Assembly: GCA_017478725.1 (NCBI GenBank) | Contig: JAFVDD010000037.1 | Coordinates: 1-34,750, forward strand | Length of the DNA stretch: 34,750 nucleotides | Source of the DNA: Paludibacteraceae bacterium | GTDB lineage: Bacteria; Bacteroidota; Bacteroidia; Bacteroidales; Paludibacteraceae | Direction of reading: 5' to 3' | In this document: one piece after another, positions 1-34,750 of the stretch | How the letters are laid out: each line of letters starts with the position of its first letter | How positions within the stretch are numbered: the stretch's first letter is position 1 | Notes under the pieces: generated by a model | Database searches by the model: none | The model's input: the letters and a program-made list of their open reading frames with translations, nothing else | Told to the model about the DNA's origin: nothing | Translations under genes and position numbers: made by a program

Positions 1-89
1 AGCAAGCTACTTCCGCGCTGCCCCTCGACTTGCTTGTGTAACGCATGTCGCGCGCGTTCATCCTGAGCCAGGATCAAACTCTTCGTTTT
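1..89 (-). rRNA. rrs: 16S ribosomal RNA, 5' end only
   Basis: On the minus strand this segment reads GAAGAGTTTGATCCTGGCTC followed by AGGATGAACGC, the conserved start of bacterial 16S rRNA. The later AAGCAAGTCGAGGGGCAGC matches the Bacteroidales pattern. Aligning to the E. coli start places the mature 5' end near position 89. The gene runs leftward off the window, so only about 90 nt are present. The stretch usually reading ACACATGCAAGTCG here reads ACACAAGCAAGTCG, one base different from the common form. Confidence 0.95.
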
Positions 90-364
90 AAAAAGAATAA
101 TATAAATAAGCTCGGAATAATCGAATTTATCAAGTGTAGAATTTTTAGGGAACCTGTTTAATTGAGAATTGAGAATTGAGAATTGAGAATTAACTCAATA
201 CCAAGACCCACTCTCTTACAGTTCTTGTACTACACTAATTGTTTCAATCTTTCAAAGATAGTTTCTTTCGGTTTGGCGCAAAAAAATTAGGTCCTCGTAG
301 GAGAATCTGAATTTTAGTGTCCGCGCCTGCGGTAGAAAATCGAAACTCACTTGTTTCTCAAAAG
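90..364 (-). other. 16S rRNA leader (pre-rRNA 5' external spacer)
   Basis: This lies between the predicted rRNA promoter (371-402, minus strand) and the mature 16S start. It is AT-rich and has no convincing reading frame. It contains a 7-bp tandem repeat at 161-191. On the minus strand, TATCTTTGAAAGA near 249-261 resembles a boxA-type antitermination element, but that is only a resemblance. The 69-codon open frame on the minus strand at 252-461 overlaps the promoter and leader and is treated as non-coding. Confidence 0.65.
161..191. repeat. 7-bp tandem repeat in the rRNA leader (ATTGAGA x4)
   Basis: Four perfect copies of ATTGAGA (161-188) are followed by ATT. The repeat lies inside the transcribed 16S leader. 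It belongs to the loose 7-bp ATTGnnn class also seen at 8753, 14172, 15735 and 18934. Confidence 0.9.
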
Positions 365-370
365 CGAGTG

Positions 371-402
371 CAAAGGTACAGCTTTTTTTTGATATGACCA
401 AA
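371..402 (-). promoter_or_regulatory. rRNA operon promoter, Bacteroidetes type
   Basis: On the minus strand TTTG (399-402) is followed by a 20-base spacer and TACCTTTG (371-378). This matches the Bacteroidetes sigma-ABfr consensus (-33 TTTG, -7 TAnnTTTG). It would start transcription near 364 and give a leader of about 275 nt ahead of 16S. Confidence 0.7.
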
Positions 403-950
403 TATTTTTGCAAAAAAAATGCAACAAAAATGCATTTTCTTTGTAACTTGCTGATTTTCAATAATGAGATTTTTGGGCCATTTATGGTTCTTTTGCACCG
501 TATATGCCACGGAAACGGTATCTAACAGGATATTACACGTGCGCTATATTATATTATTAAGGAACGCGCGTGTGCGCGTTATGATAGATTAAGAGAGACA
601 GGTTGTTTCATTTTTGCGCTTAAAAAGGCGTTTATAATTGCAAAAACGGGCATTTTTCTGTTTTTTTGACACTCGCGCAAGCAGTTGTTTTTCAGTTGTT
701 TACAGGATTACGCACAGTATAAAGTCTAGGATTGATCCGAAGTGAGTCCGAAGTGAGTCCGAAGCGAGGCTGAAATGAGCCCGATACGATGGCCGAAATG
801 GGGATGAAATGGGGATGAAATAGGGCCGAGGCGGTAGTAGTTGTCTGTCATTTCAGGACGGAGGAGAGTGAAAGCGGAAACGTGGCGGGGCAAGTAAAAG
901 AGAGGGCATTTCCGAAAAAAAGTTTTTTTTGACGTAAAGATAGTAAAAAA
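403..950. other. 548-bp intergenic region between divergent rRNA and ompA-like promoters
   Basis: I see no supported gene here. Notable contents are a perfect 7-bp inverted repeat AACGCGC-GTGT-GCGCGTT at 563-580, T-rich stretches near 653-670 and 922-930, and the 11-bp degenerate repeat at 737-834. The rest is AT-rich and unassigned. Confidence 0.6.
737..834. repeat. 11-bp degenerate tandem repeat, about nine units
   Basis: Consecutive units are CCGAAGTGAGT twice, CCGAAGCGAGG, CTGAAATGAGC, a 12-bp CCGATACGATGG, CCGAAATGGGG, ATGAAATGGGG, ATGAAATAGGG and a partial CCGAGGCGG. The period is 11 bp with one 12-bp unit. Shifted by one base, TCCGAAGTGAG resembles units of the 11-bp array at 24934-25043 (TCGGAAGTGCT). 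Confidence 0.9.
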
Positions 951-982
951 TTTGCATATTCAAAAAAAATGTACTAACTTTG
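951..982 (+). promoter_or_regulatory. Promoter of the OmpA/TPR lipoprotein gene
   Basis: TTTG (951-954), 20 bases, then TAACTTTG (975-982) match the Bacteroidetes -33/-7 consensus. The expected start near 989 leaves a 5' UTR of roughly 105 nt that carries a near-perfect direct repeat (984-1026). Confidence 0.75.
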
Positions 983-983
983 C

Positions 984-1026
984 AGCGAAATTGTGCAAAT
1001 AGTAATAAGCGAGATTGTGCAAACAG
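984..1026 (+). repeat. 19-bp direct repeat in the OmpA-like gene leader
   Basis: Two 19-base copies at 984-1002 and 1008-1026 agree at 17 of 19 positions; both contain ATTGTGCAAA. They straddle the predicted transcription start and early leader, so they could be a tandem binding site or a chance duplication. Confidence 0.75.
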
Positions 1027-1095
1027 GGATAAAAGAAAGAAATCCCCTCCACAAGTCTGACAACAGAAAACAAAACTAAACTATAATTTACGCGT

Positions 1096-2781
1096 ATGAA
1101 GAAAGGTTTATTTCTTAGCCTCATTGCTGCAGTAGCAGTGTTGGCATCGTGCAGCAAGACGCTGCCGCAACCGGAGCAAATCCAGGTAAATCCGAGTCCG
1201 CTGGAGAAAGTGGGCAACAAGGTAAACGCTGACATCACCGGTACTTTCCCTGCAAAGAAGTTTGCGAAGAAAGGTGTGCTGGTAGTGACTCCCGTATTGA
1301 AATACGGCGATCAGGAAGCAGTAGGCGAGCCTGTTACCTATGTTGGCGAGAAAGCCAAAGAGAACGGCAAGACCGTCAACTACAAAGCCGGTGGCAAATA
1401 CAGCCAGAAATGCTCTTTTGACTATGTTCCCGAGATGAAAGAATCGGAACTGTATCTGCGATTCAAGGCAACCGTAGGCAAGAAAGAGATTGAAATCCCC
1501 GACCTGAAGATTGCCGATGGCGTAATGGCCACGAGCGAGTTGGCAAAAGCCAGCGACAACAAGACTGCCAACACTCCTGACAAGTTCCAACGTATTATTC
1601 AGGAAAACACCGAGGCAGACATCCGCTTCCTGATCCAACAGGCAAATCTTCGTTCGTCCGAAACCAATTCAGCAGACATGAAGGCTCTGCAGGAGGCGAT
1701 CAAGGATGCCAAAGAGAACGACCGCAAAGAGATCAACAAGATTGAGGTTAGCGGTTACGCTTCTCCTGACGGCGGTGTAAGCCTGAATGAGAAACTGGCT
1801 AAGAACCGTCAGAGTGCTTCTCAGAAATTCCTGCAAAAGACGCTGAAGAAGAACAAAGTACAGAACGCCGTTGAGGCTAACATCACAGCCGAGGACTGGG
1901 ATGGTTTCCAGAAAGCAATGGAAAACAGCAACATCCAGGACAAGGAGTTGGTATTGCGTGTTCTGTCGATGTACAGCGATCCTGAGGAGCGCGAGGCACA
2001 GATCAAGAACCTGAGTGCCGTTTACAAGACCATTGCAGACGAGATTCTTCCTGCACTGCGTCGCAGCCGTCTGATTCTGACCACCGACCTGATTGGCAAG
2101 AGCGATGACGAGATCCGCGAGTTGGCAAAGAACGACCCGAGCCAGTTGAGCGTTGAGGAGTTGCTGTATGCAGCCACTCTGACCGACGACAACAATGAGA
2201 AGATGGCCATCTACAACAAGGTTGCCGAGCTGTACGGAGACTACCGTGCTTACAACAATATGGGTGAGTTGTATTTCAAGGAGGGCAATGTAGCAGAGGC
2301 ACGCCGCTGCTATGCCAAGGCACTGGAGATCCAGCCTAACGATCCTGATGTAAACTACAACGCCGGTGTAGCAGCAATGGCTGACGGTGACATCGCCAAA
2401 GCCGAGGAGTATCTGGGCAAGGCAGCCGGCACCAAAGCTGATTTGAACTCGGCAATGGGTACGCTTTACACCATGAAGGGTGACTACGCAGCAGCCAAGA
2501 ACGCTTACGGTGACAAAGCCACCAACAACGCAGCTGTTCAGCAAATTCTGGACGAGGACTATGCAGCCGCACGCCAGACACTGGACAATGTAAAGGAGCC
2601 GAATGCTACCACCGCCTACCTGAAAGCCGTTGTAGCAGCACGCACCAACGACAAAGCCAATGTGTTAGCCAACCTCCGCAACGCTGTAGAGCAAGACGCA
2701 TCGCTGAAAGCACGCGCCAAAGCAGATATCGAGTTTTCGAAGTTTGCAGAGGACGAGGAGTTCAAAGCTATTGTAAAGTAA
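1096..2781 (+). CDS. OmpA-family lipoprotein with TPR repeats
   Basis: This is a 561-residue protein with a lipoprotein signal peptide: MKKG, a hydrophobic stretch and lipobox LASC with Cys19 as the lipidated residue. The N-terminal half is beta-rich. Residues about 210-265 look like an OmpA C-terminal-like peptidoglycan-binding domain (GYASPDGG, then NEKLAKNRQSA). From about 370 to 475 there are TPR-like helices (AYNNMGELYFKEGNVAEARR). Such OmpA/TPR lipoproteins are common and abundant in Bacteroidales and probably link the outer membrane to peptidoglycan; the role here is inferred. The ATG at 1096 fits the signal peptide. It has its own promoter and long leader and is followed after 26 bp by a small membrane-protein gene. 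Confidence 0.85.
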   Translation: MKKGLFLSLIAAVAVLASCSKTLPQPEQIQVNPSPLEKVGNKVNADITGTFPAKKFAKKGVLVVTPVLKYGDQEAVGEPVTYVGEKAKENGKTVNYKAGGKYSQKCSFDYVPEMKESELYLRFKATVGKKEIEIPDLKIADGVMATSELAKASDNKTANTPDKFQRIIQENTEADIRFLIQQANLRSSETNSADMKALQEAIKDAKENDRKEINKIEVSGYASPDGGVSLNEKLAKNRQSASQKFLQKTLKKNKVQNAVEANITAEDWDGFQKAMENSNIQDKELVLRVLSMYSDPEEREAQIKNLSAVYKTIADEILPALRRSRLILTTDLIGKSDDEIRELAKNDPSQLSVEELLYAATLTDDNNEKMAIYNKVAELYGDYRAYNNMGELYFKEGNVAEARRCYAKALEIQPNDPDVNYNAGVAAMADGDIAKAEEYLGKAAGTKADLNSAMGTLYTMKGDYAAAKNAYGDKATNNAAVQQILDEDYAAARQTLDNVKEPNATTAYLKAVVAARTNDKANVLANLRNAVEQDASLKARAKADIEFSKFAEDEEFKAIVK

Positions 2782-2807
2782 GCTGAAATCTATCGTAATT
2801 CAACGCA

Positions 2808-3044
2808 ATGTCCGTACTTTTTCCAAAAGTACAGAAACCCCGTGAGTGGGACTACCGTCCCATCTATTACGACAAGGACAAGGAGGCGCGCAAGGATAAA
2901 AAACTTGCGCGTCTTCATCACGGTTCGTTCCGTGAGGAGCATGAGAAGAACATGAGCGAGTACCAACGTCGTAAGAAATCACGTCTGGGTTTCCTGATAG
3001 CAGTATTGCTAATGCTGTTGTTGTTTGTGTGGGTGCTCTCGTAA
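2808..3044 (+). CDS. Small single-pass membrane protein upstream of mutL
   Basis: This is a 78-residue protein of unknown function. The first 55 residues are strongly charged (KDKEARKDKK, REEHEKN, YQRRKKSR). A hydrophobic segment at about 59-77 (LGFLIAVLLMLLLFVWVLS) ends the protein, as in a tail-anchored protein with the basic N-terminus likely cytoplasmic. It lies 26 bp after the OmpA-like gene and about 30 bp before mutL. I believe similar short proteins occur beside mutL in other Bacteroidales, but I have not checked this. The composition, clean ATG start and conserved-looking tail make it a real gene rather than a chance frame. Confidence 0.75.
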   Translation: MSVLFPKVQKPREWDYRPIYYDKDKEARKDKKLARLHHGSFREEHEKNMSEYQRRKKSRLGFLIAVLLMLLLFVWVLS

Positions 3045-3074
3045 CCCACCGGATATAGCCGATGTATCTTGACC

Positions 3075-4895
3075 ATGGACGTCATTCATTTGTTACCCGA
3101 CAGCGTAGCCAACCAGATAGCGGCAGGCGAAGTCATTCAACGTCCCGCCTCATGTCTGAAAGAGTTGGTGGAAAACAGCCTGGATGCCGGTGCAGACCGC
3201 ATTCAAGTGATTGTGCGTGATGCCGGCCGCACGTTATTGCAAGTGATTGACAATGGTTGCGGCATGAGCGAGAGCGATGCGCGTCTGGCTTTCGAACGCC
3301 ATGCTACAAGCAAGATCAGACAGACGCAGGATCTTTTCTCGCTTCGCACCATGGGGTTCCGCGGTGAAGCATTGCCCTCTATATGCGCTGTGTCGCAAGT
3401 AGAGATGCAGACACGTCGCGCGGAAGACGAAACCGGCACATTGCTGGAGATACACGGCTCGGATGTAATCCGCCAGGAGGTTTGCAGTTGCGCCGTGGGA
3501 ACCAACATCAAAGTAAGCAACCTGTTCTTTAATGTGCCTGTCCGGCGCAAGTTTCTCAAAACAGACCAGACCGAGTTGCGCAACCTGCTCAACGAGTTCT
3601 ACCGTATCGTGCTGGTTTACCCGAAGGTACATTTCACCTTTGTCAGCAACGACGAGATATTATTGGAACTACCAGCGGGAACCGAGAAGCAGCGTATAGA
3701 GGCTATTTTCGGCCATTCGAGCCGCAACTCCTTCACCGCCAATCTCATAGAAATAAGCACAGACACCGAGCTGGTTTCCATTCGTGGATTTGTAGCCAAG
3801 CCTGAGTCTGTAACGCGCAAAGCAGAACAATATTTCTTTGTCAACGGAAGGTACATGCGTCATCCGTATTTCCAGAAAGCCGTTCTAACGGCCTACTCCG
3901 GAATGCTTCCGGGCGATTACCAGCCGTCGTTCTTCATCTACTTTGACATCAATCCGGAGTCAATAGACGTGAATATCCACCCGACCAAGACAGAAATCAA
4001 GTTTGCTGACGAGCAGACGATATTTCAGATTCTTATGGCCTCAGTTCGTGAGGCATTAGGCAAGTTCACGCTGGCTCCACAAATAGATTTTGACACACGC
4101 GGAAGCATTGACATCCCCGTGTCAAGCGATCGTCCTGCCAGTGCTCCGCCTGTGAGCATTGATCCTAACTACAACCCTTTCCATACGCGCGACCAATATA
4201 CTAACCGGCAACCGGCAGCAAGCGGTTGGGATCAACTATATGCCTCTCCAAGCCGGCCCAAAGAGAGTGTGATTTACCCTGACCGGAACTCATTGGACGC
4301 AACGCCGGAACCGACGGTAGATGAAGAGATGCTCAACAGTGACAGTCTCTGGCAGTATCGAGACAAATATATATTGATGTCCGGTGAAGAGGGGTTGTAC
4401 ATCATCAACCAGCGCCGTGCACATATAGCAATCGTATATGCACAACTGGCAGAGCAGATGAAAAATGCGCAAGGAGCAATGCAGCAATTACTGTTCCCCG
4501 AAGTGCTTAGTCTGCCTGCTGACGAGATGATTCTGATGAAAACGATTCTCCCTGATTTGCGTGCCATAGGCTTTGACTTGGAACAACTCAGTCCGGACAG
4601 CTATTCCATACAAGGCATTCCCTCCCAGTTAGCCAACCAATCAGCAATACCCGTACTGCAACATATTCTATCGCAAGTCCGTGAACGCGGCGCTAATGCA
4701 CGCGAAGAATGGCAACAACAGATTGCGCTGGCGATGGCAGAGAGTATCGCCATCCCTTATGGCAAACATCTGAGTGCAGAAGAACGCTTGCATCTGGTTC
4801 AAGAACTGCTTCGGTTGCCTCAGAACCAATACACGCCAAACGGAAAGAAGATCATGACCGTAGTTGGCGACGAAGAATTGAATAAATGGTTTTAA
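3075..4895 (+). CDS. mutL: DNA mismatch repair protein MutL
   Basis: MutL couples MutS mismatch recognition to strand incision. The N-terminal GHKL ATPase is clear: LPDSVANQIAAGEV, ELVENSLDAGA, DNGCGM and TMGFRGEALPSI in the first 100 residues, then the transducer domain to about residue 330. A variable linker (about 340-420) joins the C-terminal dimerization domain. I start at ATG 3075 (MDVIHLLPD), where homologues begin; a TTG at 3069 is an alternative adding two residues. The usual endonuclease motif DQHA(x)2E(x)4E is replaced by NQRRAHIAIVY at about residue 445, so metal-dependent nicking may be weak or absent. The stop overlaps the ORF of the next gene, whose preferred start is at 4901. 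Confidence 0.95.
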   Translation: MDVIHLLPDSVANQIAAGEVIQRPASCLKELVENSLDAGADRIQVIVRDAGRTLLQVIDNGCGMSESDARLAFERHATSKIRQTQDLFSLRTMGFRGEALPSICAVSQVEMQTRRAEDETGTLLEIHGSDVIRQEVCSCAVGTNIKVSNLFFNVPVRRKFLKTDQTELRNLLNEFYRIVLVYPKVHFTFVSNDEILLELPAGTEKQRIEAIFGHSSRNSFTANLIEISTDTELVSIRGFVAKPESVTRKAEQYFFVNGRYMRHPYFQKAVLTAYSGMLPGDYQPSFFIYFDINPESIDVNIHPTKTEIKFADEQTIFQILMASVREALGKFTLAPQIDFDTRGSIDIPVSSDRPASAPPVSIDPNYNPFHTRDQYTNRQPAASGWDQLYASPSRPKESVIYPDRNSLDATPEPTVDEEMLNSDSLWQYRDKYILMSGEEGLYIINQRRAHIAIVYAQLAEQMKNAQGAMQQLLFPEVLSLPADEMILMKTILPDLRAIGFDLEQLSPDSYSIQGIPSQLANQSAIPVLQHILSQVRERGANAREEWQQQIALAMAESIAIPYGKHLSAEERLHLVQELLRLPQNQYTPNGKKIMTVVGDEELNKWF

Positions 4896-4900
4896 AAGAT

Positions 4901-5731
4901 ATGAAACATCATCTGTACCTGGTGCTTTGTCCTTTCGTTTTTTTTCTGGCATGCACCCCGCAAACTGAACGCCTGACCATACTGCATACGAATGACACCC
5001 ATTCGCAGATTGAGCCCAAGGCTGATAATCAGGGAGGCTATGCCCGCCGTATGGGTTTGATAGCCCAAGAACGGGAACAGGATCCGAACCTGCTACTGCT
5101 GGATGCGGGTGATTTCTGTCAAGGCACACCGTATTTCAATTTTTATCACGGCCGCGTGGAGATTGACGCCATGAACAGGATGAGATACGATGCAGCAACG
5201 TTAGGCAACCATGAGTTTGACAACGGACTGGACACGCTTGCCGCAGTACTCCAAGAGGCACAATTCCCGATTGTATGCGCCAACTATGATTTCTCCGGCA
5301 CCAGTTTAGAGAAATTAGTCAAGCCGTACACGATTATCCGGCGTGCAGGGCTGAAAATCGGCATTTTCGGTTTGGGCTGCGACCCGAAAGGGCTGATTGC
5401 CGATAAGAATTTTCTACCTGCCAGATATCTGGATCCCTATTCCGTAGCACAAAAAAACATTGATCTTCTACGTGCAAAAGGATGCGATGTGGTGATTTGT
5501 CTCAGCCATATGGGAACTTATTCCAAACCCGGCGACGAAGTATGTGATGTAGAACTGGCAGCAAGAACACGCGGAATGGATGTAATTATAGGCGGTCACA
5601 CCCACAAATTGTATGACCATTTGCGCGTTGCCAACCTGGATGGAGACAGCATTCCTCTCTGCCAAATGGGCAAGAGCGGAGTCTATTTGGGTAAAATAAT
5701 GCTTAATTTAGATAGCAAAACTACAAAATAA
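4901..5731 (+). CDS. Metallophosphatase / 5'-nucleotidase N-terminal-domain lipoprotein
   Basis: The protein has the calcineurin-like phosphoesterase fold of UshA-type 5'-nucleotidases: LHTNDTHSQIEP, DAGDFCQGTP, LGNHEFDNG and GGHTHKLY provide the two-metal ligands. Starting at ATG 4901 gives a 276-residue product with a lipoprotein signal and lipobox FLAC (Cys18); the upstream ATG at 4886 overlaps mutL and puts four residues before it. Full-length relatives carry a C-terminal substrate domain, absent here. Bacteroidales often split the two domains into adjacent genes, but no C-terminal partner is in this window. It likely removes phosphate from nucleotides or related compounds outside the cytoplasm; the substrate is unknown. 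Confidence 0.85.
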   Translation: MKHHLYLVLCPFVFFLACTPQTERLTILHTNDTHSQIEPKADNQGGYARRMGLIAQEREQDPNLLLLDAGDFCQGTPYFNFYHGRVEIDAMNRMRYDAATLGNHEFDNGLDTLAAVLQEAQFPIVCANYDFSGTSLEKLVKPYTIIRRAGLKIGIFGLGCDPKGLIADKNFLPARYLDPYSVAQKNIDLLRAKGCDVVICLSHMGTYSKPGDEVCDVELAARTRGMDVIIGGHTHKLYDHLRVANLDGDSIPLCQMGKSGVYLGKIMLNLDSKTTK

Positions 5732-5741
5732 TACAAAAAAA

Positions 5742-5773
5742 TTTGCACAATCCAGAAAAAAGCAGTAATTTTG
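5742..5773 (+). promoter_or_regulatory. acpP promoter
   Basis: TTTG (5742-5745), 20 bases, then TAATTTTG (5766-5773). The 20 bases ending just past the -7 box (AAAAAAGCAGTAATTTTGCA) are identical to those of the orphan promoter at 12867-12898. The leader to acpP is about 80 nt and AT-rich, suiting a highly expressed gene. Confidence 0.75.
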
Positions 5774-5861
5774 CACCGTATTTGCAGAATATGCGAAAAC
5801 AAAACATACATAAGATTAATTAGAAAAACATAAATATTAACTTATTTAACCATTTAGTATT

Positions 5862-6098
5862 ATGGCAGAAATTGACGCAAAAGTAAAAGCAATCATCGTT
5901 GATAAGCTTGGTGTTGAGGAGTCTCAAGTAACTAACGAGGCTAATTTCCAAACCGATCTTGGTGCTGATTCATTGGATACCGTGGAGATGATTATGGAGT
6001 TTGAGAAAGAGTTCGGTATTTCGATTCCTGATGAGGACACCCAGAAGATCGCTACCGTAGGCGACGCTATCGCTTATGTAGAGAACGCAACGAAGTAA
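5862..6098 (+). CDS. acpP: Acyl carrier protein
   Basis: This is a 78-residue acidic protein of four-helix type, the usual ACP length. Ser37 in GADSLDTVE is the site for the 4'-phosphopantetheine arm that carries growing acyl chains in type II fatty acid synthesis in the cytoplasm. It has its own strong-looking promoter and lies just upstream of fabF, a very common bacterial pairing. Two hairpins between the genes may set a higher acpP output. Confidence 0.97.
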
Positions 6099-6117
6099 TT
6101 TGTTTCTACAAAGAGTT

Positions 6118-6150
6118 TACGAGTTTACGGGTGAAATCTGTAAACTCGTA
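6118..6150 (+). terminator. Hairpin downstream of acpP (attenuator or processing site)
   Basis: A perfect 11-bp inverted repeat, TACGAGTTTAC (6118-6128) and GTAAACTCGTA (6140-6150), flanks an 11-nt loop. It begins 20 nt after the acpP stop. No U-run follows, so it is more likely a stabilising, attenuating or processing hairpin than a complete intrinsic terminator. Confidence 0.55.
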
Positions 6151-6169
6151 TGCTATATATAATAGACAA

Positions 6170-6185
6170 GCCGTCAGAAGACGGC
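6170..6185 (+). promoter_or_regulatory. Small GC-rich hairpin before fabF
   Basis: GCCGTC (6170-6175), loop AGAA, GACGGC (6180-6185) form a perfect 6-bp stem ending 13 nt before the fabF start codon. Its position could affect ribosome access; this is inference. Confidence 0.45.
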
Positions 6186-6198
6186 AAACCATACGAAT

Positions 6199-7458
6199 AT
6201 GCAGTTAAAACGAGTAGTAATAACCGGTTTGGGAGCCATCACTCCGGTCGGCAATACCGCACCTGATACATGGCAGGCACTGGTGGCCGGTAAGAATGGA
6301 ATTGCGCCGATCACATCGTTTGATGCCAGCCTTTTCAAGACCCAGTTTGCCGGAGAGGTCAAGGGTTTTGACCCCACCACGATTATTGACCGCAAGGAGG
6401 TGCGCCGTTTGGACAGGTACGCCCAGTTCTCGCTATGCGTAGCAGACGAAGCGCTGAGGGACAGTGGTTTGGAGCTGGAGCAGGAAGACCGCAGCCGTGT
6501 GGGTGTAATCTGGGGCAGCGGAATGGGTGGACTGCAGACTACCGAGCAGGAGATTATCGACTACGCGAAAGGTGACGGGGTGCCGCATTTCAATCCGTTT
6601 ATGATCCCCAAGGCTATCCCGAGTATAGCTGCGGGCATGATTTCTATCCGTTTCGGCCTTGGAGGTCCCAGTTATTCGGTATCTACCGCTTGTTCGTCGT
6701 CCTCCCACGCAGTGGGTTCGGCATTCGACCAGATACGTCTGGGACATGCAGATGTACTCCTGACCGGAGGCGCCGATGCGGATGTTACCTATACCGGCAT
6801 TGGCGGCTTCAACTCGATGCACGCACTTTCCACCCGCAACGATTCTCCCGAAACAGCCAGTAGGCCTTTCTCCAAATCACGCGACGGCTTTGTGCTCGGC
6901 GAAGGAGCCGCATGCCTCATTTTGGAGGAATACGAGCACGCCAAAGCGCGAGGAGCAAAGATTTATGCAGAAATGATAGGAGTGGGTATGACTTCCGATG
7001 CCTATCACATGACCGCCCCTGATCCCGACGGGAAAGGCGCAGAGCGCGTAATGCGTCTGGCTATCCAGGATGCAGGACTGCAACCCGATCAAGTGGACTT
7101 CATCAACACACACGGCACAAGTACGCCGCTTGGCGATGTAGCCGAAGTTCAGGCTATCCAGCGCGTCTTCGGCGAGCATGTGTATGACATGAATCTGGAT
7201 TCTACCAAGTCGATGACCGGACACCTAATCGGAGCGACGGGAGCAGTAGAAGCCATGACGTGTATTATGGCACTCAAAGATGGTGTGATTCCTCCGACAA
7301 TCAATCATGATCCGGAGGATGCAGACGAACAGATTGACTACCGCATCAACTTCACTTTCGGCAAAGCCCAGAAACGCAATATACGCTATGCTTTGAGCAA
7401 CACGTTTGGCTTCGGCGGACACAATGCTTGTCTGGTCTTCAAAAAATGGGAGGAATAA
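6199..7458 (+). CDS. fabF: Beta-ketoacyl-ACP synthase II
   Basis: This condensing enzyme extends acyl-ACP with malonyl-ACP in fatty acid elongation. At 419 residues it has the normal length. The thiolase-fold triad is present: Cys165 in VSTACSSS, His305 in NTHGTSTP and His342 in SMTGHLIGATGAVEA. The N-terminus KRVVITGLGAITPVGN is typical of FabF. It lies 100 bp after acpP, separated by two hairpins, and probably shares its transcript. Confidence 0.97.
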   Translation: MQLKRVVITGLGAITPVGNTAPDTWQALVAGKNGIAPITSFDASLFKTQFAGEVKGFDPTTIIDRKEVRRLDRYAQFSLCVADEALRDSGLELEQEDRSRVGVIWGSGMGGLQTTEQEIIDYAKGDGVPHFNPFMIPKAIPSIAAGMISIRFGLGGPSYSVSTACSSSSHAVGSAFDQIRLGHADVLLTGGADADVTYTGIGGFNSMHALSTRNDSPETASRPFSKSRDGFVLGEGAACLILEEYEHAKARGAKIYAEMIGVGMTSDAYHMTAPDPDGKGAERVMRLAIQDAGLQPDQVDFINTHGTSTPLGDVAEVQAIQRVFGEHVYDMNLDSTKSMTGHLIGATGAVEAMTCIMALKDGVIPPTINHDPEDADEQIDYRINFTFGKAQKRNIRYALSNTFGFGGHNACLVFKKWEE

Positions 7459-7536
7459 CCGATATACAACAGGGATAAAGGACGGCCCTTTAACGCGTCC
7501 GATGTATTAGTTTGTTTAATTTAAATTTGAGGTAGT

Positions 7537-7731
7537 ATGATTACAAAAATCGGTGAGAATGCAGGTCTGATTTGGAATGCCCTGCAGAATGGTGCACAAG
7601 GTACCAAGGCTTTGAAAAAAGCTACAAAGCTGAAGAACGAGGATCTTTTCCTGGCTCTCGGTTGGCTTGCACGCGAGGGTAAAATCAACTTTACCGAAGC
7701 TGAAGCAGACACTGTTATTGCATTGGTCTAA
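7537..7731 (+). CDS. Small winged helix-turn-helix protein (DUF2582-like)
   Basis: This is a 64-residue protein beginning MITKIGENAGLIWNAL with a compact winged-helix pattern: LIWNAL, then TKALKKATKLKNEDLFLALGWLAREGKINF. It resembles the DUF2582 winged-helix family found in Bacteroidales and archaea. With only one domain it may bind nucleic acid or act as a small partner; no function is established by the sequence. A GAGG-like site precedes the ATG. It sits 78 bp after fabF and 3 bp before asd, so it is probably cotranscribed with asd. Confidence 0.75.
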   Translation: MITKIGENAGLIWNALQNGAQGTKALKKATKLKNEDLFLALGWLAREGKINFTEAEADTVIALV

Positions 7732-7734
7732 CAT

Positions 7735-8751
7735 ATGGTAATAGCCATCGTCGGCGCTTCCGGCGCCGTAGGTCAAGAACTGTTGAAGGTTTTAGACCAA
7801 CGCAACTTTCCTATCTCTACGCTGCGACTGTTCGGGTCGCAGCGTTCGGAGGGGAAAAAGTATATGTTCCGGGGCTGCGAATACACCGTAGAACGGCTGG
7901 AACATAACGACGCTTTCAAGGGCGTCGATATTGCTTTTGTTTCTGCGGGCGCGAGCGTATCACGCGAGTACGCGGAGACAATCACCAAACACGGGGCAGT
8001 GATGATTGACAACTCTTCCGCTTTTCGCATGGATGAAGATGTCCCGTTGGTAGTACCGGAAGTGAATGCTTCCGATGCCCTCAACCACCCGCGCAACATA
8101 ATTGCCAATCCCAATTGCACCACTATCCAGATGGTAGTGACCCTGCAGGCGATTGAGCAACTGAGCCACATCCGTCGTGTACACGTAGCTACCTATCAGG
8201 CCGCTTCCGGCGCCGGAGCACAAGCCATGGCGGAGCTGGAGAACCAATACCGCCAACTCATCAACGGCGAGAAACCGACCGCTGAGAAATTCCCTTATCA
8301 GTTAGCATACAACCTCATCCCCCAGGTGGATGTCTTTACCGAATCCGGCTACACCAAGGAGGAGATGAAGATGTACAACGAGACCCGCAAAATCATGCAC
8401 TCAGATATCCGTGTGAGTGCCACTTGCGTGCGTGTGCCTTCGCTTAGGGCACACAGCGAGAGTATCTGGCTGGAAACCGAGCGCCCTGTTTCGGTCGCGG
8501 AAGCCAAAGAAGCTTTCGCAAAGGCCAAGGGCTGCGTGCTAATGGATGAACCTGACGACAAGAAATATCCGATGCCGCTGTTCCTCAGCGGCAAGGACGA
8601 AGTATATATAGGCCGCGTACGTGCAGACCTCGCCGATGAGAACGGACTGAGTTTCTGGTGCGTAGGCGATCAGATCCGCAAAGGCGCCGCACTCAACGCC
8701 GTACAAACAGCGGAGTTTTTAATGGCGAAGGGCGAAAGGGCGAAAGGCTAA
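7735..8751 (+). CDS. asd: Aspartate-semialdehyde dehydrogenase
   Basis: Asd reduces aspartyl phosphate to aspartate semialdehyde with NADPH, the branch point to lysine/diaminopimelate, threonine and methionine. The nucleotide-binding [11 protein letters not shown] is at residues 7-17, the nucleophile is Cys128 in NPNCTTIQ, and the acid/base residue is His240 in [11 protein letters not shown]. The product is 338 residues. The last eight or so (MAKGERAKG) are encoded by an 8-bp repeat (8721-8750) that continues over the stop codon, so this tail looks repeat-derived rather than catalytic. The next gene starts 6 bp later. Confidence 0.96.
8721..8750. repeat. 8-bp repeat (AAnGGCGA family) at the 3' end of asd
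   Basis: Units AATGGCGA, AGGGCGA, AAGGGCGA and AAGGCTAA run through the last codons and stop of asd. The same unit occurs inside the U32 gene (9634-9670) and, on the minus strand, inside the SDR gene (14651-14684). Confidence 0.8.
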
Positions 8752-8752
8752 C

Positions 8753-8773
8753 GATTAATGACCAATGACCAAC
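8753..8773. repeat. 7-bp repeat over the U32 gene start codon
   Basis: Units GATTAAT, GACCAAT and GACCAAC run without a break over the ATG at 8758. On the other strand they read ATTAATC, ATTGGTC and GTTGGTC, the same 7-bp class as at 15735-15765. Confidence 0.75.
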
Positions 8774-10059
8774 AACAAATAGAGATCATGGCTCCTGTGG
8801 GGTCTTGGGAATCGCTGGCAGCGGCTATCAATGCCGGTGCTACGAGCGTTTATTTCGGCATTGAACATCTGAACATGCGCGCACGCAGTTCTGTCAATTT
8901 CACGACGGAGGATCTGCATAAGATTGTTGCACTTTGCCGTGAGGCGGAGGTGGCGGACGGGCATGGCGGCAAACGGAAAGGCGTGAAGACCTATCTGACA
9001 TTGAACACAGTGATGTATCCTGAGGATCTGCCACTGATGCGTGAGATAGTGAATCATGCACAGGCAGCCGGCATAGATGCTATTATCGCCAGCGATGTAG
9101 CTGTGATGCAATACGCAGTCAAACAGGGCGTAGAGGTACATCTATCCACCCAACTGAATATCGCCAACACGGAAGCATTAAAATTCTATGCGCAGTTTGC
9201 AGACGTAGTAGTGCTGGCGCGCGAACTGAACATGACGCAAGTAGCTGCCATCCATCGTGACATAGAGGAGCAGCAGATCCGTGGTCCGAAAGGCGAATTA
9301 CTCCGCATTGAGATGTTCTGCCACGGCGCATTATGTATGGCTGTCAGCGGCAAATGCTACCTGAGTCTGAACAATTACGGACTCAGTGCCAATCGCGGAG
9401 CGTGCGTGCAGATATGCCGCAGAGGCTACACCGTAAAAGACAAGTCATCCGATTTGGAACTTGATATTGACAACCAGTATATCATGTCGCCCAAGGACCT
9501 CAAGACCATTCATTTTCTGAACAAGATGCTGGATGCAGGTGTCCGGGTACTGAAGATTGAGGGTCGTGCGCGTGGTGCGGAGTATGTGGATACAGTGGTA
9601 CGCTGCTATCGCGAAGCAGTGGAGGCATATTATAATGGCGAATGGACGAATGGCGAAAAGGCGAATGGCATTGAGGCAAAGATAGAGAACTGGAACGAAC
9701 GTCTGAGCCGTGTGTTCAACCGTGGTTTCTGGGACGGTTACTATCAGGGACAGAGACTCGGAGAATGGACTCATGAGTATGGCAACAAGGCTACACGCAA
9801 GAAAGTGTATGCTGCCAAATGTACGAATTTCTTCAAGAAACTGAATGTTGCAGAGTTTGTAGTAGAAGCCGTGGAGAGTATCGATGAAGGTCAGACACTG
9901 CTGATTACGGGCGAGACCACCGGTGCCTATGAGTGCAAGGCGGAAGGGATGCGTGACGCGGATGGCAAACCTGCCAAACAAGTGAAGCAAGGCGAAGTAT
10001 TCTCCCTCAAAACGGATGTAGCAGTCCGCCGCGGCGACAAGATGTTTCTGTGGGAGTAA
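8758..10059 (+). CDS. Peptidase U32-family protein (TrhP/RlhA-like RNA hydroxylation family)
   Basis: U32 proteins are annotated as peptidases, but studied bacterial members (TrhP, RlhA) take part in RNA hydroxylation. This 433-residue protein starts with IEIMAPVGSWESLAAAINAG and carries the family pattern HGALCMAVSGKCYLS followed by NRGACVQICRRGY, whose cysteines fit the cluster-binding set. The N-terminal residues TNDQQ are encoded by a 7-bp repeat that also includes the start codon. At residues about 293-305 an in-frame 8-bp repeat encodes NGEWTNGEKANGI, probably a surface-loop insertion. It is 6 bp downstream of asd. The exact RNA target is not determined. Confidence 0.88.
   Translation: MTNDQQQIEIMAPVGSWESLAAAINAGATSVYFGIEHLNMRARSSVNFTTEDLHKIVALCREAEVADGHGGKRKGVKTYLTLNTVMYPEDLPLMREIVNHAQAAGIDAIIASDVAVMQYAVKQGVEVHLSTQLNIANTEALKFYAQFADVVVLARELNMTQVAAIHRDIEEQQIRGPKGELLRIEMFCHGALCMAVSGKCYLSLNNYGLSANRGACVQICRRGYTVKDKSSDLELDIDNQYIMSPKDLKTIHFLNKMLDAGVRVLKIEGRARGAEYVDTVVRCYREAVEAYYNGEWTNGEKANGIEAKIENWNERLSRVFNRGFWDGYYQGQRLGEWTHEYGNKATRKKVYAAKCTNFFKKLNVAEFVVEAVESIDEGQTLLITGETTGAYECKAEGMRDADGKPAKQVKQGEVFSLKTDVAVRRGDKMFLWE
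9634..9670. repeat. 8-bp repeat (AAnGGCGA family) inside the U32 gene
   Basis: AATGGCGA, ATGGACGA, ATGGCGA, AAAGGCGA and ATGGCATT follow one another in frame, giving NGEWTNGEKANGI. The unit matches the asd tail and SDR insert repeats. Confidence 0.8.
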
Positions 10060-10071
10060 CGGTAATAGAGC

Positions 10072-10734
10072 ATGGGAAACGGGATAGAGCATATAGTGAG
10101 CCTTTACAACGCCAGCTGGTACGGCTGGACATTGCTGTTGCTGGGTATCTGCGCCGTATTGAGCGAGGTTTTCCAGCCCGGTGTCATGACAGGAATAACC
10201 GGCACCGTGTTTGCGCGCAGCGAACGGATGTACAAACGTACTCCGGATAATTTCCCGGGTCAGCTAAGCTCCACTATTTTCCAAATCGGGACACTCGCAT
10301 TGATGCTTGTAATGATTTGGCGCGACCGTTTTGACAGCGCTGCAAACGGTATTGCCCTGTATGGCATAGCCGCCGCAATGATTGTTGCAGTACTCCTCGT
10401 CAAGACAGCATTGAACGGACTGATTGACTACACCTTTCAGCTGAAAGCCTCCGCAGAAGTGAGTACACACATGGCGGGTATCACCATGCTGGTATGCCTC
10501 GGGCTCTATGCGGCAGCATTAGTACTTCCTTTGGCCCACAGCGTGGTTGTCAACAGGTGGGTAGCCGGCGCACTTGGCATAGTTTATTTGGCGCTGACAA
10601 CTTATCGGATGGTGCTGGTTTTCATGTCGGGCGCCAAATCGATACTATATATATTGATGTATGTAATGACGCTGGAAGTATTGCCTATCGGCGTACTTGT
10701 AGCGGGTATTTCGCAAATGATGCAAATAATATGA
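10072..10734 (+). CDS. DUF4271 integral membrane protein
   Basis: This is a 220-residue membrane protein with about six hydrophobic segments (near 18-32, 62-78, 93-108, 133-155, 163-180 and 193-218). The C-terminal LYILMYVMTLEVLPIGVLV resembles the end of the DUF4271 family, which in Bacteroidetes commonly precedes hemD. Its biochemical role is unknown. The stop overlaps the hemD start by four bases (ATGA at 10731-10734), implying translational coupling. It lies 12 bp after the U32 gene. Confidence 0.8.
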   Translation: MGNGIEHIVSLYNASWYGWTLLLLGICAVLSEVFQPGVMTGITGTVFARSERMYKRTPDNFPGQLSSTIFQIGTLALMLVMIWRDRFDSAANGIALYGIAAAMIVAVLLVKTALNGLIDYTFQLKASAEVSTHMAGITMLVCLGLYAAALVLPLAHSVVVNRWVAGALGIVYLALTTYRMVLVFMSGAKSILYILMYVMTLEVLPIGVLVAGISQMMQII

Positions 10735-11480
10735 TAAAGAAGATTTTATTCTCACAACCGCGCCCGACGATGGCGCATAATCCGTACACCCGATTGGAGG
10801 ATCAATACGGTGTTCAGTGCGATTTCTACCAGTTTATCCATATTGAGGGACTGAGCGCGAAGGAGTTTCGCCAACAGCGAATCAACCCGTTGGATTACAC
10901 GGCGGTTATCCTGAACTCCAAACTGGGTGCAGACCATTATTTCCGTATGTGTGAGGAGATGCGCTTGAATGTGCCGGAGTCGATGCACTATTACTGTGTG
11001 TCGGAGCAGGTAGGTTTTTACCTGCAGAAATATATCCAGTACCGCAAACGCAAGGTCTTTTTCCCCGAGGGAACGAACAAGTTTGAGGATCTTCTTCCGG
11101 CTATGCACCGCCGTCCGAACGAGAAATATCTGATGGTGCTGTCTGATATCCATACCTCTGACCAGTTGGACATGTTCGCAGCCAATAATATTGAGGTGCA
11201 ACCAGCTATCATGTATCGCACTGTGACTACGGCATGGCCGGCAGACAAGCCTTTTGACTACGACCTCATTGCCTTGTTTACTCCGGCAGGCGTAAAATCG
11301 ATTCAGGAGAATTTCCCCGATTGGAAACAAGGCGAGACACTTCTTGCCGCATTCGGGGAGGGCACCATCCGCGCAATGGAAGAAGCAGGTTTCCGGGTGG
11401 ATATAGTAGCCGGTCCCGGACATGAGTTTGCTTCCTTGCCGATGGCGATTGCCGACTATTTGGATAAGAACAACGGATAA
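10731..11480 (+). CDS. hemD: Uroporphyrinogen-III synthase
   Basis: HemD cyclises hydroxymethylbilane, inverting ring D, in haem/corrinoid synthesis. Sequence identity is weak across this family, but the 249-residue length, KILFSQPRP start, two-domain pattern and the segment DYDLIALFTPAGVKSIQENFP match Bacteroidetes HemD. I start at ATG 10731 (MIKKILFSQ), which overlaps the DUF4271 stop; a longer upstream open frame from 10494 lies inside DUF4271 and is rejected. The position between DUF4271 and rnpA is typical for the phylum. No other haem gene is in this window. Confidence 0.82.
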   Translation: MIKKILFSQPRPTMAHNPYTRLEDQYGVQCDFYQFIHIEGLSAKEFRQQRINPLDYTAVILNSKLGADHYFRMCEEMRLNVPESMHYYCVSEQVGFYLQKYIQYRKRKVFFPEGTNKFEDLLPAMHRRPNEKYLMVLSDIHTSDQLDMFAANNIEVQPAIMYRTVTTAWPADKPFDYDLIALFTPAGVKSIQENFPDWKQGETLLAAFGEGTIRAMEEAGFRVDIVAGPGHEFASLPMAIADYLDKNNG

Positions 11481-11492
11481 TTTGCCTCACCA

Positions 11493-11831
11493 TTGTATTC
11501 TTTTCCTAAACATAGCAAATTATGCGGTCAGAAATCTATAGAACAACTATACAAAGAAGGCAAACGCTTTGTAGTCTGGCCGCTCAGAGTAACATGGATG
11601 TCCTCTGAAAGTGAGACCCGAGTGCTTGTATGGGCACCCAAATCACTGTTCAAGCACGCTGTTGACCGCAACCGGCTGCGCCGGTTAATGCGCGAGGCTT
11701 ACCGGCTCAATCAAGACTGCTTAGGCGACGGACACTATATGATTGCTTTTAACTATATGGACAAAGAGCAACATAATTACGCGTCCATAGCCAAAGCCAT
11801 GCGCAAAGCGCTGAACAAGATCAAGGGATAA
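11493..11831 (+). CDS. rnpA: Ribonuclease P protein component
   Basis: RnpA is the small basic protein subunit that helps RNase P RNA remove tRNA 5' leaders. The 112-residue product has [23 protein letters not shown] and the RNP-binding signature [18 protein letters not shown]. The in-frame region between the hemD stop and the conserved start has no ATG, so I use TTG at 11493. It is followed 13 bp later by yidD, as in most bacteria. Confidence 0.93.
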
Positions 11832-11844
11832 CAAAAATCAGGAG

Positions 11845-12105
11845 ATGATGGATTGGAAGATTATTATACGTAAGTTTTTTCTCCTACCGGTATATTTCTA
11901 CCGTGTATTCATATCTCCGCTTACACCTCCTTCGTGCCGCTATACGCCTACATGCAGCCAATATATGGTGGAGGCTGTACTGAAATACGGGATTTTCAAA
12001 GGCGGCTGGCTCGGAATCAAGCGAATATTGAGATGCCATCCATGGGGAGGAAGCGGTTATGATCCTGTTCCGTTTTGGCTAATTGTGACACTGTTATGCG
12101 TATAG
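11845..12105 (+). CDS. yidD: Membrane protein insertion efficiency factor YidD
   Basis: YidD is a small peripheral membrane protein that assists YidC-dependent membrane insertion. The 86-residue sequence holds the family core [24 protein letters not shown] and the segment [16 protein letters not shown] strong AGGAG precedes two tandem ATGs (11845 and 11848); the second has the better Shine-Dalgarno distance. The 3' end overlaps trmD by 10 bp. Confidence 0.95.
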
Positions 12106-12779
12106 ATATTATCTCGGCGTGTCCCGAACTATTGGAATCGCCGCTCAATCATTCGATTATCCAGCGTGCAAAGAACAAAGGGCTTTGCGAAATATATGTG
12201 CACAACCTGCGCGACTGGAGCCTGGACAAACACCGCAAGGTGGATGACTATGCGTTCGGTTTTGGCGCCGGTATGGTACTGCAGATTGAGCCTATTGACC
12301 GTTTGATAAGCCATTTGACCAGCGAGCGCCATTATGATGAAATCATTTTCACAGCTCCGGATGGCGAACGTTTCGACCAGAAAACCGCTAATTCCCTCTC
12401 ACTCAAAGAAAATATCATCATCCTCTGCGGGCACTATAAAGGTGTTGACCAACGTGTGCGCGACCATCTGATAACCAAGGAATACACCATAGGCGATTTT
12501 GTGCTGACGGGAGGGGAACTACCGGCAGCGATGATGACAGATGCCATTGTACGATTGCTTCCCGGTGCACTTGGAGACGTAGAAAGCGCCCTGAATGATT
12601 CTTTTCAGGACGGGTTGTTGGAGCCCGGTGTTTACACCCGGCCGGCGGAATACAAAGGATGGCGTGTACCGGAAATACTGCTGAGCGGCAATCAAGCCAA
12701 AATTGAAGATTGGCTGTACGACGAAGCAGTCAAGCATACACAGGAACGACGTCCTGATCTGCTGAATGAAAAATACTAA
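12096..12779 (+). CDS. trmD: tRNA (guanine37-N1)-methyltransferase
   Basis: TrmD methylates G37 next to the anticodon and prevents +1 frameshifting. The 227-residue product shows the trefoil-knot SAM site [11 protein letters not shown] and [14 protein letters not shown], plus [10 protein letters not shown] and the C-terminal [20 protein letters not shown] start at ATG 12096 ([13 protein letters not shown]), which overlaps yidD; the upstream GTG-initiated reading adds only residues inside yidD. It ends the plus-strand run that begins at acpP or the wHTH gene. Confidence 0.95.
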
Positions 12780-12866
12780 ATAATAAACTATTTTTCATAA
12801 AATACAACATCTTTTGCAAACTCTATTTTGCATTTTTATGTTTTATAACATATTTTTGGCAAAATA

Positions 12867-12898
12867 TTTGGTCAGTTTGCAAAAAAGCAGTAATTTTG
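12867..12898 (+). promoter_or_regulatory. Orphan promoter downstream of trmD
   Basis: TTTG (12867-12870), 20 bases, TAATTTTG (12891-12898). The sequence AAAAAAGCAGTAATTTTGCA is identical to that at the acpP promoter. No annotated plus-strand gene follows; only a short segment ending in a strong terminator. Confidence 0.65.
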
Positions 12899-12904
12899 CA
12901 TCGT

Positions 12905-12975
12905 GTTTTTCATGGTATTAGATTTAAGGTTAAGTAAAAAGATTGGGTTGTCGGGAGACAACCTTCTTTTTTTTA
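12905..12975 (+). ncRNA. Candidate small RNA, about 70 nt
   Basis: A transcript from the promoter at 12867-12898 would begin near 12905 and stop at the hairpin plus T-run at 12946-12972. It would be antisense to the final codons of the DEAD-box gene. A 35-codon frame (12912-13019) opens just after the start but crosses the terminator, so translation seems unlikely. No known RNA family is recognised. Confidence 0.4.
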
Positions 12976-14168
12976 TAACGAAATCTGCCTTTGGGCTTCG
13001 TACTATCATGTTTGTATAATGCCGCATCCGGAGCTTCGCCCAATGCGTCAGGTATCTGCAACCGCTCTATCTGTTTTTTCAGGAACTGCTCTATTCTGCG
13101 CCAATAGTGCGCATCGTCCGGCGAAACGAACGTCACCGCCTCGCCGCTGTTTTCCGCTCTTGCCGTACGACCTATACGATGGACGTAATCCTCCGGGTCG
13201 TGCGGAACATCGTAGTTAATCACCAGCGGCACATCGGTAACGTCAATTCCGCGCGAGACCACATCCGTTGCCACCAATACGTCCACTTTGCCGTTACGGA
13301 AATCAAGCATAACCTGATCGCGTTCCGATTGCTCGAGATCAGAGTGCATTGCTCGTGCATCTATCTTCAACGAACGCAGCGTACGCGCAAGATCCTTGAC
13401 ACGCTGCTTCTTGCCGGCAAAGACAATCACCTTTTTGAGCTGCCGGTCTTTCAACATCAGCTGTACCATACCGGTTTTTTGTGCCTCGTAGAGCATGACA
13501 CACTGCTGGTGTATGGTCTCCGGCGGACGTGAGACAGCTATCTGCACCTCTACGGGGTTCTGCATAATTGCTTTTGCCATACGACGTATCTTGTCAGGCA
13601 TGGTAGCAGAAAACATTATCGTTTGGCGATCGGCGGGCAACTTGCGGACGATGGTCATAATATCATCGTAAAAACCCATGTCGAGCATACGGTCAGCTTC
13701 GTCCAAAATAAAATACTTGACTCCCGAGAAATCCACATCATAGATATTCATTTGCGCCAGCAAGCGTCCGGGAGTGGCAATGACGATATCAGCTCCTTTC
13801 TGTAGTCCGCTGACCTGATTGCCCCATGCTCCATTGTCCTTCCCGCCGTAGATTGCGACCGAAGAGAATGGTACGTAAAAACCGAATCCCTCCATCTGCT
13901 GGTCAATCTGCTGCGCCAGTTCGCGTGTGGGTGCCATAATGATGGCATTGAGTTTGTCCGGGTTGTGATTGTCGTAAGCAAGATTAGTCAGGAGAGGCAG
14001 AATATACGCAGCCGTTTTGCCGGTGCCTGTCTGGGCGCACGAGATTACATCGTGTCCCTTCAAAATGACCGGAATAGTCTGCTCCTGCACAGGGGTGCAT
14101 TCATCAAAATGCATATCCCACAACGCATCCAACACCTCGTCGCTTAATGCCAGTTCGTCAAAGTACAT
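12930..14168 (-). CDS. DEAD-box RNA helicase, RhlE-like
   Basis: This ATP-dependent RNA helicase of 412 residues has the Q motif region FDECTPVQEQTIP, Walker A AQTGTGKT (45-52), PTRELAQQ, DEAD at 156-159, SAT in FSATMP, and HRIGRTAR in the second RecA domain. A basic tail follows. The last codons (VVSRQPNLFT) double as a hairpin terminator, an economical overlap. It is the last gene of the minus-strand run and starts 35 bp after the SDR gene stop. Such helicases aid ribosome assembly or RNA turnover; the exact subtype is not certain. Confidence 0.93.
   Translation of the reverse strand: MYFDELALSDEVLDALWDMHFDECTPVQEQTIPVILKGHDVISCAQTGTGKTAAYILPLLTNLAYDNHNPDKLNAIIMAPTRELAQQIDQQMEGFGFYVPFSSVAIYGGKDNGAWGNQVSGLQKGADIVIATPGRLLAQMNIYDVDFSGVKYFILDEADRMLDMGFYDDIMTIVRKLPADRQTIMFSATMPDKIRRMAKAIMQNPVEVQIAVSRPPETIHQQCVMLYEAQKTGMVQLMLKDRQLKKVIVFAGKKQRVKDLARTLRSLKIDARAMHSDLEQSERDQVMLDFRNGKVDVLVATDVVSRGIDVTDVPLVINYDVPHDPEDYVHRIGRTARAENSGEAVTFVSPDDAHYWRRIEQFLKKQIERLQIPDALGEAPDAALYKHDSTKPKGRFRYKKKKVVSRQPNLFT
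12946..12972. terminator. Bidirectional intrinsic terminator
   Basis: GGTTGTC (12946-12952), loop GGGA, GACAACC (12957-12963) form a perfect 7-bp stem. On the plus strand TTCTTTTTTTT follows. On the minus strand CAATCTTTTT follows. It lies inside the last codons of the DEAD-box gene and would end both that operon and plus-strand transcription. Confidence 0.8.
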
Positions 14169-14171
14169 AGG

Positions 14172-14210
14172 AATAGTGATTGGCTATTTATGATTGTGAT
14201 TGGTTATTTT
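14172..14210. repeat. 7-bp repeat filling the helicase/SDR gap
   Basis: ATTGGCT, ATTTATG, ATTGTG, ATTGGTT and ATTTTTC follow one another, with a preceding AATAGTG. They occupy nearly the whole 35-bp gap and run over the SDR stop codon. Confidence 0.75.
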
Positions 14211-15736
14211 TCCCATCCGTCGAATATATCGGCGCCATAGGTATTGTCCTCGTCCTTATCGTGCAGCGGCGTCCATAATTGCGCAAAGAAGGGGTTTTGC
14301 TTGGCCACGCGGTCCCAATGCCATGCGCGTTCCTCCTCCTTCTCTCCTTTGTAGGGGAAAGGCATGTCATACGGGCTCCAGTGACCTCCGAGAAGAATAA
14401 GACGGCGGGAAGCCTTGAAACTTCTCCCTTCTGCATCCTGCCACATATCGTTGCCCAGATACTTGCCGCCTCTGAAAGCAGCTGCCTGCTGCAACTCAGC
14501 GTCCGAAAGACTGTCAATATCTTTCGTCTCATCATAGCCATGATTGAGCAGCACAGGCGTATCAGACGGATGGCTCAGATCCATATGTTTCCAGTCGGGT
14601 ATGGCGCGGTACGCCTCGAGTGAACCGTAATAAGCAGACACACGTTTGCGTGCCCTTTCGCCATTTATCCCTTCGCCTTGCGCCTGTTTGATCCACCACT
14701 GCGTACCATGTTCGTAGCTGTTGGCCATGAAGCACATAGCCGCTTTGACGCAATGGGGGACAAGCTTGGCGATATGAGTTCTGGCGGCAAATTTAATACC
14801 GAGCGGAAGAGATTTGGCTTTTGCCATCTGTGCGAAATATTCCTTAACAGGGATGTTGGCACGGAAATGCAGATAGTTCTCCAGTTTGTCGCCGTCAATA
14901 TACCACATGCCATGGAAATTGCGGGTGGTGAACCAGTTGGCATTGAATATCTTCTCAGGCTTGGGACATCCGATAGCGTTCAGAAGCAGGCACTCGAACT
15001 CATAATTAGAGAGGCGGTACTGCTCGCCCGAACCTATGTTGTAATAGTTGTTCCAGAACTCAGCCGGAACCTCGGGCCGGCAAACGCGCTCCAACAGCCG
15101 CCCGCTATCCTCCACGGTAGCCCACTCCAGCACACCGCGGATAGGTACATGGAACATGATAGGGTCATAGTTCTTGAGAATAGCGGGATAGAGAATACCC
15201 GACTGCCGGAGGCTGACCCAGGTCTTGATGCCGGAGTCGGTGATGATACGTTCGGCGGCGGCTTTGGTCAGACCGTAATGGTCGTAAGCCGACACACAAA
15301 TCGGGTCACCGGCTCTGCCCCAATGGAGCGGCTCACGACGGTCACCCATTTGGGCAACCGAGCCGATATAGACCACTTTAGGCTGTTTATCCTCCGGCTG
15401 CGCCAATACGGCACGGGTGATATACTCTGCTGCGGAGATATTAGTGCGCAAGGTGGCTTTGGGACGGTAATCCGCCTGCGGCGATACCATGCCGCCTACA
15501 TGGAGCACGATATCGGCGCCCGTCACGCCGCGGAGCACATCGTCGTAGCGGGTGAGATCACCCCAGATGATGTGTAAGGACGAATGGTTAGAGGCTAAAG
15601 GATTGAGAAGTTTTTTGTTCTTCTCACTCGGACGGGCAAGAATACGCAGGCTGTAGCGGTCAGGATATTTGAGGATTTCCTGCATGCCTGCAAAACCCAT
15701 GGTGCCGGTAGCACCGGTAAGGAAGACAGTAGTCAT
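14204..15736 (-). CDS. NAD-dependent epimerase/dehydratase (extended SDR) with C-terminal extension
   Basis: The N-terminal two thirds are an extended short-chain dehydrogenase: TGATGTMGFAGMQ binds NAD(P), GSVAQMGD supplies the Ser region and YGLTK the catalytic Tyr/Lys pair. At 510 residues it exceeds the usual 300-350 by a C-terminal domain (about 365-510) rich in Trp, His and Tyr, for example LLGGHWSPYDMPFPYKGE, which I do not recognise. An 8-bp repeat at residues about 351-362 (QGEGINGERAR) marks the junction between the halves. It is flanked by 7-bp repeats at both ends. Substrate unknown. Confidence 0.8.
   Translation of the reverse strand: MTTVFLTGATGTMGFAGMQEILKYPDRYSLRILARPSEKNKKLLNPLASNHSSLHIIWGDLTRYDDVLRGVTGADIVLHVGGMVSPQADYRPKATLRTNISAAEYITRAVLAQPEDKQPKVVYIGSVAQMGDRREPLHWGRAGDPICVSAYDHYGLTKAAAERIITDSGIKTWVSLRQSGILYPAILKNYDPIMFHVPIRGVLEWATVEDSGRLLERVCRPEVPAEFWNNYYNIGSGEQYRLSNYEFECLLLNAIGCPKPEKIFNANWFTTRNFHGMWYIDGDKLENYLHFRANIPVKEYFAQMAKAKSLPLGIKFAARTHIAKLVPHCVKAAMCFMANSYEHGTQWWIKQAQGEGINGERARKRVSAYYGSLEAYRAIPDWKHMDLSHPSDTPVLLNHGYDETKDIDSLSDAELQQAAAFRGGKYLGNDMWQDAEGRSFKASRRLILLGGHWSPYDMPFPYKGEKEEERAWHWDRVAKQNPFFAQLWTPLHDKDEDNTYGADIFDGWEK
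14651..14684. repeat. 8-bp repeat (AAnGGCGA family) inside the SDR gene
   Basis: On the minus strand the segment contains AAGGCGA, AGGGATA, AATGGCGA and AAGGGCAC, in frame. It encodes part of the QGEGINGERAR stretch between the SDR domain and the C-terminal extension. Confidence 0.65.
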
Positions 15737-15768
15737 TGGATATTGGTCATTGGTTATTGATTATTCTT
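15735..15768. repeat. 7-bp ATTGGTN repeat filling the SDR/antiporter gap
   Basis: ATTGGAT, ATTGGTC, ATTGGTT, ATTGATT and ATTCTTT are contiguous. The 24-bp gap is entirely repeat, which also covers part of the SDR start codon and the antiporter stop codon. Confidence 0.85.
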
Positions 15769-17383
15769 TTTCTTTGCGGTTGATTTTTTGCTTGGCGGCA
15801 GCCATCCATTGGGTGGCGTTTTCAAAGCGGCGTTTGGCATTGGCGCGTATCTCCGCCCGCCATTGTGCTTCTTCTTCAGCCTCGTCGGTCATATGCTGAT
15901 AGGCCTGGGTGGCGTCCTGGTCGCTGATGACGAGCATCTGGTCGTGCAGCCTGAGTTCGCTGGCACCGGTAGGCACAAAGAAATCTTCGCCGCGGCGCAC
16001 CATGACGATGAGCGTATGGGGTGGTATATCCAGTTGGCGCGGTGTATTGCCGTTGGCAATCATCTCTTCGGTAACCTCCACTTCGCGCGCGGTGGACTGG
16101 ATCTCATCGGGCAGGTCCAGGTCGAAATAAGCCAACCGGTGCTCCTCTGCGGGCGGTGTATCCAGTTTGAGCCGCTGCGCCATCCGGGTAAGCGTTGTGC
16201 CCTGGGTAAGGAGCGAGACGATGGTACACAGGAAAACGACATTGAAAAGCAAGTCGGCATTGGCCACACCGGACGCTTTGCACATGATAGCAAAAATGAT
16301 AGGTACGGCCCCTTTGAGTCCCACCCAACTGAACATGATCTTATCGCGCTGGAGATACCGCTTGAACGGCCACATACAGAGCCATACGGCCGCCGGACGC
16401 GAGATACCGATCATGACTATACTGATGATGAGGCATGGCAGCCATACCTCGAGTTGGAGCAGGTCGGAAGGATGCACCATGAGACCGAGCATGAGGAACA
16501 TCACCAACTGGCTGAGCCATGTGAGACCGTTGAAGAACGCTTTGGTCTGACGCTTGCGGCTGAACTTGCTGTTGCCGATGATGAGTCCGCCTACATATAC
16601 GGCCAGATAGGTATTACCCTGGAGGTAATAGGTAATGGCAAAAATGAAGATACAGGCCGTGAGCACCATGATGGGGTAGAGCGATTCGTTGCTGAGCTGG
16701 ACGCGCCGCAGCAGTTGTACCAGTCCGCGCCCGAGTACCAGTCCGAGCACAGTACCCATGACCAGCTGGACTACAATAGTCTGGACGATAGGCCATACGG
16801 CTACATGGGTCTGGCCGGACAAGACGACGCCGATGAGCGTGGTCGTGAGGACATAAGCCATGGGGTCGTTGGCGCCCGATTCGAGTTCAAGCAGCGGTCT
16901 GAGGTCATGCTTGAGGCCTATATGGTGGGTGCGCATGATAGAGAAAACCGATGCGCTGTCGGTACTGGAGAGTGTGGCGGCCATGAGCAGCGCCATGGAC
17001 AACGAGACCGATGCAACGGCATTGAGCCAGCCAAAGAGGAAATAGATAATCACACCCGTGAAGAAACAGGTGAGCAGCACACCTACCGTAGCCAGCGTTA
17101 TACCCGGTGCCATCACCGATTTGATGTCACTGAGTTTGGTATCCATGCCGCCGGAGAAAAGGATGATACACATAGCCAGCGTACTGAGCGCTTGGGCTGT
17201 GCCGTTGTCTATCTCTACGCCACGGCCGCCAAAGAACATGCCTATGCCGTCCGACCCGAACAACATACCTACTGCCAGAAACAGCAGCAATGCCGGCACA
17301 CCGAACTTATAACCGATTTTGTCTGCCACGATGCTGACAAAGAACAGCAGCGACAGGATAAGGAGCATGAATTCTACTTGCAT
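15761..17383 (-). CDS. Cation/proton antiporter, NhaP2/CvrA-like
   Basis: This is a 540-residue inner-membrane CPA1-type exchanger with about 12 hydrophobic segments through residue 390, including LFLAVGMLFGSDG, LFSGGMDTKLSD and LESGANDPMAYVLTTTLIG. Asn/Asp in GANDP is the ion-binding pair of the family. Residues about 440-510 look like a TrkA-C/RCK-C domain (RRGEDFFVPTGASELRLHDQMLVI), typical of NhaP2-like K+/H+ antiporters. The C-terminal tail is charged and coiled-coil-like. It starts 2 bp after the thioredoxin gene. Na+ versus K+ preference cannot be read from sequence. Confidence 0.88.
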   Translation of the reverse strand: MQVEFMLLILSLLFFVSIVADKIGYKFGVPALLLFLAVGMLFGSDGIGMFFGGRGVEIDNGTAQALSTLAMCIILFSGGMDTKLSDIKSVMAPGITLATVGVLLTCFFTGVIIYFLFGWLNAVASVSLSMALLMAATLSSTDSASVFSIMRTHHIGLKHDLRPLLELESGANDPMAYVLTTTLIGVVLSGQTHVAVWPIVQTIVVQLVMGTVLGLVLGRGLVQLLRRVQLSNESLYPIMVLTACIFIFAITYYLQGNTYLAVYVGGLIIGNSKFSRKRQTKAFFNGLTWLSQLVMFLMLGLMVHPSDLLQLEVWLPCLIISIVMIGISRPAAVWLCMWPFKRYLQRDKIMFSWVGLKGAVPIIFAIMCKASGVANADLLFNVVFLCTIVSLLTQGTTLTRMAQRLKLDTPPAEEHRLAYFDLDLPDEIQSTAREVEVTEEMIANGNTPRQLDIPPHTLIVMVRRGEDFFVPTGASELRLHDQMLVISDQDATQAYQHMTDEAEEEAQWRAEIRANAKRRFENATQWMAAAKQKINRKEKE

Positions 17384-17385
17384 GG

Positions 17386-17835
17386 TTATTGTTTTTTCTT
17401 CAAAAGAAACTCATCGATAATCTGTATTATATTTTCTTTGGGGTATAGTCCTTTCAGGAGCATCGGTTTCCCTTCCAGCGGGATATACAGTACCTGGGGG
17501 ATGGAGTTGATACCGAAGACATAGGCCAGTTCTCGCTCCCGCTCTGTATCCGCTTTATAGAATACCACCTCGCCGCAGTAGGTCTGGCTCAGCTCTTCCA
17601 TGATAGGCGCCAGACGTTTGCAGGGTCCGCACCAGGTGGTGTAGAAATCCACAACGCATGGTTTGTCGCCGCGATAGTTCCAGTCGGCTGGAGTGCCATC
17701 CGCCTTCTTCTCCTTATAATCAAACACGCGTGTACGGAACTGGTCAGTAGTGAGATACACCACATCTTCCGCTCCCAAGGGCAATACACTCATCCATAAG
17801 CATAAAGCCGGAAGTATAATCTTCAATCCTTTCAT
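17386..17835 (-). CDS. Exported thioredoxin-fold protein
   Basis: A signal peptide (MKGLKIILPALCLWMSVLP, cleavage near LGA-ED) leads to a thioredoxin domain with the active site WCGPC (Cys69, Cys72) and the cis-Pro region INSIPQVLYIP. It probably works as a periplasmic thiol reductase or chaperone. I start at ATG 17835, which has GAAGG five bases upstream and lies just after the lpxB stop; ATG 17847 overlaps lpxB and adds four residues. The N-terminal region to residue 55 is longer than in cytoplasmic thioredoxin. Confidence 0.88.
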   Translation of the reverse strand: MKGLKIILPALCLWMSVLPLGAEDVVYLTTDQFRTRVFDYKEKKADGTPADWNYRGDKPCVVDFYTTWCGPCKRLAPIMEELSQTYCGEVVFYKADTERERELAYVFGINSIPQVLYIPLEGKPMLLKGLYPKENIIQIIDEFLLKKKQ

Positions 17836-17836
17836 T

Positions 17837-18937
17837 TCAACCTTCATATATTATCTGCGCAGCTGTCTCGGAGGCGGCAGAAGTGCCCAGTATAGTCCGT
17901 ATCTCAGCATAGCCGTCCAACATCTTTTGCCGTACGTTCGCATCCATCAGGCGGCGTAACTCAGCTTCTATCTTGGCGGCAGTAAAATCATCGGCCAGCA
18001 GTTCACGGATGACCTCTTTGCCTGCCAGTATATTCACCAGCGTGAAATGGCGGATGGAGAAAAAAAGAGGTTGCGCCCATCTCACCATCCGCAAAAAACT
18101 GCTGCATGCCAGATAGTAAACCGCCACCTGCGGACAGCCGAGCAGCGCTGTTTCAAGGGTAGCCGTGCCGGAATTGACTACTGCCATCTGCGCTTTCTGT
18201 ATCGCTGCGTGTGTGTCGCGCGTGAGCGTTTCGCCCGGCTGCAGGAAAGGAGTGTATATCTTGTCCTCCAGTCCCGGCGCAGCCGTTACCACTATATGAA
18301 ATCCTTCTATTCTGCGTGCCGCCTCCAGCATCACAGGCAGACAATTCATGACCTCGCTCTTTCTGCTGCCCGGCAGCAGAGCAATCACATTCGCCGTTCG
18401 CCCGAACGTCTCGGTCTCTGACCGCGCCGTTATCTCTTCTACCGTAGGGTTGCCCACATAGGTACATTGATAGCCGTATCGGGCATAGAATTCAGGCTCG
18501 AACGGGAAGATACCAAGGATCCTGTCACATAAGCGTGCAATACGATGGATACGCCGGCGTTTCCACGCCCATACCTTAGGCGGTATATAGTAATATATCT
18601 TTGTCTTAGGCAAGTGCTTCCGGCAGAAGGACGCCATGCGCAGATTGAAGGATGGATAATCAATCAGGATAAGTGCGTCGGGATGCTCTGTGAGCAGTGC
18701 CTCCCGGGCTATCTGGAAATTCCTTCTTATCTGTTTCCAATGACTCAGCACCGCCGCAAAAGCCATGAACGCCATGTGGCGGTAGTGCTGGTAGAGGGTG
18801 CAGCCGGCGGCGGCCATCCGGTCGCCGCCAAGCCCTGCCACCGACGCGCGAGGGTCGCGCAACAGGAGCTGTTTGATCAATTCGGCTCCGTGCGTGTCAC
18901 CCGATGCCTCACCTGCTATGATGAAGTACTTAGCCAA
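17837..18937 (-). CDS. lpxB: Lipid-A-disaccharide synthase
   Basis: LpxB joins UDP-2,3-diacylglucosamine and lipid X, a committed lipid A step at the inner membrane. The 366-residue product has AGEASGDTHGAEL near the N-terminus, LIDYPSFNLR, YYIPPKVWAWKRRR and VGNPTVEEI, followed by LLPGSRKSEV, all characteristic. No ATG precedes the conserved start; the reading begins with TTG at 18937, within a 7-bp repeat unit (ATTGGCT). It lies 10 bp after the M16 gene. Confidence 0.95.
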   Translation of the reverse strand: MAKYFIIAGEASGDTHGAELIKQLLLRDPRASVAGLGGDRMAAAGCTLYQHYRHMAFMAFAAVLSHWKQIRRNFQIAREALLTEHPDALILIDYPSFNLRMASFCRKHLPKTKIYYYIPPKVWAWKRRRIHRIARLCDRILGIFPFEPEFYARYGYQCTYVGNPTVEEITARSETETFGRTANVIALLPGSRKSEVMNCLPVMLEAARRIEGFHIVVTAAPGLEDKIYTPFLQPGETLTRDTHAAIQKAQMAVVNSGTATLETALLGCPQVAVYYLACSSFLRMVRWAQPLFFSIRHFTLVNILAGKEVIRELLADDFTAAKIEAELRRLMDANVRQKMLDGYAEIRTILGTSAASETAAQIIYEG

Positions 18938-18952
18938 TTGACAATTATTATT
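18934..18952. repeat. 7-bp repeat remnant over the lpxB start
   Basis: On the minus strand the junction reads ATTGTCA then ATTGGCT, in the ATTGnnn class. The TTG start of lpxB is inside the second unit. Confidence 0.5.
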
Positions 18953-21752
18953 TCTCCGGGTACATTACCACTTCAAACACATTGCCGGCAGCCACCAGGC
19001 GCTTGAGCATAGCCTGAACGGTTTCGGCTGTAATACCCTCCACGTTGCCGCGGTAGGTATTTACCTCGTCCAGACCGTACATGTAGTACATATACAAAGC
19101 CTGATTCCAGAACGAGTTTTTCTCGATGTTCTCCTGGAAATCCTTGAGCATGGACTCCTTCTCCTTCTGCAAATCGTTGGCCAGCGGTCCGTTGTCAATA
19201 ATGGTCTGCACCTCCTCGTGGATAATCTCCATGAGTCGTGCCTGTTTCTGCGGGTCGGTATCAAACTGCATGATCAGCGCTGCATAGTTATGCGGCAGGA
19301 TATTCATATATCCGTAGGTGCCTACGCCGTACGAACCTCCCTCACGCTCACGGATGGATTCGAGGTAACGGGTGCTGAGAATACGTCCGATCATCTCCAT
19401 ATTCAGGTCATTCGCCTGCGAATAAGGGATGTCATACGAGGTGTATTGGATACGGTTGGAAGCCGTAGTGGTCTCCATCGCACGTGCGAAATAGTTCTTT
19501 TGCACACCCTTTGCTACGGTAACATGGTGGTCGATAATCTGCTCACGCTGGTTCTTCTTGGTCTTGAGTCCTCCGAGCCACTGACAAATCAGCTCCTGTA
19601 CTTTTGCATCTTCCGGATTGATGTTGCCTACAAAGACAAAGGTGAAATCCGCAGGGTTGGCAAAGCGTGCCTTGTAAACCTCCAGTGCTTTATCCAGGTT
19701 GACACGCTCCAGCATAGCTGTATTCACCAGAACGGTACGCTCGGAATGGTTGGTTGTCATCAGCCGTACGGAATCAGCAAACACTGTCTTGGGGTTCTTG
19801 TCACGGTTGACCAGCTGGTTGTGCATGAGTCCTTTGAGTGTCTCAAAAGCCTGCTCATCGCGGCGAGGAGCCGTGAAATAGAGATAGGTCAGCTGAAGCA
19901 TCGTCTCCAGATCCTTGACACTGGAAGAAGCATGAATACGCTCTGTATACTCGGAAATCTCAGGGCTGACGGCTACGGTTTTACCCGTCAGGGCTTTCTC
20001 CAGTTGGGTGGCATTGAAGCGTCCTATACCGCTGAAACCGATGATGCTGGTAGCCAGTTGTGCCGAGGGAAGGTCTTCTGTTTTCACCTGCGATAAACCG
20101 CCTCGCGAGAAAGCCTGCATCAAAATCTCATCCGCTTTGAACTCGGTAGGCTTGAACACCACTTTGATTCCGTTGGATAGGGTCCATTCGGTAGCTTGGA
20201 GAGCTTCGTTCGTTTTGACGCTCTTGATTTTTCCTTTGTGAGGTGCTTTTTTCACCAGCTCGTTGTCTATCGCCTCTTCCGCAGGCGCTTCGATAGCCAG
20301 GCTGCCCATGCCTGCCAATCCGGCGGAGATCTCCTCCTTTGTAGGCAGATCCACACCCTCTTTGCTCGGGCCGGATACAGCTACAGTCGGGTTGTCATGA
20401 ATAAGGGATTTGGCCACTTGGTTCACGGTCTCTACGCTCAACATCGGCAGTACGGCGTTGACAAACTCATACTCCCATTCGGCACCGGGCATAGACTCGT
20501 TGTCCTCGAAATTGCGGATACACTCGCGTGCAAGGGTAATGTTCTTGCGGGTGTTGCGCTCGTTGTAGTATTTCTCCATACTATTGAGTTTCTCAGCTTT
20601 GACGCGCTCCAGCTCGGCGTTGGTAAAGCCGAAACGGCGCATCTTCTCAATCTGGAAAAGCAGATCGTTGTATGCCTCCGTCTCGCGTCCTTCCTTGGGA
20701 AGGGTAACCACATGGAATGCATCCATCTTTTTGGCAATATCCGTGTAGTAGCAGCCGGCACCGGTGAAGGATGCCTGCGGATCAAGCGCCAGTTCGTTGA
20801 AACGGTTGTCAAGCATGTTGCCTATCAGTTCGTGCAGCAGGTCGATCATATATCCCTGTGCGGTATTCTGGAACTGCTCGGGCATCTCGTCGAACTTGTA
20901 TTGCACGGTGATACGGCTGCCTTGCGCTTCCGGGTCAGTGATGATGACTACCAGCGGCTCGCTGTTATGGTTGACCGTATAGATAGGACGCTCGCCATAG
21001 TTGGCGCGGCGCGGTACATCCGCCCAGAGGGCTTTGATCTTCGCCTCTATCGTATCCACGTTGATGTCACCCACTACGATAATGGCCTGGTTGTCAGGTC
21101 CGTACCATTTATGGTAGTAATCGCGCAGGGCTTGGTAGTCGAAATGGAGAATGACAGCCGTGTCGCCTATCACGTCACGCTTGGCGTACTGCGTACCCGG
21201 GTACATCTGCGCCTGCATCTCTTTCCATATACGGCGTTGCGCCGTGCGCCCTGTTCGCCATTCCTCAAGAATAACGCCACGCTCGGCGTCAATCTCTTCG
21301 GGAAGCAGCAGCAAGCCGCAGCTCCAGTCGTGCATCACAAGAAGAGCGCTGTCCACAATACCTTCCCTGTAAGTAGGCACATCCGAGAGGCGGTAAACGG
21401 TCTCGTCGATGGAGGTATAGGCATTGATGTTTCCGCCGAAGTTCACACCCACCGACTCAAAATAGTTGATGATTCCCTTGCCTGGGAAATGCTGGGTGCC
21501 GTTGAACGCCATATGCTCCAGGAAATGCGCCAGACCGTTCTGGTGGTCTTCCTCCAGAATAGCGCCTACCGCCTGGGCGATATGGAACTCCGCACGTTGT
21601 TTGGGTTGCTCGTTATGACGGATGTAATAGGTCAATCCGTTGTCCAGTTTGCCGTAACGCACCTCTGCGTCCATCGGCAGTTTCTCCGGCGCTTGCGCCG
21701 ATGCCATCGTTGCTGCGCAGAGCAGCAGAATGGCTGTAGTCAGTTTTTTCAT
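18948..21752 (-). CDS. Insulinase/pitrilysin-type M16 zinc peptidase
   Basis: This is a 934-residue secreted or periplasmic metallopeptidase with a signal peptide (MKKLTTAILLLCAATMASAQ). The inverted zinc motif HFLEH is at residues 76-80 and the third ligand Glu in AERGVILEEW is near 157. The second half is a paired, catalytically inactive M16 domain (WTLSNGIKVVFKPTE and YGVGTYGYMNI near the end), forming the usual clamshell in one chain. Likely substrates are peptides or misfolded proteins in the envelope. It starts 3 bp after ftsH. Confidence 0.93.
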   Translation of the reverse strand: MKKLTTAILLLCAATMASAQAPEKLPMDAEVRYGKLDNGLTYYIRHNEQPKQRAEFHIAQAVGAILEEDHQNGLAHFLEHMAFNGTQHFPGKGIINYFESVGVNFGGNINAYTSIDETVYRLSDVPTYREGIVDSALLVMHDWSCGLLLLPEEIDAERGVILEEWRTGRTAQRRIWKEMQAQMYPGTQYAKRDVIGDTAVILHFDYQALRDYYHKWYGPDNQAIIVVGDINVDTIEAKIKALWADVPRRANYGERPIYTVNHNSEPLVVIITDPEAQGSRITVQYKFDEMPEQFQNTAQGYMIDLLHELIGNMLDNRFNELALDPQASFTGAGCYYTDIAKKMDAFHVVTLPKEGRETEAYNDLLFQIEKMRRFGFTNAELERVKAEKLNSMEKYYNERNTRKNITLARECIRNFEDNESMPGAEWEYEFVNAVLPMLSVETVNQVAKSLIHDNPTVAVSGPSKEGVDLPTKEEISAGLAGMGSLAIEAPAEEAIDNELVKKAPHKGKIKSVKTNEALQATEWTLSNGIKVVFKPTEFKADEILMQAFSRGGLSQVKTEDLPSAQLATSIIGFSGIGRFNATQLEKALTGKTVAVSPEISEYTERIHASSSVKDLETMLQLTYLYFTAPRRDEQAFETLKGLMHNQLVNRDKNPKTVFADSVRLMTTNHSERTVLVNTAMLERVNLDKALEVYKARFANPADFTFVFVGNINPEDAKVQELICQWLGGLKTKKNQREQIIDHHVTVAKGVQKNYFARAMETTTASNRIQYTSYDIPYSQANDLNMEMIGRILSTRYLESIREREGGSYGVGTYGYMNILPHNYAALIMQFDTDPQKQARLMEIIHEEVQTIIDNGPLANDLQKEKESMLKDFQENIEKNSFWNQALYMYYMYGLDEVNTYRGNVEGITAETVQAMLKRLVAAGNVFEVVMYPEK

Positions 21753-21755
21753 TGT

Positions 21756-23786
21756 CTATATTGTTTGGTTTTGATTAGTCTCTTTCTTGCGCGGGGCGCG
21801 TTTGCGTTTGGGTTTCTCAGCCTCAGCGATAGCCGCGTTGGCTTCGAGCAGTTCGTCGCCGCGGCTCTTCCACGGACGCGGACCCAGAATGCGCTCCACA
21901 TCGTCGGAAGTGATCACCTCGCGCTCGATGAGCAGCTGAGCCAACTGATGGTGTCCTTCGGCGTGGTCGGTCAGGATCTGCTTGGCACGAGCCATCTGGT
22001 CGGCGATGATACGCTGGGTCTCTTTGTCGATGAGATCGGCGGTGTTGTCGGAGTAAGGCTTGGTGAAACCGTAGTCGTAGCGGCCTGTGGAGTCGTAGAA
22101 CGACACATCCTTCAGTTTGTCGCTCATGCCATAGTAAGCCACCATCGCATAGGCCTGTTTGGTTGCGCGTTCCAGGTCGTTGAGTGCACCGGTGGACGTC
22201 TGGTGGAGAAACAACTGCTCGGCGGCACGTCCGCCCAAAAGCGAACAGAGCTCGTCCAATATATGCTCCTCGTTGGTCAGTTGCCGCTCTTCGGGCAGAT
22301 ACCATGCTGCGCCCAGCGCCATACCGCGCGGCACAATGGTCACTTTGACAAGCGGATTGGCCCAGCGCAGCATCCAACTGATCGTGGCGTGTCCCGCCTC
22401 GTGGAAAGCGATGGAGCGTTTCTCCTCGTCGGTCATGATCTTGTTCTTGCGTTCCAGACCGCCTACGATGCGGTCAACGGCATCCATGAAGTCCTGTTTG
22501 CTCACTTTTTTCCGTCCGCCGCGGGCAGCAATGAGCGCCGCCTCGTTGCAGACATTGGCGATGTCCGCTCCGCTGAAACCGGGCGTCTGCTTGCTCAGGA
22601 AATCCAGATCGACTGTCTCGTCGCATTTAATAGGACGCAGATGGACTTGGAAAATCTCTTTACGCTCCTGCAAATCAGGCAGTTCGACATGTATCTGGCG
22701 GTCGAATCGCCCTGCACGCAGCAAGGCGCTGTCGAGCACGTCGGCGCGGTTGGTGGCGGCCAGAATGATGACGCCGCTGTTGGTGCCGAAGCCGTCCATC
22801 TCCGTAAGAAGCTGGTTCAGGGTCGATTCGCGTTCGTCGTTGCCGCCGGTCATGACGTTCTTCCCGCGCGCACGCCCTACGGCATCTATCTCGTCGATAA
22901 AGATGATAGCAGGCGCTTTCTCTTTCGCCTGACGGAAAAGATCACGCACACGGCTGGCGCCTACGCCCACGAACATCTCTACGAAATCCGAACCGCTCAT
23001 CGAGAAGAACGGTACATCCGCCTCGCCGGCTACTGCCTTGGCCAGCAGCGTCTTACCCGTACCCGGAGGGCCTACCAGCAGTGCGCCCTTGGGTATCTTG
23101 GCACCTATCTCGGTGTATTTCTCGGGGTTCTTGAGGAAGGCGACAATCTCCTGCACTTCCTGTTTGGCACCGTACAAACCCGCCACGTCCTTGAAGGTCA
23201 CTTTGTCCTTCTTGTCCTTGTCGAAGATCTGCGCCTTGGCACGGCCTACGCCGAAAATGCCTCCGGGGCCTCCGGCTCCGGCTACACCGCGGCTGAGATA
23301 CACAAAGAACAGGATCATCAGCACAAAAGGCAGCACATTGACCAGAATCAGGTACCAATAATCATGCGATTTCTCATACGTCACATCTATCGCCGCCTGC
23401 CCGTTGGTTTTGCGGGAGGCATTGACGGCATCCATATGCTTGCTGAACTCCTCGACGGAAGGGATGCGTGTATGCAGTTCGCCATGCGCATTCTCGCCGT
23501 CCGCCTGACTGTTGAAAACGAGCGTGTATGCCCGCGGACGGACAACAGCTTTCGCACCCATGTCGTCATAAACGACAATCTTCTCGATGGCATCGGCATC
23601 GATATAGGCCGTCAGTTTGGTGTAACTCAGTTCCTTGTTAGGCGTATTGTCCTTGCTGCCGAACAGCCAGAAAGCCAGTACCGCAAACGCTGCGGTATAG
23701 AAAATCACACTCAGCCATCTGCGCGGACCCGAAGGCTGCTCCGGCATCTGGGGTTGCAGTTGTTTCTTGTTCTTATTCGTCGCCAT
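21756..23786 (-). CDS. ftsH: ATP-dependent zinc metalloprotease FtsH
   Basis: FtsH is a membrane AAA+ protease that degrades unassembled or regulatory membrane and cytosolic proteins. Transmembrane segments lie at about 25-43 and 145-164, Walker A GPPGTGKT at 239-246, Walker B IIFIDEID near 294-301, SRH around [17 protein letters not shown], and the zinc site HEAGH at 462-466. The 676-residue length is normal and the C-terminus is basic. It overlaps the preceding rsfS by 14 bp. Confidence 0.97.
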
Positions 23787-24135
23787 ATTCTGTTATTTTT
23801 CCGTCTTCCCAAAGTTGCTCTATTGCATAGAATGCGCGCGGTTCGCGCTGCATGATATGGACAAAGATTGTGCCATAATCCATCGCCACCCACTCGGCGT
23901 TCTCCAAACCCGCCACACTCAGCGGATGGACATGTGTCGTCGTGCGGACGAAATCATCCACTTCGTCGGCTATAGCCGCTACCTGGGTGTTACTCTGACC
24001 CTCGCAGATGATCATCATCTCCACGGGTGCTTCTTTGATTTTCTTCAGGTCAATCGCCACAATGCGCTGACCTTTGCGGTTGCGGATTCCCTCAATAATG
24101 GTCTCCGCCAGTTTCTTAGTGCTTATCTCTTTCAT
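23773..24135 (-). CDS. rsfS: Ribosomal silencing factor RsfS
   Basis: RsfS binds ribosomal protein L14 and blocks subunit joining in starvation. The 120-residue product carries KKIKEAPVEMMIICEGQSNTQVAAIADEV, then VAMDYGTIFVHIMQREPRAFYAIEQLW, characteristic of the family. It is the first gene of the long minus-strand run and has its own promoter at 24171-24202, divergent from udk. Its coding end overlaps ftsH, a pairing frequent in Bacteroidales. Confidence 0.94.
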   Translation of the reverse strand: MKEISTKKLAETIIEGIRNRKGQRIVAIDLKKIKEAPVEMMIICEGQSNTQVAAIADEVDDFVRTTTHVHPLSVAGLENAEWVAMDYGTIFVHIMQREPRAFYAIEQLWEDGKITEYGDE

Positions 24136-24170
24136 AAATGTCGATATTTATCCAAATTATAAAATGCGTG

Positions 24171-24202
24171 CAAAGGTACTAAAAAAAATGCACATGTGCA
24201 AG
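24171..24202 (-). promoter_or_regulatory. Promoter of the rsfS-to-helicase operon
   Basis: On the minus strand CTTG (24199-24202), 20 bases, TACCTTTG (24171-24178). A perfect palindrome TGCACATGTGCA (24189-24200) overlaps the -33 box and spacer. All eight genes down to 12930 have gaps of at most 35 bp, so this may drive the whole run. Confidence 0.7.
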
Positions 24203-24217
24203 TTTTTTCGCAATTTA

Positions 24218-24249
24218 TTTGCGTATGTGCAAATTTTGTTGTACCTTTG
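24218..24249 (+). promoter_or_regulatory. udk promoter, divergent from rsfS
   Basis: TTTG (24218-24221), 20 bases, TACCTTTG (24242-24249). The -33 region reads TTGC-GTATGT-GCAA, a dyad shape similar to that at 29431-29444. Confidence 0.7.
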
Positions 24250-24255
24250 TACCCC

Positions 24256-24299
24256 GAAAAATGGAAAATGAATAAATTGTAAATGACCAAATTGTAAAT
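24256..24299. repeat. 7/8-bp repeat in the udk leader
   Basis: Units GAAAAAT, GGAAAAT, GAATAAAT, TGTAAAT, GACCAAAT and TGTAAAT are contiguous. On the opposite strand they read ATTTnnn, an AT-richer version of the 7-bp class. They make up nearly the full predicted 5' UTR of udk. Confidence 0.7.
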
Positions 24300-24305
24300 G
24301 TCTTT

Positions 24306-24920
24306 ATGTTTATCATCGGCATTGCGGGCGGTACCGGCTCGGGTAAAACAACGGTAGTCAGAAAACTCATTGAGCGCCTCCCTAAAAACGAGGTGGTAGT
24401 CATTCCACAGGATTCCTACTACAAAGACAGTAGTAATGTGCCCGTCGAGGAGCGGCAGAACATCAATTTCGACCATCCCGATGCGTTCGACTGGCCGCTG
24501 CTGGCAAAGCACATCAAAATGCTGAAAGAGGGCTTGCCTATCGAGCAACCTATCTATTCCTACCTCACCTGCACACGCAGCGAAGAAACCATCCATATTG
24601 AGCCCAAAGAGGTCATCATCGTCGAGGGTATCATGGCGCTCCGCGAGTTCAAGATGCGCGAACAGATGGACCTCAAAATCTTCGTGGATGCTGATGCCGA
24701 CGACCGTCTCATCCGGGTCATGAAACGCGATGTGCTGGAGCGCGGACGGACCGCCGAACAGGTCATCGAGCGTTACCAGCGAGTACTCAAACCCATGCAC
24801 GAGCAGTTTATCGAACCCTGCAAACGCTTCGCGGATGTCATTGTGCCACAGGGCGGACACAACAATGCCGCAGTCAACATGCTCGCCAAGTTCGTCAAAC
24901 AGCAGCTCCGCGACTCATAA
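24306..24920 (+). CDS. udk: Uridine kinase
   Basis: Udk phosphorylates uridine and cytidine with GTP or ATP in pyrimidine salvage. The 204-residue product begins MFIIGIAGGTGSGKTT (Walker A 8-15), followed by PQDSYYKD, NFDHPDAFDWPLL and EVIIVEGIMAL, all family signatures. It has its own promoter and a leader made mostly of short repeats. An 11-bp repeat array follows the stop by 13 bp. Confidence 0.95.
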   Translation: MFIIGIAGGTGSGKTTVVRKLIERLPKNEVVVIPQDSYYKDSSNVPVEERQNINFDHPDAFDWPLLAKHIKMLKEGLPIEQPIYSYLTCTRSEETIHIEPKEVIIVEGIMALREFKMREQMDLKIFVDADADDRLIRVMKRDVLERGRTAEQVIERYQRVLKPMHEQFIEPCKRFADVIVPQGGHNNAAVNMLAKFVKQQLRDS

Positions 24921-24933
24921 TACTAAGATAATA

Positions 24934-25043
24934 TCGGGAGCGCTTCGGGAGCGTTTCACCGGCGCTTAGGCAGTGTTTCACAACCGCCTCGGAAGTGCTT
25001 CAGGAGCGCATCGGGAGCGCATCGGGTGAATATCGTATCATAC
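24934..25043. repeat. 11-bp degenerate tandem repeat, ten units
   Basis: Ten consecutive 11-bp units begin TCGGGAGCGCT and TCGGGAGCGTT and include TCGGAAGTGCT, TCAGGAGCGCA and TCGGGAGCGCA. Each unit begins with T, most with TC. The better-kept units resemble those of 737-834 (pattern TCSGRAGYG). The array fills most of the udk-to-chromate-transporter gap. Confidence 0.92.
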
Positions 25044-25050
25044 CCCACCC

Positions 25051-25094
25051 TATATATATACTTTGTATATATATCCCGTGATTTTAGAAATCAC
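25051..25094. promoter_or_regulatory. Two inverted repeats before the first chromate transporter
   Basis: An AT palindrome with arms ATATATATA and TATATATAT around CTTTG (about 25052-25074) is followed by a perfect hairpin GTGATTT-TAG-AAATCAC (25078-25094). They end 20 bp before the GTG start. Function unknown; a regulatory site or RNA structure is possible. Confidence 0.5.
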
Positions 25095-25114
25095 ACCGTT
25101 TAGTTTGCTATTCA

Positions 25115-25651
25115 GTGTTCTTCCAACTCTTCTGGACATATCTCAAAATCGGCACCTTCACCCTCGGTGGAGGCTATGCCATGTTGCCGCTTATCCAGCG
25201 CGAAGTGGTGGATCGCAAACACTGGATTGACGAAGAGGAGTTTATGAACATGATTGCCCTGGCACAGGCGGCTCCGGGACTCATTGCCGTCAATTCAGCC
25301 ATCTTCATCGGCTGGCGCATAGGCGGCTGGTGGGGCGTTATGGGAGCCGTATTAGGTGCCGTACTGCCCTCATTCCTGATTATTCTGGCCATCGCTATGG
25401 TTTTCAGCGAATGGAAAGAACTGCCTTGGGTGGAAGCCGCTTTCAAGGGAATACGGCCCGCTGTGGTGGCACTCATCGCAGCACCCCTCGTCAAAATGGC
25501 TAAAGCCGCCAAGATCAGTTGGCTCACTGCACTCATACCCATAGCTGCAGCCCTGCTCATCTGGCTCGGGCATGTCAATCCCGTATGGGTCATTCTGGCT
25601 ACTATTCTGCTGACCTGCCTGACGGTCTCTATCACCCGAAATCACAAATAA
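25115..25651 (+). CDS. Chromate transporter family protein, first half-size subunit
   Basis: This is a 178-residue CHR-family membrane protein with FKIGTFTLGGGYAMLPLI-like N-terminus (here LKIGTFTLGGGYAMLPLIQ) and IALAQAAPGLIAVNSAIFIG, the duplicated CHR motif. Half-size members usually occur as adjacent pairs that work together, and a second copy follows at 25781. The start is GTG at 25115; no in-frame ATG lies upstream before a stop at 25085. The stop codon overlaps the first unit of a 33-bp repeat. Many CHR proteins are not shown to move chromate, so the substrate is open. Confidence 0.85.
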   Translation: MFFQLFWTYLKIGTFTLGGGYAMLPLIQREVVDRKHWIDEEEFMNMIALAQAAPGLIAVNSAIFIGWRIGGWWGVMGAVLGAVLPSFLIILAIAMVFSEWKELPWVEAAFKGIRPAVVALIAAPLVKMAKAAKISWLTALIPIAAALLIWLGHVNPVWVILATILLTCLTVSITRNHK

Positions 25652-25770
25652 ATCGTACATCGTACATCTGTCCTTCGTAAATAATTCGTACATCGTACAT
25701 CTGTCCTTCGTAAATAAACCGTACATCGTACATCTGTCCTTCGTAAATAAACCATACATCTATCCTTCGT
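25646..25770. repeat. 33-bp tandem repeat between the two chromate transporter genes
   Basis: Three 33-bp units (25646-25678, 25679-25711, 25712-25744) differ at only a few bases. A fourth (25745-25770) is 26 bp and lacks one copy of an internal 7-bp duplication (GTACATC). The array starts over the stop codon of the first gene and ends 10 bp before the start of the second. 33 is three times 11. Confidence 0.95.
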
Positions 25771-25780
25771 ATTTCCTCCC

Positions 25781-26347
25781 ATGATTTACTTGCAACTGTT
25801 TCTCTCGTTCTTCAAGATAGGTCTCTTCGGCTTCGGCGGAGGCTTGGCTATCCTGTCGCTCATCCAGATGGAGGTGGAGCAGTACGGATGGATGACCCAG
25901 CAGGAGTTTGTGGATATAGTGGCTGTCAGCCAGGTCACACCAGGACCCATCGGCATCAACTGCGCCACCTACGTCGGATATACGGCTACCGGATCGGTTT
26001 GGGGAAGCCTCCTCACCACCTTTGCTATCATCCTGCCGAGCCTGATTATTATGCTGAGCATCTGCCGTGCCTATTTCTGGCTGAGCAACCGCTTTCACGA
26101 CAACCCCTATTTCTCCCAAACGCTCAGAATGCTGCGGTTCACGGTCATCGGACTCATCGCTTCAGCGGCACTGATGCTGATCAAACCCGCCAATTTTATA
26201 GACACTACCAGCTGGATCATCTTTGCTGCCGTAGCATTCTTCACTGTTCTGCCGCAGCTATATAAAAATAAGGTGACCGATTTGTTCAGTCACCCTATTC
26301 TCTTGATTGTGCTTGCAGGCGTTGCAGGGTATTTCATCTACCGTTGA
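25781..26347 (+). CDS. Chromate transporter family protein, second half-size subunit
   Basis: This 188-residue partner of the upstream gene carries LFLSFFKIGLFGFGGGLAILSLIQ and VSQVTPGPIGINCATYVGY, the second CHR-type domain. Hydrophobic segments at about 80-100, 120-140, 147-165 and 170-188 fit a membrane protein. The final codons FIYR and the stop are themselves the first unit of an 11-bp repeat array. The 129-bp gap from the first subunit is mostly the 33-bp repeat. Confidence 0.85.
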   Translation: MIYLQLFLSFFKIGLFGFGGGLAILSLIQMEVEQYGWMTQQEFVDIVAVSQVTPGPIGINCATYVGYTATGSVWGSLLTTFAIILPSLIIMLSICRAYFWLSNRFHDNPYFSQTLRMLRFTVIGLIASAALMLIKPANFIDTTSWIIFAAVAFFTVLPQLYKNKVTDLFSHPILLIVLAGVAGYFIYR

Positions 26348-26425
26348 CCAACCCTTGATCTACTGTTGATCTACTGTTGCTCAACTATTCATCTATTATT
26401 CTGTTCATCTACCGTTGATTAACCT
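26333..26425. repeat. 11-bp repeat bridging two convergent stop codons
   Basis: TTCATCTACCG, TTGACCAACCC, TTGATCTACTG twice, TTGCTCAACTA, TTCATCTATTA, a 5-bp partial, TTCATCTACCG again, and TTGATTAACCT. It covers the end of the second chromate transporter gene, the whole intergenic gap, and the stop codon of the convergent helicase gene. Confidence 0.92.
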
Positions 26426-28749
26426 TCTCTCTCCAGTTTAGCATGGGTCAGGAGCAGTGTTTTTGTGCCCTGTTTGTCAAAATTTATCTCTATCTTGTCG
26501 TTCTCCGTCACCTCATCGCGATAAACGCGCTGCACCGTTCCCTCGCCGAACACACGGTGACTCACTCGGTCGCCGCTCTTCCATATAGCCGAAGCCACGC
26601 CGCTTGTCGCACCGCTGACAGGCTTCGCAGCAGGAGTTCCGGAACTCTGGAATTCTGGCACTCCGCTACTCCGGTACTCTGGTATTCTGGAATTCTGGTA
26701 CTCGGCTCTTCTGTCGCTAAACGCCCATCTGGATTGTATAGCAGGGCGCTCATAACTCATAGCGGAGGAACGCTCTTGTACCACATCCAGATACTGTCTG
26801 TCAATGTCTTTCAGAAACCGGCTCGGCGAGTTGAAAGCCATCTGACCGTTACGGAACCGCTGACGCGCATAACTCAGATAACACCTCTCCATCGCCCGGG
26901 TGACAGCTACGTACAGCAACCGTCTCTCTTCTTCTATCTCGCTTGGCTTGACGCAGAACTGGCTGGGAAACAGATTCTCCTCCATGCCTGCAATAAACAC
27001 CACAGGAAACTCCAAACCTTTGGCTGCGTGTACGGTCATCAGTGTCACACGTTCTGTCGTATCCGCAAGGTTATCGTCCTGGTCGGTTTGCAGACTCACT
27101 TCGCTCAGGAAATCCGTTATCGGCGTATAATCAATACCTTCTTCCTGCCGCTGCGCCACAAACTCCCGGATAGCGTTCAGCAACTCCTGCACGTTCTGCG
27201 CGCGGTCGATGCCTTCGGCAGTCGTGTCCATGGCCAGAGCAGTCTGCACGCCTGATACACGCAGTGTCTGGTCGGCAAAGTTATATGCGTCCGTTTCCTC
27301 GCTCAGTTGCTGCAACTGAGCCATCAGGTCGGCAAAAGCCCGTAGCCTCTTCATCGTCGCAGCAGCCACATCCAAGCCGGTATCTTCCGGCTTACGCATC
27401 ACTTCCAGATAAGGCAAGTGGTTCTCAATGGCATGGGCAGCCACTTTTTTCATGGTTGTCTCGCCGATACCTCGGCCCGGAAAACCCACAATCCGCAGCA
27501 ATGCTTCGTTATCCCGCGGATTGACGGCCAGACGGAAATAACCCAGCACATCTTTGATCTCTTTGCGCTGGTAGAACGACGTGCCGCCGTAGATGCGATA
27601 AGGGATATTTCTCTTCCTGAGTTCGCCCTCAAAGGCACGGCTCTGCGCGTTCGTCCTGTATAAAACGGCTATGTCGTCATAACTGCTGCTACGTGTCGTC
27701 TTGTGAATACCCGCTATCATCTCTGCTACGCCGTTTGCCTCCGCACGGTCATCCATATAGGCGTACAAACTGAGAGGCTTGCCTGCCTCTTTCTCCGAGA
27801 AAACAGTCTTTTCTATTTGGTGTACATTCTTGTGAATCAGCGAATTGGCTGCATTCACTATATTCTGCGTCGAGCGGTAGTTACGCTCCAGCTTGAACAA
27901 GCGCGCATTAGGATACTGCTGCCGGAAATTAAGAATATTGCGTATGTCTGCGCCGCGGAACGAATAGATACTCTGCGCATCGTCGCCTACCACACAGATG
28001 TTCTGCTGCGGCTCCGCCAGGCGGCTCACAAGGCAATACTGCACATAGTTGGTGTCCTGGTATTCATCTACCAGCACATATCGGAACATCTGCTGCAACT
28101 GCTCCCTGACATCCGCGTGTTCGTCCATTAGTTTCAGCATATTCAGCAGCAAATCGTCAAAATCCATCGCATTGGCTGCCTTCAGGCGTGCCTGATAGAG
28201 CTCATAGACAGTGGTCAGTTCATACATCCGCGCCTCACGGTCTGCTTGTTGCAACTCACGGTTCATGCCGTACTGCGCAGGGGAGATCAGGTTGTTTTTC
28301 GCCATAGAGATACGCCCGAGCACCACCGCCGGTTTATACACTTTCTCATCCAGACCGCGTTCCTTGCAGATAGCCTTAATCACTGATTTACTGTCGGTTG
28401 TATCGTAGATTGTAAAATCCCTTGTGAAGCCCAGCCTCTCCGCATCACGTCGCAGCAGTTTGGCGCAGATACTATGGAAGGTGCCCATCCATAAATACCG
28501 GTAGTCTGACGGCTGACGGCTGGCGGCTGAAAGCTGCATGATTCGCTCTTTCATCTCACGCGCGGCTTTGTTGGTGAACGTCAAAGCCAGTATATTCCTC
28601 GCCGGAACACCTTGTTCCAGCAGATACGCAATCCTGTAGGTCAGCACACGCGTCTTCCCGGAGCCGGCGCCGGCTACTATCAGCGACGGACCTTCCGTAC
28701 ACATCACCGCCTCGCGTTGGGTGTCATTCAGTTCCTCTAAATAATTCAT
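26419..28749 (-). CDS. ATP-dependent 3'-5' DNA helicase, UvrD/PcrA type
   Basis: This 776-residue superfamily 1A helicase acts in excision repair, mismatch repair or replication-fork clearing. Motifs are complete: LNDTQREAV (Q), GAGSGKT (27-33), LTFTNKAAREMKERI, VDEYQDTN, VVGDDAQSIYSFRGA, LERNYRSTQNI, MTVHAAKGLEFPVVF and YVAVTRAMERC. The C-terminal domain SGDRVSHRVFGEGTVQ is the RNAP-binding region typical of PcrA. Two in-frame repeat insertions are odd: residues about 71-84 (7-bp units) and about 683-706 (8-bp units, EYQNSRIPEYRSSGVPEFQ), both in variable linkers. The stop lies in an 11-bp repeat. Confidence 0.95.
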   Translation of the reverse strand: MNYLEELNDTQREAVMCTEGPSLIVAGAGSGKTRVLTYRIAYLLEQGVPARNILALTFTNKAAREMKERIMQLSAASRQPSDYRYLWMGTFHSICAKLLRRDAERLGFTRDFTIYDTTDSKSVIKAICKERGLDEKVYKPAVVLGRISMAKNNLISPAQYGMNRELQQADREARMYELTTVYELYQARLKAANAMDFDDLLLNMLKLMDEHADVREQLQQMFRYVLVDEYQDTNYVQYCLVSRLAEPQQNICVVGDDAQSIYSFRGADIRNILNFRQQYPNARLFKLERNYRSTQNIVNAANSLIHKNVHQIEKTVFSEKEAGKPLSLYAYMDDRAEANGVAEMIAGIHKTTRSSSYDDIAVLYRTNAQSRAFEGELRKRNIPYRIYGGTSFYQRKEIKDVLGYFRLAVNPRDNEALLRIVGFPGRGIGETTMKKVAAHAIENHLPYLEVMRKPEDTGLDVAAATMKRLRAFADLMAQLQQLSEETDAYNFADQTLRVSGVQTALAMDTTAEGIDRAQNVQELLNAIREFVAQRQEEGIDYTPITDFLSEVSLQTDQDDNLADTTERVTLMTVHAAKGLEFPVVFIAGMEENLFPSQFCVKPSEIEEERRLLYVAVTRAMERCYLSYARQRFRNGQMAFNSPSRFLKDIDRQYLDVVQERSSAMSYERPAIQSRWAFSDRRAEYQNSRIPEYRSSGVPEFQSSGTPAAKPVSGATSGVASAIWKSGDRVSHRVFGEGTVQRVYRDEVTENDKIEINFDKQGTKTLLLTHAKLEREG
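26631..26702. repeat. 8-bp repeat (CYGGWAYT) inside the UvrD/PcrA gene
   Basis: Nine contiguous 8-bp units, for example CCGGAACT, CTGGAATT, CCGGTACT and CTGGTATT, total exactly 72 bp, or 24 codons, so the frame is kept. The same unit family forms the psd-deoC spacer (30600-30647). Confidence 0.93.
28506..28540. repeat. 7-bp repeat (CTGAnnG) inside the UvrD/PcrA gene
   Basis: CTGACGG twice, CTGGCGG, CTGAAAG and CTGCATG encode QLSAASRQPSD on the minus strand, between helicase motif Ia and the FHS segment. The deoC-NfnAB spacer has the related CTGAATG/CTGAAAG units. Confidence 0.8.
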
Positions 28750-28768
28750 ATTGCTTGCAAATCGGCTG

Positions 28769-28800
28769 CAAAGGTACTGCTTTTTTGCGAATTATGCAAG
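28769..28800 (-). promoter_or_regulatory. UvrD/PcrA gene promoter
   Basis: On the minus strand CTTG (28797-28800), 20 bases, TACCTTTG (28769-28776). TTGC-GAATTAT-GCAA (28785-28799) is a dyad overlapping the -33 box. Confidence 0.7.
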
Positions 28801-28828
28801 AGATTATAGCCGAAAAAAAACGCGTGTG

Positions 28829-28860
28829 CTTGTGTATGTCGAAAAAAATTGCTACCTTTG
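28829..28860 (+). promoter_or_regulatory. Promoter of the 179-residue lipoprotein gene
   Basis: CTTG (28829-28832), 20 bases, TACCTTTG (28853-28860). It is divergent from the helicase promoter. Confidence 0.7.
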
Positions 28861-28886
28861 CAGCCAATTTAACAATAACCCGATAA

Positions 28887-29426
28887 ATGACTACAATGAA
28901 AAAGAACAGGAAAACGGTTTGGCTCTTGTCCGTCGGCCTGCTGGCTGTGGCGCTCTGCAGCTGCCGCCGTCCGTCCAAGGCGGAGCAATACCGCATAGAG
29001 AAACATGAGCGCGACAGTATGGCATTGACCGGACAGATGCGCAGCCTGGATTATTATCAGGCGGTGCATGATTCGCTGCTGCCGCAGGTGGACTCGCTCA
29101 TCCGTTTTTTCAAATACGAGAAAAACGAGAAATACCAGGACCACGGTTTCTATGTCATCACCGCCAAGTGGGGAAATGTACGTATCCTGGTTCGCGATGA
29201 CGGCGAAGAAGTGCTGGTGTATGAGAACGGCAAGCGGAAAAACGACTGGACCGACGGACAGATGGACGAGAGTTTTTGGAGCGGAGCCAGCGACCGCGAC
29301 AAAGAAGCATACACTCGGGCAAAAGAACTGTATTTGAAGATACGGGATATCAACGAATTGGAAAAACGCATCCATAAAACGTCGTTGGAAATGCAAAAAT
29401 TCCAAAAAAGGCTGCAAAAATCGTAA
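28887..29426 (+). CDS. Predicted lipoprotein of unknown function
   Basis: This is a 179-residue protein with a lipoprotein signal: MKKNRKTVWLLSVGLLAVALCSC, lipid-modified Cys23 counting from the second Met (ATG 28896). The ATG at 28887 adds three residues and is equally possible. The mature part is charged and helical at both ends (KAEQYRIEKHERDSM and LEKRIHKTSLEMQKFQKRLQK, coiled-coil-like), with a short beta region in the middle (HGFYVITAKWGNVRILVRDDG). I do not recognise a family. It has its own promoter, and another promoter separates it from the next gene. Confidence 0.75.
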   Translation: MTTMKKNRKTVWLLSVGLLAVALCSCRRPSKAEQYRIEKHERDSMALTGQMRSLDYYQAVHDSLLPQVDSLIRFFKYEKNEKYQDHGFYVITAKWGNVRILVRDDGEEVLVYENGKRKNDWTDGQMDESFWSGASDRDKEAYTRAKELYLKIRDINELEKRIHKTSLEMQKFQKRLQKS

Positions 29427-29429
29427 ATA

Positions 29430-29461
29430 TTTGCATATATGCAAAATTTGTTGTACCTTTG
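29430..29461 (+). promoter_or_regulatory. Promoter of the SRPBCC-psd genes
   Basis: TTTG (29430-29433), 20 bases, TACCTTTG (29454-29461). A perfect 14-bp palindrome TTGCATATATGCAA (29431-29444) overlaps the -33 box. Confidence 0.72.
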
Positions 29462-29491
29462 TCGTCGCAAATCTGAAAGCCAATCAATAAT

Positions 29492-29923
29492 ATGTCAGAA
29501 TCCAAGTACGAAAGCAAAATAACCTCTGCTGCATGCTCTGCTGCACAAATGTACGCAGTGCTGGGCAACCTCAACAACCTGGAGCGGGTACGCGATCTGA
29601 TCCCGCAGGATAAAATCCGTGAGATGGAGATCCAGCCCGATTATGTCCGCCTCAAAGTGGACGGACTGGGACCCAAAATCACCATCGCCATCGTGGACCG
29701 TATTGAGAACGACACACTCAAGTTCGGGCTGGAAGGAGCACCGATGGAGGCGAACTTCTGGATACAACTCAAGGAGATCTCTCCTTCCGACACACGGCTC
29801 AAACTGACCGTCAAAGCCGACATACCGATGATGTTCCGCATGATGATCGGCAACAAACTGCAGCAGGGACTCGACCAGGCGGCAGAAATGTTAGCGCAAT
29901 TCCCTTATTCTCAATGGCAATAA
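29492..29923 (+). CDS. SRPBCC (START-like) family protein
   Basis: This 143-residue cytosolic protein has the helix-grip pattern: an N-terminal strand SKYESKI, a helix AAQMYAVLGNLNNLERVRDLIP, paired strands (VRLKVDGLGPKITIAIVDRI, then TLKFGLEG and TRLKLTVKADI), and a long C-terminal helix IGNKLQQGLDQAAEMLAQFP. START-like proteins bind lipids or other hydrophobic ligands. Its stop is 4 bp before psd and they share a promoter, which hints at a role near phospholipid metabolism, but that is inference. Confidence 0.75.
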   Translation: MSESKYESKITSAACSAAQMYAVLGNLNNLERVRDLIPQDKIREMEIQPDYVRLKVDGLGPKITIAIVDRIENDTLKFGLEGAPMEANFWIQLKEISPSDTRLKLTVKADIPMMFRMMIGNKLQQGLDQAAEMLAQFPYSQWQ

Positions 29924-29927
29924 GATA

Positions 29928-30599
29928 ATGAAAAGATTTCGTATTCACCGAGAAGGCCGCAATCTGATTTGCGGAACGGTTCTCCTCTTGTTTATCCTGA
30001 ATGTTGCACTCTTCGCACTGCATCCCGCAGAGTGGATTCTGGCACTCTCATTGATAGTTACCGCACTCCTGCTGGTGTTCGTCACTTATTTCTTCCGCAA
30101 TCCTGTGCGTGTACTGGAAATCGATGACCCGAATTTCCTTATTGCGCCGGCGGACGGACGGGTAGTGGTGATTGAACCCACGGAAGAGAACGAGTATTTC
30201 CACGAGAAGAAACTGCAGGTTTCCATCTTCATGTCGCCCTTCAATGTACACGCCAACTGGTATCCCATTGAGGGCACTGTTCTTGTGTCAGAGCACCAGA
30301 AAGGCCGCCACAAAGGTGCATGGCTGCCCAAATCGAGTACGGAGAACGAACGCTCGCTGGTGGTGATCGAGACGCCTTCCAAAGTGCAGATTGCCATCCG
30401 TCAGATAGCCGGAGCTATGGCGCGCCGCATCGTTACCTACGCCAAACCCGGACACCAGGCGCACCGCAACACCCATCTGGGATTCATCAAACTGGGCAGC
30501 CGCGTGGATATGTATCTGCCGCTGGACACCGAGATGTTCGTCGCAGTAGGAGAAGCCGTACGCGGCAACGAAACAATCATAGGCCGTCTGCAAAAATAA
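29928..30599 (+). CDS. psd: Phosphatidylserine decarboxylase, short (archaeal-type) form
   Basis: Psd makes phosphatidylethanolamine from phosphatidylserine at the inner membrane and self-cleaves to form a pyruvoyl group. The 223-residue product has two N-terminal hydrophobic segments (about 14-30, 37-55), FFRNPVR, APADGRVV, FMSPFNVHANWYP, and the cleavage motif FIKLGSRVDMYLP with Ser191 as pyruvoyl source. The partner gene pssA, often adjacent in Bacteroidetes, is not in this window. An 8-bp repeat starts immediately after the stop codon. Confidence 0.93.
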   Translation: MKRFRIHREGRNLICGTVLLLFILNVALFALHPAEWILALSLIVTALLLVFVTYFFRNPVRVLEIDDPNFLIAPADGRVVVIEPTEENEYFHEKKLQVSIFMSPFNVHANWYPIEGTVLVSEHQKGRHKGAWLPKSSTENERSLVVIETPSKVQIAIRQIAGAMARRIVTYAKPGHQAHRNTHLGFIKLGSRVDMYLPLDTEMFVAVGEAVRGNETIIGRLQK

Positions 30600-30647
30600 C
30601 CGGAACCCCGGAATTCCGGAAATCCGGTAATCCAGAAATCCAGTAAT
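30600..30647. repeat. 8-bp repeat (CYGGWAYT family) between psd and deoC
   Basis: CCGGAACC, CCGGAATT, CCGGAAAT, CCGGTAAT, CCAGAAAT and CCAGTAAT follow without a gap, beginning at the base after the psd stop. The unit family matches the one inside the helicase gene. Confidence 0.93.
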
Positions 30648-30662
30648 TAAAACTATATAACC

Positions 30663-31541
30663 ATGAACTTTGAAGAACTATTCGCGCAGTATCCCTGCCC
30701 GTTTACCGATGAGCAAGTACAGGCTCAAGTAGCTGAAATCGAAGCAAAGCATTTTGCCGAGAATAACCATGTTGAGGTGTGGAAACAGTGTCTCCACCAG
30801 ATTGACTACACCACCCTTTCCGCCGACGACACCATCGCCAAAGTGGAGAAAATGGCACAGGCTGTCAACTATTTTGAGAAAGATTTTCCGGGCATCCCTA
30901 ACGTAGCCGCTATCTGTGTTTATCCGGCTATGGCACAATACGTGCGCGCAACGCTCGATGATCCGAAATTCAATATTGCCTGCTGCTGCGCCGGTTTCCC
31001 TGCCGCACAGACTTTCCCGGAGATCAAGGTAGCCGAGACTGCACTCGCCCTCAAAGCCGGTGCTACCGAAGTGGATATCGTTCTCTCGGTCGGCAAGTTC
31101 CTCGAGGGCCGTTACCAGGACTGCTTCGACGAGATTGCAGAGATCAAGGCCGTGTGCGGCACACACCACCTCAAAGTCATTCTCGAAACAGGACTTCTGA
31201 AAACAGCGGAGAACATCTGGAAAGCCTCTATCCTTGCCATGGCGGCTGGCTGCGATTTCATCAAGACTTCTACCGGCAAGATATCCGTCAACGCAACACC
31301 GGAAGCTACTTTTGTCATGTGCAACGCTATCAAGGTTTGGCGTGAGCAGACAGGCGTCAAGATGGGCTACAAACCCGCCGGAGGCGTTTCCACAACGGAA
31401 GAGGCTGTGCAGCACTATACACTCGTCAAGGACATCCTCGGCGAAGAGTGGCTCAACAACGAGTACTTCCGCTTCGGCGCATCACGTCTGGCTAACAACC
31501 TCCTTTCCTCCATCGTAGGCAAAGAAACCAAGTATTTTTAA
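30663..31541 (+). CDS. deoC: Deoxyribose-phosphate aldolase
   Basis: DeoC cleaves 2-deoxyribose 5-phosphate to acetaldehyde and glyceraldehyde 3-phosphate in nucleoside catabolism. The class I TIM-barrel active site is clear: Lys201 in FIKTSTGKIS forms the Schiff base, with Lys171 in LKVILETG and Asp138 in EVDIVLSVGK. At 292 residues it belongs to the longer DeoC form common in Bacteroidales. The spacer to psd is repeat, so cotranscription is plausible but untested. Confidence 0.96.
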   Translation: MNFEELFAQYPCPFTDEQVQAQVAEIEAKHFAENNHVEVWKQCLHQIDYTTLSADDTIAKVEKMAQAVNYFEKDFPGIPNVAAICVYPAMAQYVRATLDDPKFNIACCCAGFPAAQTFPEIKVAETALALKAGATEVDIVLSVGKFLEGRYQDCFDEIAEIKAVCGTHHLKVILETGLLKTAENIWKASILAMAAGCDFIKTSTGKISVNATPEATFVMCNAIKVWREQTGVKMGYKPAGGVSTTEEAVQHYTLVKDILGEEWLNNEYFRFGASRLANNLLSSIVGKETKYF

Positions 31542-31577
31542 AAGTCATCAGCAAGGTCAGACCTGCATCAGGAAAAG

Positions 31578-31605
31578 CTGAATGCTGAATGCTGAAAGCT
31601 GAATG
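31578..31605. repeat. 7-bp repeat (CTGAAWG) between deoC and the NfnAB fusion
   Basis: CTGAATG twice, CTGAAAG and CTGAATG are contiguous, ending 11 bp before the next start codon. Related units are found inside the helicase gene at 28506-28540. Confidence 0.85.
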
Positions 31606-31616
31606 CCCCCCAATTT

Positions 31617-33968
31617 ATGAATAAAATCATTTCCAAGCGATTTTTCTCACCCAATGTAGCGGAGCTGATAGTCGAGGCTCCGCTCATTGCGCGTAGCCGC
31701 CGTGCCGGACATTTCGTCATCATCCGAGTGGACGGCCGTTCCGAACGTGTGCCCCTCACTATCGCCGGTGCCGACAAAGAGAAGGGCACCATCACATTAG
31801 TGGTACAACAGATAGGTGTCTCCACCCACAAACTGCTTGCGCTTAATCCCGGCGATTTCATCCACGATGTAGTGGGTCCGCTGGGCAAAGCCACACGTAT
31901 CGAAAACTACGGCACAGTCGTCTGCGCCTGCGGAGGCGTAGGTGCTGCGCCTATGCTGCCTATCGCCGAAGCCTTGAAGAAAGCCGGCAACCGCGTCATC
32001 ACGGTGCTGGCGGCGCGTAACAAAGACCTGATTATCCTCAAGGACGAACTTGCCCGGTGGTCAGACGAACTGATGGTCATGACCGACGACGGATCGATGG
32101 GCAAGCAGGGCGTAGTCACCGTCGGCGTGGAGGAAGTGATCAACCGCGAGCACGTGGACAAATGTATCACCATCGGTCCGGCTATCATGATGAAGTTCGT
32201 CGCGCTGACCACCGCCAAATACAATATCCCTACCGAGGCATCCCTCAACACCATCATGGTGGACGGCACAGGCATGTGCGGCGCCTGCCGCGTGACAGTG
32301 GAAGGCAAAACCCGCTTCGTCTGTGTCGATGGACCCGAGTTTGATGCGCACGGCGTGGACTGGGACGAGATGCTCAGCCGCATGAAATCCTACAAAACAG
32401 AGGAGACAGAGGCCCTGCAGCAATACCAAATCAGACTAGCGAGACAGAATCGAGAGAGTATCGAATCGGAAGAGTGTCGGGATAAAACCGAGATCAATTC
32501 AGATGCAAACATAGCTCTCACACCGGAGCCTTTCACAGGCACTGCGAAAGACCGTGTGGCTATCCCGCGTGTCGAAATGCCCGAACTGCGTCCCGAAGTG
32601 CGCGTCAAATCGTTGCATGAAGAGGTGAACCAAGGCCTCACCTTTGAGCAAGCCGTTACCGAATCCCACCGCTGCCTCAGCTGCAAAAACCCCACTTGCG
32701 TACAAGGCTGCCCGGTCAACATCAACATCCCGGGCTTCATCAAACAGTTGGAGCAAGGCGATATCCTCGGCGCCGCGGAGATTATCAAGCAGAGTTCGTC
32801 CCTGCCTGCCGTCTGCGGACGAGTATGCCCGCAGGAGAAACAGTGCGAATCGCAATGTATCCACCTCAAGATGAAGCACCAGCCTGTAGCCATCGGCTAC
32901 CTTGAGCGCTTTGTGGCGGATTATGCGAACAGTCTGTCAGCGAAGCGGTCTGTCAGTGAAACGGTCTGTCAGCAAAGCGGTCTGTCAGTGAAACGGTCTA
33001 AAATCGCAGTAGTCGGCTCCGGTCCTGCCGGACTTACTTTCTCCGGCGACATGGCCAAATACGGCTATGAGGTGCATGTGTTCGAAGCGCTGCACGAGAT
33101 AGGCGGCGTGCTCAAATACGGTATTCCCGAGTTCCGTCTGCCGAACGCTATCGTGGACAAAGAGATCGACGGTCTGCGTGCGTTGGGCGTACAGTTCCAT
33201 ACAGATACCATCATCGGCAAGACGATTACCGTCAAGCAGCTGGAGGAACAGGGCTTCAAGGGTATCTTTGTCGGTTCGGGTGCCGGTCTGCCGCGCTTCA
33301 TGAACATCCCCGGCGAGAACCTCAACGGCGTGCTCTCGTGCAATGAGTACCTCACGCGCGTCAATCTCATGGATGCCTCCAATCCGGCTACCGACACGCC
33401 GCTCCTTTACGGAAAGAACGTAGCCGTCATCGGCGGAGGCAATACAGCCATGGACGCCGTGCGTACCGCCAAACGACTGGGTGCTGAGCGGGCGATGATC
33501 GTCTATCGCCGCAGCGAGGAAGAGATGCCGGCGCGTGTAGAGGAAGTCAAGCATGCCAAACAGGAAGGTATTGAGTTCCTCACGCTCCATAATCCTATTG
33601 AATATCACGCGGACGCGAACGGGCGCGTGTGCGAGGCGGTGCTGCAGGTGATGGAGCTCGGCGAACCCGACGAATCAGGACGCCGCAGTCCGGTGCCCGT
33701 AGAGGGACAGACGATCACTATCCCCGTGGATCTCGTCATCGTAGCAGTCGGCGTGAGTCCCAACCCGTTGATTCCCTCCTCTGTGGAAGGACTGGAAATC
33801 AGCCGCAAAGGCACGATCGTCGTCAACGAGCGGATGCAGTCAGCCATCCCTACTCTCTTCGCCGGAGGTGACATCGTCCGCGGAGGCGCCACCGTCATTC
33901 TTGCCATGTCCGACGGTCGCAAAGCCGCCGCTGCCATGCACGCTACCCTTAATGGAACAGAGGAATAA
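31617..33968 (+). CDS. NfnAB-type fusion: ferredoxin-NADP reductase-like subunit plus glutamate synthase small-subunit-like subunit
   Basis: This 783-residue flavoprotein joins two subunits usually separate in clostridia. Residues 1 to about 250 are a DHOD-B/SudB-like FAD and NAD domain (CACGGVGAAPMLPIAEAL) ending in a [2Fe-2S] site (CGACR and later Cys, about 219-238). Residues about 353-414 hold two [4Fe-4S] sets (CLSCKNPTCVQGCP; CGRVCPQEKQCESQC), then GSGPAGLTFSGDMA starts the FAD/NADPH half with GGGNTAMDAVR. Such fusions are annotated as bifunctional glutamate synthase or electron-bifurcating transhydrogenase; which applies is not shown. A 16-bp repeat encodes residues about 439-460 in the linker. 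Confidence 0.9.
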   Translation: MNKIISKRFFSPNVAELIVEAPLIARSRRAGHFVIIRVDGRSERVPLTIAGADKEKGTITLVVQQIGVSTHKLLALNPGDFIHDVVGPLGKATRIENYGTVVCACGGVGAAPMLPIAEALKKAGNRVITVLAARNKDLIILKDELARWSDELMVMTDDGSMGKQGVVTVGVEEVINREHVDKCITIGPAIMMKFVALTTAKYNIPTEASLNTIMVDGTGMCGACRVTVEGKTRFVCVDGPEFDAHGVDWDEMLSRMKSYKTEETEALQQYQIRLARQNRESIESEECRDKTEINSDANIALTPEPFTGTAKDRVAIPRVEMPELRPEVRVKSLHEEVNQGLTFEQAVTESHRCLSCKNPTCVQGCPVNINIPGFIKQLEQGDILGAAEIIKQSSSLPAVCGRVCPQEKQCESQCIHLKMKHQPVAIGYLERFVADYANSLSAKRSVSETVCQQSGLSVKRSKIAVVGSGPAGLTFSGDMAKYGYEVHVFEALHEIGGVLKYGIPEFRLPNAIVDKEIDGLRALGVQFHTDTIIGKTITVKQLEEQGFKGIFVGSGAGLPRFMNIPGENLNGVLSCNEYLTRVNLMDASNPATDTPLLYGKNVAVIGGGNTAMDAVRTAKRLGAERAMIVYRRSEEEMPARVEEVKHAKQEGIEFLTLHNPIEYHADANGRVCEAVLQVMELGEPDESGRRSPVPVEGQTITIPVDLVIVAVGVSPNPLIPSSVEGLEISRKGTIVVNERMQSAIPTLFAGGDIVRGGATVILAMSDGRKAAAAMHATLNGTEE
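32932..32995. repeat. 16-bp repeat inside the NfnAB fusion linker
   Basis: Four 16-bp units: GTCTGTCAGCGAAGCG, GTCTGTCAGTGAAACG, GTCTGTCAGCAAAGCG and GTCTGTCAGTGAAACG. The second and fourth are identical. 64 bp is not a multiple of three, so the peptide is not perfectly periodic. It sits between the iron-sulfur region and the FAD-binding GSGPAG. Confidence 0.95.
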
Positions 33969-34019
33969 CTCTGCCTTTAGGGCTAAGAATAAAAGACTAC
34001 CCAAGATTATTATACAAAC

Positions 34020-34050
34020 AAAAGCGCCCGCCTAAAAGCGGACGCTTTTT
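34020..34050. terminator. Bidirectional terminator between the NfnAB fusion and manA
   Basis: AAAAGCG-C-CCGC and GCGG-A-CGCTTTT form an 11-bp stem with one C-A mismatch and a 6-nt loop. T5 follows on the plus strand, and the A-rich side serves the minus strand. It can end both convergent genes. Confidence 0.8.
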
Positions 34051-34074
34051 GTTGTTATGATGCTTGCAGGTATG

Positions 34075-34750
34075 CTACATCGTAGCCGTCAGGAAAGTGG
34101 CGTTGCCGAAGATGTAAAGCACGTTCTCGGACGCCGGCACAAGAAGTGTCTCGCCCTGCTTGACATGGATGCCGTTGATATGCGCTTCGCCCCAGAGACA
34201 AACGACCACTACAAAAGCGTCGGTATGCAGGTCTATCTCCGCCGCCACCTGCACCACTACCCTGTTCACCGTGAAATACGGGCAATGAATCAGTTCGGAG
34301 TTAGGCTTGGTGGAATCGTAACTGGTGCGGTACTCAGGCCACACCTGATAATCGATAGCTTCCTTGGCTTGCTCGATATGCAGTTCGCGCGGGTTGCCAT
34401 GCGCATCCTTGCGCCCGAAGTCATAGACGCGGTAGGTAATATCGCTTGTCTGCTGGATTTCCACGAGGAAATTACCGGCTCCGATGGCGTGCAACCGTCC
34501 GGCAGGCAGGAAATACAAATCCCCTTGGTGCGCTTCGTGCGTAGCAATCACATCCTGCATAGGCGAATGGCCGTTCACCGGCTCCGCCGTTGCCAGCCGT
34601 TCGTAGTCTTCGGGAGTGATGGATTGCTTGAGGCCGGAGTAGATTTTCGCACCCACATCAGCTTTGACGACATACCACATCTCCGTTTTGCCGGGGCACT
34701 TATGGCGTTTCTGCGCCAGTTTGTCATCGGGATGCACTTGCACAGAGAGG
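34075..34750 (-). CDS. manA: Mannose-6-phosphate isomerase, type I, 5' end beyond the window
   Basis: ManA interconverts mannose 6-phosphate and fructose 6-phosphate and is a zinc cupin. The visible part includes LSVQVHPDDKLA (zinc-ligand region), KTEMWYVVKAD, LYFLPAGRLHAIGAGNFLVEIQ (second zinc site) and a shortened C-terminal cupin. The frame stays open to the right edge, so the true start is outside; the Met at 34743 is internal. Stop is TAG at 34075-34077. The C-terminus looks short, as in the compact Bacteroidetes form. Confidence 0.93.
   Translation of the reverse strand, partial: LSVQVHPDDKLAQKRHKCPGKTEMWYVVKADVGAKIYSGLKQSITPEDYERLATAEPVNGHSPMQDVIATHEAHQGDLYFLPAGRLHAIGAGNFLVEIQQTSDITYRVYDFGRKDAHGNPRELHIEQAKEAIDYQVWPEYRTSYDSTKPNSELIHCPYFTVNRVVVQVAAEIDLHTDAFVVVVCLWGEAHINGIHVKQGETLLVPASENVLYIFGNATFLTATM

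Follow-up and report, generated by a model that had tools for sequence, protein, structure and literature searches.

Introduction

Short dispersed repeats are known from REP/RAYT systems, and same-orientation sites between unlike interiors from integron and dif-module cassettes. BrickBuilt, a MITE of Porphyromonas gingivalis with 19 copies in ATCC 33277, is a degenerate tandem array with a leader and a tail (PMC4596501). In the available text of that report, it has a 23-bp unit and small inverted ends, is always intergenic and belongs to one species; some copies lack leader and/or tail. Heptamer arrays (STRR/LSSR) occur in cyanobacteria, as GGGAATC in Xanthomonas, as TAACTGA in Beggiatoaceae, and in some Bacteroidetes including Paludibacter propionicigenes, according to the part of PMC4679880 at hand. 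The 23S rRNA intervening sequences (IVSs) of Coxiella and Leptospira carry an S23p/IVP ORF, preceded in Coxiella by three tandem heptamers, and Rickettsia palindromic elements (RPEs) are ~150-bp palindromes, small repeats lying in frame in genes (excerpts of PMC4990558 and PMC10969869, respectively). Both the origin of dispersed heptamer arrays and the role of the S23p/IVP protein are described as unsettled in the passages available from PMC4692102, PMC4679880 and PMC4990558.

We analysed a stretch of 34,750 nucleotides (the window) from contig JAFVDD010000037.1 of a Paludibacteraceae MAG (GCA_017478725.1). A sequence-only reading had held that no named class fits its tandem tracts. As far as the accessible text of the reports goes, BrickBuilt (PMC4596501), LSSR/STRR (PMC4679880, PMC4692102) and in-frame RPEs (PMC10969869) come close, although none is identical. 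BrickBuilt is found in the same order (Bacteroidales) and is likewise a dispersed element with an array body and a constant leader and tail. In contrast, the units here are of 7, 8, 9, 11, 15 and 16 bp, the ends of one kind (the X frame, below) are direct, some copies lie inside genes, and the whole genus is involved with units that change between species. For a BrickBuilt-type gene-bearing parent with matching ends there is one candidate, the copy C5 with its PF05635 ORF. STRR/LSSR share heptamer arrays at many unrelated loci, few unit families and lineage specificity; the arrays here, however, are tied to four-helix-bundle genes, a link not found in the available portions of PMC4679880 and PMC4692102. 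The rRNA IVSs have the same protein family and inverted ends, whereas the sites here are ordinary intergenic ones with arrays on both sides and gene-less relatives (hairpin B). RPEs resemble the present tracts in being small repeats in frame inside genes, but our in-gene tracts are short arrays (24-72 bp) and not ~150-bp palindromes. Integron and dif-module cassettes recall the X frames that stand in series with unlike interiors (X-A-X-B-X), yet no recombinase is linked to X.

Results

The window is rich in degenerate tandem tracts

An ungapped scan with periods of 5-40 found 14 non-overlapping tracts in the window at a score of at least 14 and 18 at a score of at least 12, compared to 0 and a mean of 0.33, respectively, in 12 dinucleotide shuffles. 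This bears out the earlier claim of at least 16 degenerate short-repeat tracts, and the excess over shuffled sequence that had been proposed as a check was also seen in a 435-kb part of our sample of the source genome (109 tracts; 0 in three shuffles of the whole part). TRF returned 40 rows with a score of at least 30 on the window. At a score of at least 14, the window periods were 7 (four tracts), 8 (two), 11 (three) and 15, 22, 24, 32 and 33 (one each). The sample as a whole (the window plus 40 stretches; 825 kb, or 38% of the 2,156,747 bases of the genome) contained 204 tracts. Heptamers were commonest within an excess of tandem 5-11-bp units (76/204; shuffles 0). The window features are as follows; the gene names uvrD, udk, chrA, psd, deoC, gltD and U32 are presumed from translations alone.

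160..191: heptamer array, AATTGAG x 4.6, intergenic, upstream of a 16S rRNA gene (by eye) cut by the contig end
736..825: 11-bp arrays TCCGAAGTGAG then GAAATGGGGAT, CCGA/TCGG 11-mer family, intergenic
984..1032: 24-bp tandem pair directly after promoter-like sequence
8721..8772: AAGGGCGA and AATGACC units, crossing an ORF stop (8751) and the next ORF start (8758)
9634..9669, plus strand: AATGGCGA units within ORF 8758-10059, presumably U32 peptidase-like
14173..14209: 20-bp pair of ATTGGYTATTT type at a gene junction (score 12)
15732..15765: ATTGGTN heptamers across the start codon (15736) and stop codon (15761) of two minus-strand ORFs
24259..24300: 15-bp tract AAATTGTAAATGACC, with family likeness by eye at L148, L158, L213 and L227
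24934..25098: class Y element in the udk-chrA1 gap, 11-mer array TCGGGAGCGC plus constant arm ATATCGTATCATACCC.ACC.TATATA...CCCGTGATTTTAGAAA; six more copies in the sample
25646..25760: 33-bp x 3.5 tract of CGTACAT/CGTAAAT heptamer-family pieces (by eye), chrA1-chrA2 gap
26333..26401: 11-bp tract ACTGTTGATCT, chrA2-uvrD gap
26637..26703, minus strand: 8-bp tract CCGGAATT/CCAGAATT, in frame in the UvrD C-terminal linker
28506..28530, minus strand: 7-bp tract CTGACGG, in frame in the UvrD N-terminal loop
30600..30647: 8-bp tract CCGGAATT between ORFs 29928-30599 and 30663-31541
31574..31606: 7-bp tract GCTGAAT between ORFs 30663-31541 and 31617-33968
32426..32509, plus strand: class Z element, arm AAATCAGACTGGCGAGACA..ATCGAGAGAGAATCG plus a short 11-mer array, within ORF 31617-33968; seven more copies in the sample, one weak (E 0.043)
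32928..32999, plus strand: 16/32-bp tract CGGTCTGTCAGTGAAA within ORF 31617-33968; unit again at L141:7811 and more weakly at L148:2728 (E 0.041)

Long ORFs of the window contain tracts in uvrD (twice), ORF 31617-33968 (twice) and ORF 8758-10059 (once). The placement that had been described, in intergenic gaps, across start and stop codons and in frame in enzyme linkers, is seen at 8721-8772 and 15732-15765, which cross gene ends, and in uvrD.

Unrelated loci share units

We compared unit sequences after thinning the tracts to one per 3 kb, with random intergenic words as the null. Sharing was far above the null for 7-mers (at most one mismatch, 141/1275 pairs; null mean 30.8, maximum 51 in 200 draws), 8-mers (at most one mismatch, 42/300 pairs; null mean 2.4, maximum 10) and 11-mers (at most two mismatches, 43/703 pairs; null mean 3.4, maximum 10 in 100 draws), which calls either for copying or for a factor that favours particular units. 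Units were closer within than between seven genomes, a level reached by 1, 10 and 0 of 2000 label permutations for 7-, 8- and 11-mers. Octamer sharing between some genomes matched the within-genome level (source genome with G030, 0.317; with itself, 0.296). The octamer pattern occurred in 26/101 genomes, with 105 overlapping matches in the source genome, 29 in G030 and 22 in G079 (control, 0 in these).

Within the window, CCGGAATT-type octamers (26638, 30600), TCSGRAG-type 11-mers (736, 24934) and CTGAAWG/CTGACGG units (31574, 28506) recur at two loci each, as the sequence-only reading had stated. Its counts were too high for ATTGGTN, which we place by eye at three to four loci rather than five to six (15735, reverse-complemented at 8757, weaker at 14173), and for AAnGGCGA, clear by eye at two loci (8721, 9634) and not three. 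Different 11-mer classes of the source genome have a TCGG core in common, and the heptamer consensus is RRYTGAN (by eye).

The idea of one window-wide system did not hold: because periods, arms and distribution differ, we recognise several families. Arrays without arms comprise CTGANNN heptamers and TCGTCATG, CCGGAATT and GACTAGCT octamers. Framed kinds with constant arms comprise X-11mer-X, classes Y and Z, and hairpin B between inverted heptamer arrays; dispersed copies with a constant leader and tail around a tandem array were found for X frames, class Y (seven copies in the sample including the window) and class Z (eight, one weak). Hairpin B is 84 bp long, lies inside heptamer arrays and has inverted ends (ACAAAG..CTTTGT). 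The source genome has 13 B elements, of which 11 are complete and flanked on each side by heptamer arrays and two are truncated, with an array on the remaining side (both by eye). Two B copies fold at z = -4.6 and -4.3. Flanking direct repeats of at least 11 bp were not enriched (2/109 tracts, one being X itself; random places 6/545), and no Rfam match to a known RNA was found at elements in six sources. On balance, these data suggest that the tracts are what can be seen of a heterogeneous set of small dispersed repeats that consist of short tandem arrays or carry them.

Arrays of 7-9 bp border four-helix-bundle genes

The four-helix-bundle genes belong to PF05635/TIGR02436, the family of the 23S-intervening-sequence protein. 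C5 is a B-like copy with heptamer arrays on both sides and a B arm. Its PF05635 ORF (85.8 bits; TIGR02436, 100.4 bits; both values for C5 only) has the B arm and associated heptamers on one side and, on the other, a heptamer array that ends in ACAAAG. It sits between protein-coding ORFs and not within 23S rRNA. Three further genes of the source genome pass the TIGR02436 and TIGR04258 cut-offs. All four PF05635-type genes adjoin arrays, three on both sides and the fourth at a contig end; by chance, 217/590 ORFs of this genome have an array on at least one side and 49/590 on both. The four-helix-bundle gene of G035 also has arrays on both sides. No PF05635 match was found on the window's contig, and 31 pattern matches in viral contigs gave 0 confirmed four-helix genes.

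Plasmid records showed arrays on both sides of the four-helix-bundle gene in 23/24 cases, mostly inverted heptamers, compared to 2/119 control CDS from four of the 24 plasmids. The hosts belong to Cyanobacteriota, Bacteroidota, Spirochaetota, Bacillota and Chloroflexota. For orientation and control work we used 22 of the 24 records; the remaining two and both phage records, which had arrays on both sides in 0/2, were added later. This strict flanking of a single gene family by matching arrays, seen on plasmids from five phyla, connects the question of where the arrays come from with that of what S23p/IVP does.

These genes might instead settle in pre-existing arrays as a safe place, neither making nor moving them, which we consider possible though doubtful. 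Most arrays lack such a gene, and the octamer-flanked genes C29 and C13 are flanked on both sides by direct rather than inverted arrays, the arrangement expected after insertion into a single array. However, 9-mers are shared in inverted orientation across the gene at 18/22 plasmid loci (control CDS, 12/117), which would not result from insertion into a single direct array; this counts against settling, as do the few heptamer-period arrays in 35-kb control stretches of four plasmids (0, 0, 2 and 2). One speculative reading is that IVP/S23p-family four-helix-bundle proteins themselves generate or mobilise heptamer (and 8-9-bp) arrays. The whole genome has only four four-helix-type genes, whereas 38% of it already contains 204 tracts, so that almost every array lacks a neighbouring gene of this kind.

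The X frame keeps an 11-bp period

The X frame consists of two direct repeats with 11-bp units between them and lies outside the window; no X place was found on the window's contig. X occurred at 32 places with at most two mismatches (reversed control, 0) and the frame in 95/178 genomes of the genus (reversed control, 0). An interior was obtained at 27 of 30 loci, one per genome. Lag 11 was best in 26 of these 27, and units differed between species. Pooled match was 0.480 at lag 11, 0.396 at lag 22 and 0.226-0.276 at other lags; the 24 interiors without near-duplicates gave 0.483 at lag 11. Folding of the frame on both strands was no better than shuffles (z = -0.8, -1.0). X is no order-wide word: matches with at most one mismatch in 83/198 genomes, mostly one or two each, were similar to reversed-control counts, and within this order draw X had 0 places in two other genera of the family. 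Since left and right types differ in 5/7 elements of the source genome (by eye), X copies are unlikely to be target duplications. In these bacteria, the X frame behaves like satellite DNA: frame and period are retained throughout a genus, whereas the unit sequences are replaced.

The units of ParR/parC-type centromeres are phased on one face of DNA. Arrays could likewise be protein-binding platforms whose units are made alike by selection, not copying, with 11-bp phasing presenting one DNA face. The lag-11 preference and the common TCGG core fit this explanation; we nevertheless judge it improbable, as the array is not kept at orthologous sites, neutral concerted evolution also keeps the period, and a length ladder of 11-bp steps follows from an 11-bp unit in any case.

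Tracts turn over at orthologous sites

For 31 tracts we made 153 orthologous-site comparisons, the check proposed earlier. The unit was kept in 0, another tract was present in 36 (at a low score cut of 12, which can include codon-level repeats) and no tract in 117. Ordinary conservation is thus not seen. Two outcomes that the sequence-only reading had set against itself, composition-level unit likeness and ordinary conservation in relatives, were both checked and neither held. Duplicate rows were dropped (L166, L169, L173 and L175 are the same genomes as L034, L033, L036 and L035), in some counts also L180 (same genome as L039). Among relatives with all four anchor genes, 0/17 had a tract in the chrA2-uvrD gap. 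The UvrD N-terminal loop that holds the CTGACGG tract is short in 50/53 other rows. In the C-terminal linker, L042 has the same CCGGAATT-family unit (by eye; a site outside the 153 comparisons) and other species have other repeats. The UvrD length differences listed are multiples of 3, consistent with in-frame insertion inside ORFs. Recently inserted repeats can make up the linkers of conserved enzymes in these genomes.

For long simple sequence repeats, replication slippage acting separately at each locus has been proposed, and heptamers form the commonest long-repeat class in the majority of the genomes in one survey, in the text available from PMC4679880 and PMC4692102. As slippage would give, gap lengths here vary in steps of whole units, and a single 11-bp unit is the difference between two related X trains. 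The claim that slippage alone cannot explain common units is nevertheless upheld by unit sharing far above random intergenic words; constant arms beside arrays and matching inverted arrays on both sides of one gene family also argue against it. Seed copies at empty sites were at chance level (2/123 vs 2.3; units up to 16 bp, gaps up to 400 bp), a weak point because relatives are distant (nearest ~83% UvrD identity). Slippage as the sole source is quite unlikely.

We consider it very unlikely that the tracts serve as sites of post-transcriptional or translational control, the role proposed for TAACTGA repeats. By eye, several tracts and some X copies are right at start codons, but others are at stop codons or within ORFs; a crude ORF proxy placed 87/204 sample tracts within ORFs and 25 at ORF edges. 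RRYTGAN would include a rotation of TAACTGA, but tandem pairs of TAACTGA numbered 0 in 825 kb at no more than one mismatch, as did those of CCCCAGT and CCCCAAT, which we take to be cyanobacterial array units. An assembly or binning artefact is highly implausible: record titles mark almost all relatives in the genus as MAGs and contig C35 of the source genome (4.4 kb; 100% identical to G059 over 921 bp) is probably mis-binned, but the same kinds occur in many separately assembled genomes, also within conserved genes, and arrays adjoin four-helix genes in plasmid records too.

Discussion

Our data lean towards copied, non-autonomous array elements, those of 7-9 bp probably spread with four-helix-bundle elements. 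That arrays and elements were copied to new loci is fairly probable. The basis is common units, constant arms, patchy species-specific copy numbers, and another or no tract at orthologous sites. In addition, 7-9-bp arrays border four-helix-bundle genes in the source genome and in plasmids of distant phyla. A four-helix-bundle role for the 7-9-bp kinds is plausible, somewhat short of probable. Their most likely carrier would be an element related to rRNA intervening sequences that has arrays at its ends and contains a four-helix-bundle gene; solo arrays and hairpin B may be gene-less derivatives of it. The 11-bp kinds would also be copied to new loci. After copying, arrays would change by whole units and be homogenised, so that the period is kept while the unit drifts, and copies would last only in gaps and permissive protein loops.

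A more specific joint reading is speculative. The full element would be an inverted array, a four-helix-bundle gene and an array, with solo arrays and hairpin B as gene-less offspring, and the X frame (11-bp cassettes) would be a second system separate from four-helix-bundle elements. If the proposed role of the four-helix-bundle proteins is true, cyanobacterial STRRs and the window heptamers share one origin, and the S23p/IVP protein family gains a function.

No movement was observed, and no transposase was tied to any tract family. REP/RAYT was rejected, as the Y1 transposase PF01797 had 0 matches in the source genome (84% complete) and was found in 5/14 control genomes. Repeats made by reverse transcriptase were likewise set aside: two RVT_1 ORFs, which match generic RT models, show no link to arrays. 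Both ORFs carry a motif that we take to be that of diversity-generating retroelements.

Tract abundance and unit sharing

The window is one contig, number 55, of a 60-contig MAG that totals 2,156,747 bases and is 84% complete; its gene names, taken from translations, are presumptive. By UvrD it is related to MAGs from rumen and gut that bear the names Paludibacteraceae or Bacteroidales, the closest with 82-83% UvrD identity.

The sequence-only reading had proposed a common system of short tandem repeats whose units are reused at unrelated loci. We observed that the tracts are real: the window contained 14 at a score ≥14 and 18 at ≥12, compared to 0 and a mean of 0.33 in 12 shuffles. An initial 435-kb portion of the genome sample held 109 tracts, and three shuffles of all 435 kb gave 0. 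The full 825-kb sample held 204, with 7 (76), 11 (43) and 8 bp (30) the commonest unit lengths. By an ORF proxy, which is crude, 92 were non-coding, 25 at edges and 87 within ORFs (non-coding positions, 8.6%). In one stretch of ~8 kb (L142:9173-16828, own contig 1), 13 tracts were packed together, chiefly CTGACGG heptamers and TCGTCATG octamers. Density ranged from 1.2 to 4.7 tracts per 10 kb across seven species of the genus. At uvrD-region loci it was 2.11 in nearer relatives versus 0.90 in other Bacteroidales (L052-L110), where 22-bp units made up 21/97 tracts and 11-bp units 2/97; the window's genus has 11-bp units there.

For unit sharing, tracts were thinned to one per 3 kb and compared with random words from tract-free non-coding positions. 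Shared pairs exceeded this null for 7-mers (141/1275 at ≤1 mismatch; null mean 30.8, maximum 51), 8-mers (42/300 at ≤1; 2.4, 10) and 11-mers (43/703 at ≤2; 3.4, 10), upholding the claim that different loci have units in common. Sharing was higher within than between genomes (0.131 vs 0.085, 0.271 vs 0.146 and 0.164 vs 0.050 for 7-, 8- and 11-mers), an excess matched by 1, 10 and 0 of 2000 label permutations, respectively. Octamer sharing between the own genome and a second genome, G030 (0.317), was as high as within the own genome (0.296), which counts against a simple species-private picture.

Orthologous sites in relatives

Across 31 tracts and 153 orthologous-site comparisons, the same unit was kept in 0, another tract was present in 36 and none in 117. 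The gene order udk-chrA1-chrA2-uvrD was conserved in 17 relatives. The udk-chrA1 gap carried a tract in six (period 7, 8, 11 or 22 bp); among the 11 tract-free relatives, the gap measured 1-30 bp in ten and 132 bp in one, which by eye has a Y-like arm (class Y, below). Tracts occurred in the chrA1-chrA2 gap of 2/17 relatives and in the chrA2-uvrD gap of 0/17. The UvrD loop was short in 50/53 other rows, some genomes appearing twice; two rows of one genome had another insert and one a small extension. At the N-terminal loop site of the window's heptamer tract, L034/L117 carried a different small palindromic insert, CTCTCCCCGACCCTCCCCTCAAGGGAGGGAGGAAGGTCG. Repeats in the UvrD linker were unlike from species to species; those of 9 bp may be no more than simple codon repeats. 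Seed copies in relatives (2/123 vs 2.3 expected) were weak evidence.

Framed 11-bp elements

On self-comparison of the own sample, many tracts proved to be pieces of dispersed elements. With ≤2 mismatches allowed, the own genome had the repeat X at 32 places, some of them single; the reversed control gave 0. Two direct X repeats framing 11-bp units, TTAAGATT-N80..110-ATTDTTAAGATT, were found in 95/178 genomes of the genus (control, 0), their number ranging from 0 to 21 per genome. We counted seven own frames rather than eight matches because one lay on a 4.4-kb contig (C35, L339) that is probably mis-binned, given 921 bp 100% identical to contig C9 of genome G059. The 150 frames listed fell at 102-104 (21), 112-116 (105), 123-126 (21) and other lengths (3). 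The best lag was 11 in 26/27 interiors (one per genome), and the pooled match was 0.480 at lag 11, 0.396 at lag 22 and 0.226-0.276 at other lags.

Interior units differed by genome: the own genome had TCGGG-type units, G035 CCGTGGTTAAA, G027 TCGGTATCTTA and G051 CTAAACACCCT, with five nearly identical copies in G051. Some interiors were common to several species, so X units are not strictly species-private; three near-identical pairs occurred among the 27. Loci picked partly for X gave 70 X pairs and four trains in which three X enclosed unlike interiors, against 0 for the reversed pattern. A second dispersed 11-mer family, CTCTGCGCAANGTCAGCGCAANGTCTGCT (L197, L200, L210), also occurred in G035 as an interior flanked by X sites.

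Two further classes, Y (window copy and six others) and Z (window copy and seven others, one weak), had constant arms differing from X. Z lay within an ORF in the window and, judged by eye, within another at L152; five of the six remaining copies followed a stop codon, again by eye.

Hairpin B and four-helix-bundle genes

Hairpin B (~84 bp; folding z -4.6 and -4.3) lies inside heptamer arrays. By eye, 11 of the 13 own elements were whole with arrays on both sides, and the two cut short had an array on the remaining side. B half-sites occurred in 13/101 genomes (G074 21, G059 16, own 16, G034 7, others 1-3), where single matches may be chance because the reversed control gave single matches in five genomes. 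The TCGTCATG octamer array was present in 26/101 genomes.

One truncated B element is the end of a longer unit (L143:11470-11995), ordered heptamer array, ACAAAG end, 122-aa ORF, B arm, inverted heptamer array. The ORF matched PF05635 (23S rRNA-intervening sequence protein; 85.8 bits) and TIGR02436 (100.4 bits). The own genome has four such four-helix-bundle genes: one exceeds the Pfam cut-off, and the three others score lower but pass TIGR02436 and TIGR04258. Arrays adjoined 4/4.

Arrays beside the four-helix-bundle genes of the own genome, by contig
C5: 7-mer arrays on both sides
C29: TCGTCATG-family 8-mer arrays on both sides
C13: arrays on both sides
C22: tract of the 9-mer family on one side; contig end on the other

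By chance, arrays lay on both sides of 49/590 own ORFs. A G035 relative (51% identity) is flanked by heptamer arrays that are inverted and have a different unit. The octamer-flanked C29 and C13 genes have arrays in direct orientation and could be insertions into arrays. Two 247-aa ORFs (L358:1021-1764, L359:1021-1764), flanked by direct octamer arrays, combine a four-helix part with a TIGR04258 suffix domain and carry a topoisomerase-like zinc stretch at the C-terminus.

A tblastn search gave 24 plasmid records with such genes. Both flanks had an array no more than 150 bp from the gene in 21/22 and in each of the remaining two (23/24), and at least one flank did in 24/24; control CDS from four of these plasmids had arrays on the left in 10/119, on the right in 4/119 and on both sides in 2/119. 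The plasmids belong to Cyanobacteriota, Bacteroidota, Spirochaetota, Bacillota and Chloroflexota, and the loci are not all independent because some share a layout (three Planktothrix; L373, L374, L378). Matching 9-mers across the gene were inverted in 18/22 and direct in 4/22, compared to 12/117 and 15/117 across control CDS. We read inverted matching arrays as element ends, because insertion into one direct array would not leave them. In phage records carrying the gene, arrays on both sides were seen in 0/2.

At plasmid loci, the array-flanked genes often lay within or beside defence operons (L365, L366, L369, L375, L382, L389, L390), in settings that included a cas2/cas1 gap, an HsdS-/HsdR-like gap, after DISARM drmD and before methylase genes. 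Two (L372, L377) adjoined XisH/XisI.

Proposed process and known systems

In the likeliest process, elements and array pieces would be copied, and arrays would then be altered by whole units, homogenised and lost. Judged from sequence, four-helix-bundle elements probably accompany copying of the 7-9-bp kinds. BrickBuilt (PMC4596501), heptamer arrays (PMC4679880, PMC4692102), RPEs (PMC10969869) and the IVS (PMC4990558) all match some features and differ in others. As PMC4990558 remarks, the S23p ORF of the Coxiella IVS is preceded by three tandem heptamers. Beyond this remark, we found in the open-access papers searched no link between heptamer arrays and four-helix-bundle genes, and no description of these elements in Paludibacteraceae.

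Other features were observed in the window and sample:
Window 12903-12975: hit by the Rfam family FopS, whose members are paralogous Bacteroidetes sRNAs (76.7 bits; gathering 56)
L225:7528-7600: second FopS copy
L214:7883-9388 and L152:4078-5208: two reverse-transcriptase ORFs, both with a motif that we take to be as in diversity-generating retroelements
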